From the NCBI RefSeq assembly GCF_026241755.1, contig NZ_JAPJDA010000005.1, positions 1-64,000 of the forward strand: DNA of 64,000 nt, given 5' to 3'. The position numbers were made by a program, and so were the translations under genes. The stretch comes from Salinimicrobium profundisediminis (GTDB lineage: Bacteria; Bacteroidota; Bacteroidia; Flavobacteriales; Flavobacteriaceae). The notes beneath the pieces were generated by a model. It was given only the letters and a program-made list of their open reading frames with translations. It made no database searches and was not told the DNA's origin. This document shows positions 1 to 64,000 of this stretch, piece by piece (the stretch's first letter is position 1; every line of letters starts with the position of its first letter).

Positions 1-65
1 AGGTCACAGGTGTAAAGGCAGTAATGTCATAGCCGAGTGATACTAATAATCCGTATAGCTTAGTG
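1..65 (+). rRNA. 23S ribosomal RNA, 3' end (partial)
   Basis: The first bases carry the conserved tail of bacterial 23S rRNA: a GTAAAGGCAGTAATGTCATAG stretch followed by GATACTAATAATCCGT. The 5S gene follows about 170 nt later in the same direction, which is the usual 16S-23S-5S order. The exact 3' end is uncertain by about 10 nt. The rest of the gene lies outside the window. Confidence 0.9.
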
Positions 66-70
66 CGCTT

Positions 71-90
71 CCCGGCCTGCAAGGGCCGGG
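71..90 (+). other. GC-rich hairpin in the 23S-5S spacer
   Basis: CCCGGCC at 71-77 pairs with GGCCGGG at 84-90 around a 6-nt loop. It lies just after the 23S tail and could be an rRNA processing stem or an inserted repeat. The rest of the spacer (91-234) is AT-rich and ends in a low-complexity run (ACTGATCACTGAACACTG) of the kind seen between other genes here. Confidence 0.5.
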
Positions 91-234
91 GAGGATAACC
101 TGAAGCTTAATATACTGCTCAAAGTGTTTTCTTATATTATTATTTTCCAACTATGTCAAAGTTATTAGGTATGATATCTAGTAAGTAATCATGGCTACTG
201 CCAACTGATCACTGAACACTGCATACTAACGATT

Positions 235-343
<109 letters not shown>

Positions 344-347
344 TTTT

Positions 348-381
348 AAACCCTTCATCATTTATTTGATGAAGGGTTTTT
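348..381 (+). terminator. rrn operon terminator
   Basis: AACCCTTCATCA and TGATGAAGGGTT form a 12-bp stem with a short AT loop, followed by seven T residues. It sits 5-6 nt after the 5S end, the expected place for the intrinsic terminator of the rRNA operon. Confidence 0.9.
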
Positions 382-464
382 TTATGCCCTAAAATTAGCA
401 AGGCCTGTAGCCACGCTTCTTCAGAGTGGAGGGAGGATCAAGAACAAAAGTTAGAGATTAAGCA

Positions 465-560
465 GGAGGGGGATTGCAGTACAAAAGCTTAATCTGGAAC
501 CAAATCTCAGCACCCCTCCCTTCCAGGGAGGGGCAATCTGCCGCAGGTGGATGGGGAGGG
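465..560. repeat. 96-nt GC-rich direct repeat, left copy
   Basis: This copy matches 1996-2091 at 93 of 96 positions by eye. It holds two hairpins in a row: CCCCTCCC/GGGAGGGG and a TCYGCC-GCAG-GGYGGA stem. It is followed by ATCAAGAACAAAAGTT, which also occurs just upstream (435-451), so a larger unit (about 120 nt) seems to be tandemly arranged here and interrupted by the insertion sequence. Confidence 0.85.
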
Positions 561-581
561 ATCAAGAACAAAAGTTGTGGA

Positions 582-1574
582 CTAGCTAAATAATGTAGTT
601 AATCTGTACAGGAAAAATTCTACATTTTTCACCCCTCTAAATTGACTTCTAAAAGCTTTAATTTTTGCATTGAATGATTCTGCTGAAGCATTTGTGCTTC
701 TATTTCTAAAGTAGTTTAAGATCGATCTGTAGTTGAGACTTATTGTTGTGGCAACGGTGTTAAATGATTTAAATCCGGATTCTTCTACTTCTTTATACCA
801 ATGGGCTAATCTTGTATATCCTGCTTCAATAGATTTTGTCTGGTTAAATACATTTCTAAGGCTATTGACAAGTGCATAGGCTTTATCAATGTCTGTATAT
901 TCATGGAACAAGATTTTAGCTCTTTTAGATTGACTTTCTGTCCATTTCGATGGAGCTTTGTATAGCAGATATCTACTCCTGGCCAATAACTGTTTCCTGG
1001 TATCTCCATTGGTAAAGGTCTCTGGAGTATAACTTTGGCCTTTTAATTTTCTCTTCTGTATCTGCTCGTTTTCATAATCAATTGCTTCCCATCGATGCTT
1101 GATCCGGAGGTTCTGAAGGGCTTCAATAGCCAGCTTCTGGACGTGGAATCGATCTGTGACTTTTATTGCTTTTGGAAAACATTTCTGCACGATAAGCTTC
1201 ATGGAATGAGCCATATCTAAGCTTATCTCCTTCACTTTATTGCGTTGATAAGAAGGGATCTTTAGTAATTGCTCAATGATAGCTTCAGCTTTAGTACCGG
1301 CAATAATAGCTACAAGTGCTCCTTTTTTACCTTTAGCCTTCTTATTGGTGATGATCGTGTAGAGCTCTCCTTTGGATAGAGCAGTCTCATCAATGGAGAG
1401 GTAAGGTCCCATATTCTCTGGAAAGATAAGCCACTTTCTGGCGTGCTTCTTTTCTTTCCACTGCTTAAAATCACTCAGAAAGTCTTTGTACTGGCGCTGC
1501 AGTTTCTTTCCATTGACACTGTAGAAACTTCCAATAGTATGGCAGTCAGAAGCCTTAGTATCGACTAATTTCTT
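582..1574 (-). CDS. IS transposase, catalytic part (ORF2), DDE type
   Basis: The reading frame is open from about 1574 to the stop at 582, about 330 codons; the first ATG is only at 1412, well inside the conserved region. Family features are those of ISL3-type DDE transposases: SIDET near 1395 (first D), SLDMAHS (second D region), VTDRFHVQKL, and ASAESFNAKIKAFRSQ near the C-terminus (the E). The frame lies +1 relative to ORF1 and overlaps its last 6 codons, so the full enzyme probably needs a frameshift or a non-ATG restart near 1574-1560. No internal stop is seen, so the copy may still be active. Confidence 0.8.
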   Translation of the reverse strand, partial: KKLVDTKASDCHTIGSFYSVNGKKLQRQYKDFLSDFKQWKEKKHARKWLIFPENMGPYLSIDETALSKGELYTIITNKKAKGKKGALVAIIAGTKAEAIIEQLLKIPSYQRNKVKEISLDMAHSMKLIVQKCFPKAIKVTDRFHVQKLAIEALQNLRIKHRWEAIDYENEQIQKRKLKGQSYTPETFTNGDTRKQLLARSRYLLYKAPSKWTESQSKRAKILFHEYTDIDKAYALVNSLRNVFNQTKSIEAGYTRLAHWYKEVEESGFKSFNTVATTISLNYRSILNYFRNRSTNASAESFNAKIKAFRSQFRGVKNVEFFLYRLTTLFS

Positions 1575-1911
1575 TTAAAAAAGCAGCGAACTCGTTGGTC
1601 ATACGTGTTCCCTGTGCTACTAAGTTCCAGTCTCTTTGCACTACCTGTCCGGTATCTTTATCCAACCATCGACGGCGTTTCACATGAAGATAAACGGTGT
1701 TTCCCCGGAGCGGAAAGTCTTGAATAGTAATTTCTTTGTGGAAACCTTTAGATACTAAAATCTTTGAAGAATGTTCGTCAGGAGGGATATTGCGTTCTTC
1801 AAAATAAAGATGAAGTACTTCTTTTTCTTTTCTACTCTTTTCTAAGTCAAAATTCTCCACCAAGAATTGTGGAAGTACAAGCTTAATCAGGTCCAGGTAA
1901 TTATTATCCAC
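1555..1911 (-). CDS. IS transposase N-terminal region (ORF1)
   Basis: This 118-aa protein matches in length and character the N-terminal partner of two-ORF ISAon1-type elements: a charged helical start (KSRKEKEVLHLYFEE), then a beta-rich part with LHVKRRRWLDKDTG that resembles the zinc-ribbon/DNA-binding front of ISL3 transposases but without cysteines. It ends FLKEISRY at 1555. The 3' end contains T TTT TTA AAA G, a run prone to slippage. It likely binds the element ends when fused to ORF2; that is inference from family layout. Confidence 0.75.
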   Translation of the reverse strand: MDNNYLDLIKLVLPQFLVENFDLEKSRKEKEVLHLYFEERNIPPDEHSSKILVSKGFHKEITIQDFPLRGNTVYLHVKRRRWLDKDTGQVVQRDWNLVAQGTRMTNEFAAFLKEISRY

Positions 1912-1995
1912 CTACAGTAATTTTTCTGCAAAGATCGAGATTTACTCCAATTCCTCCACAACATTTAGGAATGATCCCTAACCACTCCTCAGAGA

Positions 1996-2091
1996 GGAGG
2001 GGGATTGCAGTAGAAAAGCTTAATCTGGAACCAAATCTCAGCACCCCTCCCTTCCAGGGAGGGGCAATCCGCCGCAGGCGGATGGGGAGGG
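1996..2091. repeat. 96-nt GC-rich direct repeat, right copy
   Basis: Direct repeat of 465-560, differing at three positions by eye (C/G near position 18, and two T/C changes that keep the second hairpin paired). With the left copy it brackets the insertion sequence at a period of 1531 bp. It is preceded by CACTCCTCAGAGAGGAGGGG, itself a small inverted repeat. Confidence 0.85.
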
Positions 2092-2141
2092 TCTTCTTTT
2101 CTCAAAATTTCTTCAGGAAACATAAACGAAGAATTTACCCC

Positions 2142-2166
2142 GCTGGCGCGGATTTGTAATCCGTGC
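2142..2166. repeat. 25-nt imperfect palindrome, copy 1
   Basis: GCTGGCGCGGATTTGTAATC continuing to CCGTGC; the arms GCGCGGATT and AATCCGTGC pair (9 bp with one G-U) around TGT. An identical 25-mer lies at 2361-2385. This is a type of short interspersed element I associate with Bacteroidota genomes. Confidence 0.75.
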
Positions 2167-2225
2167 TCTGTCACCCAACAAGCATCCCGGTCCCCATGCA
2201 CCACCCCGTCTCCGTCTCCCGGCGG

Positions 2226-2342
2226 ATCCACCCCTCCTCAGCTGAGGAGGGGAACATTTAAGCGAGAAGCTTCTGTAGAAAACGACTTTCAGCACCCCTA
2301 CCTTCTAGGGAGGGGCAATCTGCCTGTGGCGGATGGGAAGGG
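2226..2342. repeat. Diverged third copy of the GC-rich hairpin repeat
   Basis: It keeps the order of the other copies: CTCC hairpin, GAAGCTT-like middle, TTTCAGCACCCCT, a CCCT-AGGG hairpin, GGGGCAATCTGCC, and GCGGATGGGAAGGG, but with many changes and a different middle. CCCCTCCTCAG at 2231-2241 followed by CTGAGGAGGGG at 2242-2252 is a perfect 22-bp palindrome. Confidence 0.7.
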
Positions 2343-2360
2343 TCTCGCTTCCGAAATGTG

Positions 2361-2385
2361 GCTGGCGCGGATTTGTAATCCGTGC
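2361..2385. repeat. 25-nt imperfect palindrome, copy 2
   Basis: Identical over 25 nt to 2142-2166. The sequence after it (GGGTTAACC) differs from copy 1, so the repeat unit is about 25 nt. Confidence 0.75.
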
Positions 2386-2484
2386 CGGGTTAACCAAAAC
2401 AACTTCCTGGAAATATTCACGGCCTGCAGCCACCCCAACAAAGAGAGGAGGGTAGAGTTTGTAAAAAATACTATTTCGGAAACC

Positions 2485-2498
2485 GTTGGCGCGGATTT
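2485..2498. repeat. Truncated copy of the 25-nt palindrome
   Basis: GTTGGCGCGGATTT matches the left half of the 25-nt element (one change) and stops exactly where the stop codon of the DUF4268 gene begins (2501-2499). The element may have been cut by a rearrangement that joined the repeat patch to the gene. Confidence 0.55.
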
Positions 2499-2927
2499 CT
2501 ACTGTTCAATAAAATCCCTGTACTCCAGGAAAAAGCGCTCCATGGCATCCATGTTTTTATCGAGCCATAACTGAACCTTTGACCAGTCTTTTTTATTGTG
2601 GATATCAACACCGGGTAGAGTGACGTAGATGCGGGAAATTATTTTCCCATCGTCCAGCTGATAAGATTTGTCAAAAACTGCTTCAGGTAAAAACTCATCT
2701 TTAAGAATCACCTTCAGGCTTTCGAATTTCTCAAAATAGTAAAGTCGCATGATCTCATCATTAGCATCGAGATCTATAGAAACTTCAGCAGTATCGCGGG
2801 TAAAAGTGAATTTTAAAGAGAGGTCTTTAATTCTGGTGTTGTATAAAAGCCACTTTCGGACGTAATTTTTTCCGAAGCTGGTCCAGAATTCCTGGCGAAT
2901 CTTTTTACTTTCAGCACGACTGTACAT
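2499..2927 (-). CDS. DUF4268 family protein
   Basis: A soluble 142-aa protein that I recognise as DUF4268, a small alpha/beta family with an endonuclease-like look in some annotations but no proven function. The N-terminus has RQEFWTSFGKNYVRKWLLYN, typical of the family; the middle alternates beta strands and acidic turns, and the end is an amphipathic helix (KNMDAMERFFLEYRD). No signal peptide. It is the last gene of a minus-strand run with the ZIP transporter (3-nt gap at 2928-2930) and the methyltransferase. The stop codon touches a truncated interspersed repeat. Confidence 0.75.
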   Translation of the reverse strand: MYSRAESKKIRQEFWTSFGKNYVRKWLLYNTRIKDLSLKFTFTRDTAEVSIDLDANDEIMRLYYFEKFESLKVILKDEFLPEAVFDKSYQLDDGKIISRIYVTLPGVDIHNKKDWSKVQLWLDKNMDAMERFFLEYRDFIEQ

Positions 2928-2930
2928 GTT

Positions 2931-3599
2931 CTAGAGAAAATAAGCCAATAAAATTCCGGAAATGACCACAGCTAGTTTTGTAGCATTAAAACTATGGTTT
3001 TTTGAGGCTTCAAATAGTATGGTTGTAGAAACGTGAAGAAAAATCCCTATGACCATTGCATTGATGTAAGCTGAATATTCTTCAGAGATAATAAAATTTG
3101 CATGCATCCAGCTGCCCAGTGGCGTCATTAATCCGAAGACCGCAAGAAAAAGAAAGGCTTTGTATTTTGCTATTTTTGAATGGAATAAAAAAGCAGCCAG
3201 TATTGCGGCGACTGGGATCTTATGGATCACTACCCCATGAAGTAAATCGCTGCTTTGATTTAATGGAAAACCTTCAAGAAGGGCGTGAAGTGATAGACTC
3301 AGGAGCAGGAGATAAGGAAATTTTACCGAATTACCGCTGTGGTGCATGTGCCCATGTTCTACACCTTTAGAGAGAAATTCCAGGAAAATCTGTAAGAGGA
3401 GCCCGGCCATGATGAACAATCCAACCTTATCAAATCCGGAGCTGTAGACTTCGGGTAGCATTTCGAATACTGTTACCGAAAGGAGAAAAGCACCGCTAAA
3501 AGAAAGTAATAGCTGAAAGCCGGTGGAGGAGGACGGTTTTAAGAATAGAGATATTAAATACCCTATTACCACCGCTATTAATGGCAGTATATACAGCAT
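2931..3599 (-). CDS. ZIP family metal transporter
   Basis: A 222-aa inner-membrane protein with about seven to eight hydrophobic segments, predicted to take up divalent metal (zinc or iron) as ZIP family proteins do. The family signature is visible: HALLEGFPL in TM4 and GVVIHKIPVA in TM5, each carrying the paired H and G/E residues that form the metal site, plus a His-rich loop (EHGHMHHSG) in front of TM4. Length is typical of short bacterial ZIPs. The start ATG overlaps the stop of the upstream methyltransferase gene (TAATG), showing translational coupling. Substrate cannot be read from sequence. Confidence 0.88.
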   Translation of the reverse strand: MLYILPLIAVVIGYLISLFLKPSSSTGFQLLLSFSGAFLLSVTVFEMLPEVYSSGFDKVGLFIMAGLLLQIFLEFLSKGVEHGHMHHSGNSVKFPYLLLLSLSLHALLEGFPLNQSSDLLHGVVIHKIPVAAILAAFLFHSKIAKYKAFLFLAVFGLMTPLGSWMHANFIISEEYSAYINAMVIGIFLHVSTTILFEASKNHSFNATKLAVVISGILLAYFL

Positions 3600-4330
3600 T
3601 ATTTAAATACAAGTATTAATCGGTCAGATTTAATTTTATCGTATGGCTGTAGGTTGTAGTTCCCAAACGTGTGAACCAGTTCAATTCCTGCTTTTTCAAA
3701 GTAGTAAAGAAAATTTTCCAAAGTAAAAGCTTTCACCTTTTCTGAATAGGCATATTCTTCTCCTTCGTCTTCAAATTCTATATCTTTAACTATATATCCG
3801 TTTTCAACCTTTCTGGTAATATTAAAAGTAATTCCCTGCACTGTTTTTACTTCAGAAGGCACGAGGTTATCGATCACTTTAACCACGTTCATAAAATCAA
3901 TGACTCCCCAGCCACCTTCTTTGATCTCCTTTTTTATAGATAAAATACTCTCCCGGTTTTCTTTTTCATCTTCAAAATAGCCAAGGCTGGTGAAAAGATT
4001 AAAAACAGCATCATATTGTTCGTCCATTGGCTTGCACATGCAGTGGGTATGAAAGTGCAAATTTTCATTTTCAAACTGTTTGGCGTACGCAATGCTGTTA
4101 ACAGAGAGATCTACACCAGTAACATCAAACCCTAGCTTGTTGAGATAAACAGAATGTCTTCCTTTACCGCAGGCCAGGTCAAGTATACTTGCCCCTTGAG
4201 GAAGTTTTAAAAAGGTAATGAGGTTCTGCATGAACTGCTGTGCTTCTTCATCACCCCGATTCTTATATAAAATATGGTAGTATGGAGTGTCAAACCACGA
4301 AGAAAACCATCTATTTGCTGCTAATTCCAT
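3599..4330 (-). CDS. Class I SAM-dependent methyltransferase
   Basis: A 243-aa cytoplasmic methyltransferase. Motif I is ILDLACGKGRHSVYL, followed by GFDVTGVDLS (acidic end of strand 2) and FNLFTSLGYF and GGWGVIDFMNVV for motifs IV-V. This SAM fold with D-L-A-C-G-x-G-R is common in small-molecule methyltransferases; the substrate is unknown. A longer frame reaches 4393, but ATG at 4330 is preferred because it begins MELAANRWFSSWFD and is preceded by a TAATTTTG promoter box ending 6 nt before it. It runs divergently from the THUMP methyltransferase gene and is coupled to the ZIP gene. Confidence 0.82.
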   Translation of the reverse strand: MELAANRWFSSWFDTPYYHILYKNRGDEEAQQFMQNLITFLKLPQGASILDLACGKGRHSVYLNKLGFDVTGVDLSVNSIAYAKQFENENLHFHTHCMCKPMDEQYDAVFNLFTSLGYFEDEKENRESILSIKKEIKEGGWGVIDFMNVVKVIDNLVPSEVKTVQGITFNITRKVENGYIVKDIEFEDEGEEYAYSEKVKAFTLENFLYYFEKAGIELVHTFGNYNLQPYDKIKSDRLILVFK

Positions 4331-4336
4331 ATCCTG

Positions 4337-4344
4337 CAAAATTA
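4337..4344 (-). promoter_or_regulatory. -7 box of the methyltransferase gene
   Basis: TAATTTTG on the minus strand fits the Bacteroidota -7 consensus TAnnTTTG. Only CAGGAT separates it from the ATG at 4330, so the transcript would have almost no leader. Confidence 0.6.
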
Positions 4345-4347
4345 GTG

Positions 4348-4355
4348 TATTTTTG
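4348..4355 (+). promoter_or_regulatory. -7 box of the THUMP methyltransferase gene
   Basis: TATTTTTG fits TAnnTTTG and lies 20 nt before ATG at 4376. It is back to back with the minus-strand box at 4337-4344, with only 3 nt between them. Confidence 0.6.
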
Positions 4356-4375
4356 TCTCTCACAGAAAATAACAA

Positions 4376-5536
4376 ATGGGAAATAATTATCAAATGGTTG
4401 CCAAAACACTTTTTGGTTTTGAACCATTACTTGCCAAAGAATTGAGAAACCTGGGAGCTATAGATGTACGGGAAGGAGTACGTTCTGTTTCATTCTATGG
4501 GGACAAAGGTTTCATGTATAAAGCCAACCTTTCCCTGCGCACCGCCATAAAAGTGCTGAAACCAATTGCGACCTTCAGGGTTTTTTCTGAAGATGACCTT
4601 TACAATGAGGTTAACAAAATTGCGTGGGAAAAATACATGGATTCAAATCAGACTCTGGCAATTGATGCTACTGTACATTCTGATAAATTCACTCATTCTA
4701 AATATGTAGCTCTTAAATCAAAAGATGCTATTGTTGATAGATTCAGGGACAGGACCGGAGAACGCCCCGGGATTGACCTTGATTTCCCTTCCTTGCGCAT
4801 CAACATTCACATTGAGAAAGAGTATTGTACAGTTTCACTCGATAGTTCGGGACAATCGTTGCACAAACGTGGCTATAAATCGTCTACCAATATTGCACCC
4901 ATAAATGAAGTTTTAGCAGCGGGGATGCTCTTACATTCAGGCTGGGATGGGCAGTGTGACTTTATTGATCCCATGTGTGGTAGTGGTACTATTCTTATAG
5001 AGGCTGCCATGATTGCCTGTAATATTCCTCCCAATTTGAATAGAAAGGAATTTGGCTTTGAAAAGTGGAAAGATTGGGATGAAGATCTTTTTGAAAAAAT
5101 TCAGGAGTCGGTACTAAAGAAAATGCGGGATTTTCATTTCACCATCAAAGGCTACGACAAGGCACCATCTGCAGTTCATAAAGCCAAAGATAATGTTGAC
5201 AATGCTAATCTTGCGGAATTCATTGCGGTAGAACACGAAGATTTTTTCAAGACTGAAAAGCAAACAGAAAGACATTTGCATATGGTGTTTAATCCGCCTT
5301 ATGGAGAACGTCTTAGTATAGATATGCCTGTATTCTACAAATCTATTGGTGACACGCTTAAGCAGAGTTATCCTGGCACCCATGCCTGGTTTATAACTTC
5401 TAATCTTGAAGCTATTAAACATGTAGGTTTAAGGCCTTCCCGAAAAATCAAATTATTTAATGGAGCCCTTGAATCAAAGCTGCTTAAATACGAGATCTAC
5501 GAAGGATCCAAAAAAGCTAAAAAACAAGAAAATTAG
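4376..5536 (+). CDS. THUMP-domain class I SAM RNA methyltransferase (RlmL-like)
   Basis: A 386-aa RNA methyltransferase, probably making N2-methylguanosine in 23S rRNA like RlmL, or a tRNA position like TrmN. An N-terminal THUMP-type RNA-binding domain (residues about 1-160, starting MVAKTLFGFEPLLAKEL) precedes a Rossmann catalytic domain with DPMCGSGTILIEAAMIA as motif I and FNPPYGERL as the NPPY catalytic motif. The length matches the RlmL half of the E. coli RlmKL fusion without the RlmK part. The start at 4376 is preferred because family members usually begin a few residues before MVAK. It is a single gene between a divergent methyltransferase and a convergent DUF6048 gene. Confidence 0.85.
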   Translation: MGNNYQMVAKTLFGFEPLLAKELRNLGAIDVREGVRSVSFYGDKGFMYKANLSLRTAIKVLKPIATFRVFSEDDLYNEVNKIAWEKYMDSNQTLAIDATVHSDKFTHSKYVALKSKDAIVDRFRDRTGERPGIDLDFPSLRINIHIEKEYCTVSLDSSGQSLHKRGYKSSTNIAPINEVLAAGMLLHSGWDGQCDFIDPMCGSGTILIEAAMIACNIPPNLNRKEFGFEKWKDWDEDLFEKIQESVLKKMRDFHFTIKGYDKAPSAVHKAKDNVDNANLAEFIAVEHEDFFKTEKQTERHLHMVFNPPYGERLSIDMPVFYKSIGDTLKQSYPGTHAWFITSNLEAIKHVGLRPSRKIKLFNGALESKLLKYEIYEGSKKAKKQEN

Positions 5537-5537
5537 G

Positions 5538-6233
5538 CTACTGCCTGTAGAGAGGGATCAAATAAGAAATGGAGTAGCCGTAACCAACGCCAAGGCTACT
5601 CCCATCATAGGTTCTGTTAAATCCGGGGATGTAGAGATTGTCAAAATTCCCCGGTTTAGTCTCATTGATCTTTTTCTTGAGCTCTACATGCACCCCAAGA
5701 TAAAGGTTGTTCAAAACTTCCACTTTTGTGCCTAATTTTACTTCAAGCCATCCTGCAGTAAGATTATTGAATTCACGGCCTTCAGCTCTTATATCTGGTT
5801 CAAAATAAGGGTTCCGGTCGTATATGGAGTATTCCTCCAGTTCGGTGGAAAATGAGGCGAAACCATAACGCAATCCGATGTAAATTAGGTTTTGCATCCC
5901 GGTCCAGTTATGGTAGAAATTGTAATCTCCCCCAAGTTTAACGTAGCTTCCTTTTGCAGAAGCCGTCACATTTGGCTGCGAGATCACGTTCTGTTCATTT
6001 CCAATTTCTCCCGCCAGGTAAATGTTTTCATACAACCGGTAATCGGCTTTGACCTCCAGGCCCTGATAATCCTCTTCAATAAGCATCTTGATGGGCTTAG
6101 ACAGGTCGATCCCCACACGCAGCCCATATTTTTCACGTACATCAACAGTGTCTGTTACCGCTTGCTGGGCAAAGACTGCTGAAGAATGAAACCAAAAACT
6201 AGTGAGTAAAATAAATATGAGCCTCTGTTTCAT
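5538..6233 (-). CDS. DUF6048 family outer-membrane-like protein
   Basis: The product (231 aa from ATG 6233) starts MKQRLIFILLTSFWFHSSA and continues to VFAQQ, a clear Sec signal peptide. The rest alternates short amphipathic strands (VKLGGDYNFYHNW, NLIYIGLRYGFASF, AGWLEVKLGTKVEV, GVHVELKKK) and ends in SYLIPLYRQ, as expected of a small outer-membrane beta-barrel. I recognise it as DUF6048, which flavobacteria keep next to DUF6452 and rlmD. A longer frame to 6305 is less likely because it would bury the signal peptide. It overlaps the DUF6452 gene by 35 nt. Function unknown. Confidence 0.8.
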   Translation of the reverse strand: MKQRLIFILLTSFWFHSSAVFAQQAVTDTVDVREKYGLRVGIDLSKPIKMLIEEDYQGLEVKADYRLYENIYLAGEIGNEQNVISQPNVTASAKGSYVKLGGDYNFYHNWTGMQNLIYIGLRYGFASFSTELEEYSIYDRNPYFEPDIRAEGREFNNLTAGWLEVKLGTKVEVLNNLYLGVHVELKKKINETKPGNFDNLYIPGFNRTYDGSSLGVGYGYSISYLIPLYRQ

Positions 6234-6687
6234 TTTCAACGCTTTCTTGTATAATAGTTTCTGAAAGTATCCAGTTATTCTCATCTTCATGAATTGCAAC
6301 ATCAAGGCTGTTGTAATTTACTTTATAACCACAGGCGCGATTGAGATATTCAAGGTCTGGAGAATAAGTAAAAGTTACTGTATCTGCATTTTCTTCCTCG
6401 CTGCCAGAATTGATAGTGAAAATATATTCTGTGAAGTTTTCATCGGTTCTAAGTGGCAGGCTAACAGTATTTACAGTGGTTGGCCCCATCAAAATTTCTT
6501 CCTTACCACTGGCGCGAACCATTAGGTTTGGTACTGCTTTTAAACGTGTAGGGTCAAGCGGATCATAAAATTCAATTACCAGTAGCGAAGTGGTCTCAGT
6601 TCCTTCAGGACAAATATCGTCTCGCTGGCACCCAAGGGTGAGGAAAATAAAACCTGCTAAAAAAAGCCATTTTTGGAACCTGTTCAT
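6199..6687 (-). CDS. DUF6452 family lipoprotein
   Basis: A 162-aa exported protein: MNRFQKWLFLAGFIFLTLGC gives a signal peptide ending in a lipobox (LTLGC), so it is probably anchored in a membrane by its Cys. The mature part has a second region with CxY near the end (RACGYKVNYNSLDV) and beta-rich character. I recognise DUF6452. ATG at 6687 is chosen because it overlaps the rlmD stop as ATGA, a translational-coupling arrangement. It probably works with the DUF6048 protein encoded just downstream; that is inferred from the conserved pairing. Confidence 0.8.
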   Translation of the reverse strand: MNRFQKWLFLAGFIFLTLGCQRDDICPEGTETTSLLVIEFYDPLDPTRLKAVPNLMVRASGKEEILMGPTTVNTVSLPLRTDENFTEYIFTINSGSEEENADTVTFTYSPDLEYLNRACGYKVNYNSLDVAIHEDENNWILSETIIQESVENETEAHIYFTH

Positions 6688-8096
6688 TGTCTTCGTTCTA
6701 AACAAACAACATTTTCTACGTGAAACGTTTGTGGAAACATGTCAACCGCCTGTGTTCTTGTTACCTTGTAGTGCTCGTCGAGCAGCGCAAGATCTCTTGC
6801 CTGGGTTGCCGAATTACAACTAACATACACAATTCTTTGTGGCAAGATACCAATTATTTGCGCAACCACATCCTTGTGCATTCCATCTCGTGGAGGATCG
6901 GTAATGAGAACATCGGGTTCTCCATGAGTTTTCACAAATTCACTGGTAAACACCTTTTTCATGTCTCCAACGTAAAATTCGGTATTTGTGATGTTGTTGT
7001 TTCTGGCATTTTGTTTGGCGTCTTCAATAGCTTCGGGTACTGCTTCTACGCCTATAACCTTTTTAGCTTTGGCAGCCACAAATTGGGCAATTGTTCCGGT
7101 ACCGGTGTACAGGTCGTAAACCACTTCATCTCCGGTTAGACCTGCAAAGTCGCGCGTAATTTTATACAGTTCGTAAGCCTGTGCCGAGTTGGTTTGATAA
7201 AAAGATTTTGCATTGATCTTAAACTTCAGGCCTTCCATTTCTTCAAAAATGTGGTCCTGGCCTTTGTAACAAACTACTTCCTGATCATAAATGGTGTCAT
7301 TACCTTTTGAATTGATCACATACTGAAGGCTTGTTATCTCCGGAAATTCTTCAGCAACAAAATTCAGAAGTAATTCCCGTTGTGCTTTATTGTCTTCAAA
7401 GAACTGAAGCAGCACCATGATCTCTCCCGTAGAAGAAGTTCTTATCATCAACGTGCGCAGCATTCCTTTTTGATCTCTTGTATTGAAAAAAGGAATATTA
7501 TTTTTAATGGCAAATTGTTTTATGCCATTCCTGATTCCATTGCTGGGTGCCTGCTGAAGGTGGCACTCCTTAATATCCAGGATCTTGTCCCACATTCCCG
7601 GAATGTGAAAACCAAGTGCATTTCGGTCTTGAATATCTTTGCCGCTCTGAATTTCTTCCTGTGTTAGCCAGCGGCTGTCACTAAAAGAGAACTCCATCTT
7701 ATTGCGGTAAAAATAAATTTCCTTACTTCCCAGAATAGGAGTGACTTCGGGCAATTCAATTTTGCCAAGTCGGGTAAGGTTATTTGTTACTTCTTTTTGC
7801 TTGTAAAACAATTGGTGTTCATAGCCCATGAACTGCCACTTGCAGCCCCCGCAAACGCTAAAATGTATGCAGGGTGGCTCTACCCGTTTATCTGAAAATT
7901 CATGTATTTTGGTTGCTGTACCCTCGTAAAAAGCGCGTTTCTTTTTAGTAGTCTGCACATCTACCACGTCACCGGGCACTGCATTTCCAATAAATATCAC
8001 TTTGCCATCGGGGGCTTTGGCTATACTTTTCCCTTTTGCCCCGGCATCAATGACTTCGAGGTTTTTAAATTCTTTGTTTTTGTTCTTTCTCGCCAT
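6684..8096 (-). CDS. rlmD: 23S rRNA (uracil-C5)-methyltransferase RlmD
   Basis: A 470-aa enzyme of the TrmA/RlmD/RumA family that makes 5-methyluridine in 23S rRNA. It starts MARKNKNKEF and has a TRAM domain (residues about 10-65), then an iron-sulfur cluster set (CIHFSVCGGCKW and a later CHLQ), and the SAM domain with YDLYTGTGTIAQFVA, LITDPPRDGMH, and YVSCNSATQARDL containing the catalytic cysteine. A longer frame to 8159 has an unlike-family leader, and a TATTTTTG box lies just before ATG 8096. It heads an operon with DUF6452 and DUF6048. Confidence 0.92.
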   Translation of the reverse strand: MARKNKNKEFKNLEVIDAGAKGKSIAKAPDGKVIFIGNAVPGDVVDVQTTKKKRAFYEGTATKIHEFSDKRVEPPCIHFSVCGGCKWQFMGYEHQLFYKQKEVTNNLTRLGKIELPEVTPILGSKEIYFYRNKMEFSFSDSRWLTQEEIQSGKDIQDRNALGFHIPGMWDKILDIKECHLQQAPSNGIRNGIKQFAIKNNIPFFNTRDQKGMLRTLMIRTSSTGEIMVLLQFFEDNKAQRELLLNFVAEEFPEITSLQYVINSKGNDTIYDQEVVCYKGQDHIFEEMEGLKFKINAKSFYQTNSAQAYELYKITRDFAGLTGDEVVYDLYTGTGTIAQFVAAKAKKVIGVEAVPEAIEDAKQNARNNNITNTEFYVGDMKKVFTSEFVKTHGEPDVLITDPPRDGMHKDVVAQIIGILPQRIVYVSCNSATQARDLALLDEHYKVTRTQAVDMFPQTFHVENVVCLERRQ

Positions 8097-8100
8097 GTGG

Positions 8101-8108
8101 CAAAAATA
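8101..8108 (-). promoter_or_regulatory. -7 box of rlmD
   Basis: TATTTTTG on the minus strand, separated from ATG 8096 by CCAC only. Transcription from here would start at or within a few nucleotides of the start codon. Confidence 0.6.
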
Positions 8109-8267
8109 GGATAAATGCCAAGAATTATTGGGCGCAGGCCTTAAAAAATCAGGAAACATTTAGTAATTTGCGACTTCTGAATTCAGGATGATTTCTCTCC
8201 TCAAAATACCGTATTTGCTGGTATTTCCGGAAAGTAGGAATTGCTTATTTAGTAATTGAAAACAAAA

Positions 8268-9518
8268 ATGAAAATGAAGATTTCAGAAAAAATTTCTTCC
8301 CAGGAGGCTATTCAACTTGAAGATAAATATGGGGCTCATAATTATCACCCGCTTCCGGTTGTGCTTGAAAAAGGAGAAGGTGTTCACGTTTGGGATGTTG
8401 AAGGTAAGAAATATTACGATTTCCTTTCGGCTTATTCCGCAGTAAACCAGGGGCATTGTCACCCAAGAATTGTGGGAGCCATGACAGAACAGGCTCAAAA
8501 ACTAACCCTTACCTCAAGGGCCTTCCATAATGACATTTTAGGAAGGTATGAGAAGTATGCAACAGAATATTTTGGTTTTGACAAGCTGTTGCCAATGAAT
8601 ACCGGTGCCGAGGCGGTTGAGACTGCAATAAAAATTGCACGAAAATGGGCATATGAGAAAAAAGGAGTAGAGGAGACTGAAGCTCAAATCATTGTTTGTG
8701 AGAATAACTTCCACGGAAGAACTACCACGATCATTTCTTTTTCTAATGATGAAGGTGCCCGAAAGAATTTTGGCCCCTACACCCCGGGATTTGTCAAAAT
8801 ACCATACAACGATACTGAAGCTCTTGAAGAAGCTTTAAAAAATAACAGTAACATTGCCGGATTCCTTGTAGAACCAATTCAGGGAGAAGCCGGGGTATAC
8901 GTACCTTCTGAAGGTTACCTGGCTCGGGCTAAAGAATTGTGCGAGCAACATAATGTGCTTTTTATTGCTGATGAAGTGCAAACGGGAATTGCACGTACCG
9001 GGAAACTTTTGGCAGTAGAGCATGAGAACGTTAAGCCTGATGTATTGATCCTCGGAAAAGCCATTTCTGGCGGGGTATATCCAGTTTCGGCAGTACTAGC
9101 CAATGACGAGGTTATGAACGTTATTAAACCGGGACAACACGGTTCCACTTTTGGCGGAAATCCCGTAGCCTGTGCCGTAGCAATGGCTGCCCTTGATGTG
9201 ATTAAAGATGAAAATCTTGCTGAAAATGCTGAAAAACTCGGGAACCTTTTCCGAAGAAAACTGGATGATTATATTAGAAAGTCCAACATTGTAAACCTGG
9301 TGAGAGGTAAAGGTCTACTAAATGCCATTGTGATCAATGATTCTGAAGATAGCTCTACAGCCTGGGATATTTGCATGAAACTGAAGGAAAACGGACTTCT
9401 GGCTAAACCAACTCACGGCAATATCATACGATTTGCACCACCGTTGGTGATGAACGAAGAACAACTTATGGATTGTGTAGGTATTATAACTAAAACACTT
9501 CAGGAATTCGAAAAGTAA
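8268..9518 (+). CDS. rocD: Ornithine aminotransferase
   Basis: A 416-aa class III PLP-dependent transaminase converting ornithine and 2-oxoglutarate to glutamate semialdehyde and glutamate. Family marks: [20 protein letters not shown] at the front, [17 protein letters not shown], the substrate loop [46 protein letters not shown], and the PLP lysine in LGKAISGG (about K264). ATG 8268 is the first ATG of the frame; the frame also has a TTG at 8256. Gene stands alone between rlmD (divergent) and a strong terminator. Likely role: arginine/ornithine breakdown to proline or glutamate. Confidence 0.95.
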
Positions 9519-9536
9519 TTTAGGAAGTGAATAAAA

Positions 9537-9579
9537 AAGGAGGGCGAAAAATGACATTTTTCGCCCTCCTTTTTTTTCA
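9537..9579. terminator. Strong bidirectional terminator after rocD
   Basis: A 17-bp perfect stem: AAGGAGGGCGAAAAATG and CATTTTTCGCCCTCCTT with a single A loop, followed by a run of T (and preceded by a run of A for the opposite strand). The top of the stem is the AAAATGACATTTT palindrome found repeatedly in this window. It separates rocD from the convergent CCC-motif gene. Confidence 0.9.
9548..9560. repeat. AAAATGNCATTTT palindrome (1 of 9)
   Basis: AAAATGACATTTT at the top of the rocD terminator stem. The other exact copies are at 10719-10731, 15418-15430, 20344-20356, 21701-21713, 26348-26360, 32141-32153, 48428-48440 and 53666-53678. See the finding on this motif. Confidence 0.85.
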
Positions 9580-9640
9580 AAGTTCAAAGTTCCAGGTTCA
9601 GGTTTCTGAACACTGAGCACCGAATATTGATCACTTAAAA

Positions 9641-9967
9641 CTACTGGTTTTGGTAAACTTCCATAGATTCCATGACCATTTCCTGCATCCCATCCCATCC
9701 GTAGATAGCCACAAGTACAATATTTAGAAGCAGGTACAGTCCCGAAAGTATAACTCCTATAATAGCAAGAATTCTTCCGGTTTTTACATTGTTATAACCT
9801 TCGTAAATATCCGGTTGAGCCATGTAGGTTTGTTTAGCAGTCTTTGCCAATACCAGGGCTACAATCCCAAAGATAAGGCCGAGGATCCCATAGCAGCAGC
9901 AAGTTACGATAGAAAGGATTCCGAAAACCAGGATAAGTGTTGAATTTGGTAAAGTTTGTTTTTCCAT
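9641..9967 (-). CDS. CCC-motif membrane protein
   Basis: A 108-aa protein with two long hydrophobic segments (residues about 10-40 and 65-90). The first contains SIVTCCCYGILGL, the three-cysteine motif that gives this flavobacterial family its name, followed by GLIFGIVALVLA. The tail after the second segment is short and acidic (GMQEMVMESMEVYQNQ). It follows the DUF2752 gene by 12 nt and is probably in one operon with it and the T9SS cargo gene. Function unknown. Confidence 0.8.
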   Translation of the reverse strand: MEKQTLPNSTLILVFGILSIVTCCCYGILGLIFGIVALVLAKTAKQTYMAQPDIYEGYNNVKTGRILAIIGVILSGLYLLLNIVLVAIYGWDGMQEMVMESMEVYQNQ

Positions 9968-9979
9968 AATTATTATTGG

Positions 9980-10264
9980 TTAGTTGATCAAAAAACTCAT
10001 TTTATAAATATAAGCACCTATTATCACGGCGGCACTCACTACAATAAGGCCGGCTTTAATATACCAGTCACCTTTAAACTTGTAGAATAAGTTGGTGACA
10101 AGAAAAAGTAACAGGATGAGGATAGGGTAAATTGCGGGAAACATCTTAAAAGCAGCGCTAAATTCTCCCTGAAGTACCAGTACCAGTGCCCGCTGTGCAC
10201 CGCAACCCAGGCAATCTATGCCAAACAACTGTTTGTTCAAACAAGGGAGCATGAATTCTTCCAT
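9980..10264 (-). CDS. DUF2752 family membrane protein
   Basis: A 94-aa inner-membrane protein. The N-terminal CLNKQLFGIDCLGCGAQRA matches the DUF2752 signature (C-x-GCG-x-x-RA), followed by two hydrophobic segments (IYPILILLLFLVTNLFY and AGLIVVSAAVIIGAYIY). ATG 10264 is used; an in-frame TTG lies at 10273. It begins right after the stop of the T9SS cargo gene and precedes the CCC-motif gene; DUF2752 and CCC-motif genes are commonly neighbours in flavobacteria. Function unknown. Confidence 0.82.
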   Translation of the reverse strand: MEEFMLPCLNKQLFGIDCLGCGAQRALVLVLQGEFSAAFKMFPAIYPILILLLFLVTNLFYKFKGDWYIKAGLIVVSAAVIIGAYIYKMSFLIN

Positions 10265-10269
10265 ATAGG

Positions 10270-12105
10270 TCAATGGTTATAAACTGATATTTTTTTAACG
10301 GTTTTGCGATTATTCATATCAATTACCTTTACAATATAAACGCCGTTTCCCCACGGCCGGGTTGAAATCTCTACAGACCTTCGGTTGTCAAAGTTACTGC
10401 GGTACCACATTTTTTTCCCCTGCAGGTCAAAAATTTCTACAGCCTTTATCGGGAAAAGATCGTTGCTTATTATTTGCAGTGCTCCCAGGCGGTTATTTTG
10501 ATGAATGCTGAATTTTAAATACGCCTCTTCCTCAAAAATCACCTGTGGCAGGTCTTCTTTAGCTACTTTTTCAGCAAAAGCAAGCTTGTAACGCCCGTGA
10601 TAAATTCCCGGTTGCAGCTCTAAAGTTAAGGGTTCTTTTTTAATAGAAAAATATTCATCTGTAAGAGTATCTAGAATAAAAAGTTCATGAATTGCGGCAT
10701 TTTCAATAATTCCCTGTGAAAATGTCATTTTTTGATGCCCGGTTTCAACTTTTACAAACAGCGGGATTTCTTCAGAAATATCAAAAGGGCGTACATCAAT
10801 TATATAGCTTTCTTCACCCTGGAGCCAGCCCACATCGGTAGGCGCAAGTTCAAAAGCCCCGGCATCCATACCTGCGTCTATTTTTGGTGTTGCAGCGGGC
10901 CAAAAGGCCAGGCTCAGGCTTCTTTCGTAAAGGTCGTTCACAGTAACCTTAAGTTGTACCCGGGCAAGGCTGTTCTTTTCAGAAGTGTGTTGGTGATCTT
11001 TCTTAACTGCTTCGGGTGCCGGGGTATTTGTTCCCAATGCATTTTTTGATGGTGTTCTGTGAGAATTTTTAAAAGTGATGTTGCCTGCCTGGGCACCCTT
11101 TACCATAAAGCCCTGGCTTACAGGCAGGAATTTCTTTTGAGAAGGTTTGCCTGTGCTGCCGTCTTCCACATTTTTTACCGTTTTGAAAACCGGCGGTTCA
11201 TAAATTCCGTCAGTGCAGGGATCTACCGGACTAAAAACTCCGTAGCCGCCCATATAATCTTCGAGATTATGTGAGGAACCATTCTCTTTAGAATCCCAAA
11301 AGTAGGCGACACCGGTAGTAATATTTTGGCGTTGGATGCTTCCGTAGCAATTTGTGCTCAAAGTGCCGCTGCCAGAATTTTCGAGCAGGAAAAGACTCAG
11401 GTTGAAAGTTGATGGGTATGGATTACCTACCAGCACAAAAGCATCTGGCGTTACCGGGATGTCTAAAGTGCCGGAGACCGGTTTTCCACGAAAGTCGTAC
11501 CGCTGTGAATTTCCCGGGTTATTTGCTCTTCCGTTAACAACCACCAAATCTTTTCCCTCTGTGCCCTTCATGGTAAAACCATAACCGGGCGGGATTACCG
11601 TGTTGCCGCCAACAAATTTCCAGCTGGAGTACCCGTTGCCCTGGTAGGTGTAGATCCAGCGGGTAGAGATAGCGAGCGGGTTTGCGGTGCCGTTTGGGAC
11701 AGTGGTGAGTTGGGGTTGCCGGCTTACAATGGTTGAAACGGGAACCTGTAAAAGTGAGATGCCAAAAAGGCCATTTTCGGGAGATATTATGGGAGAACTC
11801 CAGTAATTATAGTCGTAAGCATTGGTGGTTCCTTCAGCAAAAACTGAGATGCTCCCGGTTCCGGAATTTTCTTTGTTTTGTTGCTCTCCCTGTAGTAATT
11901 CGGCATTATCTCGCAGGTATAGTGAAGCTTCATTTACTGCGGAAGGGTTTTTAACTAACCTGATATCATTTTCAATAAACAGGAAAGATTTTTCTACATA
12001 AACGTAATTTCTGTTTTGTCCATTGCCTGAAGGAGCGATGTTCAACTGGCCGAAAATTGGGTGAAAAGCAAATAAAAATGCCGTAACCAGTAGAAATCTT
12101 CTCAT
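10270..12105 (-). CDS. Secreted protein with T9SS type A sorting domain
   Basis: A 611-aa protein with a signal peptide (MRRFLLVTAFLFAFHPIFG, then QLNIAP) and a C-terminal type A sorting domain: about residues 530-611, with KAVEIFDLQGKKMWY and NGVYIVKVIDMNNRKTVKKI followed by a short basic end. It should pass the inner membrane by Sec and the outer membrane by the type IX system, whose regulator PorX is also encoded in this window. The body has FVLVGNPYPSTFN and GFMVKG segments typical of large flavobacterial surface proteins. No enzyme domain seen. Codon 10719-10731 region carries one AAAATGNCATTTT site. Confidence 0.85.
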   Translation of the reverse strand: MRRFLLVTAFLFAFHPIFGQLNIAPSGNGQNRNYVYVEKSFLFIENDIRLVKNPSAVNEASLYLRDNAELLQGEQQNKENSGTGSISVFAEGTTNAYDYNYWSSPIISPENGLFGISLLQVPVSTIVSRQPQLTTVPNGTANPLAISTRWIYTYQGNGYSSWKFVGGNTVIPPGYGFTMKGTEGKDLVVVNGRANNPGNSQRYDFRGKPVSGTLDIPVTPDAFVLVGNPYPSTFNLSLFLLENSGSGTLSTNCYGSIQRQNITTGVAYFWDSKENGSSHNLEDYMGGYGVFSPVDPCTDGIYEPPVFKTVKNVEDGSTGKPSQKKFLPVSQGFMVKGAQAGNITFKNSHRTPSKNALGTNTPAPEAVKKDHQHTSEKNSLARVQLKVTVNDLYERSLSLAFWPAATPKIDAGMDAGAFELAPTDVGWLQGEESYIIDVRPFDISEEIPLFVKVETGHQKMTFSQGIIENAAIHELFILDTLTDEYFSIKKEPLTLELQPGIYHGRYKLAFAEKVAKEDLPQVIFEEEAYLKFSIHQNNRLGALQIISNDLFPIKAVEIFDLQGKKMWYRSNFDNRRSVEISTRPWGNGVYIVKVIDMNNRKTVKKISVYNH

Positions 12106-12181
12106 TTTCCCGAAATTTGTAGCTTTGACGATTCAAGTTACTACTCTTTTTTGATTTTAATCAACTGGCAAACAAATAATT

Positions 12182-12400
12182 ATGAAAAAGCCTTCTTCTC
12201 AGTTTATCAATTCCGCGGTCATAATAATAGGTGGCGTGCTTCTCATTTTTGAAATTTCGGGAGAAGAGAGAAATGTATATGTGATGATTATTGGGCTGGT
12301 GATGTTGATGTTTGGGCTATATAGAGCTACCAATTATTGGGTTGAGACTAAAGACGACCATAAAAAAGATGAAGAAGGTGAAAATAATAATTCTCTTTAG
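12182..12400 (+). CDS. Small membrane protein
   Basis: A 72-aa protein with two hydrophobic segments (SAVIIIGGVLLIFEI and YVMIIGLVMLMFGLYRA) and a charged tail rich in K, D, E and N. I do not recognise the family. Its stop TAG (12398-12400) lies 2 nt before the ATG of the Smr gene, so the two are probably cotranscribed. Confidence 0.7.
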   Translation: MKKPSSQFINSAVIIIGGVLLIFEISGEERNVYVMIIGLVMLMFGLYRATNYWVETKDDHKKDEEGENNNSL

Positions 12401-12402
12401 TG

Positions 12403-12951
12403 ATGCTGAAACCGGGAGATAAAGTAGCTGTACTTGACGAAGATTTGGAAGGTAGGGTTCTTTCAATTACCGGCGCTGATGTGGACATAGAAACTTCTGA
12501 AGGTTTTCTATTGTCTTTTAATGTTCGGGATTTAGTTAAAGTTGAAGATGTATTACCCGATATGCTTCCTCCAGAAGTTGAAAGTTTTTCAGAAGTCATC
12601 AGGGAAAAAGAATCTTCAAAAAAGCGTAGATCTTCAAGAGTGAAACCAAAAGAGCGAAATCAGCCGCCCATGGAGGTTGACCTTCACATTGGCAAACTCG
12701 TGCCTAAGACCGGCGGACTCTCAAATTATGAAATCCTCAACATTCAAATGGATACTGCCCGGCGGCAACTCGAATTTGCCATAAGTAAACGCATCCAAAA
12801 AATTGTATTTATTCATGGAGTAGGAGAGGGCGTATTAAGAGCTGAACTCGAAACCCTCTTTCACAGGTATGATAACATCAAATTTTATGATGCCGATTAT
12901 CAAAAGTATGGGCTGGGAGCTACCGAAGTTTATATTTTTCAGAATTACTGA
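12403..12951 (+). CDS. Smr domain protein (MutS2 C-terminal-like)
   Basis: A 182-aa protein with an N-terminal SH3-like/KOW part (KPGDKVAVLDEDLEGRV), a basic linker (KKRRSSRVKPKER) and a C-terminal Smr domain: VDLHIGKL, then IQKIVFIHGVGEGVLRAEL, which carries the LDxH-like and HGxGxG motifs. Smr domains bind or cut nucleic acid, often mRNA on stalled ribosomes or branched DNA; which applies here is unknown. ATG 12403 is preferred over GTG 12400. The 3' end overlaps by 7 nt the convergent lipoprotein gene. Confidence 0.85.
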   Translation: MLKPGDKVAVLDEDLEGRVLSITGADVDIETSEGFLLSFNVRDLVKVEDVLPDMLPPEVESFSEVIREKESSKKRRSSRVKPKERNQPPMEVDLHIGKLVPKTGGLSNYEILNIQMDTARRQLEFAISKRIQKIVFIHGVGEGVLRAELETLFHRYDNIKFYDADYQKYGLGATEVYIFQNY

Positions 12952-13898
12952 TCTTCTCCTTCCTCTTCGCCGTTCTCATCTTCACCGTTTGTAGGCTGAA
13001 TTGTGATATTTTGTGAAGGTGAGGTGATTACGCCCAATTCATAGTTCTCAAGGCGAATTTGTTCCCCGTCTCCTCCCTGGTTAACCAGTGTCAGGTTATT
13101 AACAGTAAGGAGGTATCTATAGCTTCTTGAAATAGTATTTTCTCTCGAACCTTCAACTTCAAAAGAATCTATGATATCAGGGTTTAAATAATAAGGCAGC
13201 CCATCCTCATCCTGGTCATCGGCGGGATTCAAATTTAGGTTCCAGTCTTCATTCCTGGTAGGTACACCGTCGTTATCATCATCGGCATCGAGATAGTCAT
13301 GGATCCCGTCATTGTCGGAATCTGGATAGGAGTTCACTGAATTTTCAGCTTCTACCTGTCTTTCAATTCGGGTAAGGATGTTATCCCCATCATCATCAAT
13401 ATCGAGGTAATTGGGAATTCCGTCTCCGTCGGTATCTAAATTAGAATCCATTCCTTCACTGGCTGAAGGTATACCATCTCCATCATGATCGGTCGCATTG
13501 GCAATAGTAGAAGTGATGATGACCTCACCTCCCGTGGTACTTTTAAATTCCCGCACCACTTTTGGGGAAACGGGCGGAATTTCATTACAAAAATAGCTGC
13601 CGGTTACTTCCCCGTCAAAAACCCGATACACAATTTCATTAGTGGTGCCGTTCAAAGCAATGCTGAGGCGGCCTTCTTCCGAAAGGAAAAGCTTTTCGGT
13701 TTCAGTATCGAGGTTAAAACGAAACGCAATTGCCTCATTTACATCGGTATTGTTGATTTTATACAATACCTGTGACTGGTTATCTCCACACCAGCTAAGG
13801 TCGGGGTCTTCAAAATTAAAATCGGTCACAATAATTTCCCCGTCATTGCATGCGGTAAGCAGCGCGGCTGCAAAAAATAAACTAAACACTTTTTTCAT
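12945..13898 (-). CDS. Lipoprotein with calcium-binding (thrombospondin type 3-like) repeats
   Basis: A 317-aa lipoprotein: MKKVFSLFFAAALLTACNDG is a signal peptide with lipobox LTAC. A beta-rich N-terminal domain with two more cysteines is followed, at about residues 140-225, by several aspartate-rich loops: DHDGDGIPS, DTDGDGIPNYLDIDDDGD, DSDNDGIHDYLDADDDNDG, DQDEDGLPYYL. These are the TSP3-type Ca-binding units often seen in Bacteroidota surface proteins. The end is very acidic. The longer frame to 13949 is rejected because it masks the signal peptide. It converges on the Smr gene and runs divergently from the cysteine desulfurase gene. Confidence 0.85.
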   Translation of the reverse strand: MKKVFSLFFAAALLTACNDGEIIVTDFNFEDPDLSWCGDNQSQVLYKINNTDVNEAIAFRFNLDTETEKLFLSEEGRLSIALNGTTNEIVYRVFDGEVTGSYFCNEIPPVSPKVVREFKSTTGGEVIITSTIANATDHDGDGIPSASEGMDSNLDTDGDGIPNYLDIDDDGDNILTRIERQVEAENSVNSYPDSDNDGIHDYLDADDDNDGVPTRNEDWNLNLNPADDQDEDGLPYYLNPDIIDSFEVEGSRENTISRSYRYLLTVNNLTLVNQGGDGEQIRLENYELGVITSPSQNITIQPTNGEDENGEEEGEDQ

Positions 13899-13971
13899 AA
13901 GACGGGTTTTCGGCAAAATTAAAAGTAATATATAATTTAACCGAGACAAGCTTAAATTATTTTAAATCTGT

Positions 13972-13979
13972 TATTTTTG
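13972..13979 (+). promoter_or_regulatory. -7 box of the cysteine desulfurase gene
   Basis: TATTTTTG fits TAnnTTTG and is 6 nt from the ATG at 13986 (TAGACC between), so the transcript would be nearly leaderless. Confidence 0.6.
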
Positions 13980-13985
13980 TAGACC

Positions 13986-15134
13986 ATGAAAAAAGTCTAC
14001 TTTGATAATGCCGCAACTACGCAGATTCGCGAAGAAGTGGTAGAGCGAATGGCCCAGGTAATGCGTGATGTATATGGAAATCCTTCCTCAACTCACACCT
14101 TTGGCCGCAGTGCAAAAACTCTAATAGAACAGGCTCGCAAAACAGTGGCAAAGATCCTCAATGTTGCGGCCTCAGAAATTATTTTCACCTCGGGCGGTAC
14201 AGAAGCCGATAATCTTATTCTCAATTCGGCCGTTCGGGACCTGGGCGTAAAGCGCATCATTACTTCAAAAATTGAACACCATGCCGTGCTTCATACCATT
14301 GATAAGCTTCACGATGTTTTTGGGACCGAAATTATTTACGTGAACCTTGATGACTGCGGAAGAGTTGATCTAAAGCACCTGGAAGAAATCCTGAAATCTT
14401 CAGATGAAAAGACCCTGGTGAGCCTAATGCATGTGAATAATGAAGTAGGTAATTTACTGGACATTGCAAAAGTAGGGGAGTTATGTAGTGCTCACAATGC
14501 TTTGTTTCATTCAGATACCGTGCAGTCCATTGGGCATTACGAACTTGACCTTTCTCAGGTGAAAGTTGACTTTACCGCTGTAAGTGCCCATAAATTCCAC
14601 GGACCCAAAGGTGTTGGTTTTGCTTATATCCGAAAAAACAGCGGTTTGCAGCCACTTATTTTTGGAGGCGAGCAGGAGCGGGGATTTCGCGCCGGGACCG
14701 AAGCCGTCCATAATATTGTAGGGCTGGAGGAAGCATTGAAGTTAGCTTACCAAAATTTACACGAAGAGAGGGAATATATCACCTCTCTAAAAAGGCATTT
14801 TACAGACCTCTTAAAAAAGGAAATTCCCGGAGTAAAATTCAACGGCGACTGCGGTGACTTTGAGAATAGTACTTATACGCTTATCAACGTATGCCTGCCC
14901 ATGTCTCAGGAAAAAGCGCTAATGCTGTTGTTCCAGCTGGACCTTCACGGGATTGCGTGCTCTAAAGGTAGTGCCTGCCAAAGCGGAAGCGATAAGGGAA
15001 GCCACGTGCTAAACGCCTTTTTGCCTGCCGAAGATCTGAAAAAGCCTTCTTTGCGGTTTTCTTTTTCCAGGTACAATACTAAAGAAGACATTGAATACGT
15101 GGTAAATGTGCTGAAAGAATTCCTGGAAAAATAG
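13986..15134 (+). CDS. Cysteine desulfurase family protein (NifS/IscS-like)
   Basis: A 382-aa PLP enzyme that removes sulfur from cysteine for iron-sulfur clusters or tRNA thiolation. Seen: YFDNAATTQ at the start, GNPSSTHTFGR, TSGGTEADNL, the PLP lysine in SAHKFHGPKGVG (K203), RAGTEAVHNIVG, and the catalytic cysteine loop CSKGSACQSGS (C325 and C331; C331 aligns with the IscS active cysteine). It is a class I (IscS/NifS-like) desulfurase and not SufS. It stands alone, with no iscU, suf or tRNA-thiolation gene next to it, so its sulfur acceptor is not clear. Confidence 0.9.
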   Translation: MKKVYFDNAATTQIREEVVERMAQVMRDVYGNPSSTHTFGRSAKTLIEQARKTVAKILNVAASEIIFTSGGTEADNLILNSAVRDLGVKRIITSKIEHHAVLHTIDKLHDVFGTEIIYVNLDDCGRVDLKHLEEILKSSDEKTLVSLMHVNNEVGNLLDIAKVGELCSAHNALFHSDTVQSIGHYELDLSQVKVDFTAVSAHKFHGPKGVGFAYIRKNSGLQPLIFGGEQERGFRAGTEAVHNIVGLEEALKLAYQNLHEEREYITSLKRHFTDLLKKEIPGVKFNGDCGDFENSTYTLINVCLPMSQEKALMLLFQLDLHGIACSKGSACQSGSDKGSHVLNAFLPAEDLKKPSLRFSFSRYNTKEDIEYVVNVLKEFLEK

Positions 15135-15518
15135 GAAGAGAATATTTATCCAACTTTCATTTTTAGGGTTTCATATAGGGCCGACAATTCGGAAATTATC
15201 GACACTAGCCCTAATTTTTGAGACTTTTCGCTTCAGAAATAACATTTACAACTCTTCTTTTTAGCAGGATTAAATTCGCACTGATATTAGTTGCGCTAAA
15301 ATTTCCTGCTGAAAGTTGTGCTACTTCTGGGGGATAATTATTTGCACCTGATTCTTCCATTCACTTTCACAACTTTGGATTGAAAAAAGTTCTTTTCAGA
15401 ATTTTAAAGGAACTTAAAAAATGACATTTTTGGAACCAACAGGTCTAACCGTTAGCTTTGAATTTCTGCTAAAGGCCGCTAATGCAGGAAAAGCTGGATA
15501 AATACTTCAGCTGAAAAC
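15135..15518. other. 384-bp intergenic stretch without a clear gene
   Basis: Between the convergent desulfurase and M23 peptidase genes. It contains an inverted pair AGCAGGA (15261-15267) and TCCTGCT (15303-15309), an AAAATGACATTTT palindrome (15418-15430), and a 26-codon ORF (15421-15501, starts MTFLEPTGL) that begins inside the palindrome. I see no RNA gene and no clear rho-independent terminator. It may be decayed coding sequence. Confidence 0.5.
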
Positions 15519-17210
15519 CTATTTTCTAAAGAACGTGCTTTCAAAAACAGTTGTATTTCCTACGTTATCAATTACTTCCAGCTTCAGGTGATTTTCGGTG
15601 TCAGTGACTACCCCATCGACAAAATCGTGAGTGAGTAAATTCCTTTTATATTCATATTCCATCAGGATAAACTTTCCATTCACTGTTGCCCGGTAGCTTT
15701 TAATGCCTGAAAGATCATCGGAGATATTGATTTTCAGGTCTTTATTGCCTGAGATCCACTGTCCGTCCCTAAAGTTAACAGGTGTTACGGTAGGCGCTTT
15801 CACGTCCCTGCCTAAAGTGTAGGTGCCAAAAGTGCGGGTTTTGGTGGTAAATCTTTCCCCGTCTTTGGTAGTGCCTGAATATTGAGGATTTCCCCATTTG
15901 TTGAGTCTGGCAATAAACATTTGCTCCCTGTCTTCAGGGGTATACTTGCTAACATCAAAGCCTATGCTGATGTTCGAATGAATGGGAATTACGTCTTCGT
16001 GCAGGCTTACCTTTTCATCTTCAAAGCTAACATCAAGGTAAGCATCCTGATAGAGACTGTTTTCGGGAATATAAATGTCTATACCATTGCTTTCAAACTG
16101 AGCTCCTGTACTTGCAGGGACAAAAAAATCGGTGATTTTGGAAGGGTCTTCTTTAATGTCATTGCGATGTTTTCCTTCTATAGGCACGTGAACTATACGC
16201 TCATTGCCTGCAAAATCACTTACTTTTATCGTATAGTTATACGAAAGGCTGTCCTGCACATTAAGATAGCCTTCATTTTTCACGTCACTGTAAATGCTTA
16301 ATGGATTGGAAGGTTCTACGAAAAGCTTCTGGATCCTGCTATTGTTCTGGGTATAATATCCGTAATCTATCAACTGGTTGAGGTGGCGGGTTTCTGCAAA
16401 TGAGAATTTTTCAAAATTGACCTGCAGGAGTTTTTCGCCATTAGCACTGCTTTCAATTTTATAAACGCCGTTTTGATTTGGGGCTGCATTAAGTTGATCT
16501 ACTGCAGTAATCCCAAAACCTATCTCCCCGCAGGCATCAATTTTTTCAGCTCTAAAAGAACCATCCTGCTGTGGTATAAGCCTAAGTTTCTGTCTAGTGG
16601 CCGAACCATTTACATGTGCTTCTTCTCCCGCCGGGTAAACAAACAAGGCCGACACGATTGGCGCGCGGGTGTCTTCGAGTTCTATTCCAAACATGAGCGG
16701 GTTCATTGGGCGCTGCTCGCCATCCCTTATCTCGAAGTGCAGGTGCGGGCCGCCGCTGCCACCGGTATTTCCGCTATTGGCAATAAGTTCCCCTCTTTCT
16801 ACAGAAATTTCGGAAGCAGTTGGATAAACTTCTACCTCATAGCTTTCATTTTGATATTGCAGCTTCTTAATATAGGCTTCAATCTCTGGAGAAAAGTTCT
16901 TCAGGTGGCCGTATACTGTAGTGTATCCATTGGGGTGCTGAATGTAAAGTGCTTTTCCGTAACCATAGTGAGAAACATTTATTCGGCTTACATAACCTTC
17001 AGCAGAAGCATACACCGGTAACCCTTCCCGTTGCTGTGTCTTAATATCGAGCCCACTGTGAAAATGATTGGATCTCAATTCTCCAAACGTGCCGGCAAGA
17101 GCCAGGGGTACCTGAAGCGGATCATCAAAATAGCTTGTGGGAACGTTGGTAACCTGTGCCGACACAACAAAACCGGTTAAGAATAGGAGAGGGGCAAGTA
17201 TTCTTTTCAT
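15519..17210 (-). CDS. M23 family metallopeptidase (secreted)
   Basis: A 563-aa exported protein with signal peptide MKRILAPLLFLTGFVVSAQ. The LytM/M23 domain is at about residues 45-165: HFHSGLDIKTQQ gives the H-x-x-x-D zinc ligands, and GGSGGPHLHFEIRDG gives the H-x-H pair. So the full zinc set is present and it may cut peptidoglycan peptides. The remaining 400 residues are beta-rich (Ig-like, ending with a DVKAPTVTPVNF to FESTFFRK region), a common layout in flavobacteria. Stands alone, divergent from the zapA locus. Confidence 0.9.
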   Translation of the reverse strand: MKRILAPLLFLTGFVVSAQVTNVPTSYFDDPLQVPLALAGTFGELRSNHFHSGLDIKTQQREGLPVYASAEGYVSRINVSHYGYGKALYIQHPNGYTTVYGHLKNFSPEIEAYIKKLQYQNESYEVEVYPTASEISVERGELIANSGNTGGSGGPHLHFEIRDGEQRPMNPLMFGIELEDTRAPIVSALFVYPAGEEAHVNGSATRQKLRLIPQQDGSFRAEKIDACGEIGFGITAVDQLNAAPNQNGVYKIESSANGEKLLQVNFEKFSFAETRHLNQLIDYGYYTQNNSRIQKLFVEPSNPLSIYSDVKNEGYLNVQDSLSYNYTIKVSDFAGNERIVHVPIEGKHRNDIKEDPSKITDFFVPASTGAQFESNGIDIYIPENSLYQDAYLDVSFEDEKVSLHEDVIPIHSNISIGFDVSKYTPEDREQMFIARLNKWGNPQYSGTTKDGERFTTKTRTFGTYTLGRDVKAPTVTPVNFRDGQWISGNKDLKINISDDLSGIKSYRATVNGKFILMEYEYKRNLLTHDFVDGVVTDTENHLKLEVIDNVGNTTVFESTFFRK

Positions 17211-17357
17211 GTAAGGGAATTTTTACTTTTTAATAGCGGGTTAAAGATACCAAAACCCGGGCATAAAATTAAACCCTTATTTTTGAGGAAGTTAAAATTA
17301 TTTTAAAGCGCAACTCAAAATAGAGTTCAAAATATTGGGATATTTCGGCAGGTATAT

Positions 17358-17365
17358 TAACTTTG
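17358..17365 (+). promoter_or_regulatory. Promoter of the zapA locus
   Basis: TAACTTTG fits the -7 consensus, and TTG at 17335-17337 lies 20 nt upstream, matching the -33 TTG spacing of Bacteroidota promoters. It is 27 nt before the ATG at 17393. This is the best two-part promoter in the window. Confidence 0.7.
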
Positions 17366-17392
17366 TGAGGGTAAGCAGCAGGTTTAGCTTTA

Positions 17393-17683
17393 ATGAGTGA
17401 TTTAACAGAAATAATTGATATTCTTGAAGGTAGGGTTGAGAAGTTGCTTCAGAATTATAAAAAACTGGAGCAGAAACAACAAAGCCTTCAGGAGGAATTA
17501 ACTTCTTTAAGATCCGAAAAACAAAGATTACAGGAAAGCCTGGAGTCTTCAGAAAACAGGGTAAAAACTCTTAAAGCTGCCAACGCCTTGCTGGGCAGTA
17601 ATGATTATAAAAAAGAAACCAAGCTTAAAATAAATAGCTTGATCAGGGAAATAGATCAATGTATTGTTCACCTCTCTGAATAG
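17393..17683 (+). CDS. Small coiled-coil protein upstream of zapA
   Basis: A 96-aa protein that is almost entirely coiled coil: heptads run from LEGRVEKLLQNYKKLEQKQ to ENRVKTLKAANALLG, then a short linker and IREIDQCIVHL. No signal or membrane part. It ends 12 nt before zapA and shares its promoter. Size, coiled-coil nature and position suggest a cell-division helper (ZapB-like in role), but I cannot confirm homology. Confidence 0.7.
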   Translation: MSDLTEIIDILEGRVEKLLQNYKKLEQKQQSLQEELTSLRSEKQRLQESLESSENRVKTLKAANALLGSNDYKKETKLKINSLIREIDQCIVHLSE

Positions 17684-17695
17684 AAGAATAAAAAA

Positions 17696-17986
17696 ATGTC
17701 GAATCAGCTTAAAATAAAGATCTCTATTGCAGACAGGGTATATCCCATGACCATTCTTCCTGAGCAGGAAGAGGGGCTTCGAAAGGCTGCAAAAAAAATA
17801 GAGTTCATGATTAAGCAATTTGAACAGAGTTATGCCGTTAGGGATAAGCAGGATGTGCTGGCAATGTGTGCCTTACAGTTTGCTGCCCAAACCGAGCAAA
17901 AATCAATTGACCGCAGCAGTGAAGTACTTTTGGCTGAAGATAAATTGAAAGCGCTCAATGACCTGCTTGACAAACACTTGGTTTAA
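17696..17986 (+). CDS. zapA: Cell division protein ZapA
   Basis: A 96-aa protein that promotes FtsZ bundling at the division ring. It begins NQLKIKISIADRVYPMTI with the beta-strand opening of the ZapA fold, then EEGLRKAAKKIEFMIKQFEQ and a C-terminal coiled coil (DRSSEVLLAEDKLKALNDLLDKHL). MCALQFA is the typical middle helix. Downstream is a structured RNA and rny, the standard flavobacterial order. Confidence 0.88.
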   Translation: MSNQLKIKISIADRVYPMTILPEQEEGLRKAAKKIEFMIKQFEQSYAVRDKQDVLAMCALQFAAQTEQKSIDRSSEVLLAEDKLKALNDLLDKHLV

Positions 17987-18017
17987 CTGTTCTTTGAATT
18001 AGAAAATAAAGGTTACT

Positions 18018-18187
18018 GCCTGTATTAGTTAATTTATTTTGATAAACTCAACACCAATTCTTTAAAAAGGGTGAGTTTAAGTTGTAAAAGCAAGCCGCCT
18101 TTGAGCGGATCCTTGATCAGCTTGTTAGCCCTAAACTTGATTTAGAGAGTTTATACAAATCAACGACTAGTACAGGCTTTTTTTTTA
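18018..18187 (+). ncRNA. ssrS: 6S RNA (6S-Flavo-like)
   Basis: The ends pair: GCCTGTATTAGT (18018-18029) with ACTAGTACAGGC (18166-18177), 12 bp with one G-U, followed by nine T as a terminator. Inside are a CCGC-CTTTGA-GCGG hairpin near 18093 and an AACTCAACACC / GGGTGAGTT stem. A long, mostly closed rod with an open AT-rich middle fits 6S RNA, which binds the housekeeping RNA polymerase. Its place between zapA and rny also fits (6S RNA follows zapA in many bacteria). The exact 5' end is not known. Confidence 0.7.
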
Positions 18188-18202
18188 CATAAAAACTAAC
18201 TA

Positions 18203-19774
18203 ATGGATACACTAACTATAGCGATCACTATTATTTCACTTGTCCTGGGACTGGCAATTGGATTTGGACTGGCAAAGTACCTGGAGAAGAAGAACGCTTC
18301 CAAAATTATTCAAAGAGCTAAAAAATCGGCAGCCGGGATTTTAAAAGAAGCCAAACAGGAAGCTGAAGGGATCAAGAAAGACAAGATCCTACAGGCTAAA
18401 GAAAAATTCATCGAATTAAAGTCCGAACACGAAAAGGTTATTCTTTCGAGGGACAAGAAAATTGCTGATGCCGAAAAGAGGGTAAGGGATAAAGAATCCC
18501 AGGTTTCCAGCGAACTTGCCAGGAATAAAAACCTGAACAAGGATCTGGAAGAAAAAATTGCCGATTATAATCACCGAAACGATGTTCTGGAGAAAAAGCA
18601 GGAAGAAGTAGATAAACTTCATTCCAGCAAAGTTCAGCAACTGGAGGTCATCTCCGGGCTTTCAGCCGAAGATGCCCGGGCACAACTTGTAGAGTCATTA
18701 AAGGATACTGCAAAAGCCGATGCCATGGCCCTTATTCAGGATACCATTGAGGAGGCTAAACTTACTGCGCAGCAGGAGGCGAAAAAAATCATTGTAAACA
18801 CTATACAGCGCATTGGTACCGAAGAAGCCATAGACAACTGCGTCTCGGTATTTAACCTTGAAAGTGACGATGTAAAAGGACGAATTATTGGTAGGGAAGG
18901 TCGAAACATTCGCGCTATTGAAGCTGCGACAGGAGTGGAGATCATTGTTGACGATACCCCGGAAGCAATCATTCTTTCCTGTTTTGATTCGGTAAGAAGG
19001 GAAGTAGCCCGCCTGTCGCTCCACAAACTTGTAACCGACGGAAGGATTCACCCGGCACGTATTGAAGAAGTGGTCAAGAAAACTACCAAACAAATAGAAG
19101 AGGAGATCATTGAAGTTGGAAAACGCACTGTGATAGATCTTGGAATACACGGATTGCATCCAGAATTGATACGGATTGTAGGACGAATGAAGTATCGTTC
19201 TTCTTACGGTCAAAACCTGCTGCAACACTCAAGAGAAGTTGCGAAGTTATGCGGAGTTATGGCTGCTGAGCTCGGTTTAAATGCAAAAATGGCCAAACGC
19301 GCAGGATTACTTCACGATATTGGTAAAGTGCCAGATGCAGAGACTGAAGTACCTCACGCAATCCTTGGTATGCAATGGGCTGAAAAATACGGAGAGAAAC
19401 CTGAAGTTTGCAACGCTATTGGAGCCCACCACGATGAAATTGAAATGACGTCCCTATTATCTCCAATCATACAGGTTTGTGATGCTATAAGCGGAGCCAG
19501 GCCGGGTGCGAGAAGACAGGTATTGGATTCTTACATTCAAAGGTTGAAAGATCTTGAAGATATCGCTTTTGGTTTTGGCGGAGTGAAAAAAGCCTATGCA
19601 ATACAGGCAGGAAGAGAATTGAGGGTGATCGTGGAAAGCGAAAAGGTTAGCGATGAAAAAGCATCCAATCTTTCTTTTGAGATCTCTCAAAAGATCCAGA
19701 CAGACATGACCTATCCGGGGCAGGTGAAAATTACCGTAATACGCGAAACCCGTGCGGTGAATATCGCCAAATAA
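18203..19774 (+). CDS. rny: Ribonuclease Y
   Basis: A 523-aa membrane-anchored endoribonuclease that starts mRNA decay. In order: one N-terminal TM helix ([21 protein letters not shown]), a long coiled coil (residues about 25-200), a KH domain with [18 protein letters not shown], and an HD domain with [12 protein letters not shown] (the HD metal pair) and GAHHDEIE. Length is normal. ATG 18203 follows the 6S RNA terminator by 15 nt, so part of its expression may come from read-through. Confidence 0.96.
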
Positions 19775-19795
19775 TAGAAGAAAACCTTTATTTCA

Positions 19796-19832
19796 AAAAC
19801 TCCCGGTTCTTAAAAGAGTCGGGAGTTTTTTT
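19796..19832 (+). terminator. Terminator after rny
   Basis: AAAACTCCCG and CGGGAGTTTT form a 10-bp stem around a 14-nt loop, followed by a T run. It begins 22 nt after the rny stop. Confidence 0.85.
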
Positions 19833-19882
19833 ATTGGTAACAGTAATCTTTTTGTAACTTAAGACTATAACCAAAAGCCGTT

Positions 19883-20311
19883 ATGAAAAAGAAAAACATC
19901 TTAAAATTCCTTTTTCTGGTAGTTCTGTTTTATCCTTTATTCACACTGTTTAGTGCTGTTGGAAATTTAGGAGATGTTGGGCTGCAGGAGGCTCATGAGT
20001 CGGTATTAAATTACCAAATAAGCATCTGGGTGAGCTGGCTTGTGCTGGTTGTGGCTTCGGTGTATTTCAAATGGAACAAGCAAAAGAATTTCTTTTTCTT
20101 CTTTACTTATGCTTTCGTTTTGGTGGCTTTTGGCTTTCTTGGATATTTGGGTCAAAAATTAGTGACCCAATATGACCTACCCAACAAATTTATGGACGGT
20201 TATTCTTTTGGGGTACTTCATGCATTGCAGCACATTATAAGCTCTGTGGTGCTCACTGGCTTTTTGCAAGCCGCAGTATGGTGGTTTACCCGAAGGTGGC
20301 ACCGGCGTTAG
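19883..20311 (+). CDS. Hypothetical membrane protein, four TM segments
   Basis: A 142-aa protein with hydrophobic segments at about residues 8-28, 46-62, 67-88 and 110-132. Both ends are basic (MKKKN..., ...RRWHRR). I recognise no motif or family. It lies between the rny terminator and the convergent pncA, probably as a single transcription unit. Confidence 0.6.
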   Translation: MKKKNILKFLFLVVLFYPLFTLFSAVGNLGDVGLQEAHESVLNYQISIWVSWLVLVVASVYFKWNKQKNFFFFFTYAFVLVAFGFLGYLGQKLVTQYDLPNKFMDGYSFGVLHALQHIISSVVLTGFLQAAVWWFTRRWHRR

Positions 20312-20343
20312 TTATGAGTAAGAGTTTTGAGCTATGGGTGTCA

Positions 20344-20356
20344 AAAATGGCATTTT
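20344..20356. repeat. AAAATGNCATTTT palindrome right after the pncA stop
   Basis: AAAATGGCATTTT, flanked by TCA and TTCAA so that the symmetry extends to TCAAAAATGGCATTTTTCA. It lies between the convergent membrane-protein and pncA genes and touches the pncA stop codon (20359-20357). It may act as the 3' hairpin of pncA. Confidence 0.8.
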
Positions 20357-20962
20357 TCAAAGCTCTTTTGAATGAGTTATTCTTCCGCCATTTCTAATAA
20401 TATCTTCTCTAATTTTATCAAATTCTTCCGGAAGAAGGGGCACGGCTGCGTCTTCGATCAGCGTTGCTTTAAAACCTGCTTTAAGGGCATCAAGTAAGCT
20501 GAAATAAACACAAATATCTGCAGCAAGTCCGCAAAAATAGAGTTCAACAGCTCCTCTTTCCTTTAAATATCCGCCAAGCCCAGTGATCTTCTTGTGGCCG
20601 TTATCAAAAAAGCCACTATAACTGTCTATTTCAGGGTCCATTCCTTTTCTAAAAATGGCTTCTATGGGTTTTGTTTCCAGGTTGGGATGAAAATCGGCTC
20701 CTTTTGTGCCCTGCACACAGTGCACCGGCCAAAGCTTTTGTTCCAGTCCATTAAGGTCAATTACCTCAAACTCGTTTTTTCCGGGATGATTTACGGCAAA
20801 GCTTTTATGCTCTTTTGGGTGCCAGTCCTGGGTGGCTATTACGAGTTCAAATTTCGGAAGAATTTGATTGATCACCGGGATGATCCTGTCTCCATCTTTA
20901 ACTTCAAGTGCACCGCCCGGCATAAAATCTATTTGGGCATCTACTATGATGAGTGTTTTCAT
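20357..20962 (-). CDS. pncA: Nicotinamidase (nicotinamidase/pyrazinamidase)
   Basis: A 201-aa isochorismatase-fold hydrolase that converts nicotinamide to nicotinate. Key parts: IVDAQIDFMPGGAL (catalytic Asp at 8), ATQDWHPKEHKSFA (metal His/Asp), VHCVQGTKGADFHP, RKGMDPEIDSYSGFFDN (catalytic Lys), and GLAADICV with the nucleophilic Cys. Its ATG overlaps the pncB stop by 4 nt (ATGA), so the two NAD-salvage enzymes are translationally coupled: pncA makes the substrate that pncB uses. Confidence 0.95.
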   Translation of the reverse strand: MKTLIIVDAQIDFMPGGALEVKDGDRIIPVINQILPKFELVIATQDWHPKEHKSFAVNHPGKNEFEVIDLNGLEQKLWPVHCVQGTKGADFHPNLETKPIEAIFRKGMDPEIDSYSGFFDNGHKKITGLGGYLKERGAVELYFCGLAADICVYFSLLDALKAGFKATLIEDAAVPLLPEEFDKIREDIIRNGGRITHSKEL

Positions 20963-22371
20963 GATCTCTTATTTTTGTGTTCTTCGATCAGGGAATTTCT
21001 TTCATCCTTGAGTTTTCCACTTATACCTACTTTATAGATATGCGGATTAAAGAACCTCTTGTATTCCGTAGGAAGTTGTTCCAGTCTCTTTTTGCTGAAT
21101 TCCTTTATTTCTTTGATACTGGTCTCTTTGTGAACCCTCTTTTGATCTTCCATGACCAGGCTCAAAAGTTCTTCTTTTTCTACATCGCCAACAAACCGGA
21201 ATTTTAAAGGATCGTAGGGATGGTACATCATTTCAGGATTTCCTTCACCTGCCACACAAACCACGTCGGCACCCAAAAAGTTACCTGAATCATCAAGCAA
21301 TCTATACACTTGCTTGCGATGTGGCAGGGTTACTTTAGCAATAGTTTCCGAAAGTTTGATCCTGGGCTTGTTCTTAAAAAGAGATAGTTTATAGACGCCA
21401 TCCAGGGCGGCATCGGGCTTTCCTGTAACCAGGTTTGTTCCCACCCCAAAAATATCTATAGGCGCTTCCTGATCGAGCAAACTCTTGATAAGATGCTCGT
21501 CCAGCTGATTGGAAACTGATATTTTTACGTAATCCAGCCCCGCTTTGTCCAACATCTCACGAGATTTTCTTGCTAAATAAGCAAGGTCACCGCTATCGAG
21601 CCTAATTCCCTTGAGCTTTTCGCCACGGCTTTCCATCTCTTTACCAACCTGTATGGCATTAGGAATTCCGCTCTTCAAGGTATCGTAAGTGTCTACCAGT
21701 AAAATGGCATTTTTGGGATGAATTTCAGCAAAATCCCTGAATGCATCCAGCTCGTTTTCATAACTCTGAATAAAGGAATGCGCCATGGTGCCTGAAACCG
21801 GAAAGTGAAAATCCCTTCCGGCACGGGTATTACTTGTGGCTTCAAAGCCGCCGATAATAGCTGCCCTGCTCGCGTGATAGCCCCCAAACCCCTGTGCTCT
21901 TCTAAGTCCGAAATCTATCAACGTACTGCCTTTAGCCTGAATAGCCATTCTTGCTGCTTTTGTAGCAATGAGCGTCTGGAAATTCAGCACATTCAAAAGT
22001 AGGGTTTCAATGATCTGGGCTTCAATGATATTTGCCTCTACTCTCACCACGGGAGCACCGGGAAATACCACGTCTCCTTCTTTCATGCTGAAGATCTTTC
22101 CGCGGAAGCGAAAATCTTTAAGGTAGTCGAGGTATTCTTTAGAGAAGTTTTGAGTGCTGAGAAACTCCAGGTCTTTATCTGAAAATTTAAAATCCTGAAG
22201 GTAATCCAGGAGGGTTTCGAGCCCGGCGAATATTGCAAAGCCCCCTTCAAAAGGTAATTTCCTGAAAAAATAATCGAAAATGGCAGTCTCTTCTGCTTCT
22301 CCTTTGCTGAAGTATACCTGTCCCATTGTGAGCTGGTACTGATCTGTGTAAGTACCGCTTATATCTATCAT
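20959..22371 (-). CDS. pncB: Nicotinate phosphoribosyltransferase
   Basis: A 470-aa enzyme making nicotinate mononucleotide from nicotinate and PRPP. It opens DISGTYTDQYQLTMGQVYF and has TLIDFGLRRAQG, ATSNTRAGRDFHFPVSGTMAHSFIQ (with the catalytic His), GIRLDSGDLAYLARK and VGTNLVTGKPDAALDGVYKL, all standard for the family. Followed by pncA (4-nt overlap). The transporter-like gene upstream is 36 nt away on the same strand and may be cotranscribed. One AAAATGGCATTTT site falls in codons for KNAILL. Confidence 0.95.
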   Translation of the reverse strand: MIDISGTYTDQYQLTMGQVYFSKGEAEETAIFDYFFRKLPFEGGFAIFAGLETLLDYLQDFKFSDKDLEFLSTQNFSKEYLDYLKDFRFRGKIFSMKEGDVVFPGAPVVRVEANIIEAQIIETLLLNVLNFQTLIATKAARMAIQAKGSTLIDFGLRRAQGFGGYHASRAAIIGGFEATSNTRAGRDFHFPVSGTMAHSFIQSYENELDAFRDFAEIHPKNAILLVDTYDTLKSGIPNAIQVGKEMESRGEKLKGIRLDSGDLAYLARKSREMLDKAGLDYVKISVSNQLDEHLIKSLLDQEAPIDIFGVGTNLVTGKPDAALDGVYKLSLFKNKPRIKLSETIAKVTLPHRKQVYRLLDDSGNFLGADVVCVAGEGNPEMMYHPYDPLKFRFVGDVEKEELLSLVMEDQKRVHKETSIKEIKEFSKKRLEQLPTEYKRFFNPHIYKVGISGKLKDERNSLIEEHKNKRS

Positions 22372-22407
22372 GCCAGATGCTTTAAATTTATGTTCTGTTT
22401 AGAATAA

Positions 22408-23304
22408 TTAGAGTTCTTGTTGCGCTTCAAGGTACTGGTCTTGCTTGTGCCAGTCAAACCTGTAAGAAACTCCGGTAGCAACCTGCCATCTCGAAGGTGT
22501 GTCTTTGAAATTGATAAGCCCTGAGATATCTGCCTGGAAGTTTTTGTGAAAGAGGTAAGCAAAACCGCCACGAACAATCTCATCGCTGTAGATATCGCTG
22601 ATCAATGTCTGGAATTCTCCAAACACTGCAAACTTCTTTGAGAAAGAGTGGGTGAGCGTACCTATACCCGAATAAGTTGGAGAATCATCTCCAATCCTGT
22701 CGGCAATAATGTTAAGGACCAGGACCCAGGGACCCCAGTTGTTTTGAGAAATTACAGCGGCACGAGGTGAGAATTTTGACTGCCCCTCATAGAGAAACGG
22801 GTTGTCACCGAATGAAAAATTGGCGCCGGCATACAAAGATACTGCGGGTACCAGGGTACTCCAGTCAAAGCGTTGATTGGCCTTCCAGCTGTAAAGATTG
22901 GGTTTCTTCTCTTTTGCATCTTTATTGGGGTCGTATACCAGGTATTTTACTCCTATGGCATTAGCATCGAAATTGGATATTTCGTAAGCCTCGTTGTTGG
23001 CTCCAACCACGTAATTGGTGGTTTGATTGAGGTAAGACCCCATCAGGTTGATCTCGAGCTCTTCAAAGAGGAACCCAAATCTTATGGCGTAATCTATTCC
23101 CCAAAGATCGGTATCCGTCTGTAGCAGCTCATGAGTGTCGTTCCCTAATTTTGCCCCGGTTTCTACCTGAAGCACCATGGGCCCTACAGCAAAAGCCCCC
23201 TGGGAATTTCCGGGCCTGTTTGAATTAATGGTTTCTGTATATTGAGCAGTGGCATTAAAACTTCCGAAGAAACAAAAGAGAAAAAAAGTCAGGTAGATCC
23301 TCAT
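22408..23304 (-). CDS. Outer-membrane transporter-like beta-barrel protein
   Basis: A 298-aa exported protein with signal peptide MRIYLTFFLFCFFGSFNATA. The rest has alternating beta strands (LQVETGAKLG, RFGFLFEELEINLMGSY, VSLYAGANFSFGD, WVLVLNIIAD, KKFAVFGEFQTLIS, WQVATGVSYRFDW), as in the MetA/phenol-degradation type porin-like family annotated as transporter in flavobacteria. NRPGNSQGAFAVG near the N-terminus is typical of that family. It precedes pncB-pncA, so a role in precursor uptake is possible but unproven. Confidence 0.7.
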   Translation of the reverse strand: MRIYLTFFLFCFFGSFNATAQYTETINSNRPGNSQGAFAVGPMVLQVETGAKLGNDTHELLQTDTDLWGIDYAIRFGFLFEELEINLMGSYLNQTTNYVVGANNEAYEISNFDANAIGVKYLVYDPNKDAKEKKPNLYSWKANQRFDWSTLVPAVSLYAGANFSFGDNPFLYEGQSKFSPRAAVISQNNWGPWVLVLNIIADRIGDDSPTYSGIGTLTHSFSKKFAVFGEFQTLISDIYSDEIVRGGFAYLFHKNFQADISGLINFKDTPSRWQVATGVSYRFDWHKQDQYLEAQQEL

Positions 23305-23326
23305 ATTAGAGCTGATTGGTGATGAT

Positions 23327-23334
23327 CAAATATA
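23327..23334 (-). promoter_or_regulatory. -7 box of the transporter/pncBA unit
   Basis: TATATTTG on the minus strand fits TAnnTTTG and lies 22 nt before ATG 23304. No clear -33 TTG at the right spacing. Confidence 0.5.
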
Positions 23335-23409
23335 GAGTTTTTCTCATTTTTTTTGGTTGCAGCAATGGTTTTCTTTGAGTAGAATAGTAATTTTACCAAA
23401 ACTTTTAGA

Positions 23410-23688
23410 ATGCACGAAGCTTCATTGACCGAGGTATTGAGGGTGTTACTTATAGTCCTTCTTGTTTACTTTGGTTTAAAATTATTAATACGCTGGTTTG
23501 GCCCCATACTACTTCGTTGGGTCTTAAAGAAGATTGGAAAGAAGTTTGAACAGCGTTTTAGCCAGTTTGATCCTGGCAGAGGGCAACAACGGCAACAGGG
23601 TGAGGTGAGCATTGAAAAAAAGCCTAAAAGCACCCCTAAATCAAAGAATGACGTGGGAGAGTATATCGATTATGAAGAAATTGACTAA
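23410..23688 (+). CDS. DUF4834 family membrane protein
   Basis: A 92-aa protein with one hydrophobic segment (VLRVLLIVLLVYFGLKLLI) then RWFGPILLRWVLKKIGKKFEQRF and a polar tail that ends GEYIDYEEID. This layout is DUF4834. It precedes the YfhO gene by 24 nt, and in flavobacteria DUF4834 and YfhO genes are regularly adjacent. Function unknown. Confidence 0.78.
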   Translation: MHEASLTEVLRVLLIVLLVYFGLKLLIRWFGPILLRWVLKKIGKKFEQRFSQFDPGRGQQRQQGEVSIEKKPKSTPKSKNDVGEYIDYEEID

Positions 23689-23712
23689 TTTCCGCTCCAA
23701 AACTCTCTTCGT

Positions 23713-26133
23713 ATGAATTTTTCCCTAAAGAAAGTACTGCCTCACATTTTTGTTTTCCTGGGATTTATTATAATTTCTCTTGCCTACTTCTATCCTGTAC
23801 TTCAGGGGAAGGAAATCTACCAGAGTGATATTGCCCAGTATATAGGGATGTCCCGTCAACAAAATGATTTTAGGGCCGAGACAGGCGAGGAGCCGTACTG
23901 GACCGATGCTGCTTTTGGTGGGATGCCCACGTACCAACTGGGTGCAAATTATCCTCATAACTACATTAAAGAACTGGACAGAACCCTGCGTTTTTTACCC
24001 CGCCCAGCCGATTATCTATTTCTGTACTTCCTGGGGATCTATATTTTACTTCTGGTCCTAAAAATTGATTACAGGCTGGCCTTTTTGGGAGCACTGGCTT
24101 TTGGGTTTTCTACCTATCTCATTATTATACTTGGAGTAGGGCACAACGCAAAAGCTCATGCCATTGCCTATATGCCGTGGGTGATAGGCGGTATTTTGCT
24201 GTGCTTCAGGCAAAAATATATTATAGGATTTTTACTGCTGGCCTTCGGAATGGCACTGGAAATAAGTGCTAATCACTTCCAGATGACTTTTTACCTACTC
24301 CTGCTGGTGATCGTAATAGGAATAGTGTATTTGATCGAAGCCTTCAGGAAAAAGACGTTACCCGAATTCTTTAAGGCACTTGCTGTGATGGTAGTTGCAG
24401 TAGTGTTGGCAATAGGCACGAATGCTACCAATCTTTTGGCCACCCAGGAATATGCCGACTTTAGTACTCGTGGAGATACCGGACTTACTATTAACCCCGA
24501 AGGTACTCCAGAGAAGTCTAGCGGACTTGATTACAATTATATCACCGAATACAGTTATGGAGTTCTGGAAAGCTTTAACCTTTTCATACCGCGTTTTATG
24601 GGAGGTTCGAGCGCAGAAAACCTGGGGACAGATTCTGCCGTTTATTCGCAGTTGCTGCAGTTGGGTGCAAACCCAATACAGGCGGCACAATTTGCAGAAG
24701 CAGCCCCCACTTACTGGGGAGATCAACCTTTTGTGGGTGCCCCGGCCTATGTTGGCGCCACGGTACTTTTCTTGTTTGTCTTTGCACTTTTTCTGGTGCG
24801 GGGAAAACTGAAATGGTGGGTGGTTGGAGGTTCCCTGTTGGCCCTGATACTCTCATTTGGTAAAAACTATCCTTTTGAATTTATAACCCGCTTTTTTATT
24901 GAATATGTGCCGCTTTACAACAAATTCAGGGCGGTGTCTTCAATTCAGGTGATTTTAGAATTGTGTATTCCGGTGCTTGCTATCGCCGGGCTTTCCCGGT
25001 TGTTCTTTAAAGAAGAAAGTGTGGAAAGAAAAGTTTATTCAATAAAATGGGCCACAATAATTACGGGCGGTATTGCCTTATTGTTCCTGCTGTTTAGGGG
25101 AGCTTTCAGTTTTACAGGCGCAAGCGACGGAGTGCTAATTCAGCAGCTGGGGCCCGAGTTTGTGAGGGCATTAAAGGAAGATCGCAAAGCCGTCTTTACG
25201 GCTGACGCCATTCGTTCCCTGGTGTATGTGCTGCTCACTGCCGCAGTACTCTGGTTTTTTGTGAAACAAAAACTTAACCGGAATTTGACATTTTTGGGAC
25301 TTGGGTTGCTCATTCTTGTTGATTTAGTTGGCGTTGATAAAAGATACGTTGATAGCGAAGATTTTGTAAGATCAAGTGTGGTGAACAGGCCTTTCCAGGC
25401 TACTGAAGCCGATAGGGAGATTATTAGGGATGAGAGCCACTACAGGGTTTTTGACCTTACCGGCAGTCCTTTTAATACGGCCCGCACATCATTTTTCCAC
25501 AATTCTATAGGAGGTTACCATGCCGCAAAGCCGGGCAGGATGCAGGAGCTTTATGACTTCTATTTGTCACAAAACAATCTGCAGGTGCTCAATATGCTCA
25601 ACACCAAATACTTCATTATTCCTACGGAAGAGGGTGCTGTAGCTCAGGCAAATCCTGAAACTAATGGCAATGCATGGTTCATTCAGGAAGTGAAAATGGT
25701 AGAGAACGCGAATGAAGCTATTCAGGCGCTCGATGGTATCAACACCAAAAGAGTGGCGGTTGTAGACGATGATTTTGCTGAATTCCTTCCAAAAAAGCAG
25801 TTTGAAGCCGATAGTACAGCGAGTATTGAATTAGTTTCTTATCAGCCGAATGAATTGATTTACCGTGCTTCTGCAGAAAGCGATCGTATGGCGGTTTTTT
25901 CCGAAATTTATTACCCGCACGGGTGGCAAGCTTATATTGACGGTGAGAAAGTTCCGCATTTTAGAGCAAATTACGTGCTGCGGGCAATGATGGTGCCTGT
26001 AGGAGAACACGAGATCACCTTTAGGTTTGAGCCAGAAGTAGTAAAGACGGGAAGTTCAATTGCGTTAGCCAGTTCTATAGTTTTAGGGCTCTTGTTGATT
26101 GGTGGTCTTTTCTGGAAGATACGACGTAAGTAA
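23713..26133 (+). CDS. YfhO family membrane protein
   Basis: An 806-aa polytopic protein with about 13 TM segments, starting LPHIFVFLGFIIISLAYFYPVL. YfhO proteins are GT-C-like and are thought to modify teichoic acid or lipid-linked sugars. Visible family marks are the first extracytoplasmic loop (GMPTYQLGANYP), GHNAKAHAIAYMPW, and the large periplasmic C-terminal part with SIGGYHAAKPGRMQELYDFY, NMLNTKYFIIP and EIYYPHGWQAYIDGEKV. It is followed by a GT4 glycosyltransferase and a flippase, supporting a role in glycan or glycolipid modification at the membrane. Confidence 0.88.
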   Translation: MNFSLKKVLPHIFVFLGFIIISLAYFYPVLQGKEIYQSDIAQYIGMSRQQNDFRAETGEEPYWTDAAFGGMPTYQLGANYPHNYIKELDRTLRFLPRPADYLFLYFLGIYILLLVLKIDYRLAFLGALAFGFSTYLIIILGVGHNAKAHAIAYMPWVIGGILLCFRQKYIIGFLLLAFGMALEISANHFQMTFYLLLLVIVIGIVYLIEAFRKKTLPEFFKALAVMVVAVVLAIGTNATNLLATQEYADFSTRGDTGLTINPEGTPEKSSGLDYNYITEYSYGVLESFNLFIPRFMGGSSAENLGTDSAVYSQLLQLGANPIQAAQFAEAAPTYWGDQPFVGAPAYVGATVLFLFVFALFLVRGKLKWWVVGGSLLALILSFGKNYPFEFITRFFIEYVPLYNKFRAVSSIQVILELCIPVLAIAGLSRLFFKEESVERKVYSIKWATIITGGIALLFLLFRGAFSFTGASDGVLIQQLGPEFVRALKEDRKAVFTADAIRSLVYVLLTAAVLWFFVKQKLNRNLTFLGLGLLILVDLVGVDKRYVDSEDFVRSSVVNRPFQATEADREIIRDESHYRVFDLTGSPFNTARTSFFHNSIGGYHAAKPGRMQELYDFYLSQNNLQVLNMLNTKYFIIPTEEGAVAQANPETNGNAWFIQEVKMVENANEAIQALDGINTKRVAVVDDDFAEFLPKKQFEADSTASIELVSYQPNELIYRASAESDRMAVFSEIYYPHGWQAYIDGEKVPHFRANYVLRAMMVPVGEHEITFRFEPEVVKTGSSIALASSIVLGLLLIGGLFWKIRRK

Positions 26134-26154
26134 TTTGACATTTTAAGCAGGGCT

Positions 26155-27438
26155 ATGAAAAAAGTACTTATAGTTACTTATTACTGGCCCCCGGCCGGTG
26201 GCCCCGGGGTGCAGCGGTGGCTTAAATTTGTAAAATATCTTCCTGAAAATGGAATAGAACCTATAGTTTATACCCCCGAAAATCCTCATTACCCTCTGAA
26301 AGATACCAGTCTTGAAGCCGAAATTCCTTCAGAAATAAAGGTGCTTAAAAATGCCATTTTTGAACCCTATGCTGTCGCCGGAATGCTGTCAAAAAAGGAT
26401 ACGGAAAAGATTAGCTCCGGAATTATTCCGAAGGAACAAAAGCAGGGCTTTTTGCAGAAGTTCATGCTTTTCATTCGGGGTAACTTCTTTATTCCCGATG
26501 CGCGGAAGTTCTGGATAAAACCTTCAGTAAAATATCTTACAAGCTACCTGAAGGAGCATGAAATTGATACGATAATTACTACAGGGCCGCCCCACAGTAT
26601 GCACCTTATTGGTATGGAGCTTAAAAAAACAATGGGTGTAAAGTGGCTGGCCGATTTTCGCGATCCCTGGACGCAGATTGGGTACCACAGCAAGTTAAAA
26701 CTGCTTCCCGCTTCCCGTAAAAAACACCAGGAACTGGAAAAAGAGGTGCTGCAGAGCGCCGAAAAAATTATAACCACCAGTTTTACCACTAAAGCGGAAT
26801 TTCTTTCAAAAACGAAGAGGCCTGTTGAAGTAATTACTAACGGATATGATGTTGAGAAGGTAGAAAAACTTCCAATGGACGAAAAGTTTAGTATTTCGCA
26901 TATAGGCTCGTTGCTTTCAGGAAGAAATCCGGAGAATCTATGGCAGGCGATTTCAGAGTTAATTACCGAAAATGAAGATTTTGCAAAAGATTTTCAGCTT
27001 AAGCTTGTGGGAGCAGTGGGAGATCCGGTTTTGGAGAGTATTCAAAAATGGCATTTGGAAGAGTGGTTGGTTTTAAAGAATTACGTGTCTCATTCAGAAG
27101 CTTTACAATTGCAGAAAAGTTCGCAGTTGCTCCTGCTAATTGAAATAGATAGTGAGGAAACAAAGGGAATAATTCCTGGGAAATTGTTTGAGTATATGGT
27201 GAGTGAACGTCCCATTCTTGCGGTAGGGCCTGTAGATGCCGATATTGAAAAGATCATTAGAGAAACCAATACAGGGTCTTATTTTCTGTACCCTCAAAAA
27301 GGGGAAATTAAGGCTTACATTTTAGAGAAGTATGAACTCTTCAAAAAAGGCGAATTGAGGTCGTATCCCATAGGTTTGCAGCAGTACAGCAGGAGTGCCC
27401 TTGCAAAGAGATTGGCAAATCTTATAAAGCAGTTGTAA
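26155..27438 (+). CDS. Family 4 glycosyltransferase
   Basis: A 427-aa GT-B enzyme. The N-terminal domain has KKVLIVTYYWPPAGGPGVQRWLKF, the glycine-rich nucleotide-sugar acceptor loop, and TTGPPHSMHLIGMEL, WLADFRDPWT. The C-terminal domain has ISHIGSLLSGRNPENL and the E-x7-E-like segment GIIPGKLFEYMVSERPILAVG. There is no signal peptide. It starts 21 nt after YfhO and its TAA overlaps the ATG of the flippase gene (TAATG). Probably adds a sugar to a lipid-linked or surface glycan; the sugar is unknown. Confidence 0.9.
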   Translation: MKKVLIVTYYWPPAGGPGVQRWLKFVKYLPENGIEPIVYTPENPHYPLKDTSLEAEIPSEIKVLKNAIFEPYAVAGMLSKKDTEKISSGIIPKEQKQGFLQKFMLFIRGNFFIPDARKFWIKPSVKYLTSYLKEHEIDTIITTGPPHSMHLIGMELKKTMGVKWLADFRDPWTQIGYHSKLKLLPASRKKHQELEKEVLQSAEKIITTSFTTKAEFLSKTKRPVEVITNGYDVEKVEKLPMDEKFSISHIGSLLSGRNPENLWQAISELITENEDFAKDFQLKLVGAVGDPVLESIQKWHLEEWLVLKNYVSHSEALQLQKSSQLLLLIEIDSEETKGIIPGKLFEYMVSERPILAVGPVDADIEKIIRETNTGSYFLYPQKGEIKAYILEKYELFKKGELRSYPIGLQQYSRSALAKRLANLIKQL

Positions 27439-28901
27439 TGGGAATTATTGTAAGCCAATCGGCCAAAAACCTTGCTACCACTTATGTTGGTTTTGGAATT
27501 GGTGCCATCAATACTTTATTTCTCTACACCAATTTTCTTACGCCCGAGTATTATGGGCTCGTTGGTTTTCTATTATCGGCTGCTAGTCTTATTTGGCCGT
27601 TAATGGCTTTTGGAGTGCACAATACCCTGGTGAAGTTTTATACTTTTTACGATTCCAAAGAAGAAAAAGACAGGCTGCTGAGTGTAATCCTGCTTTTGCC
27701 GCTGGGAATTTCCCTGATTTTAGGGTTGATCGGTTACTTCTCATATGACTTGCTACTCGATTATTTTTCAGACGGGGAGGGGCTTGTAAAACCTTATATC
27801 TGGCTCATTTTTGTCATTGCCCTGGCGACTTCATATTTTGAGATTTTCTTTTCGTGGGCAAAGGTGGCCTATAAAAGTGTCTTCGGAAATTTTATGAAGG
27901 AAGTTTTTCACAGGGGATGTATTTCTCTGCTTCTTCTTGCGGTTTACTTCGGATATCTTTCGGTGGAAGAATTTGTTTATGCCGTGGGTGCAGTTTTTGT
28001 GTTAAGACTGGTTCTAATGATGTTTTATGCCTTCAATTTGTACTTTCCGAAACTTAGTTTTTCATTTCCGAAGAATAAAAGTTTTATCCTGAAGTATTCT
28101 GCTTTAATTCTCATAGCAGGTTCAGTAGCAATGGTTTTACTCGATCTTGATAAAGTGATGATTGAAAGGTTTCTTCCTATTGAAATGGTTGCGGTGTATG
28201 GGATTGCGGTTTATATTTCTTCTGTAATCGCTGTTCCTTCGCGGGCGATGCACCAAATAACGTATCCAATGACGGCTACGCTGCTCAATAAAAAAGATAA
28301 AAAAGGACTTTTAGAGCTCTATGAAAAAAGTTCCCTGAATTTACTGATAATAAGCGGACTTATCTTTTTAGTGATCATTACTAATATTTCCCAGCTTTAC
28401 GCCCTCATTCCCGACGAATACCAGATTAGCTATGTGATTGTAATTTTGATTAGTGCTGTGAAGCTTTACGATAACCTGCTGGGGAACAACAATAGTATTC
28501 TTTTTAATTCAGATTATTACCGCCTGGTGCTGGCCATTGGTGTTTTTCTGGCTGTGCTGGCGTTTGTTCTCAATATTTTGCTTATTCCCGTTCTCGGACT
28601 TTTAGGAGCGGCGCTGGCAACCTTTTTAGCGTTTGCCTGTTACAATACAGTAAAGTTGATCATTGTGCTCAGGAAATTTAAAATTCATCCATTTTCAAAA
28701 GAGACAGCTTACAGTCTGCTTCTCATCCTGATATTTGGATTAGGATTTTACTTTTGGGAATTTTCATGGCACCCGGTGATCAATATAGTGCTTAAATCGG
28801 GCATCATCGGAGTGCTATACGTCCTGGTGATCTATGTGCTAAAATTATCTCCCGAAATAAACAAGATCATTGAAAAGACCTTGAGACTTCCGCAGAGATA
28901 G
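27438..28901 (+). CDS. Oligosaccharide flippase / polysaccharide biosynthesis protein (MATE-like)
   Basis: A 487-aa inner-membrane protein with 12-14 TM helices, in the Wzx/MviN-like superfamily. The first helix region reads AKNLATTYVGFGIGAINTLFLYTNFLTPEYYGLVGFL, typical of the family's front; a DLDKVMIERFLP loop follows TM6. It is last in the DUF4834-YfhO-GT4-flippase operon and is coupled to the GT gene by a 1-nt overlap. It likely moves a lipid-linked glycan across the inner membrane. Confidence 0.85.
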   Translation: MGIIVSQSAKNLATTYVGFGIGAINTLFLYTNFLTPEYYGLVGFLLSAASLIWPLMAFGVHNTLVKFYTFYDSKEEKDRLLSVILLLPLGISLILGLIGYFSYDLLLDYFSDGEGLVKPYIWLIFVIALATSYFEIFFSWAKVAYKSVFGNFMKEVFHRGCISLLLLAVYFGYLSVEEFVYAVGAVFVLRLVLMMFYAFNLYFPKLSFSFPKNKSFILKYSALILIAGSVAMVLLDLDKVMIERFLPIEMVAVYGIAVYISSVIAVPSRAMHQITYPMTATLLNKKDKKGLLELYEKSSLNLLIISGLIFLVIITNISQLYALIPDEYQISYVIVILISAVKLYDNLLGNNNSILFNSDYYRLVLAIGVFLAVLAFVLNILLIPVLGLLGAALATFLAFACYNTVKLIIVLRKFKIHPFSKETAYSLLLILIFGLGFYFWEFSWHPVINIVLKSGIIGVLYVLVIYVLKLSPEINKIIEKTLRLPQR

Positions 28902-28930
28902 ATTTTAAGGCAGCAGGGGTATTAAAATAA

Positions 28931-28975
28931 AAATCTCCGGCGCTAATGCAACCGGAGATTTACCAACTAACCAAC
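28931..28975 (-). terminator. Terminator of the Tyr-rich secreted protein gene
   Basis: AAATCTCCGG (28931-28940) pairs with CCGGAGATTT (28952-28961); on the minus strand the stem is followed by TTTATTTTAAT. On its upstream side (28962-28985) the minus strand carries TTTGGTTGGTTAGTTGG, shared with the uvrA terminator. Confidence 0.75.
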
Positions 28976-28987
28976 CAAACTAATTAT

Positions 28988-30037
28988 TTAATCTCTTCCT
29001 CGAGAACTTCTGGTCTCTCTTGCAGGAGTTGAAGTTTTGGTAGCGGGATTAACCGTCTCTGCCGACCTTCTTGTTCTGCTCTCTGCCTGTACGCTTCTTT
29101 GCGGGAAAGTGTTTATTGAAGTGTTATTTCTATTTGTACTTCGTTGTTCATTCCGTACAGAACGATTTTCTGTGCGGCTTTGTCGGGCTTCCTGTTGGTG
29201 AACTGCAGGAGTTTGAGCTCTTGAAGTCCTTGTTCTTTGTACTGCTTTTTCTCTTGAAGGTAACATCTGCTGAGAATCCCTGTAATTATTTCTTGCCTGC
29301 GGCACAGATACTGGGGCATTTGTAGCAGTAGCATTTTCAATTCTTTCCTGCTTCTGTGCTTCTGTCCTTCTTCCACGGTGATAGGAGGTAACCCTGTCGC
29401 CCGGTTTGTAGTAGCTCTTCTGAAAAGAGTTCCTGTCAAAATGATTATTATAATAGTACTTTTTATAGCTGTTGTACTTCATTCTGTAAGGTTCATAATG
29501 CAGGCGGTAAGGCTGATTGTAAACCACAGAGAAGTTTGTAGGCCTCATGTAGTAATCATGCCATGGCCTATAAACGTAATTTACATTTCTATTGTTTATA
29601 AAACCTGAAGTATGACTATACCTGTGGTAAGGATCGTAATGCACAAAGAGGTTCCCAACCCTGTTCACCATTCCAAAAGCATTATACCTTATCTGAACCC
29701 GTCCGGCCTGAACAATTCTTCCGTAGTAATCATAATAAACCGGGACATTCTCAATTTGAATTACAGCACCGTAATCGTCATACTGTACAAAGGGACCGTA
29801 GTTATAACCGGAATTATAGCTGTAATTAATATGAGGAGAAACCCTCTGGAAATTTGCCTGTGGATGAAAGAAGAAATCAAACTGCCCATCTGGAAAAACG
29901 GCAAATTCAACCCCTCTTTCCACAAAAATGAAAGCTTCTTCATCAGCCCTGCGATCAAAATTTCCCTGTGCTTCAGGAGAGGCATTGGAGGTAACACCTA
30001 CAAGCATCATTGTCAATAAGAGGTAAATTTTTTTCAT
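28988..30037 (-). CDS. Secreted Tyr/Arg-rich protein with 16-residue repeats
   Basis: A 349-aa exported protein, signal peptide MKKIYLLLTMMLVGVTSNAS. Residues 86-139 hold a 16-residue repeat, three times plus a partial fourth: YDDYGAVIQIENVPVY, YDYYGRIVQAGRVQIR, YNAFGMVNRVGNLFVH, then YDPYHR. The pattern Y-D/N-x-x-G-x-V resembles YD-type repeats. Residues 140-215 are very rich in Y, R, N and H; the last 130 residues are disordered, rich in R, T, S, Q and N. I do not know its function; the composition suggests an envelope or nucleic-acid/polyanion-binding role. Single gene with its own terminator. Confidence 0.75.
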   Translation of the reverse strand: MKKIYLLLTMMLVGVTSNASPEAQGNFDRRADEEAFIFVERGVEFAVFPDGQFDFFFHPQANFQRVSPHINYSYNSGYNYGPFVQYDDYGAVIQIENVPVYYDYYGRIVQAGRVQIRYNAFGMVNRVGNLFVHYDPYHRYSHTSGFINNRNVNYVYRPWHDYYMRPTNFSVVYNQPYRLHYEPYRMKYNSYKKYYYNNHFDRNSFQKSYYKPGDRVTSYHRGRRTEAQKQERIENATATNAPVSVPQARNNYRDSQQMLPSREKAVQRTRTSRAQTPAVHQQEARQSRTENRSVRNEQRSTNRNNTSINTFPQRSVQAESRTRRSAETVNPATKTSTPARETRSSRGRD

Positions 30038-30120
30038 GATAAATGGATTTGAGGTTAAGACCTGTGTACTCGTTAAAAAAAGTACATTAACTTATATTCA
30101 AACTACGTGCCACAAATTAG

Positions 30121-30154
30121 AAAACCCCGCGAACATTAAGCTCAACGGGGTTTC
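30121..30154 (-). terminator. Terminator of uvrA
   Basis: AAACCCCG (30122-30129) pairs with CGGGGTTT (30146-30153); on the minus strand it is followed by TTCTAATTT. It is about 145 nt after the uvrA stop. The minus-strand sequence before the stem is TTTTTGGTTGGTTAGTTTGG. Confidence 0.65.
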
Positions 30155-30297
30155 CAAACTAACCAACCAAAAATTATTAATTACAATCTAATTATGTAAA
30201 CATTACTCTTGCAATTATTAATTCTGATTCAAAGGCTGTGCCAAGATTCTAAATTTGATCTTTTATAGTGTTAAATTCTAAGCTGGAATATATGCTT

Positions 30298-33084
30298 CTA
30301 TAATTTTTCCTTGAGAAAAGGAGCCGTATAGGATTTTTTGTTCTTTGCTACTTCTTCAGGGGTTCCCGCAGCAATAAGTTGGCCGCCTGTGTCACCACCT
30401 TCAGGTCCCAGGTCAATAACATGATCGGCACATTTTACAAGATCCATATTGTGCTCAATTACAATTACCGAATGCCCTTTTGCTAAAAGTGCATTAAATG
30501 ATTTGAGTAGCTTTTGAATATCGTGAAAATGTAAACCTGTGGTGGGTTCATCAAAAATAAACAACGCTTTTTCTTTTGAACTTCCTTTTACCAGGAAAGA
30601 CGCAAGTTTAATCCTTTGGGCTTCCCCGCCCGACAGGGTAGAAGAGCTTTGCCCGAGTTGGACATAGCCAAGACCCACATCCTGCAGTGGTTTTAGCTTT
30701 GCAGTGATCTTGTCTTCCCCGTTTTCGCTGAAAAAATTAACGGCATCATCAATGGTCATGCTAAGCACATCATCAATATTTTTTCCGGCGAAGTTCACTT
30801 CTAAAACTTCCTTTTTAAAACGCTTGCCATTACAGGTTTCACAAAGCAGGTGAACGTCGGCCATGAACTGCATTTCAATAGTTACTTCTCCTTCGCCTTT
30901 ACAGGTTTCACAACGCCCACCATCTACATTGAACGAAAAATGTTTGGGTTTGTAACCGCGAATATCACTTAGCTTTTGATTGGAGAACAGGTTCCTAATA
31001 TCGTCATAGGCTTTAATGTAGGTCACGGGGTTGGAGCGTGAGGAACGGCCAATAGGATTCTGATCTACAAATTCAATTGTGGTAACATTTCCAAACTTCC
31101 CTTCAATTCGGGTAAACTGTCCGGCTTTTTCTCCATAGCCCCCAATTTCCTTGCGCAGGGCAGGATAAAGTATTTTTTTGATCAGAGTACTTTTTCCACT
31201 TCCTGAAACCCCCGTTACTGCTGTAAAAACACCCAGCGGAAATCTTACATCCAAATTTTTAAGGTTGTTCTCCCTGGCGCCTATAATGTCAACAAAGTAT
31301 TTATAATCCCGTCTTTTAGAAGGAACTTTGATCTCAAGAACGTTGTTGAGGTATTGTGCGGTGAGAGAATCTGAAATAAGAATATCAGCATAGGTCCCGG
31401 CAGCAACGACTTCTCCGCCGTTGGTGCCGGCTTCAGGACCAATGTCAATAATCTCGTCTGCAGCTTTCATGATATCTTCATCATGTTCTACGACAATTAC
31501 AGTATTACCAAGATCACGAAGAGATTTAAGGACTTCAATGAGCTTTAACGTATCGCGGGGATGCAATCCAATAGAAGGTTCATCAAGAATATACATAGAA
31601 CCCACAAGGCTACTGCCGAGGGAAGTGGCGAGGTTAATTCGCTGAGATTCTCCTCCCGAGAGGGTGTTCGATTTTCTGTTTAAAGTCAAATAATTGAGGC
31701 CTACTTTTAAAAGAAATCCAAGCCTGTTGTTTATTTCGGTAAGCAGCCTTTTTGCAATGGCGGCATCTGATTCATTTAAATCTAAGTTTGCAAAGAAGTC
31801 GGCTACTTTATTGACCGGCATTTCTACCAGTTGGGTAATTGTAGCTCCTCCTACCTTTACATAATTAGCTTCGGGGCGCAACCTTTTTCCTTTACATACA
31901 GAACATTTTGTTTTTCCGCGATAGCGGGAAAGCATTACACGGTTCTGAATTTTGTAAGCCTTGGATTCCAGGAAAGCAAAGAATTGATTTAATCCTTCAA
32001 AATACTGGTTCCCATTCCAGATAAGATCTTTTTGCTCCTGTGTGAGTTCAAAATAAGGCTTGTGAATTGGGAAATTGAATTTGTGGCTGTTATTTACCAA
32101 TTGATCCCTGTACCAGCTCATGCTGTCACCACGCCACGGAAAAATGGCATTTTCGTACACCGATAAACCGGTATTGGGAATGACAAGATCTTCGTCAATA
32201 CCAATCACATCTCCATAACCTTCGCATTTTGGGCAGGCACCATAAGGATTATTGAAGCTGAACAAATGCACGTTAGGCTCCAGAAAAGTCATGCCGTCAA
32301 GCTCAAACTTATTACTGAACTGCCTGATCTTACTGTCTGATAAACTTTCAATGAATAATTCCCCTTTTCCTTCAAAAAAGGCAGTTTGAGTAGCGTCTCC
32401 AAGCCGATTTAGAAAATCTTCATCATCTTTCACCACAATCCTGTCTACTACAAGAAACAGGTCTTTTTCTGCTATTTTTGAAAGGTCAGCTTCATCGATC
32501 CGCAGTACATCACCTTTGTACTTTATACGGCTGTATCCCTGTTGTAGCAAAACTTTCAGTTTTTCCTGTGGCGTGCGACTTTGTTCTACATGAACAGGTG
32601 CCAAAAGTAGCATTTTTGACCCCTCAGGAAAAGATTGTACATAATTCACTACATCGGTAACAGTGTCTTTTTTCACTTCCTCTCCCGAAACAGGGGAGTA
32701 GGTTCTTCCAATTCGGGCAAAAAGGAGTTTCAGGTAATCGTATATTTCCGTAGAAGTTCCAACGGTTGAACGTGGATTGGTGGAATTTACCTTTTGTTCG
32801 ATTGCAATAGCCGGGGCAATCCCTTTTATAGAGTCTACCTGTGGCTTGTTCAGCCTTCCCAGGAACTGTCGGGCATAAGATGATAAACTTTCAACGTACC
32901 GGCGTTGGCCTTCGGCGTACAAGGTATCGAAAGCCAAAGATGATTTTCCCGATCCCGAAAGCCCGGTTAGAACCACCAGCTTATTCCGGGGAATTACTAC
33001 GTTTATATTCTTTAGGTTATGAAGGCGTGCTCCTTTTATTATTATGTTCTCTTTTGGATCTACTCCTGAGATATCTACTTGCAT
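30298..33084 (-). CDS. uvrA: Excinuclease ABC subunit A (UvrA)
   Basis: A 928-aa DNA damage sensor of nucleotide excision repair. It has two ABC ATPase halves: Walker [10 protein letters not shown] (residue about 41) and GVSGSGKST, signatures LSGGESQRI and LSGGEAQRI, and three zinc modules ([27 protein letters not shown] with CETCNGK). Length is normal. It stands alone, with its own promoter and terminator; no SOS box was recognised upstream. An AAAATGGCATTTT site lies in codons for ENAIF. Confidence 0.97.
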
Positions 33085-33106
33085 ACTTTATTTTGTGTTG
33101 TAACAG

Positions 33107-33114
33107 CAAAGGTA
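33107..33114 (-). promoter_or_regulatory. -7 box of uvrA
   Basis: TACCTTTG on the minus strand fits TAnnTTTG, 22 nt before ATG 33084. Confidence 0.6.
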
Positions 33115-33328
33115 CTCAAACTTCAAATTTTTGAGTAAGGTGTGTGGTATAATAACTGTTTCTGTGCTAACATGTTAAAAACATTAACCTTTTATTTGCA
33201 TTAGTGAATTTTTTCCTTTTATATTTGCTGATATAATCTAAAATCATTTTTGCCTATTGCATAAAGTTACTTTGAACTTGTAATAACTAACCCCCAGGCC
33301 ACCCCAACAGCCTGCAAAAGTAACTCTT

Positions 33329-33913
33329 ATGGATAACGCCGAGGCAAATGATGCTTTGCTCGTAAAGAGCTATATGGAAGGAGACGAGCAGTCACTTTCT
33401 ATTCTTATCAACCGTCATCAACAACGAATTTACAGTTTTATCTTTTCGAAGGTCTTTGATAAAGATGTTGCTGAAGATATCTTTCAGGATACCTTCATTA
33501 AAGTGATCAAAACCCTGAAAAGAGGAAAATACAACGAAGAAGGGAAGTTTCTTCCGTGGGTGATGCGTATTGCTCATAACCTGGTGATAGATCACTTCAG
33601 AAAAAACAAAAGGATGCCCAAGTTTGAGAACAGTGGCGACTTTAACATTTTTTCTGTGTTGTGCGATTCAGGTTTAAATGCCGAAAAACAGATCATCAAA
33701 GATCAGATTGAGGCAGATGTTCAGGAGCTAATTAAAGAATTACCTGAAGATCAACTGGAAGTGCTGGTTATGAGGATCTATAAAGACATGAGTTTTAAAG
33801 AAATTTCAGAAAGAACCGGCGTAAGTATTAACACAGCATTGGGGAGAATGAGGTATGCTTTGATCAATCTTCGAAAAGTTATTGAAAAGCACAATTTAGT
33901 TTTAACTAATTAG
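33329..33913 (+). CDS. RNA polymerase sigma factor, ECF-like sigma-70 family
   Basis: A 194-aa sigma factor. Region 2 is DVAEDIFQDTFIKVIKTLKRG with FLPWVMRIAHNLVIDHFRKNKR; region 4 is LPEDQLEVLVMRIYKDMSFKEISERTGVSINTALGRMRYALINLRK. Unlike many ECF genes, no anti-sigma factor with a TM helix is next to it; instead a 45-codon ORF follows 54 nt downstream. The long upstream region (33085-33328) carries TTACTTTG at 33268-33275, a possible promoter with one mismatch, and a CCCAGGCCACCCC stretch in the leader. Regulon unknown. Confidence 0.92.
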   Translation: MDNAEANDALLVKSYMEGDEQSLSILINRHQQRIYSFIFSKVFDKDVAEDIFQDTFIKVIKTLKRGKYNEEGKFLPWVMRIAHNLVIDHFRKNKRMPKFENSGDFNIFSVLCDSGLNAEKQIIKDQIEADVQELIKELPEDQLEVLVMRIYKDMSFKEISERTGVSINTALGRMRYALINLRKVIEKHNLVLTN

Positions 33914-33967
33914 CACAATAAGATTAGCGTCTGGCCGTTATTATGTTACAACTTTAAAAGTTCAATA

Positions 33968-34105
33968 ATGGCGAAACTCTACTCTCGAAAAAAATTGCAA
34001 CCCATGAACCCAAAAAAGGAAACCATAAGCTTCCTTTTAAGCTATTCTAAAGCTTTAAGAATAAACACTTACAAGAAGCTGGAATTTGAATCAATTTTAA
34101 ACTAA
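33968..34105 (+). CDS. Small 45-aa protein downstream of the sigma factor gene
   Basis: ATG 33968 to TAA 34105 encodes a basic 45-aa protein beginning MAKLYSRKKLQPMNPKKETI and containing SFLLSYSKALRIN and a KLEFESILN end. It is the only reading frame in the 190-nt gap before the next terminator. I recall similar PKKET-FLL-YSKAL peptides after sigma genes in other flavobacteria, which supports it being real; role unknown. An alternative start is the ATG at residue 13 (NPKKET). Confidence 0.65.
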   Translation: MAKLYSRKKLQPMNPKKETISFLLSYSKALRINTYKKLEFESILN

Positions 34106-34113
34106 TTGAACAA

Positions 34114-34147
34114 AAAAAAGATCTGCTAACGGCGGATCTTTTTTTTG
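34114..34147. terminator. Bidirectional terminator between the sigma unit and nth
   Basis: AAGATCTGC and GCGGATCTT form a stem around TAACG, with A8 before and T8 after. It closes the sigma/45-aa unit and overlaps the 3' end of the convergent nth gene (stop at 34126). Confidence 0.8.
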
Positions 34148-34788
34148 TGATATTCTTCCAAAACTGTTTTGCGGCCTATGGTTTTGGTGATGATATCCTT
34201 CTCCAGGTTCCATCCTCTTGCGGGGGAATATTCCCTGCCGTACCAAATGATTTGAAGGTGAAGCTCATTCCATAATTCCTTCGGAAAAAGGCGTTTTGCG
34301 TCCTTCTCTGTCTGTACCACATTTTTCCCGTTAGAGAGATTCCATCTGTACATGAGCCGGTGGATATGTGTATCTACGGGAAATGCCGGGATGTTGAATG
34401 CCTGAGACATTACCACGCTGGCGGTTTTATGCCCAACGGCAGGAAGCTCTTCGAGTGCATCAATATCTTCTGGTACCTCGCCGTGGTATTTTTCAATAAG
34501 TATTTTTGAAAGGCCGTAGATGCCTTTAGCTTTCATAGGAGATAAGCCTACAGGTTTTATTATCTCCCTGATCTCTTCTTCGGAAAGTTTTACCATCGCA
34601 TAAGGATTGTCTGCCCTCGCGAAGAGTAAAGGAGTGATTTGATTGACCCTAACATCTGTACTTTGCGCTGAAAGCAGCACGGCAATCAACAGGGTGTAAG
34701 GATCTTTATGATCTAATGGAATAGGGACGTTTGGGTAAATATCTGCTAAAGTGTCTATGACAAATTGAACTTTTTCCTGCTTGGTCAT
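34126..34788 (-). CDS. nth: Endonuclease III, lacking the iron-sulfur cluster cysteines
   Basis: A 220-aa base excision repair glycosylase/AP lyase. The helix-hairpin-helix LPAVGHKTAS supplies the catalytic Lys (K121) and VDTHIHR the catalytic Asp (D139); AVLLSAQSTD is the usual N-terminal motif. The C-terminal part, where most Nth proteins have C-x6-C-x2-C-x5-C, reads YGREYSPARGWNLEKDIITKTIGRK with no cysteine at all, so no 4Fe-4S cluster can form. ATG 34788 (MTKQEK) is chosen over 34809, which would lie within the promoter. Divergent from bcp. Confidence 0.9.
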   Translation of the reverse strand: MTKQEKVQFVIDTLADIYPNVPIPLDHKDPYTLLIAVLLSAQSTDVRVNQITPLLFARADNPYAMVKLSEEEIREIIKPVGLSPMKAKGIYGLSKILIEKYHGEVPEDIDALEELPAVGHKTASVVMSQAFNIPAFPVDTHIHRLMYRWNLSNGKNVVQTEKDAKRLFPKELWNELHLQIIWYGREYSPARGWNLEKDIITKTIGRKTVLEEYHKKKIRR

Positions 34789-34795
34789 TAATGTG

Positions 34796-34803
34796 TAACT
34801 TTG
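34796..34803 (+). promoter_or_regulatory. -7 box of bcp
   Basis: TAACTTTG fits TAnnTTTG and lies 17 nt before ATG 34821. Its initiation zone overlaps that of nth on the other strand. Confidence 0.65.
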
Positions 34804-34806
34804 AAA

Positions 34807-34814
34807 CAAAAGTA
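34807..34814 (-). promoter_or_regulatory. -7 box of nth
   Basis: TACTTTTG on the minus strand fits the consensus, 18 nt before ATG 34788, with a TTG 18 nt upstream (inside the first codons of bcp) at a good -33 distance. Confidence 0.65.
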
Positions 34815-34820
34815 CTAATT

Positions 34821-35270
34821 ATGACAACACTTCAACCAGGCGATAAAGCGCCCAATTTTTCAGCCACAGATCAGGAAGGGAAAAAACATACTCTGGAAGA
34901 TTATAAAGGAAAAAAATTAGTCATCTTCTTTTACCCTAAAGCGAGTACTCTAGGTTGTACTGCCGAGGCTTGCAATTTGAGAGACAATTATGAAGCTTTT
35001 CAGGCTAAAGGTTATGAAATTTTAGGAGTAAGTGCCGATTCACCAAAGCGGCAGCAGAACTTTAAAGAGAAGAATAACCTGCCTTTTCCATTGTTGGCCG
35101 ATGAAGACAAAGAAGTGATCAATGCCTTTAAGGTATGGGGTCCAAAGAAATTTATGGGAAAAGAATACGACGGAATTCACCGCACCACTTTTGTTATTGA
35201 TGAGCAGGGTGTAATTGCTGATGTGATTTCAAAAGTAAAGACTAAAGAGCACGCGGGGCAAATCCTTTAA
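34821..35270 (+). CDS. bcp: Thioredoxin-dependent thiol peroxidase (BCP-type peroxiredoxin)
   Basis: A 149-aa peroxiredoxin that reduces hydrogen peroxide and organic peroxides. GDKAPNFSATDQEG at the front, FFYPKASTLGCTAEACNLRDNY with peroxidatic C46 and resolving C51 (the C-x4-C pattern of this subfamily), GVSADSPKRQQNFKEK, and FPLLADEDKEV. ATG 34821 gives the usual start; the longer frame from 34791 would run through the promoter. Shares a control region with nth, linking oxidant removal and oxidised-base repair. Confidence 0.93.
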   Translation: MTTLQPGDKAPNFSATDQEGKKHTLEDYKGKKLVIFFYPKASTLGCTAEACNLRDNYEAFQAKGYEILGVSADSPKRQQNFKEKNNLPFPLLADEDKEVINAFKVWGPKKFMGKEYDGIHRTTFVIDEQGVIADVISKVKTKEHAGQIL

Positions 35271-35309
35271 AGGATTAAATTAAATGGATAAGGAATAATA
35301 TTATGAATG

Positions 35310-35684
35310 TTATTCTTTCTTCCAGATCTTCTGAAGGGTGGCAAGAGAATCACAGTTCTCGAAAAGCATTTCCAGTTCTCCTGAATCTGAATCTCCTGTC
35401 ACCATATAAACTTTACAGGAATCGGGATCTGTATTGCTGCGGCTGAAATCTACATCTCCTTTATGCAGAACTCTGGTAATAGAGGCTGTATCTATTTGCA
35501 GCCTCTCAATCTCAGAAATGGCTTCGTGGGAATATGCTCTTTCCTTTTTCCTAATATTCTTAAGTACGCGTGCATCGGGGCCGTAAGCGCAGGAAGTTTT
35601 TTTTCCGCTAAGAAAAAACGCAAGTATGATCAATCCTATGGCAAAACCTCCAAGGTAATAGCCGAGTCTGTGAATAAATTTCAT
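35310..35684 (-). CDS. DUF4258 family membrane-anchored protein
   Basis: A 124-aa protein with one N-terminal TM helix (LGYYLGGFAIGLIILAFFLS), then GKKTSCAYGPDARVLKNIRKKERAYS and a small soluble domain with IERLQIDTASITRVLHKGDVDFSRS, which I recognise as DUF4258. Two cysteines (SCAYGP, DSCKVY) face the periplasm if N-in. It begins 6 nt after ald on the same strand, so it is probably cotranscribed with it, a common flavobacterial pair. Function unknown. Confidence 0.75.
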   Translation of the reverse strand: MKFIHRLGYYLGGFAIGLIILAFFLSGKKTSCAYGPDARVLKNIRKKERAYSHEAISEIERLQIDTASITRVLHKGDVDFSRSNTDPDSCKVYMVTGDSDSGELEMLFENCDSLATLQKIWKKE

Positions 35685-35690
35685 GGAGCA

Positions 35691-36890
35691 TTAAAAAATA
35701 AGCAGGTTGATATCTCTATAAGAAAGATCAAACCATTCAGCAATAGATTTGTTGGTTAAAATTCCGTGGTAAAAGTACAAACCATTTCGCAGACCTCTGT
35801 CAAATCTTAAGGTATTTTCAAGGCCACCCTGTTCTGCGATGTGTAGTAGATAGGGTGTAAAAATGTTGCTTATAGAAAGGGAAGCAGTTCTGGCATATCG
35901 GGACGGGATGTTAGGGACGCAATAATGAACCACTCCGTTCTTTACAAACGTGGGCTTATCGTGTGTGGTAATCTCACTGGTCTCAAAGCAACCTCCCATA
36001 TCTATACTCACATCTATAACCACAGCACCTTTCTTCATGTGTTCTACCATGGTCTCGGTAACGAGGATAGGGGAACGGTTCTTTCCACGAACTGCTCCTA
36101 TCACCACATCACTTCTTTTTAAAGCTTTGATGAGATTCTTTGGCTGAATTGTAGATGTATGCAAAGGCCTCCCAAGGTTCGCCTGCACTGCCCTTAATCT
36201 GGTAAGAGAATTATCAAAAATCTTGACATTTGCACCCAGGCCAAGTGCAGAGCGGGCGGCAAATTCACCTACTGTGCCGGCACCAAGAATGGTAACTTCA
36301 ATGGGAGGAACTCCGCTAATGTTTCCAAACATGAGTCCGTTCCCGGCAGGATTATTGCTCATAATCTCAGAGGCAATAAGTATAGAGGCTGTACCGGCAA
36401 TCTCACTAAGAGCCCTAACCGCCGGGTAGGAACCATCGTCATCTTTTATAAATTCAAAAGCCAGGGCCGTAATTCTCTTGGAAGCCAGCTTTTGAAAATA
36501 GGCTTTCTTTTGTGTTTTTAGCTGAAGTGCTGATATAATGGTTGTCTGCGGATTCACCATATCAAGTTCCTCGAGGGTAGGAGGTTCTACCTTAAGGATC
36601 ATGGGGCAGGAAAAGACCTTCCTGGTATCTTTAGTGATTTCGGCTCCTGCCTCAGAATAATCTTTGTCACTGAATTTGGCGCCTTCCCCGGCATTGGATT
36701 CTATAAGTACTCGATGGCCATGTGCTGTCATGGCAGCTACCGCATCGGGACTAAGACAAACCCTCTTTTCCTGATAAGCGTTTTCTTTAGGGATACCAAT
36801 AAATAACTGGCCTTTATGTTTATAGACTTCCAGGGTTTCTTCCTGCGGAATTAATTGTTCCCTGGTAAAGGGAGATAGCTGCTCTGTCAT
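35691..36890 (-). CDS. ald: Alanine dehydrogenase
   Basis: A 399-aa enzyme interconverting alanine and pyruvate with NAD. FIGIPKENAYQEKRVCLSPDAVAAM is the AlaDH/PNT N-terminal domain with its substrate Lys/Arg; VTILGAGTVGEFAARSALGLGANVKIFD is the NAD-binding Rossmann motif; DVSIDMGGCFETSEITTHDKP and YCVPNIPSRYARTASLSISN are typical of the family. The chain is longer than the 370-aa Bacillus type, with an N-terminal extension (TEQLSPFTREQLIPQEETL) that is usual in flavobacteria. Heads an operon with the DUF4258 gene. Confidence 0.93.
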   Translation of the reverse strand: MTEQLSPFTREQLIPQEETLEVYKHKGQLFIGIPKENAYQEKRVCLSPDAVAAMTAHGHRVLIESNAGEGAKFSDKDYSEAGAEITKDTRKVFSCPMILKVEPPTLEELDMVNPQTTIISALQLKTQKKAYFQKLASKRITALAFEFIKDDDGSYPAVRALSEIAGTASILIASEIMSNNPAGNGLMFGNISGVPPIEVTILGAGTVGEFAARSALGLGANVKIFDNSLTRLRAVQANLGRPLHTSTIQPKNLIKALKRSDVVIGAVRGKNRSPILVTETMVEHMKKGAVVIDVSIDMGGCFETSEITTHDKPTFVKNGVVHYCVPNIPSRYARTASLSISNIFTPYLLHIAEQGGLENTLRFDRGLRNGLYFYHGILTNKSIAEWFDLSYRDINLLIF

Positions 36891-36903
36891 AATCTGTTGG
36901 TCA

Positions 36904-36911
36904 CAAAGATA
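36904..36911 (-). promoter_or_regulatory. -7 box of ald
   Basis: TATCTTTG on the minus strand fits TAnnTTTG, 13 nt before ATG 36890. Confidence 0.6.
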
Positions 36912-36941
36912 AAATTACGACATTTTTATGGAGTGAAAGAA

Positions 36942-37532
36942 TTAGAGTTTAACGTAGTACTCTTCCTGAATTTCCCCATCTCGGGAAGTATCTTCTCTAA
37001 ACGATTTGATCTCTTTATATTCTTTATCGGAAAACGGGGAGAAGGGGGAGATGTTTTCACGTTCAATTTCGGAGAGATCTATACCATAGATACGATCAAA
37101 TACTTTAATCCTAATGAGGTAAACAATAGAAAGAATCAGGATAAAAAATGGAGCTAAGTAAATTAGATCGCCACTATCTAGATCAATTACATCTAAGTAA
37201 GCATCTTCATAGAAAGCAGAGATCATTTGATAAAGATACATTAATGCTGGAACTAATATAACGTGATACCACCAATGTTTGCAGGTGAAAAACCATATTA
37301 TCAATAAAAGAAATGGAATTAATTTACTAAAATAAGTCCATGCAGCAGTCAATACATCTTGGTAATACTTACTCTCATAAGTAAAAAATGAATTTTCCCA
37401 AACAGGACTGCTTGGGAAAATTTCATATAAATAAAATAAATATGGGGAAAACCCTATAAATAATGCGATTAAACTACCCGTTAGTAGGAACGCGGATGAG
37501 CCTTCTATCGACGGCTGTTTTCTTAACTTCAT
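36942..37532 (-). CDS. Hypothetical membrane protein, four TM segments
   Basis: A 196-aa protein with hydrophobic segments near residues 15-35, 65-80, 85-105 and 125-145 and a charged cytoplasmic tail (DLSEIERENISPFSPFSDKEYKEI...). No family recognised. Its start overlaps the end of the upstream 47-aa gene by 59 nt in another frame, which is unusual; no later ATG would keep the first TM helix. The gene is AT-rich compared with its neighbours. Confidence 0.6.
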   Translation of the reverse strand: MKLRKQPSIEGSSAFLLTGSLIALFIGFSPYLFYLYEIFPSSPVWENSFFTYESKYYQDVLTAAWTYFSKLIPFLLLIIWFFTCKHWWYHVILVPALMYLYQMISAFYEDAYLDVIDLDSGDLIYLAPFFILILSIVYLIRIKVFDRIYGIDLSEIERENISPFSPFSDKEYKEIKSFREDTSRDGEIQEEYYVKL

Positions 37533-37617
37533 TTTTATTGTCATTATCTGTGTTAGAAGTTACAAATAAAGTTGCTCCAAAGATAGATACGGCTAAGAAA
37601 AGGGCTTTAATTTTCAT
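37474..37617 (-). CDS. Small exported peptide (47 aa) ending in RVPTNG
   Basis: ATG 37617 gives MKIKALFLAVSIFGATLFVTSN, a signal-peptide-like start, then a short polar part with DNDNKNEVKKTAVDRRLIRVPTNG at the end. I recall small flavobacterial proteins of the same size and ending in (R/K)-(I/V)-P-T-(N/H)-G, so it is likely real. ATG 37662 in the same frame is less likely as it precedes the signal peptide. A TAGGTTTG promoter box lies 42 nt upstream. Function unknown; could be a secreted or membrane peptide. Confidence 0.7.
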   Translation of the reverse strand: MKIKALFLAVSIFGATLFVTSNTDNDNKNEVKKTAVDRRLIRVPTNG

Positions 37618-37659
37618 GATATAGTTTTTTAAGGTTGTGTATATTTCGATTTGTTGATA

Positions 37660-37667
37660 CAAACCTA
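37660..37667 (-). promoter_or_regulatory. -7 box of the 47-aa peptide gene
   Basis: TAGGTTTG on the minus strand fits TAnnTTTG, 42 nt before ATG 37617. Confidence 0.55.
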
Positions 37668-37704
37668 TAAAAAACTAACCCGCTAATAATTAGTGCATTA
37701 TTCG

Positions 37705-37712
37705 TACTTTTG
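37705..37712 (+). promoter_or_regulatory. Orphan plus-strand -7 box
   Basis: TACTTTTG fits TAnnTTTG, followed by GCCGCCTTTTTGGAGAAA, which looks like a leader with a ribosome-binding-like GGAGAAA, but no gene follows on this strand. The 37713-37894 stretch is very AT-rich and only holds a 16-codon ORF (ATG 37833, MQNMKENSHRKFSTCY). Confidence 0.35.
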
Positions 37713-37894
37713 CCGCCTTTTTGGAGAAATTATTTTTAAACTTTTAAAATATCATATTTTAATTAATACAGTTAAAATAATTATTAATTCGGTTAATGAC
37801 CCTGAGATAATACATATATGTTAATAAAATGCAAAATATGAAAGAAAATTCTCACAGAAAATTTTCAACTTGCTATTAAAAATTTGGCGCTAAA

Positions 37895-38299
37895 TTAACA
37901 AAACTTTAACTTCCTTAAATCATTTTCAAGTATTAAAATTTCCACTTTTTGATCCCCTTCTTCAATAAAATTTTGAATTTTTTGAGGCCATTCAATAAAA
38001 TTCCAGTTGCCAGATTCAAGATATTCTTCAAAACCCATGTCCCAGGCTTCAGATTCATCATTGATTCTGTAAAAATCAAAGTGATTTACTGTTCCATTTT
38101 CAGTTTCGTAAACGTTTACAAGGGAAAAAGTTGGGCTACTGCCAGTATCTACGGCACCTAAGGCCTTTAAGAGGGCCTTTATTAAAGTTGTTTTACCCGC
38201 TCCCATTTCTCCATAGAACAATAGGGTTTTACTTCCAGATTTTTCCAGAAGTTTCCGGGCAACAGTTTCAATTTCAGATAGAAGGTAGGTTACTTCCAT
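37895..38299 (-). CDS. tsaE: tRNA threonylcarbamoyladenosine biosynthesis ATPase TsaE
   Basis: A 134-aa ATPase needed, with TsaB, TsaC and TsaD, to make t6A in tRNAs reading ANN codons. Walker A is FYGEMGAGKTTLIKALL; GSSPTFSLVNVYE and NHFDFYRI are the conserved substrate loops; FIEWPQKI is the last family motif. Length is normal. It starts 46 nt after porX on the same strand, but a TACTTTTG box lies 1 nt before its ATG. Confidence 0.92.
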   Translation of the reverse strand: MEVTYLLSEIETVARKLLEKSGSKTLLFYGEMGAGKTTLIKALLKALGAVDTGSSPTFSLVNVYETENGTVNHFDFYRINDESEAWDMGFEEYLESGNWNFIEWPQKIQNFIEEGDQKVEILILENDLRKLKFC

Positions 38300-38300
38300 T

Positions 38301-38308
38301 CAAAAGTA
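38301..38308 (-). promoter_or_regulatory. -7 box next to tsaE
   Basis: TACTTTTG on the minus strand, a single base from ATG 38299. If it is used, the transcript would start at or inside the first codon, so it may serve a leaderless message or be a chance match. Confidence 0.45.
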
Positions 38309-38344
38309 TTATGATTTGGGACTGTAAAGATAGTTAAAATCTTG

Positions 38345-39895
38345 TTACCTAGGTGATAAGACGCTAAAAGGGATGATCATTTCTTCCATTGATACTCCTC
38401 CGTGCTGAAAAGTATTTCTATAGTAGCTAACATAATGGTTGTAATTATTAGGGTATGCAAAGAAGAGGTCTCCTTTTGCAAAAATGAAGGAACTGCTCAT
38501 GTTAATGGCAGGAAGGTGTATAGTCTTTGGATTAGGTGCTGCCAAAACGTCTTTTTCCTCGTAAGTGAGGCTCTTTCCTGTTTTGTAACGCAGGTTAAGA
38601 CTGGTTTGTTTATCACCTATCACTTTTGAGGGATTCTTTACATTAATAGTTCCGTGATCTGTAGTCACTATAAGTTTGAATCCGAGGTTTTGAGCTTGCT
38701 GGATAATCTCGAGCAGCGGGGAATTCTTAAACCAGCTTTGGGTAAGGGACCGGTAAGACTTATTAGTAGATGCAAGTTCTTTGATCACTTCCATTTCTGT
38801 CTTAGAGTGAGAAAGCATGTCAACAAAGTTGTAGACCACTACGGTAAGATCATTTTCTTTTTGGCTCTTAAAGTTTTCAACCAGTTTTTTACCGGCTTTG
38901 AGACTACTTATCTTGTGATACTCGTGTTTAATATCGCTGCCCAGTCTCTTTAGCTGTGCCTGTAGAAATTCGGCTTCATGAAGGTTTTTTCCGCCTTCGT
39001 CTGTGTCATTCTTCCATAAGTTGGGGTGGAGCTTTTCCATATCACTTGGCATAAGTCCCGAGAAAATAGCATTTCTGGCGTATTGCGTTGCTGTAGGCAG
39101 GATACTGTAAAAGGGGATTTCGAGCTCCTTCTTATAGTAGTTGTTCACTACCGGTTCAAATGCCCGCCATTGATCATATCTTAAATTATCTATTACCACC
39201 AGCAGCGTAGGCTGTTCTTTGCTTAATTCGGGAAGTATCTTTTCCCTGAACAAAGTATGTGACATGGTGGGGGCATCGGCATTCTTCTCAAACCATGCAG
39301 GATAATTCTTATCTATGAATTTGCAAAACTGTGAATTTGCTTCCGTTTTTTGGGATTCAAGAATCTCAAACATGCCCGTGTCTTCAATATTTTCGAGTTC
39401 CAGTTCCCAGTAAATAAGCTTTTGATAAAGTTCTGCCCATCCTTCAAAAGAATTGATCTGGGCCATATCCATCGCGATCTTTCTAAACTCCTGCTGATAG
39501 CTCGAAGTTGTTTTTTCAGAAATAAGCCGGGAATGATCAAGGTTCTTTTTGATACTCAAAAGAATTTGATTTGGGTTGACAGGTTTAATGAGGTAATCTG
39601 CTATTTTTGACCCTATAGCTTCCTCCATAATATATTCTTCTTCGCTTTTGGTGATCATTACCACCGGCACGTTTGCCTGTTTTTCCTTGATTTCTGAAAG
39701 CGTTTCCAGTCCAGATAAGCCCGGCATGTTCTCATCCAGAAAGACTATATCAAAATTCTCCTTTTCTATTTCTTCTAAAGCTTCGGTCCCGCTTTGGCAG
39801 GTGTAAACTTTATAATTTTTACTTTCAAGGAATAGAATGTGAGGCTTAAGCAGGTCGATCTCGTCGTCTACCCATAATATTTTGATATCGTTCAT
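38345..39895 (-). CDS. porX: PorX: response regulator with PglZ domain (T9SS regulator)
   Basis: A 516-aa protein with a CheY-like receiver (residues 1-120: WVDDEIDLLKP acidic pocket, phosphorylation site D54 in FLDENMPG, conserved K in LIKPVNP) and a C-terminal alkaline-phosphatase-like PglZ domain (TLLVVIDNLRYDQW, IPFYSILPTATQYARN, IVTTDHGTINV, FQHGGVSMEEMIIP). In Porphyromonas and Flavobacterium PorX partners PorY and a sigma factor to control type IX secretion. ATG 39895 is used; the frame to 39931 runs into the divergent gene's leader. It is not a BREX PglZ, since there is a receiver domain and no brx genes. Confidence 0.92.
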   Translation of the reverse strand: MNDIKILWVDDEIDLLKPHILFLESKNYKVYTCQSGTEALEEIEKENFDIVFLDENMPGLSGLETLSEIKEKQANVPVVMITKSEEEYIMEEAIGSKIADYLIKPVNPNQILLSIKKNLDHSRLISEKTTSSYQQEFRKIAMDMAQINSFEGWAELYQKLIYWELELENIEDTGMFEILESQKTEANSQFCKFIDKNYPAWFEKNADAPTMSHTLFREKILPELSKEQPTLLVVIDNLRYDQWRAFEPVVNNYYKKELEIPFYSILPTATQYARNAIFSGLMPSDMEKLHPNLWKNDTDEGGKNLHEAEFLQAQLKRLGSDIKHEYHKISSLKAGKKLVENFKSQKENDLTVVVYNFVDMLSHSKTEMEVIKELASTNKSYRSLTQSWFKNSPLLEIIQQAQNLGFKLIVTTDHGTINVKNPSKVIGDKQTSLNLRYKTGKSLTYEEKDVLAAPNPKTIHLPAINMSSSFIFAKGDLFFAYPNNYNHYVSYYRNTFQHGGVSMEEMIIPFSVLSPR

Positions 39896-39900
39896 ATATG

Positions 39901-39908
39901 TATCTTTG
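39901..39908 (+). promoter_or_regulatory. -7 box of the HD-domain gene
   Basis: TATCTTTG fits TAnnTTTG with a TTG (39884-39886 region) about 16 nt upstream. It lies 26 nt before the TTG start at 39935. Confidence 0.6.
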
Positions 39909-39934
39909 TTGAGATTAATATTAAAGGACAAGAT

Positions 39935-41164
39935 TTGCTTCCAGGAAACAAACTCAAAATTTTAAACGATCCAATTTACGGATTTATTACTATACCTAAT
40001 GAGCTCCTTTTTGATATCATGGAGCACAAATACTTTCAAAGACTAAGGCGTATTTCTCAAATGGGTTTGTCATACCTGGTTTATCCCGGTGCGCATCACA
40101 CGCGTTTTCACCACGCTTTGGGTTGTCTTCACTTAATGCAAAAAGCCGTGAGGGTATTGAGGCTTAAAGGTGTAGAGATTTCTGCGGAAGAGGAAGAGGC
40201 CCTTCAAATTGCCATATTGCTTCACGATGTAGGCCACGGGCCATTCTCGCATGCTATGGAGCACAGCATAGTTGAAGGGGTGAGCCATGAGACCATTTCT
40301 TTCCTTTTTATGGAAGAAATGAACCGGAAGTTTAACCAAAGATTAACTATGGCTATAGAAATTTTCCGCGGAAAATACCCCCGAAAGTTTCTTTGCCAGT
40401 TAATTTCGAGTCAAATGGACATGGATCGTCTTGACTACTTAAAACGCGATAGCTTTTATACCGGGGTGGCCGAAGGGAATATCAATAGCGAAAGGCTTAT
40501 TAGTATGCTCACAGTAGTAGATAATGAATTGATGGTAGAAGAAAAGGGGATCTATTCTATTGAAAAGTTTTTGCTTGCCCGCCGCCTCATGTACTGGCAG
40601 GTTTACCTGCACAAAACCGGTGTGGTGGCAGAGCAGCTTTTAATTAGAGTGCTTCAGCGTGCCAAGGAACTTGTTCAATCTGGGCGCACTTTATTTGCGA
40701 GCACTGCGCTCACTTACTTTTTAAAACAACAGATCACGGCCGAGAGTTTTTCCGAAGAAACTTTACAAATCTTTGCGCGACTTGATGATTACGATATTCT
40801 TTCAGCAATGAAAGAATGGGCGAATGATGAAGATTTTGTGTTGAGCAGCTTGTGTCAAATGATCATTAACAGGGATCTTTTAAAAATTAAGCTGAAGAAA
40901 AAACCTGTTTCAGAAGAAAAAATGGAGCGCCAGCTTCAAAAAGTGATCTCGCGGTTTGGTATAAGCAGGGAAGAAGCAGCATATTTTGTGTTTAGCGGAG
41001 ACATAAGTAACCTCGCCTATAAAAGAGAAGATGAAAAAATTCATATCCTCTTTAAAAGTGGGAAAATAACCGATGTAATAAAGGCTTCAGACCATTTTAA
41101 TCTCAAAGCACTTTCCAGACCGGTGACCAAATTTTATATCTGTTATCCAAAACCAAAAGATTAA
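39935..41164 (+). CDS. HD domain phosphohydrolase
   Basis: A 409-aa SAMHD1/dGTPase-like HD protein. It opens NKLKILNDPIYGFITIP and has RRISQMGLSYLVYPGAHHTRFHHALG (first His pair), LLHDVGHGPFSHAMEH (HD), and DRLDYLKRDSFYTGV (last Asp), so the full metal-binding set is there. It may hydrolyse (d)NTPs; the substrate is unknown. No ATG exists at the family start; TTG at 39935, 6 nt after AAAGGA (39923-39928), is the likely start. Divergent from porX; 24 nt before lpxD. Confidence 0.88.
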   Translation: MLPGNKLKILNDPIYGFITIPNELLFDIMEHKYFQRLRRISQMGLSYLVYPGAHHTRFHHALGCLHLMQKAVRVLRLKGVEISAEEEEALQIAILLHDVGHGPFSHAMEHSIVEGVSHETISFLFMEEMNRKFNQRLTMAIEIFRGKYPRKFLCQLISSQMDMDRLDYLKRDSFYTGVAEGNINSERLISMLTVVDNELMVEEKGIYSIEKFLLARRLMYWQVYLHKTGVVAEQLLIRVLQRAKELVQSGRTLFASTALTYFLKQQITAESFSEETLQIFARLDDYDILSAMKEWANDEDFVLSSLCQMIINRDLLKIKLKKKPVSEEKMERQLQKVISRFGISREEAAYFVFSGDISNLAYKREDEKIHILFKSGKITDVIKASDHFNLKALSRPVTKFYICYPKPKD

Positions 41165-41175
41165 CTCATTTTTTT

Positions 41176-41183
41176 TACTTTTG
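41176..41183 (+). promoter_or_regulatory. -7 box of lpxD
   Basis: TACTTTTG fits TAnnTTTG, with only CCAGA between it and ATG 41189, so this message would be leaderless or nearly so. Confidence 0.6.
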
Positions 41184-41188
41184 CCAGA

Positions 41189-42217
41189 ATGAAGTTTACA
41201 GCAACTCAAATAGCAGGAATACTCGGGGGAGAGGTAGTAGGAGATCCCGGGGCCGAGGTTGACAGGCTTGCCAAAATTGAGGAAGGGACTGCCGGTTCCA
41301 TCACATTTTTGGCTAATCCTAAATATACCTCTTTTATATATTCCACCAAAGCTACTATTACTATAGTAGGTGAAAATTTTCAGGCAGAAGATGATCTGTC
41401 TACTACCCTTATAAAGGTAAAAGATCCATATACGGCGTTTTCAAAGCTTTTGGAATACTACAATCAGGTGAAACTGAACAAATCTGGGATAGAGCAGCCA
41501 AGTTTTATTTCTGAATCGGTTTCTTATGGGGAGAACCTTTATCTGGGCGCTTTCTCATACCTGGGAGAGCAGGTAAAAATTGGAAATAACGTCAAAATAT
41601 TTCCCAACTCATATATTGGGGATAATGTTCAGATTGGAGATAATGTTACGATCTTTTCGGGCGCTAAGGTTTATTCTGAAACCATAATAGGGAATAATTG
41701 TGTACTGCACGGCGGGGTAGTTATTGGTGCCGATGGTTTCGGCTTTTCACCAGATGCCGATGGTGTGTATTCAAAAGTACCACAAATTGGCAACGTTATT
41801 ATAGAAGATAATGTTGATATTGGTGCCGGTACTACAATAGACAGGGCTACTCTTGGATCTACAATTATAAGAAAAGGAGTGAAGTTGGATAACCAAATCC
41901 AGATAGCACATAATGTTGAAGTAGGAGAGAATACAGCTATTGCCGCCCAGACTGGAATTGCCGGCTCATCCAAAATAGGTAAAAACTGCCTTATAGGAGG
42001 ACAGGTTGGTATTGCGGGACATATTCACATTGGTAACGGAGTGAAAATTCAGGCTCAGTCAGGAATAGGTCGTAATATTAAAGATGGAGAAATGATTCAG
42101 GGTTCTCCTGCCATTGGCTATAGTGAATATAATAAAGCTTACGTACATTTTAAGAATTTACCCAAAATAGAAGACCGCTTAACCAAACTAGAAAAAAAAC
42201 AATCAGATAATGGCTAA
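41189..42217 (+). CDS. lpxD: UDP-3-O-acylglucosamine N-acyltransferase LpxD
   Basis: A 342-aa enzyme that adds the N-linked hydroxyacyl chain in lipid A synthesis. The N-terminal uridine-binding domain has EVDRLAKIEEGTAGSITFLANPKY; the left-handed beta-helix of hexapeptide repeats covers residues about 105-290 (NLYLGAF..., IGNNVKIFPNSYIGDNVQIG, CVLHGGVVIGADGFGFSPD with the catalytic His in a QIAHNVEVGE context). The 3' end overlaps lpxC-fabZ by 8 nt. First gene of the lipid A operon. Confidence 0.95.
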   Translation: MKFTATQIAGILGGEVVGDPGAEVDRLAKIEEGTAGSITFLANPKYTSFIYSTKATITIVGENFQAEDDLSTTLIKVKDPYTAFSKLLEYYNQVKLNKSGIEQPSFISESVSYGENLYLGAFSYLGEQVKIGNNVKIFPNSYIGDNVQIGDNVTIFSGAKVYSETIIGNNCVLHGGVVIGADGFGFSPDADGVYSKVPQIGNVIIEDNVDIGAGTTIDRATLGSTIIRKGVKLDNQIQIAHNVEVGENTAIAAQTGIAGSSKIGKNCLIGGQVGIAGHIHIGNGVKIQAQSGIGRNIKDGEMIQGSPAIGYSEYNKAYVHFKNLPKIEDRLTKLEKKQSDNG

Positions 42218-43598
42218 ACAACGCACCATAAGTAAAGAAGTTTCTTTACAGGGAGTGGGGCTTCACACCGGTAATGAAGTCACTCTTACATTTAAACCGG
42301 CTCCAAACAATACCGGTTACTGTTTTGTAAGAACAGATATTGAAGGAAATCCTATGGTGGAAGCCGATGTTAACTATGTAGTCAACACCCAAAGAGGTAC
42401 AAACCTTGAAAAAGATGGCGTTACTATTCAAACATCAGAGCACGTACTTGCAGCCTGTGTTGGTCTTGAAATTGACAATATAATTATTGAGCTTAATGCT
42501 GCTGAACCTCCTATTATGGACGGGTCTTCAAAGTTTTTTGTAGAAGCGCTTCAGCAGGCAGATATTGAAGAACAGGAGTGTGACAGGGAAGAATACGTGG
42601 TAACAGATGTTATTCGCTATCACGACGAAAAATCGGGCAGTGAAATCCTGGTGATGCCTGCCGATGAGTATCAGGTGACTACTATGGTAGATTTTGGTAC
42701 AAAGGTGTTGGGCACACAAAATGCATCCCTACAAAAAATTTCAGATTTTAATACTGAGATTTCAAATGCACGTACATTTAGTTTCCTACATGAAATTGAA
42801 ACGCTTTTGGAACACGGCCTCATAAAAGGGGGAGACCTTAATAATGCTATTGTTTATGTAGATAAGGAGCTTAGCCCCGAGACTATGGATAAACTCAGGG
42901 TAGCCTTCAAAAAAGACAATATTGCAGTTAAGCCTAACGGGATTCTTGATAACCTCACGCTACATTACCCAAACGAAGCAGCCAGGCATAAACTGCTGGA
43001 TGTGATTGGAGACCTTGCTTTGGTGGGAACCCGCATTCGTGGAAAAGTAATTGCAAACAAGCCGGGGCATTATGTAAACACGCAGTTTGCTAAAAAACTT
43101 TCTAAGATCATTAAAGCTGAAAAGCGAAATAATGTCCCAAAATATGATCTTGATAAGGAGCCTTTAATGGATGTTAATGAGATCATGAACATTCTGCCTC
43201 ACCGGCCTCCTTTTATTTTGGTCGACAAGATCATTGAGTTGACCAGTGATACTGTAGTGGGTGTCAAAAATGTCACTATGAACGAACCTTTTTTTGTAGG
43301 ACATTTCCCTGGAAAACCGGTTATGCCGGGTGTACTTCAGGTAGAAGCTATGGCTCAAACCGGTGGTATACTTGCGCTTAAATCTGTGCCCGACCCCGAA
43401 AATTATCTTACCTTCTTTATGAAGATTGATAATGTCAAGTTTAAAAGACAGGTGGTGCCCGGGGATACACTAATTTTTAAATTGGAGCTACTGGCGCCAA
43501 TAAGAAGAGGAATATGCCAAATGCAGGGATATGCTTATGCTAACGGCAAGCTCGTGACTGAAGCCATTTTAATGGCTCAAATTGTAAAACAAAAATAA
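42210..43598 (+). CDS. lpxC: LpxC-FabZ fusion (UDP-3-O-acyl-GlcNAc deacetylase / 3-hydroxyacyl-ACP dehydratase)
   Basis: A 462-aa fusion typical of Bacteroidota. Residues 1-310 are LpxC, the committed lipid A deacetylase: SLQGVGLHTGNEVTLTFKPAP, TSEHVLAACVGLEIDN (zinc His), IMDGSSKFFVEAL, and LLDVIGDLALVGTRIRGKV with the second zinc set. Residues about 318-462 are FabZ: MDVNEIMNILPHRPPFILVDKI, VKNVTMNEPFFVGHFPGKPVMPGVLQVEAMAQ with the His/Glu dyad. The fusion ties hydroxyacyl-ACP use in lipid A to chain elongation. Between lpxD and lpxA. Confidence 0.96.
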   Translation: MAKQRTISKEVSLQGVGLHTGNEVTLTFKPAPNNTGYCFVRTDIEGNPMVEADVNYVVNTQRGTNLEKDGVTIQTSEHVLAACVGLEIDNIIIELNAAEPPIMDGSSKFFVEALQQADIEEQECDREEYVVTDVIRYHDEKSGSEILVMPADEYQVTTMVDFGTKVLGTQNASLQKISDFNTEISNARTFSFLHEIETLLEHGLIKGGDLNNAIVYVDKELSPETMDKLRVAFKKDNIAVKPNGILDNLTLHYPNEAARHKLLDVIGDLALVGTRIRGKVIANKPGHYVNTQFAKKLSKIIKAEKRNNVPKYDLDKEPLMDVNEIMNILPHRPPFILVDKIIELTSDTVVGVKNVTMNEPFFVGHFPGKPVMPGVLQVEAMAQTGGILALKSVPDPENYLTFFMKIDNVKFKRQVVPGDTLIFKLELLAPIRRGICQMQGYAYANGKLVTEAILMAQIVKQK

Positions 43599-43603
43599 AA
43601 ACT

Positions 43604-44389
43604 ATGAATCAACCCTTAGCATACGTTCATCCCGGAGCCAAGATTGCAAAAAATGTAGTGATTGAACCCTTTACCACTATACATAACAATGTGGTGATTG
43701 GAGAAGGCACCTGGATAGGATCGAATGTTACTATCATGGAAGGGGCGAGGATCGGAAAGAACTGTAATATTTTTCCCGGTGCCGTTATTTCTGCTGTTCC
43801 TCAGGACAAAAAATTTAATGACGAAGATACACTTACCGAAATTGGGGATAATACTACAATTAGGGAATGTGTGACCATTAACCGTGGAACTACCGACAGG
43901 ATGAAGACCAAAATTGGTAAGAACTGCTGGATCATGGCCTATTGTCACATCGCGCACGATTGTGTGGTGGGTGATAATTGTATCTTTTCAAATAACAGTA
44001 CTCTGGCAGGTCATATTAATGTAGGAGACTATGTTGTGCTTGCAGGTATGGCTGCTATTCAACAGTTTTGTAGTATTGGGAGTCACGCTTTTGTAACCGG
44101 TGGTTCTTTGGTACGTAAAGATGTTCCTCCTTTCGTAAAAGCCGGAAGGGAGCCTTTATCTTACGTAGGAGTGAATTCAATCGGACTAAGACGTCGTGGT
44201 TTTTCTACGGATAAGATCAGGGAAATCCAGGATATTTACAGGATTCTCTATCAGAAGAACTACAACAACACACAGGCTGTGGCCATCATTGAAGCTGAAA
44301 TGGAAGCCACTTCCGAAAGAGATGATATTTTAGAGTTTATCAAGAATTCCCAACGCGGAATCATGAAAGGATATTTAAGTACAAATTAA
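43604..44389 (+). CDS. lpxA: Acyl-ACP--UDP-GlcNAc O-acyltransferase LpxA
   Basis: A 261-aa first enzyme of lipid A synthesis. Hexapeptide beta-helix over residues 1-185 (AYVHPGAKIAKNVVIEPFTTI onward), catalytic His in MAYCHIAHDCVVGDNC, GGSLVRKDVPPFVKAGREPLSYVGVNSIGLRRRG leading to the C-terminal helical domain. It starts 5 nt after lpxC-fabZ and ends 12 nt before efp. Confidence 0.96.
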   Translation: MNQPLAYVHPGAKIAKNVVIEPFTTIHNNVVIGEGTWIGSNVTIMEGARIGKNCNIFPGAVISAVPQDKKFNDEDTLTEIGDNTTIRECVTINRGTTDRMKTKIGKNCWIMAYCHIAHDCVVGDNCIFSNNSTLAGHINVGDYVVLAGMAAIQQFCSIGSHAFVTGGSLVRKDVPPFVKAGREPLSYVGVNSIGLRRRGFSTDKIREIQDIYRILYQKNYNNTQAVAIIEAEMEATSERDDILEFIKNSQRGIMKGYLSTN

Positions 44390-44401
44390 TAAGGCGCAAA
44401 A

Positions 44402-44968
44402 ATGGCAAGTACAAGTGATATTAGAAATGGATTGTGTATAAGATACAACCATGACATATTTAAAGTTGTAGAATTTCTCCACGTGAAGCCGGGAAAAGGT
44501 CCTGCTTTCGTTAGAACAAAATTGAAAAGTGTAACTACAGGAAAAGTGATTGATAACACCTTTTCTGCAGGGCACAAGATCGAAGACGTAAGGGTTGAAA
44601 CTCATAAGTTCCAGTTCCTGTATAATGATGGCGAATTTTACCACTTCATGAACACTGAAGATTATACCCAGATTAGACTTACCGAAAACGCGCTTGATGC
44701 ACCGGGACTTCTAAAAGAGGGAGAAGTGGTTACTATTCTAATTAATACCGAAGATCAAATGCCGCTATCTGTTGAGATGCCTGCAAGTGTGATTCTTGAG
44801 GTAACCCATACAGAACCGGGAGTTAAAGGGAATACAGCAACTAATGCTACCAAACCTGCAACAGTAGAAACAGGGGCCGAAGTGAACGTTCCTCTTTTTA
44901 TCAACGAAGGTGATAAGATCAAGATAGAAACCGATAAAGGTACTTACAAGGAAAGAATTAAAGAATAG
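44402..44968 (+). CDS. efp: Elongation factor P
   Basis: A 188-aa factor that rescues ribosomes stalled at polyproline. KOW-like domain I carries the modifiable-loop Lys in HVKPGKGPAFVRTKLK; domain II has HKFQFLYNDGEFYHFMNTEDYTQI; domain III ends VNVPLFINEGDKIKIETDKGTYKERIK. The tip Lys context (KPGKGPAF) fits the EF-P types modified on lysine; no epm genes are in view. Placement within the lpx cluster is conserved in flavobacteria. Confidence 0.96.
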   Translation: MASTSDIRNGLCIRYNHDIFKVVEFLHVKPGKGPAFVRTKLKSVTTGKVIDNTFSAGHKIEDVRVETHKFQFLYNDGEFYHFMNTEDYTQIRLTENALDAPGLLKEGEVVTILINTEDQMPLSVEMPASVILEVTHTEPGVKGNTATNATKPATVETGAEVNVPLFINEGDKIKIETDKGTYKERIKE

Positions 44969-45020
44969 TGATTAGAGATTAGAAAATCTCAAATCTCACA
45001 TCTAATATCTCATATTTAAC

Positions 45021-45953
45021 ATGAAGTTCCCGCAGCAACATACCCTCGAGCAGATCGCTACAATAATTTCTTCGGAATATGTAGGTCCGGCCGATTTCCC
45101 TGTTTTGGGAATGAATGAGATCCATGTGGTGACTTCGGGAGATATTGTATTTGTAGATCATCCGAAGTATTATGACAAGGCTTTGAATTCGGCAGCGACT
45201 ATTATTCTTATCAACAAAGAAGTAGAATGTCCTGAAGGAAAAGCCTTATTAATTTCAGATGATCCCTTCAGGGATTTCAATAAGCTCACCAGGTACTTTA
45301 AGCCTTTTGAAAAGGCTACTTCAAATCTGGCTTCTTCCGCAGAAATTGGAGAAGGAACGGTAGTGCAACCAACCGCTTTTGTGGGGAACAATGTAAAAAT
45401 TGGTAAGAATTGTCTTATTCATGCTAACGTAAGTATTTACGATAACACAATAATTGGAGATAATGTTACCATTCATTCAGGTTCAGTTTTAGGAGGTGAT
45501 GCCTTTTACTACAAGAAACGCCCCGAAGGTTATGACAAGTTGATCTCCGGAGGAAGAGTGGTGATCAAAGACAATGTAGATATTGGCGCTAATTGTACCA
45601 TAGACAAAGGCGTGACCGGTGATACCACCATTGGTAAGGGAACCAAATTGGATAACCTTATCCAGGTGGGCCACGATACGGTCATTGGAGAAAATTGCCT
45701 TATTGCTTCGCAGGTAGGTATTGCAGGTGCAGTGGTTATTGAAGATGATGTGACTATATGGGGGCAGGCGGGATTCCGCAGTGGGATAGTGGTCAAAAAA
45801 GGTACTGTGGTAATGGGGCAGGCAGGGATTACAAAATCAACTAAAGAAAATACCGTATATTCGGGAAATCCGGCAATGGAGTCGCGCGAGTGGCTTAAAG
45901 AGTTGGCACTTTTGCGCCGATTGCCTAAATTGATGGACAAAATAAACGGTTGA
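45021..45953 (+). CDS. LpxD-like acyltransferase (second lpxD paralogue)
   Basis: A 310-aa hexapeptide-repeat protein with the same order as LpxD: a short uridine-binding-like N-terminal domain (PADFPVLGMNEIHVVTSGDIVFVDHPKYYDKAL), then beta-helix repeats (IGKNCLIHANVSIYDNTIIGDNVTIHSGSV..., LDNLIQVGHDTVIGENC with the catalytic-type His). It lacks the C-terminal helix of the lpxD gene at 41189. Annotation as LpxD is likely in databases, but a different acceptor is possible since a full LpxD is encoded nearby. Separated from efp by a 52-nt low-complexity spacer. Confidence 0.85.
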   Translation: MKFPQQHTLEQIATIISSEYVGPADFPVLGMNEIHVVTSGDIVFVDHPKYYDKALNSAATIILINKEVECPEGKALLISDDPFRDFNKLTRYFKPFEKATSNLASSAEIGEGTVVQPTAFVGNNVKIGKNCLIHANVSIYDNTIIGDNVTIHSGSVLGGDAFYYKKRPEGYDKLISGGRVVIKDNVDIGANCTIDKGVTGDTTIGKGTKLDNLIQVGHDTVIGENCLIASQVGIAGAVVIEDDVTIWGQAGFRSGIVVKKGTVVMGQAGITKSTKENTVYSGNPAMESREWLKELALLRRLPKLMDKING

Positions 45954-45955
45954 TT

Positions 45956-46366
45956 ATGAGCTTAACACCTAAAGATTGCGTTGCCAAATTCTATTCTTCA
46001 GATTTTTACCGAAATCCTGATTCTGTAAAAGACTATTTACACCCCGACGCACAGCTGTTTTGGAACAGTAGCGGCGGATTTCACAAGCTAGGCTATTCAG
46101 AAATTGCCGGCATGTCTAAAGAACTTTCTCAGTCTTTTGAACATTTGCGGGCCGATATTAGTCATTTGTTAAGCGATGGGGATACAGTTACCATTCGCTT
46201 CACTTACTATGTAAGAACTGTAGAGAACCCCGATGAAGAGCTGCCCATGGCACATTTTATATCTATTTGGGAATGTAAGGACGGGAAAATGTATAAAGGC
46301 CATCAAATAAGTCAGCAGGCCGATGACAGTCCTGAAAATCTGGATTCTTTCCTTCCAATTAATTAA
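45956..46366 (+). CDS. Nuclear transport factor 2 (NTF2)-like protein
   Basis: A 136-aa protein with the NTF2/SnoaL cone fold pattern: helix DCVAKFYSSDFYRNPDSVKDYLHPDAQLFW, then SEIAGMSKELSQSFEHLRADISHLLSDGDTVTIRFTYYVRT and the ISIWECKDGKMYKGHQIS end. No catalytic residues can be assigned. ATG 45956 is 2 nt after the lpxD2 stop, so it is cotranscribed. Function unknown. Confidence 0.8.
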   Translation: MSLTPKDCVAKFYSSDFYRNPDSVKDYLHPDAQLFWNSSGGFHKLGYSEIAGMSKELSQSFEHLRADISHLLSDGDTVTIRFTYYVRTVENPDEELPMAHFISIWECKDGKMYKGHQISQQADDSPENLDSFLPIN

Positions 46367-46376
46367 TAAAACCCTT

Positions 46377-46401
46377 TAGGTTTCTTTTATAAAAACCTAA
46401 T
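46377..46401 (+). terminator. Short hairpin overlapping the sucD promoter
   Basis: TTAGGTTT (46377-46384) pairs with AAACCTAA (46393-46400). It ends in the TAATTTTG promoter box, so the stop signal for the lpx/NTF2 transcript and the start signal for sucD share bases. Confidence 0.5.
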
Positions 46402-46405
46402 TTTG
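46398..46405 (+). promoter_or_regulatory. -7 box of sucD
   Basis: TAATTTTG fits TAnnTTTG, 25 nt before ATG 46431. Confidence 0.6.
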
Positions 46406-46430
46406 CAACTGAAAAATCAAAAAATCAACT

Positions 46431-47303
46431 ATGAGCGTTTTAGTCAATAAAGATTCAAAAATAATTGTACAAGGATTTACCGGAAGTGAAGGTACTTTTC
46501 ACGCTGGTCAAATGATCGAGTACGGAACGAATGTGGTAGGTGGTGTAACTCCGGGTAAAGGAGGACAAAAACATCTTGAAAAGCCTGTTTTTAACACCGT
46601 TTCTGATGCTGTTAAAGAAACAGGAGCCGACGTTTCAATTATTTTTGTACCACCGGCTTTTGCAGCCGATGCTATTATGGAAGCAGCAGACGCAGGTATC
46701 AAGGTGATTATTGCAATTACTGAAGGTATCCCTGTTGCCGATATGATTAAAGCTGCCGATTATATTAAAGATAAAGATTGTCGTCTTGTTGGCCCTAACT
46801 GTCCTGGAGTGATTACTCCCGGAGAAGCAAAGGTGGGTATCATGCCAGGTTTTGTCTTCAAAAAAGGAAAAGTTGGGATCGTTTCAAAATCCGGTACCCT
46901 TACCTATGAAGCAGCCGATCAGGTTGTGAAGCAGGGACTTGGTATTACTACTGCCATTGGGATTGGAGGAGATCCAATTATTGGTACCACTACCAAAGAG
47001 GCTGTTGAATTGTTGATGAACGACGATGAAACCGAATGTATCGTAATGATTGGTGAAATTGGAGGTCAGCTTGAAGCCGATGCAGCGAAGTGGGTGAAAG
47101 AAAATGGTAATAAGAAGCCGGTAATTGGATTTATCGCCGGTGAAACTGCACCAAAAGGTAGGACCATGGGTCATGCAGGAGCCATTGTTGGTGGAAGCGA
47201 AGATACAGCCCAGGCTAAAAAAGCCATTTTAAAGGAGAACGGAATTCACGTTGTTGATTCTCCTGCCGAAATTGGTAAAAAAGTAAAAGAAGTTCTGGGA
47301 TAA
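46431..47303 (+). CDS. sucD: Succinate--CoA ligase, alpha subunit
   Basis: A 290-aa TCA-cycle enzyme subunit. The CoA-binding Rossmann domain has [45 protein letters not shown] and [17 protein letters not shown] are conserved loops; the active-site His lies in [14 protein letters not shown]. The beta subunit gene (sucC) is not adjacent, which is common in flavobacteria. Single gene with its own promoter and terminator. Confidence 0.96.
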
Positions 47304-47329
47304 TCAATATTCCGGGTCAAAAAAGTAAG

Positions 47330-47372
47330 AACCTCCGTGACTTGTCAAAAATGGCAGTTTTCGGAGGTTTTT
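47330..47372 (+). terminator. Terminator after sucD
   Basis: AACCTCCG (47330-47337) pairs with CGGAGGTT (47362-47369), followed by TTTTT. The loop carries TCAAAAATGGCAGTTTT, a near copy of the recurrent palindrome. Confidence 0.8.
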
Positions 47373-47394
47373 CAGTCTTGACCGGTTCTTTTAT

Positions 47395-47402
47395 TATATT
47401 TG
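47395..47402 (+). promoter_or_regulatory. -7 box of fabG
   Basis: TATATTTG fits TAnnTTTG, 39 nt before ATG 47442. Confidence 0.55.
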
Positions 47403-47441
47403 GAAGAAATTAATCCACACCAGGAAAACAGATATTTTATC

Positions 47442-48188
47442 ATGAAATTACTAGAAGGAAAAAATGCTATCATTACCGGTGCCAGTAGAGGTATTGGGAA
47501 AGGAATAGCCGAAGTTTTTGCGAAACACGGGGCCAATGTTGCCTTTAGCTACAGCTCGTCTGCTGAAGCTGCCAACCAGCTTGAAAAGGAACTTCAGGAA
47601 CTCGGAATTAAAGCAAAAGGATATAAATCTAATGCTGCCGATTTCAAAGAAGCTGAAGAACTTGTGAAAAATGTGCTTCAGGACTTCGGAAGTATTGATA
47701 TTCTGGTCAATAATGCCGGTATTACCAAAGATAATCTCCTTATGCGAATGAGCGAGGAAGATTTTGATAAGGTAATTGAAGTGAACCTGAAGTCGGTATT
47801 CAACATGACCAAAGCAGTGCAAAGAACCATGTTAAAGCAGCGCCAGGGAAGCATTATCAATATGAGTAGCGTGGTTGGCGTTAAAGGAAATGCCGGCCAG
47901 GCAAACTATGCTGCTTCAAAAGCCGGAATGATAGGCTTCTCTAAATCTATGGCCCTGGAATTGGGATCTCGTAACATCAGGACCAATGTTATAGCTCCTG
48001 GTTTTATCGAAACCGAAATGACCGGAAAGCTCGATGAAAAGACTGTTGAAGGCTGGAGAGAGGCAATTCCGTTGAAAAGAGGCGGTACGCCCGAAGATAT
48101 TGCCAATACCTGCGTTTTCCTTGCCAGTGACCTAAGTGCTTACATCACCGGGCAGGTGATCAACGTAGATGGAGGTATGCTTACCTAA
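47442..48188 (+). CDS. fabG: 3-oxoacyl-[ACP] reductase
   Basis: A 248-aa short-chain dehydrogenase of fatty acid synthesis. NADPH site AIITGASRGIGKGIA, NNAGITKDNLLMRMSEEDFD, catalytic Ser in INMSSVVGVKGN, Tyr/Lys in QANYAASKAGMIGFSKS, and the C-terminal AYITGQVINVDGGM typical of FabG. ATG 47442 begins MKLLEGKNAII; an upstream ATG region would place coding sequence over the promoter. Confidence 0.94.
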   Translation: MKLLEGKNAIITGASRGIGKGIAEVFAKHGANVAFSYSSSAEAANQLEKELQELGIKAKGYKSNAADFKEAEELVKNVLQDFGSIDILVNNAGITKDNLLMRMSEEDFDKVIEVNLKSVFNMTKAVQRTMLKQRQGSIINMSSVVGVKGNAGQANYAASKAGMIGFSKSMALELGSRNIRTNVIAPGFIETEMTGKLDEKTVEGWREAIPLKRGGTPEDIANTCVFLASDLSAYITGQVINVDGGMLT

Positions 48189-48233
48189 ATTTTATATTGA
48201 ATATTGACTATTGACTATTTAATATTTAATATT

Positions 48234-48285
48234 AAGGCTGCTTAAAAGGGCATTTTTGGAAATGAACTTTTAAGCAGCCTTTTTC
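48234..48285 (+). terminator. Terminator after fabG
   Basis: AAGGCTGCTTAAAAG (48234-48248) pairs with CTTTTAAGCAGCCTT (48267-48281) over 15 bp, then TTTT. The loop is GGCATTTTTGGAAATGAA, again including the CATTTTTGGA motif. Confidence 0.9.
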
Positions 48286-48327
48286 TCTTGGCATTATTTG
48301 CGTACTTTTCTTTCTCTAAACTATTAA

Positions 48328-50358
48328 ATGCCGGTTTCAACATTTTTACTTATTTTCCTCTCTTTTGTGCTTGCTTTGATAGTGGCGTTGTTCCAGTATT
48401 TTTATAAAACAAAAAGGCGGGGTTCTAAAAATGCCATTTTTGCCACCTTACGTTTTTTGGCAATATTCGCCCTTCTGGTATTACTTATCAATCCCAAAAT
48501 TAGCAGTACCCGGTATTATACCCAAAAACCAGCTTTAGTGCTGGCTGTAGACAATTCTTCGTCTATTGAGGAATTTGGAGCAGGAGAAGAAGTGATAAAT
48601 TTTGCTGAAGCCATCCGTCAGGACCAGCAGTTGAAGGAAAATTTTGATATAAAGATATTTTCCTTCGGAAAAGATCTTGAACAGCATGATTCCCTGAATT
48701 TTGAAGCTCCTCAAACAAACCTTCCTGCCGTTTTTAACCGTCTTGCTTCCCTCTACGAAGATCAGGTGGCACCAACAGTGCTTATTACAGACGGAAACCA
48801 GACCATAGGGGAAGAATTTACCTTTGCTGCTGAACGTTATCGGCAACCGGTACTTCCGGTAGTGGTGGGAGATACTGTGAAATATCAGGATTTAAATATC
48901 TCCAGGATCAACGTTAATAAATATGCCTTTTTGAACAATCGTTTTCCGGTGGAGATCATGCTGAATTATTCCGGGAATTCTTCCGTAGAAACAAAGCTGG
49001 AGATTTTAGAAGGGAATTCAGTGGTGCATTCAGAGCAGCTTTCATTTTCTTCCCAAAATAATTCCGAAGTAATAAGGGTTGAACTTCCCGCAGGGGCAGT
49101 GGGAGTTCATAATTACCTGGTGCGCCTCGAAAAACTTGATACCGAAAAGAACCTGCTCAACAATACCCGCGAATTTGCGGTAGAAGTCATTGATGAGCGT
49201 ACAAAAGTGCTTATTGCCTATTCCGTTTTACATCCTGATCTTGGAGCACTTCAAAATGCTATAGAAGCTAATCAGCAAAGGGAAGTAGAGCTTCAATCCA
49301 TAAATCAGGTTACAGATACCAAAAGTTATCAGCTTGTAATACTGTATCAACCCGATTCCAGGTTTAAGTCTTTGATGGACGGACTTCAGGAACAAAATCA
49401 GAATTATTTTCTCATAACAGGACCAAAAACCGATTGGAATTTTCTTAATCGGCAGCAGGATATTTTTAAGCAGGAGCTTACAAACCAGTCCGAAGAATTT
49501 TTCCCGGTTTGGAATGAAAATTTTAAAGCTTTTCAGACAGAAGATATCGGGTTTTCTGATTTTCCGCCACTTGAAGGAAGCTTCGGAGATTTTAAAGCTC
49601 CCGAAAATCTGGACGTCTTACTTGGCAGGGAAGTACAGGGGGTGAATACCGGTACACCTTTGATGGGGGTGACCACAGCAGGAGATTCAAAAGTTGCATT
49701 TTTGTTTGGGGCAGATATTTGGCGCTGGCGGAGTGTGGTTTTTAGAGAAACCGGATCGTTTGAGGAATTTGATGACCTCATTGGAAAATTAGTGCAGTTC
49801 CTCGCTTCAAAAGGCAGGCAGGACAGGTTACTGGTTCAATATGAACCGCTTTATAGTGGCACCGAAGAAGTCATTATTGCAGCAGATTATTTTGATCAAA
49901 GTTACATTTTTGACCGGCGGGCAAGGCTTGAAATTCAGGTAGAAAATTCGGAAACAGGAGAACAGCGGCAAATTCCCTTATTGCTCAATGGTAGCTCTTA
50001 CAAAGTAGATTTGAGCAGCCTGCCAGCCGGAGATTACAACTTCAGGGTAAGTGCGGCAGGTGAAGGTTTATCACAGTCGGGCAGTTTTAGGATACTCGAT
50101 TTTGATGTAGAAAAGCAATTTGGAAGAGCGAATATAGAGGGGCTTCAGCAAATTGCAGATCAAAGAGGAGGGCAGGTTTATTTTCTGCAGGAATTTCAGC
50201 AGCTCAAGAACGATTTATTATCCAACGATTCTTACGCTACAGTCCAGAAAAGCCGTGAAAAGAACGTATCTTTGATTGACTGGAAATATTTACTGGGAAT
50301 CATTGTTTTAGCCCTTGGTGCTGAGTGGTTCTTAAGAAAATATTACGGCCTTATATAA
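48328..50358 (+). CDS. VWA-like membrane protein
   Basis: A 676-aa protein with two N-terminal TM helices (TFLLIFLSFVLALIVALFQYFY and FATLRFLAIFALLVLLINP), a von Willebrand A-like domain (VLAVDNSSSIEEFG as a near-MIDAS DxSxS, VLITDGNQTIGEEF), Ig-like and glutamine amidotransferase-like parts (residues about 260-480) and a final TM helix (WKYLLGIIVLALGAEWFL). The layout resembles BatA/BatB-like and DUF4159-related membrane proteins. It precedes a prohibitin by 20 nt. Function unknown; contains an AAAATGCCATTTT site (codons KNAIF). Confidence 0.8.
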   Translation: MPVSTFLLIFLSFVLALIVALFQYFYKTKRRGSKNAIFATLRFLAIFALLVLLINPKISSTRYYTQKPALVLAVDNSSSIEEFGAGEEVINFAEAIRQDQQLKENFDIKIFSFGKDLEQHDSLNFEAPQTNLPAVFNRLASLYEDQVAPTVLITDGNQTIGEEFTFAAERYRQPVLPVVVGDTVKYQDLNISRINVNKYAFLNNRFPVEIMLNYSGNSSVETKLEILEGNSVVHSEQLSFSSQNNSEVIRVELPAGAVGVHNYLVRLEKLDTEKNLLNNTREFAVEVIDERTKVLIAYSVLHPDLGALQNAIEANQQREVELQSINQVTDTKSYQLVILYQPDSRFKSLMDGLQEQNQNYFLITGPKTDWNFLNRQQDIFKQELTNQSEEFFPVWNENFKAFQTEDIGFSDFPPLEGSFGDFKAPENLDVLLGREVQGVNTGTPLMGVTTAGDSKVAFLFGADIWRWRSVVFRETGSFEEFDDLIGKLVQFLASKGRQDRLLVQYEPLYSGTEEVIIAADYFDQSYIFDRRARLEIQVENSETGEQRQIPLLLNGSSYKVDLSSLPAGDYNFRVSAAGEGLSQSGSFRILDFDVEKQFGRANIEGLQQIADQRGGQVYFLQEFQQLKNDLLSNDSYATVQKSREKNVSLIDWKYLLGIIVLALGAEWFLRKYYGLI

Positions 50359-50378
50359 ATTCTTATTATTTATTAGTT

Positions 50379-51194
50379 ATGGACAGATTGCCCAAAATTG
50401 GCCTGCCAATTCTCTTTGCAGGAATTATCTTAGTTATTCTAATTGCTAAATCTACAATCACTATAAATTCGGGAGAAGCAGGAGTGCTTTACCAGACTTT
50501 TGGTGGTGGTGTGGTGACAGATGAACCCCCGCTTGGTGAAGGTTTTCACTTTGTAGCACCCTGGAACAAGGTTTTTGTTTATGAGGTGCGTCAACAATCT
50601 CTTGATGAAAAAATGCAGGTACTTTCTTCAAATGGTCTCGAAATAAAACTGGATGCCTCAATTTGGTTTGAGCCAGATTATGAAGATCTTGGATTGTTGC
50701 ATAAAGAACGGGGTGAAGCTTACGTTCAAAGGGTATTGCAACCTGCGGTGCGATCTGCAGCACGGGCTGTAGTGGGTAGATATAATCCGGAGCAGCTTTA
50801 CGCCAGTAAGAGAGAAGCCATACAACAGGAAATTTTTGAAGAAACTCAAAAACTACTTAAGGACCAATATGTGCAGGTAAACGAAGTATTAGTGCGTGAT
50901 GTTTCTCTGCCTGCCACTATTAAAGAGGCAATTGAGCGAAAGCTACGCCAGGAACAGGAATCTCTTGAGTATGAGTTCCGTCTGACAAAAGCCGAGCAGG
51001 AAGCCGAAAGACAGCGTATTGATGCCGAAGGTAAGGCTCGTGCCAACGAGATTCTTAATGCATCTTTAACTCCGTTAGTATTGCGTGAAAAAGGTATTCA
51101 GGCTACTGTAGAACTGGCTAAATCGCCTAATGCAAAAGTAGTGGTGATTGGTTCGGGAGACGACGGTATGCCATTGATTTTAGGAGATAACTAA
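50379..51194 (+). CDS. Prohibitin / SPFH domain protein
   Basis: A 271-aa membrane-scaffold protein. One N-terminal TM helix (GLPILFAGIILVILIA), then the SPFH/band 7 domain (INSGEAGVLYQTFGGGVVTDEPPLGEGFHFVAPWNKVFVYEVRQQ) and a coiled coil (KRLRQEQESLEYEFRLTKAEQEAERQRIDAEG-like region). The form is close to mitochondrial prohibitins. ATG 50379 is used, since the frame to 50325 overlaps the upstream gene. Probably an inner-membrane ring scaffold that guards membrane proteins or proteases such as FtsH; no protease is adjacent. Confidence 0.88.
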   Translation: MDRLPKIGLPILFAGIILVILIAKSTITINSGEAGVLYQTFGGGVVTDEPPLGEGFHFVAPWNKVFVYEVRQQSLDEKMQVLSSNGLEIKLDASIWFEPDYEDLGLLHKERGEAYVQRVLQPAVRSAARAVVGRYNPEQLYASKREAIQQEIFEETQKLLKDQYVQVNEVLVRDVSLPATIKEAIERKLRQEQESLEYEFRLTKAEQEAERQRIDAEGKARANEILNASLTPLVLREKGIQATVELAKSPNAKVVVIGSGDDGMPLILGDN

Positions 51195-51234
51195 ATTTTT
51201 TAAAGAATTGCTTCCTGAAATTGAAATAAAAATA

Positions 51235-51242
51235 TATTTTTG
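51235..51242 (+). promoter_or_regulatory. -7 box of the his operon
   Basis: TATTTTTG fits TAnnTTTG, 9 nt before the leader peptide ATG at 51252. Confidence 0.65.
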
Positions 51243-51251
51243 TATCACACA

Positions 51252-51308
51252 ATGAAAGCACAACAACTACATCATCATCATTCTCATTCATTCGCTCTTG
51301 CGAGGTGA
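51252..51308 (+). CDS. hisL: His operon leader peptide
   Basis: An 18-codon ORF, MKAQQLHHHHSHSFALAR, with five histidine codons (all CAT) in a run of six. It lies between the operon promoter and an intrinsic terminator in front of hisG, the layout of transcription attenuation: ribosome stalling at His codons when charged tRNA-His is scarce prevents terminator formation. Too short for ordinary gene callers. Confidence 0.9.
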   Translation: MKAQQLHHHHSHSFALAR

Positions 51309-51337
51309 GATTGATATGTGTATAATCCATATTTCAA

Positions 51338-51371
51338 AAACCCGTTTGAGCAGCTCAAACGGGTTTTTTTA
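51338..51371 (+). terminator. His operon attenuator terminator
   Basis: AACCCGTTTGAG and CTCAAACGGGTT form a 12-bp stem around CAG, followed by TTTTT. It starts 30 nt after the leader stop and ends 37 nt before hisG. An alternative pairing of the leader with the left arm is expected but not worked out here. Confidence 0.9.
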
Positions 51372-51407
51372 TTCCCCTTGGTCTGCCTGAACATAAAATC
51401 AACTAAA

Positions 51408-52265
51408 ATGAACAGAATTAGAATTGCAGTACAAAAGTCGGGTAGATTACACGATGATTCCCTTAAGCTCTTAAAAGACGCCGGAATTTCTATTGATAAC
51501 GGGAGAGAACAACTCAAGGCAACTTCAGGCAACTTTCCTCTCGAAGTGTTTTATTTACGCAATGGAGACATTCCGCAATATCTACGGGATGGGGTGGTTG
51601 ACGCTGCCATTATTGGCGAGAATGTACTTGTTGAAAAAGGGGAAGATATTATAGTGGCCGAAAAACTTGGTTTCTCAAAATGCCGGGTTTCCCTTGCCGT
51701 ACCTAAATCGGCTAAATATTCGGGTGTAGAAGATCTACAGGGCGCCAGGATCGCAACTTCATATCCTAACACGGTAAGAGATTACCTCTCAAAAAAGGGA
51801 GTTACAGCCGATCTTCACATTATTAATGGCTCGGTAGAGATTGCACCAAATATTGGCCTGGCCGATGCTATTTGTGATATTGTTTCCAGTGGGAGCACGC
51901 TCTTTAAGAACAACTTGAAGGAAGTAGAAGTAATGCTGAAAAGTGAAGCAGTTTTGGCAGTTTCGCCCGAAATTTCTTCAGAAAGAAAAGAGGTTCTTGA
52001 AAAGTTGCAGTTCAGGATCAAAGCTGTTTTACGCGCCCGTAGTTCGAAGTATATTCTTATGAACGTTCCAAATAGCAAACTTGACGCTGTAGTTAAATTG
52101 CTTCCGGGAATGAGAAGTCCTACGGTACTGCCTTTAGCCGAAGAGGGCTGGAGTTCACTGCACACAGTAATTTCAGAAGAAAGGTTCTGGGAAGTGATAG
52201 ATGAGCTAAAGCAAAATGGTGCCGAGGGAATTCTTGTTGCACCCATCGAAAAAATGGTACTCTAA
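51408..52265 (+). CDS. hisG: ATP phosphoribosyltransferase
   Basis: A 285-aa long-form HisG, the first enzyme of histidine synthesis and the point of feedback control. RIAVQKSGRLHDDSLKLLKDAGI, GDIPQYLRDGVVDAAIIGENVL, GARIATSYPNTVRDYL and the PRPP loop VSSGSTLFKNNL are visible; residues about 210-285 form the C-terminal regulatory domain that binds histidine. ATG 51408 is used; the longer frame runs through the attenuator. No hisZ is needed for this form. Confidence 0.96.
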   Translation: MNRIRIAVQKSGRLHDDSLKLLKDAGISIDNGREQLKATSGNFPLEVFYLRNGDIPQYLRDGVVDAAIIGENVLVEKGEDIIVAEKLGFSKCRVSLAVPKSAKYSGVEDLQGARIATSYPNTVRDYLSKKGVTADLHIINGSVEIAPNIGLADAICDIVSSGSTLFKNNLKEVEVMLKSEAVLAVSPEISSERKEVLEKLQFRIKAVLRARSSKYILMNVPNSKLDAVVKLLPGMRSPTVLPLAEEGWSSLHTVISEERFWEVIDELKQNGAEGILVAPIEKMVL

Positions 52266-52275
52266 ATCTGAAATA

Positions 52276-53574
52276 ATGAAGAAATTTTTTAATCCGCAAA
52301 GACAGGAATGGGAAGCAATACTCGAGCGACCAACCAAAACTGTCGCAGATATTGAACAAATTGTCGAACAGATTTTCAGGGAAGTAAAAGCCGGAGGTGA
52401 CGCAGCCGTTAAAAATTATTCCGAACTTTTTGACGGGTATAAATCTGATGCTTTTGAAGTTACTTCTGAAGAAATAAAGAAAGCATCAGCTGCAGTTTCC
52501 GAAGAACTTAAAGCCGCTATAGATCTGGCCAAAGAAAATATCCGGAAGTTTCATGCCGCTCAGAAAACATCACCTGTTTCAGTTGAAACGGTTTCGGGGG
52601 TAGCGTGCTGGCAGGAGAAACGGCCTATCCAGAAAGTGGGCTTGTATATTCCGGGTGGTACAGCGCCTTTGTTTTCTACGATATTGATGCTTGCCGTACC
52701 TGCGCAAATTGCAGGCTGTAAAGAGGTGGTTCTTTGTACGCCGCCTGCAAAAGATGGTTCTGTGAACCCCGCGATCCTTTACACCGCACAACTTTGCGGG
52801 ATAAAGAAGATTTATAAAGTGGGAGGAATTCAGGCTGTTGCAGCCATGACCTTTGGCACACAGAGTATTGATAAGGTCTACAAGATCTTTGGCCCGGGAA
52901 ACCAGTATGTTACCGTCGCTAAACAAATGGCTACCAAGTATAATGTGGCGATAGATATGCCTGCCGGCCCTTCGGAATTACTTGTGGTAGCCGATGCGTC
53001 TGCCGATGCAGCTTTTGTAGCTTCCGATTTACTCTCACAGGCCGAACACGGAACCGATAGTCAGGTGGTGCTTGTATCTCTTTCAAAAGCACTTCTGGAA
53101 GAGGTAGCTTCTGAAATTGAAAAGCAGCTCGAAGAACTTCCGCGGAAGGAGACTGCACAGGCAGCAATAGCACACTCCAGGTTTATTTATATGAATTCTG
53201 AAGAGAAAGCACTCGAACTTATTGATGAGTATGCTCCCGAACATTTGATTATCTGCACCTCAAATCCCGATTTATTTGTGGAAGGTATAAATAATGCAGG
53301 TTCTGTATTTATTGGAAACTATACGCCCGAAAGTGCCGGAGATTATGCTTCGGGCACAAATCACACGCTTCCAACCAATGGATATGCGAAACAGTACAGT
53401 GGTGTAAATCTGGACAGTTTCACCAAAGCCATTACTTTTCAGAAGATCTCTTCGGAAGGAATCCAGAAGATTGGGCCTTCCATCGAATTAATGGCAGAGG
53501 CTGAAGGTTTACAGGCGCACAAAAATGCTGTGACTCTAAGGTTAAAGAAATTAAAAGCTTCGGGTAATGAGTAA
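52276..53574 (+). CDS. hisD: Histidinol dehydrogenase
   Basis: A 432-aa enzyme for the last two oxidations to histidine. It has YIPGGTAPLFSTILMLAVPAQIAGC, GGIQAVAAMTFGT, KIFGPGNQYVTVAKQ, IDMPAGPSELLVVADASAD, QAEHGTDSQVV (catalytic His/Glu) and SGTNHTLPTNGYAKQYSGVN. ATG 52276 lies 10 nt after hisG. The end overlaps hisC by 8 nt. Confidence 0.96.
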   Translation: MKKFFNPQRQEWEAILERPTKTVADIEQIVEQIFREVKAGGDAAVKNYSELFDGYKSDAFEVTSEEIKKASAAVSEELKAAIDLAKENIRKFHAAQKTSPVSVETVSGVACWQEKRPIQKVGLYIPGGTAPLFSTILMLAVPAQIAGCKEVVLCTPPAKDGSVNPAILYTAQLCGIKKIYKVGGIQAVAAMTFGTQSIDKVYKIFGPGNQYVTVAKQMATKYNVAIDMPAGPSELLVVADASADAAFVASDLLSQAEHGTDSQVVLVSLSKALLEEVASEIEKQLEELPRKETAQAAIAHSRFIYMNSEEKALELIDEYAPEHLIICTSNPDLFVEGINNAGSVFIGNYTPESAGDYASGTNHTLPTNGYAKQYSGVNLDSFTKAITFQKISSEGIQKIGPSIELMAEAEGLQAHKNAVTLRLKKLKASGNE

Positions 53575-54619
53575 TAGTTTTGATCTCAACAGTTTGGTGC
53601 GGGCAAATGTCCTGAAAATGAAACCTTATTCTTCGGCAAGGGACGAGTACAAAACTGACGGCCGAAAAATGACATTTTTGGATGCCAATGAAAATCCTTT
53701 TGAGAATGGCGTAAACCGTTATCCCGATCCGCAGCAGGGAAAGCTGAAGCAGCTGCTTGCCTCTCAAAAAGGTGTTTCTGGGAATAAAATTTTGTTAGGG
53801 AATGGAAGCGATGAAGTGCTGGATCTTATTTTCAGAACCTTTTGCCAGCCCCAGGTAGATAATGTGATCACCCTGCCACCAACTTACGGAATGTATAAAG
53901 TTTTGGCAGGCCTGAATGAAGTTGAAGACAGGGAGGTGGTTCTTAAAACCGACTTTCAGCCCAATGTTGAAACTATTCTTGAAAGAGTGGATGGGCAGAC
54001 GAAGCTTATTTTCCTTTGCTCTCCGAACAATCCCACCGGCAATTCATTTTCGGAAGCTTCCGTAGAAAAGATCCTCAAAAATTTTAATGGATTGGTGGTC
54101 ATTGATGAAGCTTATATAGATTTTTCAGCCGAAAAAAGTTGGCTTCAGCGGTTAGAAGAATTTCCGAACCTGGTGATCACGCAAACATTATCCAAAGCTT
54201 ATGGGCTTGCCGGAATAAGGTTGGGGATCTGCTATGCTTCCGAAGAAATTATAGGAATACTAAATAAAATTAAGCCGCCTTATAATGTGAACGAGCTTAC
54301 TCAAAAACGAGCACACGATCGATTGTCCAGGCCCGAAGAGGTGAGCCGGGAGGTTGAGGCGATTCTTCAGGAGAGAGAGTCGCTGCGTACTAACCTCTCA
54401 AAAATGGCATTTGTGAAGGACATTTTTCCGTCAGATGCTAATTTTTTACTGGCCAGAGTAGATGATGCTGCCGGGAAATATGAGCAGTTGCTCAAAGCCG
54501 GGGTGGTGGTGCGCAACCGAAGCAACCAGGAACTATGTGAGAACACCCTGAGGTTTACGGTGGGAACGCCTGAAGAAAACAGGGAATTAATTAAGAAATT
54601 AACGCAACTTGAAGCATGA
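53567..54619 (+). CDS. hisC: Histidinol-phosphate aminotransferase
   Basis: A 350-aa class I/II PLP transaminase. [58 protein letters not shown] and [16 protein letters not shown] with the PLP Lys are present. Its ATGA overlaps the hisB start by 4 nt. An AAAATGACATTTT site lies in codons KMTF near the N-terminus and a near copy in KMAF. Confidence 0.95.
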
Positions 54620-55752
54620 AAAAAGTATTATTTATAGACCGCGACGGTACTATTGTTTTAGAACCCAATGATTTTCAATTGGACAATTATGCCAAGCTGG
54701 AGTTTTATCCCGAAGCATTTCAATACCTGTCAAAAATAGCAAAAGAGCTGGATTATGAACTGGTAATGGTGACGAATCAGGATGGTTTGGGTACAGATTC
54801 CTTTCCTGAAGATACTTTTTGGCCGGTTCAAAATTTTATTCTGAAGGCTTTTGAGAATGAAGGTGTGAAATTTTCAGAAATAGTGATTGATCGCACTTTT
54901 CCTGAAGATAAAGCGCCGACAAGAAAACCCGGTACCGGACTTTTAAAGGCCTATTTTGATACTGAAAAATACGATCTAAAAAACTCATTTGTTCTTGGAG
55001 ATCGCCTTACAGATATGGAACTGGCAAAAAACCTGGGTGCAAAAGGGATTTTTATAACAGGTCATGAAGAATTGGGGAGCGGAGAAATTTCAGTTAAAAA
55101 GGAAGAGCTTCAAAAAGATATCCGGTTAGAAACGAATTCATGGAGGGCCATTTATGAGTTTTTAAAACTGGAGGCTCGCACTGCTTCCATCAGCAGGAAA
55201 ACCAATGAAACCGATATTTTTATCAATCTGAACCTCGACGGTACCGGACAAAGCAACATAGATACCGGAATCAAATTCTTTGATCACATGCTCGACCAGA
55301 TTTCGCGACATGGGCAAATGGATCTGGAAATTACTGTAAAAGGTGATCTTGAGGTAGATGAGCACCACACCATAGAAGACACGGCGATTGCATTGGGTGA
55401 GGTCTTTTCGAAGGCTTTAGGTAACAAGCTGGGAATAGAACGCTATGGTTTTGCACTGCCCATGGATGACTGCCTGGCGCAGGTTGCGATTGACTTTGGC
55501 GGAAGAAACTGGCTGGTTTGGGAAACTGAATTTAAAAGAGAAATGATAGGGGCCATGCCCACAGAAATGTTCTACCATTTTTTCAAATCCTTTACCGATG
55601 GAGCAAAGGCAAACCTAAACATCAAAGCTGAGGGCACTAATGAACACCACAAAATAGAAGCTATTTTTAAGGCTTTTGCCAAAGCAATTAAGGTAGCGGT
55701 AAAAAGAGATCCCGATAAAATGATCCTGCCGTCAACAAAGGGAATGCTTTAA
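54616..55752 (+). CDS. hisB: Bifunctional histidinol-phosphatase / imidazoleglycerol-phosphate dehydratase
   Basis: A 378-aa fusion. Residues 1-165 are a HAD phosphatase ([12 protein letters not shown] with D8 and D10, [29 protein letters not shown]). Residues 180-378 are IGP dehydratase ([67 protein letters not shown]). The two activities act at separate steps of the pathway. Same fusion as in E. coli. Confidence 0.96.
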
Positions 55753-55772
55753 TTAGAATTGAGATTTTAGAT

Positions 55773-56381
55773 ATGAGTATTGAGAAAAGTAAGGCTTCAG
55801 AAAAAATTGTGATCATTGACTACGGCGCTGGTAATATTCAGAGTATAAAGTTTGCTTTGGAAAGACTCGGTTACACCGGAGTGTTGAGCAGCGATGCTGA
55901 AGAAATTAAGTCGGCAGATAAGGTCATTTTTCCGGGAGTGGGAGAGGCGAGTTCAGCCATGAAAAAGCTGAAAAGTACTGGATTGGATACATTAATTCCG
56001 CAGCTAAAACAACCGGTACTGGGTATTTGCCTGGGAATGCAGTTAATGTGCAACTGGTCTGAAGAAGGTGATACGGAGGGTCTGGGGATTTTTGATGTGG
56101 ATGTGATCCACTTCGAGAAAACCCTGAAGGTGCCGCACATAGGCTGGAACCGGATAAAGGAGCTCAAAAGTGATATTTTTGAGGGGATAGCAGAACAGGA
56201 GTTCGTTTATCTGGTGCACAGCTTCTACGCTCCCGTTTGTTCTGAAACTATTGCCAAATGCGACTACGGAGTGAATTATTCTTCTGCACTACAAAAAAAT
56301 AACTTTTACGGAGTACAGTTTCACCCGGAAAAAAGTAGCGAAGCAGGAGAGAAAATTCTGAAGAACTTTTTAAAAATTTGA
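55773..56381 (+). CDS. hisH: Imidazole glycerol phosphate synthase, glutaminase subunit
   Basis: A 202-aa class I glutamine amidotransferase that feeds ammonia to HisF. The nucleophile is C86 in GICLGMQLM; H184 and E186 are in QFHPEKSSE. IIDYGAGNIQSIKFAL opens the fold. The start at 55773 includes a short unlike-family extension (MSIEKSKASE); no better ATG is closer. Confidence 0.95.
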   Translation: MSIEKSKASEKIVIIDYGAGNIQSIKFALERLGYTGVLSSDAEEIKSADKVIFPGVGEASSAMKKLKSTGLDTLIPQLKQPVLGICLGMQLMCNWSEEGDTEGLGIFDVDVIHFEKTLKVPHIGWNRIKELKSDIFEGIAEQEFVYLVHSFYAPVCSETIAKCDYGVNYSSALQKNNFYGVQFHPEKSSEAGEKILKNFLKI

Positions 56382-56475
56382 AGATGAGGGCCTCTCGACT
56401 CCCGGCCGGCCAGCAGGCGGGCGCTCGAGGTGACACAGGTTTGTTCTCAATACTCACTACTAAATACTAACTACT
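56382..56475. repeat. GC-rich interspersed repeat in the hisH-hisA gap
   Basis: GCCTCTCGACTCCCGGCCGG, then CCAGCAGGCGGGCGCTCGAGGTGACA: the outer parts CCTCTCGA and TCGAGGTGAC form an inverted pair that I know as a common flavobacterial interspersed element; the GC-rich core is out of character for the operon. After it comes a short-period run (TTCTCAATACTCACTACTAAATACTAACTACT) up to the hisA ATG. Confidence 0.6.
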
Positions 56476-57195
56476 ATGAAAATAATACCTGCCATAGACA
56501 TCATTGACGGGAAATGCGTAAGGCTTTCACAGGGTGATTACAATTCAAAAAAGATTTATAATGAGAATCCGTTGGAGGTGGCGAAGCAGTTCCAGGATCA
56601 CGGGATTCAATATCTGCACCTAGTAGATTTAGATGGTGCCAAATCGAAACATATCGTGAATTATAAAGTTCTTGAGCAAATTGCTTCAGGAACTGAGCTT
56701 CAGATCGACTTTGGCGGCGGATTAAAATCGGATAAAGATCTTGAGATTGCCTTCAATAGTGGAGCTTCTCAAATCACTGGTGGAAGTATAGCCGTAAAGG
56801 ATCGCGAGACATTTTTGTCCTGGTTGGAAAAGTACGGAAGCGAAAAGATCATTTTAGGGGCAGATGCAAAGGACGAAAAAGTGGCCGTGAGTGGTTGGCT
56901 GGAAGACTCGAAAGAAGATTTGCTGCCATTTATTCAGAAGTATTCTGAAAATGGAGTGCAATATGTGATCTGTACCGACATTGCCAAAGATGGAATGTTA
57001 CAGGGGCCTTCTTTTGAATTGTATCGAAAAATTCTGGGTGAAATTCAGGACGTGAAATTGATCGCTTCGGGAGGAATAGCTGAATTTGATGATCTTCCAA
57101 AGCTGCAGGAAATTGGGTGTGAAGGTGCTATTTTAGGAAAGGCGATCTATGAAAATAAAATCAGTCTAAAGCAACTGGAAGAATTCATTGGATAA
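56476..57195 (+). CDS. hisA: ProFAR isomerase
   Basis: A 239-aa (beta-alpha)8 isomerase. It opens [20 protein letters not shown] with the catalytic Asp, has [57 protein letters not shown] with the second catalytic Asp, and [13 protein letters not shown]. Followed by a 152-nt gap with tandem-like repeats before hisF. Confidence 0.96.
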
Positions 57196-57347
57196 AATTC
57201 CAAATTCCAAGCACCAAATTCCAGGCTTCAAATTCCAGGCTTCAAATTTGAAATGTGAAGAGGATAATGTGCCGATAGAATAAAATTATAAAAATAGAGT
57301 CACGAGTTCAACTCAGTACTCAATTCTAATTACTCAATACTATAAAA
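57196..57347. repeat. Short-period spacer between hisA and hisF
   Basis: CAAATTCCAGGCTT occurs twice in tandem after AATTCCAAATTCCAAGCACC; further on CAGTACTCAATTCTAATTACTCAATACT leads to the hisF ATG. No ORF, no RNA. It belongs to a class of low-complexity spacers seen before several genes here. Confidence 0.65.
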
Positions 57348-58103
57348 ATGTTGACAAAAAGAATAATTCCCTGCCTGGATATCAAAGATGGAAGGACCGT
57401 TAAGGGAGTAAATTTTGTGAGTTTACGAGATGCTGGAGATCCGGTGGAGCTTGCTGAAATTTATTCAAAGTCGGGCGCAGATGAGCTTGTGTTCCTGGAT
57501 ATTTCAGCAACTGAAGAAAAAAGAAAGACTCTTGCAGAACTGGTTAGAAAAGTGGCTGCTACCGTTAATATTCCGTTCACTGTTGGCGGCGGAATATCTT
57601 CAGTAGAAGATGTGGATGTGCTGCTGCAAAATGGAGCCGATAAAGTATCTATAAATTCTGCCGCAGTAAAAAATCCTGAACTTATCAATGAACTGGCAGC
57701 AAAATTCGGCAGGCAGTGTATTGTTGTGGCTATAGATGCCAGGCAGGTACAGGGCAAATGGCTGGTACATCTGGTAGGTGGAAAAGTCCCGACAGAAATT
57801 GACCTTTTTGACTGGGTAAAGGAGGTTGAAGAGCGGGGAGCAGGAGAGATCCTTTTTACTTCTATGGATCATGACGGTACCAAGGCAGGATTTGCCAATG
57901 AAGCCCTTGCAAAGATCTCTGATATGGTGAGTATTCCGGTAATTGCTTCAGGTGGGGCAGGGGATAAAGAGCATTTTTGTGATGCTTTTACCAAAGGCAA
58001 AGCCGATGCTGCTTTGGCGGCAAGTGTTTTTCATTTCAAGGAGATTGAAATCAGGGATTTAAAACAGAAAATGAAGGAAAAAGGGATTGAAGTTAGAATG
58101 TGA
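57348..58103 (+). CDS. hisF: Imidazole glycerol phosphate synthase, cyclase subunit
   Basis: A 251-aa (beta-alpha)8 cyclase partner of His[22 protein letters not shown] carries the first catalytic Asp; [58 protein letters not shown] with the second Asp, and [13 protein letters not shown] complete the family set. Confidence 0.96.
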
Positions 58104-58115
58104 TGTTTAGTAATT

Positions 58116-58148
58116 AGACCTCACAGGTTTTTTAAACCTGTGAGGTCT
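58116..58148. repeat. 15-bp perfect palindromic repeat between hisF and hisI
   Basis: AGACCTCACAGGTTT and AAACCTGTGAGGTCT are perfect inverted arms around a 3-nt T loop. It is a well-known type of interspersed palindrome in flavobacterial genomes. It lies inside the his operon, so it is transcribed and could stabilise the upstream message or cause partial stops. Confidence 0.85.
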
Positions 58149-58193
58149 GCAGAAGAACCTGACAACCCACCACAACTATAAAAATTAAAATAA

Positions 58194-58796
58194 ATGAAAA
58201 TAGATTTTTCAAAAGATAAAGACGGTTTAGTTCCTGCGATTATTCAGGATGCACAAACGAAAAATGTACTTATGCTTGGGTACATGAATGAGGAAGCTTT
58301 GGAGAAAACCAAAGAGAGCGGGAAAGTGACATTTTTCAGCAGAAGTAAGCAGAGACTCTGGACCAAAGGGGAAGAAAGTGGTAATTTTCTTCGTTTAGTA
58401 GATATAAAAGTGGACTGCGACAACGATACGCTGTTGGTTTCTGTTCATCCTCAAGGTCCCACCTGTCATAAAGGAACCGATACCTGTTGGGGTGAAAAAA
58501 ATACTTCAGAAATGACATTTTTGGATACCCTGGAAGAAGTCATCTCAGACCGACGATCAAATCCTGCAAATGATAAGAGCTATGTGGCTTCATTGTTCAG
58601 AAGCGGCATAAACAAAATCGCCCAGAAAGTTGGAGAGGAGGCTGTGGAAGTTGTGATTGAGGCAAAAGATGATAATGATGACCTGTTTCTTAATGAAAGT
58701 GCCGATCTCTTGTTCCATTATTTGATCTTACTGCAGGCCAAAGGCTACAAGCTCAATGATGTCATTGAAGTTCTAAAGTCAAGACACAGTAAATAA
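58194..58796 (+). CDS. hisI: Bifunctional phosphoribosyl-AMP cyclohydrolase / phosphoribosyl-ATP pyrophosphatase
   Basis: A 200-aa HisIE fusion doing steps 2 and 3. Residues 1-105 are HisI (MLGYMNEEALEKTKESGKVTFFSRSKQRLWTKGEESGN, DCDNDTLLVSVHPQGPTCHKGTDTCW with metal Asp/Cys). Residues 110-200 are HisE (LDTLEEVISDRR, GINKIAQKVGEEAVEVVIEAKDDND, ESADLLFHYLILL). Last gene of the operon. It has two near copies of the TGACATTTTT motif (codons VTFFS and MTFLDT). Confidence 0.96.
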   Translation: MKIDFSKDKDGLVPAIIQDAQTKNVLMLGYMNEEALEKTKESGKVTFFSRSKQRLWTKGEESGNFLRLVDIKVDCDNDTLLVSVHPQGPTCHKGTDTCWGEKNTSEMTFLDTLEEVISDRRSNPANDKSYVASLFRSGINKIAQKVGEEAVEVVIEAKDDNDDLFLNESADLLFHYLILLQAKGYKLNDVIEVLKSRHSK

Positions 58797-58798
58797 AA

Positions 58799-58832
58799 AT
58801 AGCCTGTGATGTGGATCACAGGCTATTCAAAA
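58799..58832. terminator. Terminator between hisI and clpC
   Basis: ATAGCCTGTGAT and ATCACAGGCTAT form a 12-bp stem around GTGG. On the minus strand it is followed by TTTTTA, so it mainly ends clpC; on the plus strand it can stop the his transcript, though the T run is weak there. Confidence 0.8.
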
Positions 58833-58846
58833 TAATTCATTCAATT

Positions 58847-61408
58847 CTATTTAGAATCTTCGGAATTCTTCTCTTTTTTGGTCTTTTCGACCTTGATCGT
58901 CAATTCATTTTTCTCTTCATCCAGATCCATAAAGACCTTATCTCCTTCAGAGATGTGCGAGGTGATTATTTCCTCGGCTAATGCGTCTTCAATGTACTTC
59001 TGAATAGCTCTATTCAACGGCCTTGCCCCATATTGCTTATCAAAACCTTTTTCAGCAATATAGTCTTTGGCTTTTGGACTTAACTCAAGATTGTAACCTA
59101 AAGCTCCAATTCTTCCGAAGAGTTTTTCGAGCTCAATATCGATGATCTTGTGGATATCTTCCTGCTCAAGAGGATTGAAGATCACTACGTCATCAACACG
59201 GTTAAGAAACTCGGGCGCAAAGGCTTTTTTCAGTGCACTTTCAATCACACTACGGGCGTTCTCGTCTACCTGAGATTTCTTCGCCGAGGTGCCAAATCCG
59301 ACTCCCTGACCAAAATCCTTCAGTTTTCTTGCTCCAATGTTAGAGGTCATGATGATAATGGTATTCCTAAAGTCGATCTTACGACCTAAACTGTCAGTTA
59401 AATATCCGTCATCAAGAACCTGTAGCAACATGTTGAAAACATCGGGGTGAGCTTTTTCCACCTCGTCTAGCAGGATCACTGCATAAGGTTTACGTCTCAC
59501 TTTTTCAGTAAGCTGTCCGCCTTCTTCGTATCCTACATATCCCGGAGGTGCACCAATTAACCTGCTCACCGCAAATTTTTCCATGTACTCACTCATGTCG
59601 ATACGTATCAGCGCATCTTCATTGTCGAACAGCTCACGCGAAAGTATCTTCGCCAACTGAGTTTTACCTACCCCTGTTTGACCAAGGAATATAAATGAAC
59701 CAATTGGTTTGTTAGGGTCTTTAAGACCTGCACGGTTACGCTGTATGGCTTTCACCACTTTTCCAACCGCATCATCCTGGCCAATAACCTTTCCTTTAAT
59801 TAATTCGGGTAACTTATATAGTTTGTTGATCTCGGTTTGGGCGATCCTGTTTACCGGTACGCCTGTCATCATAGATACTACATCGGCAACATTATCTTCT
59901 GTTACGGTTTCCCTGTGCAGTTTAGATTCTTCTTCCCAACGTGCCTGGGCCTGGGCAAGATCTTTCTCTATGTTTTTCTCATCATCGCGTAATTTTGCAG
60001 CTTCTTCGTATTTCTGCTTTTTTACGACTGTATTTTTAAGTTCCCTTACTTCTTCAAGCTTGCGCTCAAGTTCAAGGATCTGTTTTGGCACATCAATGTT
60101 GGTGATGTGAACACGAGAGCCTGCTTCATCTAGCGCATCTATAGCTTTATCTGGTAAAAACCTGTCGGTCATGTACCTGCTTGTTAGCTTTACGCAAGCT
60201 TCAATAGCTTCATCGGTATAGGTAACATTATGGTGTTCTTCGTATTTATCCTTGATGTTGTTAAGGATCTCAATAGTTTCTTCAATAGTAGTAGGTTCTA
60301 CGATCACTTTTTGGAAACGACGTTCTAAAGCACCATCTTTTTCAATATACTGCCTGTACTCATCGAGAGTAGTAGCACCAATACATTGAATTTCACCTCT
60401 TGCTAATGCTGGTTTGAACATGTTGCTGGCATCGAGACTTCCTGTAGCGCCACCGGCACCTACAATGGTATGGATCTCATCAATGAAAAGAATAATATCG
60501 TCATTCTTCTCCAGCTCGTTCATTACAGCTTTCATCCTTTCCTCAAACTGGCCGCGGTACTTGGTGCCTGCCACTAAACTGGCAAGGTCAAGTGTTACAA
60601 CACGCTTATCAAAAAGGATCCTTGATACCTTCCTCTTTACAATTCTAAGGGCAAGACCTTCAGCAATGGCCGATTTTCCTACTCCGGGTTCTCCAATAAG
60701 AAGCGGGTTGTTCTTTTTTCTTCGGCTCAAGATCTGTGAAACGCGTTCAATTTCTTTCTCGCGGCCTACAACAGGATCAAGTTTATCAAGCTCTGCAAGT
60801 GCAGTGAGATCCCTTCCGAAGTTATCTAAAACGGGAGTTTTGGATTTCTTTGTTGATTTACCGGGTGTACCGGCAAAAGGGTTGCTCTTTCCGGCGTCGT
60901 CTGAAGTTGCGTCTTCATCTGAAAATGATTCGGCAGTAGGAGCGTCCATATAATCATCATCATTGGTGATCATATATTTGAACTGATCTTTAACTCCGTC
61001 ATAATCTACTTTCAGCTTGTTGAGGAGCTTTGTAGTAGGATCGTTTTCGTTTCTCAAAATGCACAACAGCAGGTGAGCTGTATTAATGGAAGTGCTTTGA
61101 AAAAGCTTGGCTTCCAAAAATGTGGTTTTAAGGGCTCTTTCTGCCTGGCGGGTTAAATGAAGGTTTCTCTTCTCGTTAGACTCTACAGCTACATCGGGGT
61201 TAGCCGGGCTAAGAATCTCTACTTTTCTTCTTAAATGAGTGAGGTCAACATCCAGGGCGTTAAGTATATTAATGGCTTTACCATCACCGTCCCTTAGAAG
61301 ACCCAGCATTAAATGCTCTGTGCCTATAAAGTCATGACCAAGCCTTAGGGCTTCTTCCTTGCTGTAGGCAATCACATCTTTTACTCTTGGTGAAAAATTA
61401 TCATCCAT
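58847..61408 (-). CDS. clpC: ATP-dependent Clp protease ATP-binding subunit ClpC
   Basis: An 853-aa AAA+ unfoldase that feeds ClpP. N-terminal repeat domain (FSPRVKDVIAYSKEEALRLGHDFIGTEHLMLGLL), AAA1 with GEPGVGKSAIAEG and LFIDEIHTIVGAGG, the UVR-like middle (RELKNTVVKKQKYEEAAKLRDDEKN), AAA2 with GQTGVGKTQLAK and VILLDEVEKAH, and a C-terminal part ending KEKNSEDSK. Length and UVR motif fit ClpC and not ClpB. No mcsA/mcsB nearby. Divergent from gyrA across a 259-nt gap. Confidence 0.95.
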   Translation of the reverse strand: MDDNFSPRVKDVIAYSKEEALRLGHDFIGTEHLMLGLLRDGDGKAINILNALDVDLTHLRRKVEILSPANPDVAVESNEKRNLHLTRQAERALKTTFLEAKLFQSTSINTAHLLLCILRNENDPTTKLLNKLKVDYDGVKDQFKYMITNDDDYMDAPTAESFSDEDATSDDAGKSNPFAGTPGKSTKKSKTPVLDNFGRDLTALAELDKLDPVVGREKEIERVSQILSRRKKNNPLLIGEPGVGKSAIAEGLALRIVKRKVSRILFDKRVVTLDLASLVAGTKYRGQFEERMKAVMNELEKNDDIILFIDEIHTIVGAGGATGSLDASNMFKPALARGEIQCIGATTLDEYRQYIEKDGALERRFQKVIVEPTTIEETIEILNNIKDKYEEHHNVTYTDEAIEACVKLTSRYMTDRFLPDKAIDALDEAGSRVHITNIDVPKQILELERKLEEVRELKNTVVKKQKYEEAAKLRDDEKNIEKDLAQAQARWEEESKLHRETVTEDNVADVVSMMTGVPVNRIAQTEINKLYKLPELIKGKVIGQDDAVGKVVKAIQRNRAGLKDPNKPIGSFIFLGQTGVGKTQLAKILSRELFDNEDALIRIDMSEYMEKFAVSRLIGAPPGYVGYEEGGQLTEKVRRKPYAVILLDEVEKAHPDVFNMLLQVLDDGYLTDSLGRKIDFRNTIIIMTSNIGARKLKDFGQGVGFGTSAKKSQVDENARSVIESALKKAFAPEFLNRVDDVVIFNPLEQEDIHKIIDIELEKLFGRIGALGYNLELSPKAKDYIAEKGFDKQYGARPLNRAIQKYIEDALAEEIITSHISEGDKVFMDLDEEKNELTIKVEKTKKEKNSEDSK

Positions 61409-61667
61409 GTTAATTCCTTTCTCTCTTGATTATATTTATTCAGGTTTCAAAAACCGTACCCGATTCTTTTTGTTCGTTTTTTATGAAGTAAAGCTAATTG
61501 ACGAATTTGCTTCAATAAAACAAAGCAGAATGTAATGAACTTATTAACCAAGCACAACTAAAAATTTGTTAATAAAATACAAGAAAACCTCAATGAATAG
61601 TGCGCCCGGGTGGGGCAAAATGCGTAAATTGGCACGTTAGATTTTTGAACCAAAATAACAGATATTT

Positions 61668-64000
61668 ATGGCTGAAGGAGAAAAGTTAATTCCTATCAAT
61701 ATTGAAGATGAAATGAAGTCGGCCTACATTGATTATTCAATGTCGGTCATTGTGTCACGTGCACTGCCAGACGTGCGTGACGGTTTGAAACCGGTGCATC
61801 GCCGGGTATTATATGGAATGTATGAACTGGGGGTACTATCCAACAGGGCTCACAAAAAATCTGCAAGAATTGTAGGGGAAGTACTTGGTAAGTTTCACCC
61901 GCATGGGGATTCTTCTGTTTACGACACTATGGTGCGTATGGCCCAGGAGTGGAGTTTGCGTTATATGTTAGTTGACGGCCAGGGTAACTTTGGTTCAGTT
62001 GATGGCGATAGCCCGGCTGCCATGCGTTATACCGAAGCCAGGATGCGTAAAATAAGTGAAGATATGTTGGCCGATATTGACAAGGAAACTGTTGATATGC
62101 AGCTTAACTTTGATGATACTATCCACGAGCCTACAGTTTTACCTACACGTATTCCCAATCTCCTTGTGAACGGTGCCAGTGGTATTGCTGTTGGTATGGC
62201 GACAAATATGCCGCCTCACAACCTTTCAGAAGTTGTTGACGGTGTAACAGCCTATATTGAGAATAATGACATTGAAATAAACGAACTGATTGAGCACGTA
62301 AAGGCTCCCGATTTTCCTACAGGCGGAACCATTTATGGCTATGACGGTGTTCGTGAAGCCTTTAAAACAGGGCGTGGCAGGGTTGTTATTAGAGCCAAAG
62401 CTTATACTGAAGAAGTTGCAGGCAAAGAGGCTATTATTGTGACTGAGATCCCTTACCAGGTCAATAAGGCTGAAATGATCAAAAAAACCGCCGAACTGGT
62501 TAATGAAAAGAAAATAGAAGGTATTTCTTTAATTAGAGATGAGTCAGACCGAAATGGGATGCGCATCGTCTATATATTAAAAAGAGATGCTATCCCCAAT
62601 ATTGTTCTAAACTTACTTTATAAGCACACCGCACTTCAAAGTTCCTTTAGTGTGAATAACATTGCACTGGTAAACGGGCGTCCTCAAATGTTGAATTTGA
62701 AGGATATGATCTATCATTTTGTGGAGCATCGTCATGAAGTTGTGGTACGCAGAACAGAGTATGAGCTAAGAAAAGCTGAAGAGCGGGCACATATTCTTGA
62801 AGGTTTGATTATTGCTTCAGACAATATTGACGAGGTTATTGCCTTGATAAGAGCTTCGAGTAATGCTGATGAAGCTCGTACTAAGTTAATTGAGCGCTTC
62901 GAACTAACCGAGATACAGGCTAAGGCTATTGTTGAGATGCGTTTAAGACAGCTTACAGGTCTTGAGCAAGATAAACTTCGTGCTGAGTATGAAGAGATCA
63001 TGAAGACCATTGAAGATCTTAAAGATATTCTTGCCCGTAAGGAACGAAGGATGCAGGTGATAAAAGATGAAATGCTTGAGGTCAAGGAAAAATACGGAGA
63101 TGAAAGACGCTCTGTTATTGAGTATGCCGGTGGAGACCTTAGCATGGAAGATATGATTCCAGATGAGCAGGTAGTGATAACTATTTCTCACGCAGGCTAT
63201 ATTAAAAGGACTTCTCTTACAGAATATAAAACCCAAAACAGAGGAGGAGTAGGACAAAAGGGTTCTACAACAAGAACTGAAGACTTCCTTGAGAACCTGT
63301 TTATTGGTACTAACCACCAGTATATGTTGTTCTTTACTGAAAAAGGTAAGTGTTTCTGGATGAGGGTGTTTGAGATTCCTGAAGGAAGTAAAACTTCAAA
63401 GGGTAGAGCGATTCAGAATTTGATCAACCTTGAACCCGATGATAAGCTTAAAGCATTTATTTGTACTAAAGACTTAAAAGACGAACAGTACATCAATAGC
63501 CATTATGTGATGATGGCTACCAAGAAAGGGCAGGTGAAGAAAACTTCTCTTGAACAGTATTCAAGACCCCGAACAAATGGTATTAATGCAATTACCATTC
63601 GCGAGGGCGATGAACTTCTTGAGGCAAGACTAACTACAGGAGAAAGTCAGGTGATGCTGGCTTTAAGGAGCGGAAAAGCCATTAGGTTCGACGAGAGTAA
63701 AACCCGACCTATGGGTAGGAATGCTTCTGGAGTAAGAGGTATAACCCTTGCCGATGATAACGATGAGGTGGTAGGTATGATCACTATAGAGAACCCGATG
63801 GAAGAAACTGTACTGGTTGTTTCTGAAAACGGTTACGGAAAACGTACTTATATAGATGATCCTGAAGATGGAGAACCAACTTATAGAATTACAAACCGTG
63901 GAGGTAAAGGTGTTAAAACCATTTCTATAACCTCTAAGACAGGTAGTCTTGTGGCTATTAAAAGTGTTACAGATCTTGATGACCTTATGATCATCAATAA
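61668..64000 (+). CDS. gyrA: DNA gyrase subunit A (cut by the window end)
   Basis: The frame is open from ATG 61668 to the last base (777 codons); about 70 more are expected. It starts [40 protein letters not shown]; the active-site Tyr is Y121 in [10 protein letters not shown]. The quinolone-resistance region reads [14 protein letters not shown] with S82 and D86 (E. coli S83/D87), so no resistance change is seen at either. The C-terminal beta-pinwheel carries the GyrA-box-like [11 protein letters not shown] at 63240-63270. Likely single gene with a promoter in the clpC-gyrA gap. Confidence 0.97.

What the first reader, a model, noticed from the sequence alone, without database searches (positions are those of the whole stretch)
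9548..53678. A highly repeated palindrome, AAAATGNCATTTT, spread over genes and spacers
The exact 13-mer AAAATGNCATTTT occurs nine times: 9548 (N=A), 10719 (T), 15418 (A), 20344 (G), 21701 (G), 26348 (C), 32141 (G), 48428 (C), 53666 (A). With independent bases at 30% A/T and 20% G/C each, about 0.015 copies are expected in 64 kb. Many more sites match in part (6661, 25286, 27047, 47348, 48249, 54403, 58325, 58510). Three exact copies are between genes and six are inside genes on both strands. No transposon or known repeat family explains it. It could be a highly iterated palindrome like HIP1 of cyanobacteria, a chromosome-organising or segregation site, a methylation site, or a binding site for a nucleoid protein.
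Basis: partly seen in the sequence, partly recalled or inferred. Interest (0 to 1): 0.75.

Follow-up and report, generated by a model that had tools for sequence, protein, structure and literature searches.

The report
Candidate DNA uptake sequence in Salinimicrobium
A long mirror-symmetric DNA word repeated many hundreds of times in one group of bacteria looks like a "self" label read by their DNA-uptake machinery, because it abounds where that machinery is intact and is nearly missing in the two relatives that appear to have lost it.

Summary
The window (genus Salinimicrobium) has nine exact AAAATGNCATTTT. Its genome has 460 (reversed control 3), relative G009 424, eight others 34-225; 393 genomes of other genera in the family have 0-20. 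The 13-mer is the core of a roughly 41-bp dyad-symmetric motif, aaaAA.aGctcTCAAAAATGCCATTTTTGAgagCt.TTttt, at 550-580 sites per Mb (about 10% false) in the two genomes modelled. It lies in genes and spacers, densest after stop codons, sparse between divergent genes, and is kept at orthologous places.

Three parts of the Flavobacteriaceae transformation machinery (ComEC, a helix-hairpin-helix protein, DUF5689) are intact in all 10 genomes with the motif. In G003 (19 copies, background density) the first two are broken and the third absent; in G001 (0 copies, 74% complete) none was found. Known uptake sequences share the core with A/T tracts, the sharp peak at the perfect core and the number per genome. 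Three methyltransferase families, HU and histones gave no explanation.

Best reading: a palindromic DNA uptake sequence maintained by biased uptake. Uptake was not tested, and the 10 carriers are one clade, so the contrast is one or two events.

The parts
9534..9574 (.). motif copy, exact core 9548-9560, intergenic (convergent), apex of a terminator-like hairpin
   Evidence: score 28.7
10705..10745 (.). motif copy, exact core 10719-10731, inside a gene with a T9SS sorting signal
   Evidence: score 22.0
15404..15444 (.). motif copy, exact core 15418-15430, intergenic (convergent)
   Evidence: score 18.1
20330..20370 (.). motif copy, exact core 20344-20356, core immediately after the stop of the isochorismatase-domain gene
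   Evidence: score 36.2
21687..21727 (.). motif copy, exact core 21701-21713, inside the nicotinate phosphoribosyltransferase gene
   Evidence: score 19.1
26334..26374 (.). motif copy, exact core 26348-26360, inside a glycosyltransferase-domain gene
   Evidence: score 35.5
32127..32167 (.). motif copy, exact core 32141-32153, inside uvrA
   Evidence: score 20.5
48414..48454 (.). motif copy, exact core 48428-48440, inside gene 48328-50358 (no Pfam family at 1e-5)
   Evidence: score 26.2
53652..53692 (.). motif copy, exact core 53666-53678, inside an aminotransferase gene
   Evidence: score 27.4
6647..6687 (.). motif copy with one core mismatch, in a gene
   Evidence: score 27.3
11751..11791 (.). 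motif copy with one core mismatch, in a gene
   Evidence: score 30.6
14775..14815 (.). motif copy with one core mismatch, in a gene
   Evidence: score 24.8
32590..32630 (.). motif copy with two core mismatches but good arms, in uvrA
   Evidence: score 26.5
48230..48270 (.). motif copy with one core mismatch, intergenic
   Evidence: score 25.7
54387..54427 (.). motif copy with one core mismatch, in a gene
   Evidence: score 26.1
58495..58535 (.). motif copy with one core mismatch, in a gene
   Evidence: score 24.4

Best explanation
The motif is a DNA uptake sequence, a self label for natural transformation. A cell-surface part of the Flavobacteriaceae transformation machinery binds this roughly 41-bp symmetric word (core AAAATGNCATTTT plus A tracts and T tracts about 18 bp from the centre) and prefers DNA that carries it. 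Because such DNA is taken up and recombined more often, copies spread through the genome wherever genes and promoters tolerate them, giving about 2,000 or more copies (extrapolated) and a sharp excess of perfect cores. Shown here: the motif, its genome-wide abundance, its limitation to one clade, its maintenance at orthologous places, its position bias, and its coincidence with intact transformation genes. Inferred: that these bacteria are competent, that uptake prefers the motif, and that the receptor is the DUF5689 protein or a neighbour of it.
For: Presence and absence: ComEC (PF03772) has an open frame in 10 of 10 motif genomes; G003 has a remnant with stops and G001 only a weak match under the cut-off. 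The roughly 297-aa HHH protein (PF12836) is open in 10 of 10, broken in G003 and not found in G001. DUF5689 (PF18942) is in 10 of 10 and in neither of the two. The G003 remnants were confirmed by tblastn. Motif density by one matrix, net of shuffles: 188-486 per Mb in the eight other clade genomes scanned (G008 was not), 72 in G003, 0 in 38 kb of G001, 54 in 79 loci of other genera, which all hold uvrA with its own motif-like site in part of them. Mismatch profile: over-representation falls 33-fold from 0 to 1 mismatch and 9.6-fold from 1 to 2 in G000, 30 and 8.0 in G009; H. influenzae and N. gonorrhoeae are reported at 92/9 and 82/7 (PMC1939737, passages). H. influenzae has 2,206 sites with a core plus A/T tracts (PMC7811141, passages). 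Position: exact copies per kb 1.50 convergent, 0.77 tandem, 0.23 divergent, 0.07 coding. Family context: Riemerella columbina prefers its own DNA, and only A/T-rich words are listed as candidate motifs there (PMC7965970 section 16).
Against: I saw no uptake data for this genus (one search lists 15 of 97 papers naming it). The 10 carriers are one clade in the uvrA tree, so 10 versus 2 is only one or two independent contrasts; G001 is 74% complete. G002 counts as a carrier mainly for its looser-centred form: it has 34 exact copies, not far from G003's 19, and none in 464 kb sampled. The mismatch drop is smaller in G005 (19 and 6.1) and G006 (9 and 6.3). Other Flavobacteriaceae genera are reported to have homologues of this machinery (PMC8459023 section 20), but the 393 genomes of other genera do not have this motif in number, so machinery is not sufficient. 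The uptake sequences I know of are not palindromic (recalled). Weak symmetric signal and TTCNGAA words reach beyond 21 bp from the centre, which could fit a wrapping protein. I searched eight protein families across genomes, five before the three transformation ones, so the match was found after a search. In G003 the clade's sites are no better kept than neighbouring DNA (3.7 versus 3.6 mismatches), so it shows no clear relic of a former motif.
Confidence: 0.62

Rival explanations
1. Binding site of a clade-specific architectural (nucleoid) protein that bends or wraps DNA around a dyad; selection keeps about one site per 1.7 kb, away from promoters.
For: Dyad symmetry with A/T tracts near 5 and 18 bp from the centre, gap tolerance of 5-7 bp between the inner tracts, conservation of A4-N5-7-T4 pairs in genes (0.76 versus 0.46 for other spacings to G009), low density between divergent genes.
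Against: No substitution in the arm region of either HU protein sets the four carriers aligned apart from G003, G001 and four other genera; no histone fold in 25 genomes; does not predict the coincidence with transformation genes; so strong a peak at the perfect core is unusual for such proteins (inference).
Confidence: 0.2
2. Highly iterated palindrome of the HIP1 type tied to a DNA methyltransferase.
For: Hundreds of copies of a palindrome in genes and spacers.
Against: Within the genus PF01555 is over its cut-off only in G000, G005, G009 and PF00145 only in G004, G007, G010; PF02086 in none; carriers G002, G006, G008, G011 have none of the three over the cut-off (other methyltransferase families not searched). 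The motif is 41 bp with graded arms.
Confidence: 0.05
3. Strong DNA gyrase or other topoisomerase sites.
For: Symmetric extended motif and enrichment after genes; E. coli gyrase has a 130-bp symmetric motif (PMC6379681, passages). An even-centred form, AAAAAGGCCTTTTT with similar arms, also emerges from 6-bp-gap seeds.
Against: Here the strong part is about 43 bp and the commonest core has its dyad on a base; the E. coli motif is degenerate, cut with a 4-bp stagger, and its enrichment after genes seems not to be encoded in sequence. Gyrase is universal (recalled), the motif is confined to one clade.
Confidence: 0.05
4. Transcription terminators or other RNA hairpins.
For: Some intergenic copies are the apex of long hairpins with A and T tracts, e.g. 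9548.
Against: About half of the exact copies (27 of 56 in G000, 29 of 66 in G009) are inside genes, where a terminator would cut the message. Hairpin strength was not computed.
Confidence: 0.03

Closest known systems
Uptake signal sequence (USS) of Pasteurellaceae, Haemophilus influenzae
   Same: About 2,000 copies per genome, short strict core plus A/T tracts, steep drop from perfect to mismatched copies (PMC7811141 and PMC1939737, passages).
   Different: USS is asymmetric (recalled) and treated as a 29-bp sequence; here the motif is a dyad of about 41 bp. Uptake was tested there, not here. Uptake there involves a pilus; none is shown here.
DNA uptake sequence (DUS) of Neisseriaceae
   Same: Abundance and species dialects (PMC3630211 seen as title and start of abstract only); here the arms and centre differ between species.
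   Different: 10-12 bp, asymmetric, bound by the pilin ComP (recalled); no receptor is known here.
Self-DNA preference of Riemerella columbina
   Same: Same family; own DNA outcompetes foreign DNA (PMC7965970 section 16). R. anatipestifer needs ComEC, an HHH protein, a DUF5689 protein and an outer-membrane partner (PMC8459023 sections 19, 20).
   Different: Only A/T-rich words of 7-10 bp were listed as candidate motifs there; no palindrome of this kind.
HIP1 of cyanobacteria
   Same: Highly iterated palindrome (PMC4390886, passages).
   Different: 8 bp, accompanied by methyltransferases; here 41 bp and none shared among three families tested.
E. coli DNA gyrase motif
   Same: Symmetric, extended, A/T and G/C alternation.
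   Different: 130 bp, degenerate, 10.75-bp period (PMC6379681, passages).

Membership tests
DNA uptake sequence (USS/DUS) | Strong genome-wide over-representation of a specific word | tested here: met
   460 copies versus 3 for the reversed control; 56 versus 0.35 expected by order-4 Markov in 357 kb
DNA uptake sequence (USS/DUS) | Over-representation falls steeply and monotonically with mismatch load | tested here: met
   834, 26.6, 3.7, 2.0, 1.4 fold at 0-4 mismatches in G000; similar in G009; shallower in G005 and G006; G002 sample has no exact copy
DNA uptake sequence (USS/DUS) | Transformation machinery intact in carriers | tested here: met
   ComEC, HHH protein and DUF5689 in 10 of 10 carriers; broken or undetected in the 2 motif-poor members; DprA, ComF, DUF1343 and the outer-membrane partner not tested
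DNA uptake sequence (USS/DUS) | DNA with the motif is preferentially taken up | not testable with these tools
   needs an uptake experiment
DNA uptake sequence (USS/DUS) | A surface receptor binds the motif | not testable with these tools
   DUF5689 protein is only a candidate
HIP1-type palindrome | Highly iterated exact palindrome | tested here: met
HIP1-type palindrome | At least one methyltransferase able to act on it in every carrier (Elhai 2015) | tested here: not met
   PF01555, PF00145, PF02086: 4 of 10 carriers have none over the cut-off; other methyltransferase families not searched
HU/IHF site | A DNABII protein changed in number or DNA-contact arms in the carriers | tested here: not met
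   2-3 matches in all 12 genus genomes, the third in G006, G008 and G011 weak; in 10 genomes aligned (4 carriers, G003, G001, 4 other genera) no arm change sets the carriers apart
Gyrase strong site | 130-bp motif with 10.75-bp periodic flanks | tested here: inconclusive
   strong part ends near 21 bp from the dyad; weak signal to about 35 bp
Dispersed repeat element (REP, MITE) | Copies share homologous flanks | tested here: not met
   printed flanks of the exact copies differ outside the motif, read by eye, except one tandem array in L020

The most novel reading that the evidence does not exclude
Salinimicrobium has a palindromic DNA uptake sequence, the first known in Bacteroidota and the first read by a transformation machine without a type IV pilus; the receptor is the DUF5689 surface protein with its outer-membrane partner, acting as a symmetric complex, and species differ by dialects of one symmetric motif.
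Probability: 0.45. Interest if true: 0.88.

Novelty: new variant of a known kind. Interest (0 to 1): 0.8.

Why it matters
Uptake sequences are described for Pasteurellaceae and Neisseriaceae (PMC7811141 abstract). A symmetric one in Flavobacteriaceae, where self-DNA preference has been measured in one species but no motif or receptor is established, would give that machinery a substrate code, make the receptor question directly testable, and offer a further, independent case for whether such words spread by drive.

Tried and rejected
Half-site as the unit: after masking all copies with up to 2 mismatches the half-site CAAAAATG is no longer among the top enriched words. Transposon or repeat family: flanks differ. 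Segregation or ori/ter site: 0-7 copies per stretch in 26 stretches (16 or 20 kb) of complete genome G009 with no clear trend by eye; gap CV 1.02-1.19 on two contigs. HU change, histone, methyltransferases. Phage origin: a 17-bp extended word occurs once each in 21 viral contigs, read as background. I first took stretch L031 for a foreign island because it lacks exact copies; Pfam shows dnaA and housekeeping genes there, so that argument was dropped. L169 ends in a transposase and L175 looks like a sugar-use region without exact copies; too few to build on. The EM motif search on 79 outgroup loci with 5-bp-gap seeds returned a sequence that looks like the uvrA gene which brought those loci in. 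Origin and terminus: GC skew switches near 1.6 and 3.4 Mb in G009 and dnaA is at base 1; I did not settle which end is which.

Literature: (open-licence PubMed Central only). In their listings (titles, starts of abstracts) and in the parts of papers opened I saw no such motif described for Bacteroidota; I did not read each listed paper.
Full report
Observation. The genome (G000, 4.04 Mb, 101 contigs) has 460 exact copies; the same pattern read backwards has 3. An order-4 Markov model expects 0.35 in the 357 kb sampled, where 56 were found.

Organism and range. Relative G005 has a contig of 336,855 bases, the length of a contig of Salinimicrobium sp. TH3 that uvrA also retrieved, so I name the genus Salinimicrobium. 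Eleven other genus members have 0, 34, 19, 201, 207, 121, 225, 164, 424, 191 and 118 copies (G001-G011). Of 397 family genomes searched, 4 are of the genus; the other 393 have 0-20, with reversed controls 0-12.

Anatomy. Flanks are not random: symmetric preferences run to about 21 bp on each side, alike in genes and spacers. Expectation-maximisation from the exact copies gives aaaAA.aGctcTCAAAAATGCCATTTTTGAgagCt.TTttt with 21-22 bits: 206 sites (22 in shuffled sequence) in 357 kb of G000 and 277 (24) in 504 kb of G009, or about 2,300 per G000 genome by extrapolation. Searches seeded only with A4-gap-T4 pairs find the same architecture in G005 and G006 and a looser-centred form in G002; seeds with a 6-bp gap give an even-centred variant, AAAAAGGCCTTTTT, with similar arms. 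A4 and T4 at gaps 5 and 6 exceed the baseline by 2.5/3.0 (G000), 2.7/3.0 (G009), 2.4/2.3 (G006), 2.9/2.2 (G011), 2.3/2.2 (G002), 1.8/2.1 (G004), 1.8/1.8 (G005), 1.5/1.8 (G010), 1.5/1.3 (G007), 1.4/1.4 (G003), 1.4/1.2 (G001, 38 kb only) and 0.8/0.9 in 79 loci of other genera (G004, G007, G010 and G011 rest on 64 kb each). A matrix trained without the window finds 35 sites in it against a shuffle mean of 2.9.

Position. In G000, 28 exact copies are intergenic, 27 coding, 1 at an edge; in G009 36, 29 and 1, though 88.5% of bases are called coding (my own simple gene caller). Pooled densities of exact copies per kb are 1.50 in convergent, 0.77 in tandem and 0.23 in divergent spacers and 0.07 in genes. 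The 50 bp after stop codons hold 38 site-stop pairs (a convergent site can count twice), the highest bin. Sites with up to 1 mismatch are spaced nearly at random. The G000 comEC gene itself appears to hold two exact copies (coordinates).

Maintenance. Between G000 and G009 (85% identical) 8 of 9 exact window sites are unchanged; comparable A/T-rich 12-position windows are unchanged in 26%. In genes, A4-N5-7-T4 pairs are fully conserved more often than the same words 20-60 bp apart: 0.76 versus 0.46 (G009), 0.63/0.31 (G005), 0.42/0.30 (G007), 0.59/0.34 (G004), 0.42/0.19 (G010), 0.61/0.26 (G006), 0.51/0.23 (G011), 0.35/0.14 (G002). In spacers the numbers are small (8-27 pairs): higher than control in seven genomes, not in G006 (0.44/0.47). 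Exact sites in the more distant species are often changed: kept in G005 1 of 8, G007 0 of 6, G004 4 of 8, G010 2 of 6, G006 2 of 8, G011 3 of 6, G002 0 of 4.

Which protein. HU-type proteins are as many in and out of the genus, and in the 10 genomes aligned no arm change marks the carriers. No histone fold. Methyltransferase families PF01555, PF00145 and PF02086 are scattered or absent. Reading on Flavobacteriaceae transformation pointed to ComEC, a periplasmic HHH protein and a DUF5689 surface protein next to an outer-membrane protein (PMC8459023, passages and sections 19 and 20), and to preference for own DNA in R. columbina (PMC7965970, section 16). I searched three families of that machinery, the only ones tested. 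ComEC: open frame of 648-690 aa in the 10 carriers; G003 has a remnant, G001 a weak match under the cut-off. HHH protein, frames of 292-308 aa: open in the 10, broken in G003, not found in G001. DUF5689: in the 10, in neither other. In G003 the ComEC remnant is five pieces within about 800 bp covering some 240 of 628 residues, and the HHH gene has four in-frame stops in the alignment. G001 is 74% complete, but G008, 75% complete, has all three. The frame next to DUF5689 in G009, only partly in the locus, matched no Pfam family, so its identity with the Riemerella outer-membrane partner is inferred from position. Type IV pilus genes were not searched.

Tree. In a uvrA tree (drawn from its midpoint) the 10 carriers group together (96/93) and G003 and G001 fall outside, G003 beside other genera. 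The contrast is therefore one or two events, not twelve. Matrix density net of shuffles is 188-486 per Mb in the eight carriers scanned (G002 248; G000 trained the matrix, G008 was not scanned), 72 in G003, 0 in 38 kb of G001 and 54 in the outgroup loci, part of which is uvrA itself. By exact copies alone G002 (34) and G003 (19) are close; the matrix and the A4-T4 signal separate them. In G003, positions orthologous to clade sites are kept no better than nearby windows (3.7 versus 3.6 mismatches over 11 comparisons, several of them the same site).

Comparison. The fall in over-representation from 0 to 1 and 1 to 2 mismatches (33 and 9.6 in G000; 30 and 8.0 in G009; 19 and 6.1 in G005; 9 and 6.3 in G006) resembles in shape the reported 92 and 9 (H. 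influenzae) and 82 and 7 (N. gonorrhoeae) (PMC1939737). H. influenzae has 2,206 sites with a core and A/T tracts whose predicted bend is thought to aid uptake (PMC7811141). What differs is the dyad symmetry and a machinery whose surface parts have no homologues in known transformation systems (PMC8459023). I therefore say it works like a DNA uptake sequence; membership awaits an uptake test.

Noticed in passing
G000 and G009 stretches; also G002, G003, G005, G006: A second over-represented word, TTCCGAAGAA (57 versus about 5 expected in G000, 72 versus 7 in G009), mostly in genes, in both orientations; still enriched in G003 (34 versus 6), so not tied to transformation genes.
   Followed up: partly
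around A4-gap-T4 centres in G000, G009, G002, G005: TTCNGAA words sit preferentially about 8-10 and 20-24 bp from the centre, roughly 2-6 fold over the distant baseline, with weaker peaks further out; G006 lacks the 20-24 peak and the outgroup loci show about 2-fold at both.
   Followed up: partly
L020:3876-4985 (G000 contig C3): Five exact motif copies inside a tandem array with a unit of about 123-124 bp in one spacer.
   Followed up: no
L303, L305 (G003): comEC and the HHH gene are decayed in G003, which suggests natural transformation was lost in that lineage.
   Followed up: yes
window:32127-32167 and uvrA of other genera: uvrA apparently carries a motif-like core in some outgroups too, probably because of a conserved peptide; this inflates motif counts in loci fetched with uvrA.
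   Followed up: partly
G251: One genome of another genus has 20 exact copies against 4 in its control, the highest outside the genus.
   Followed up: no
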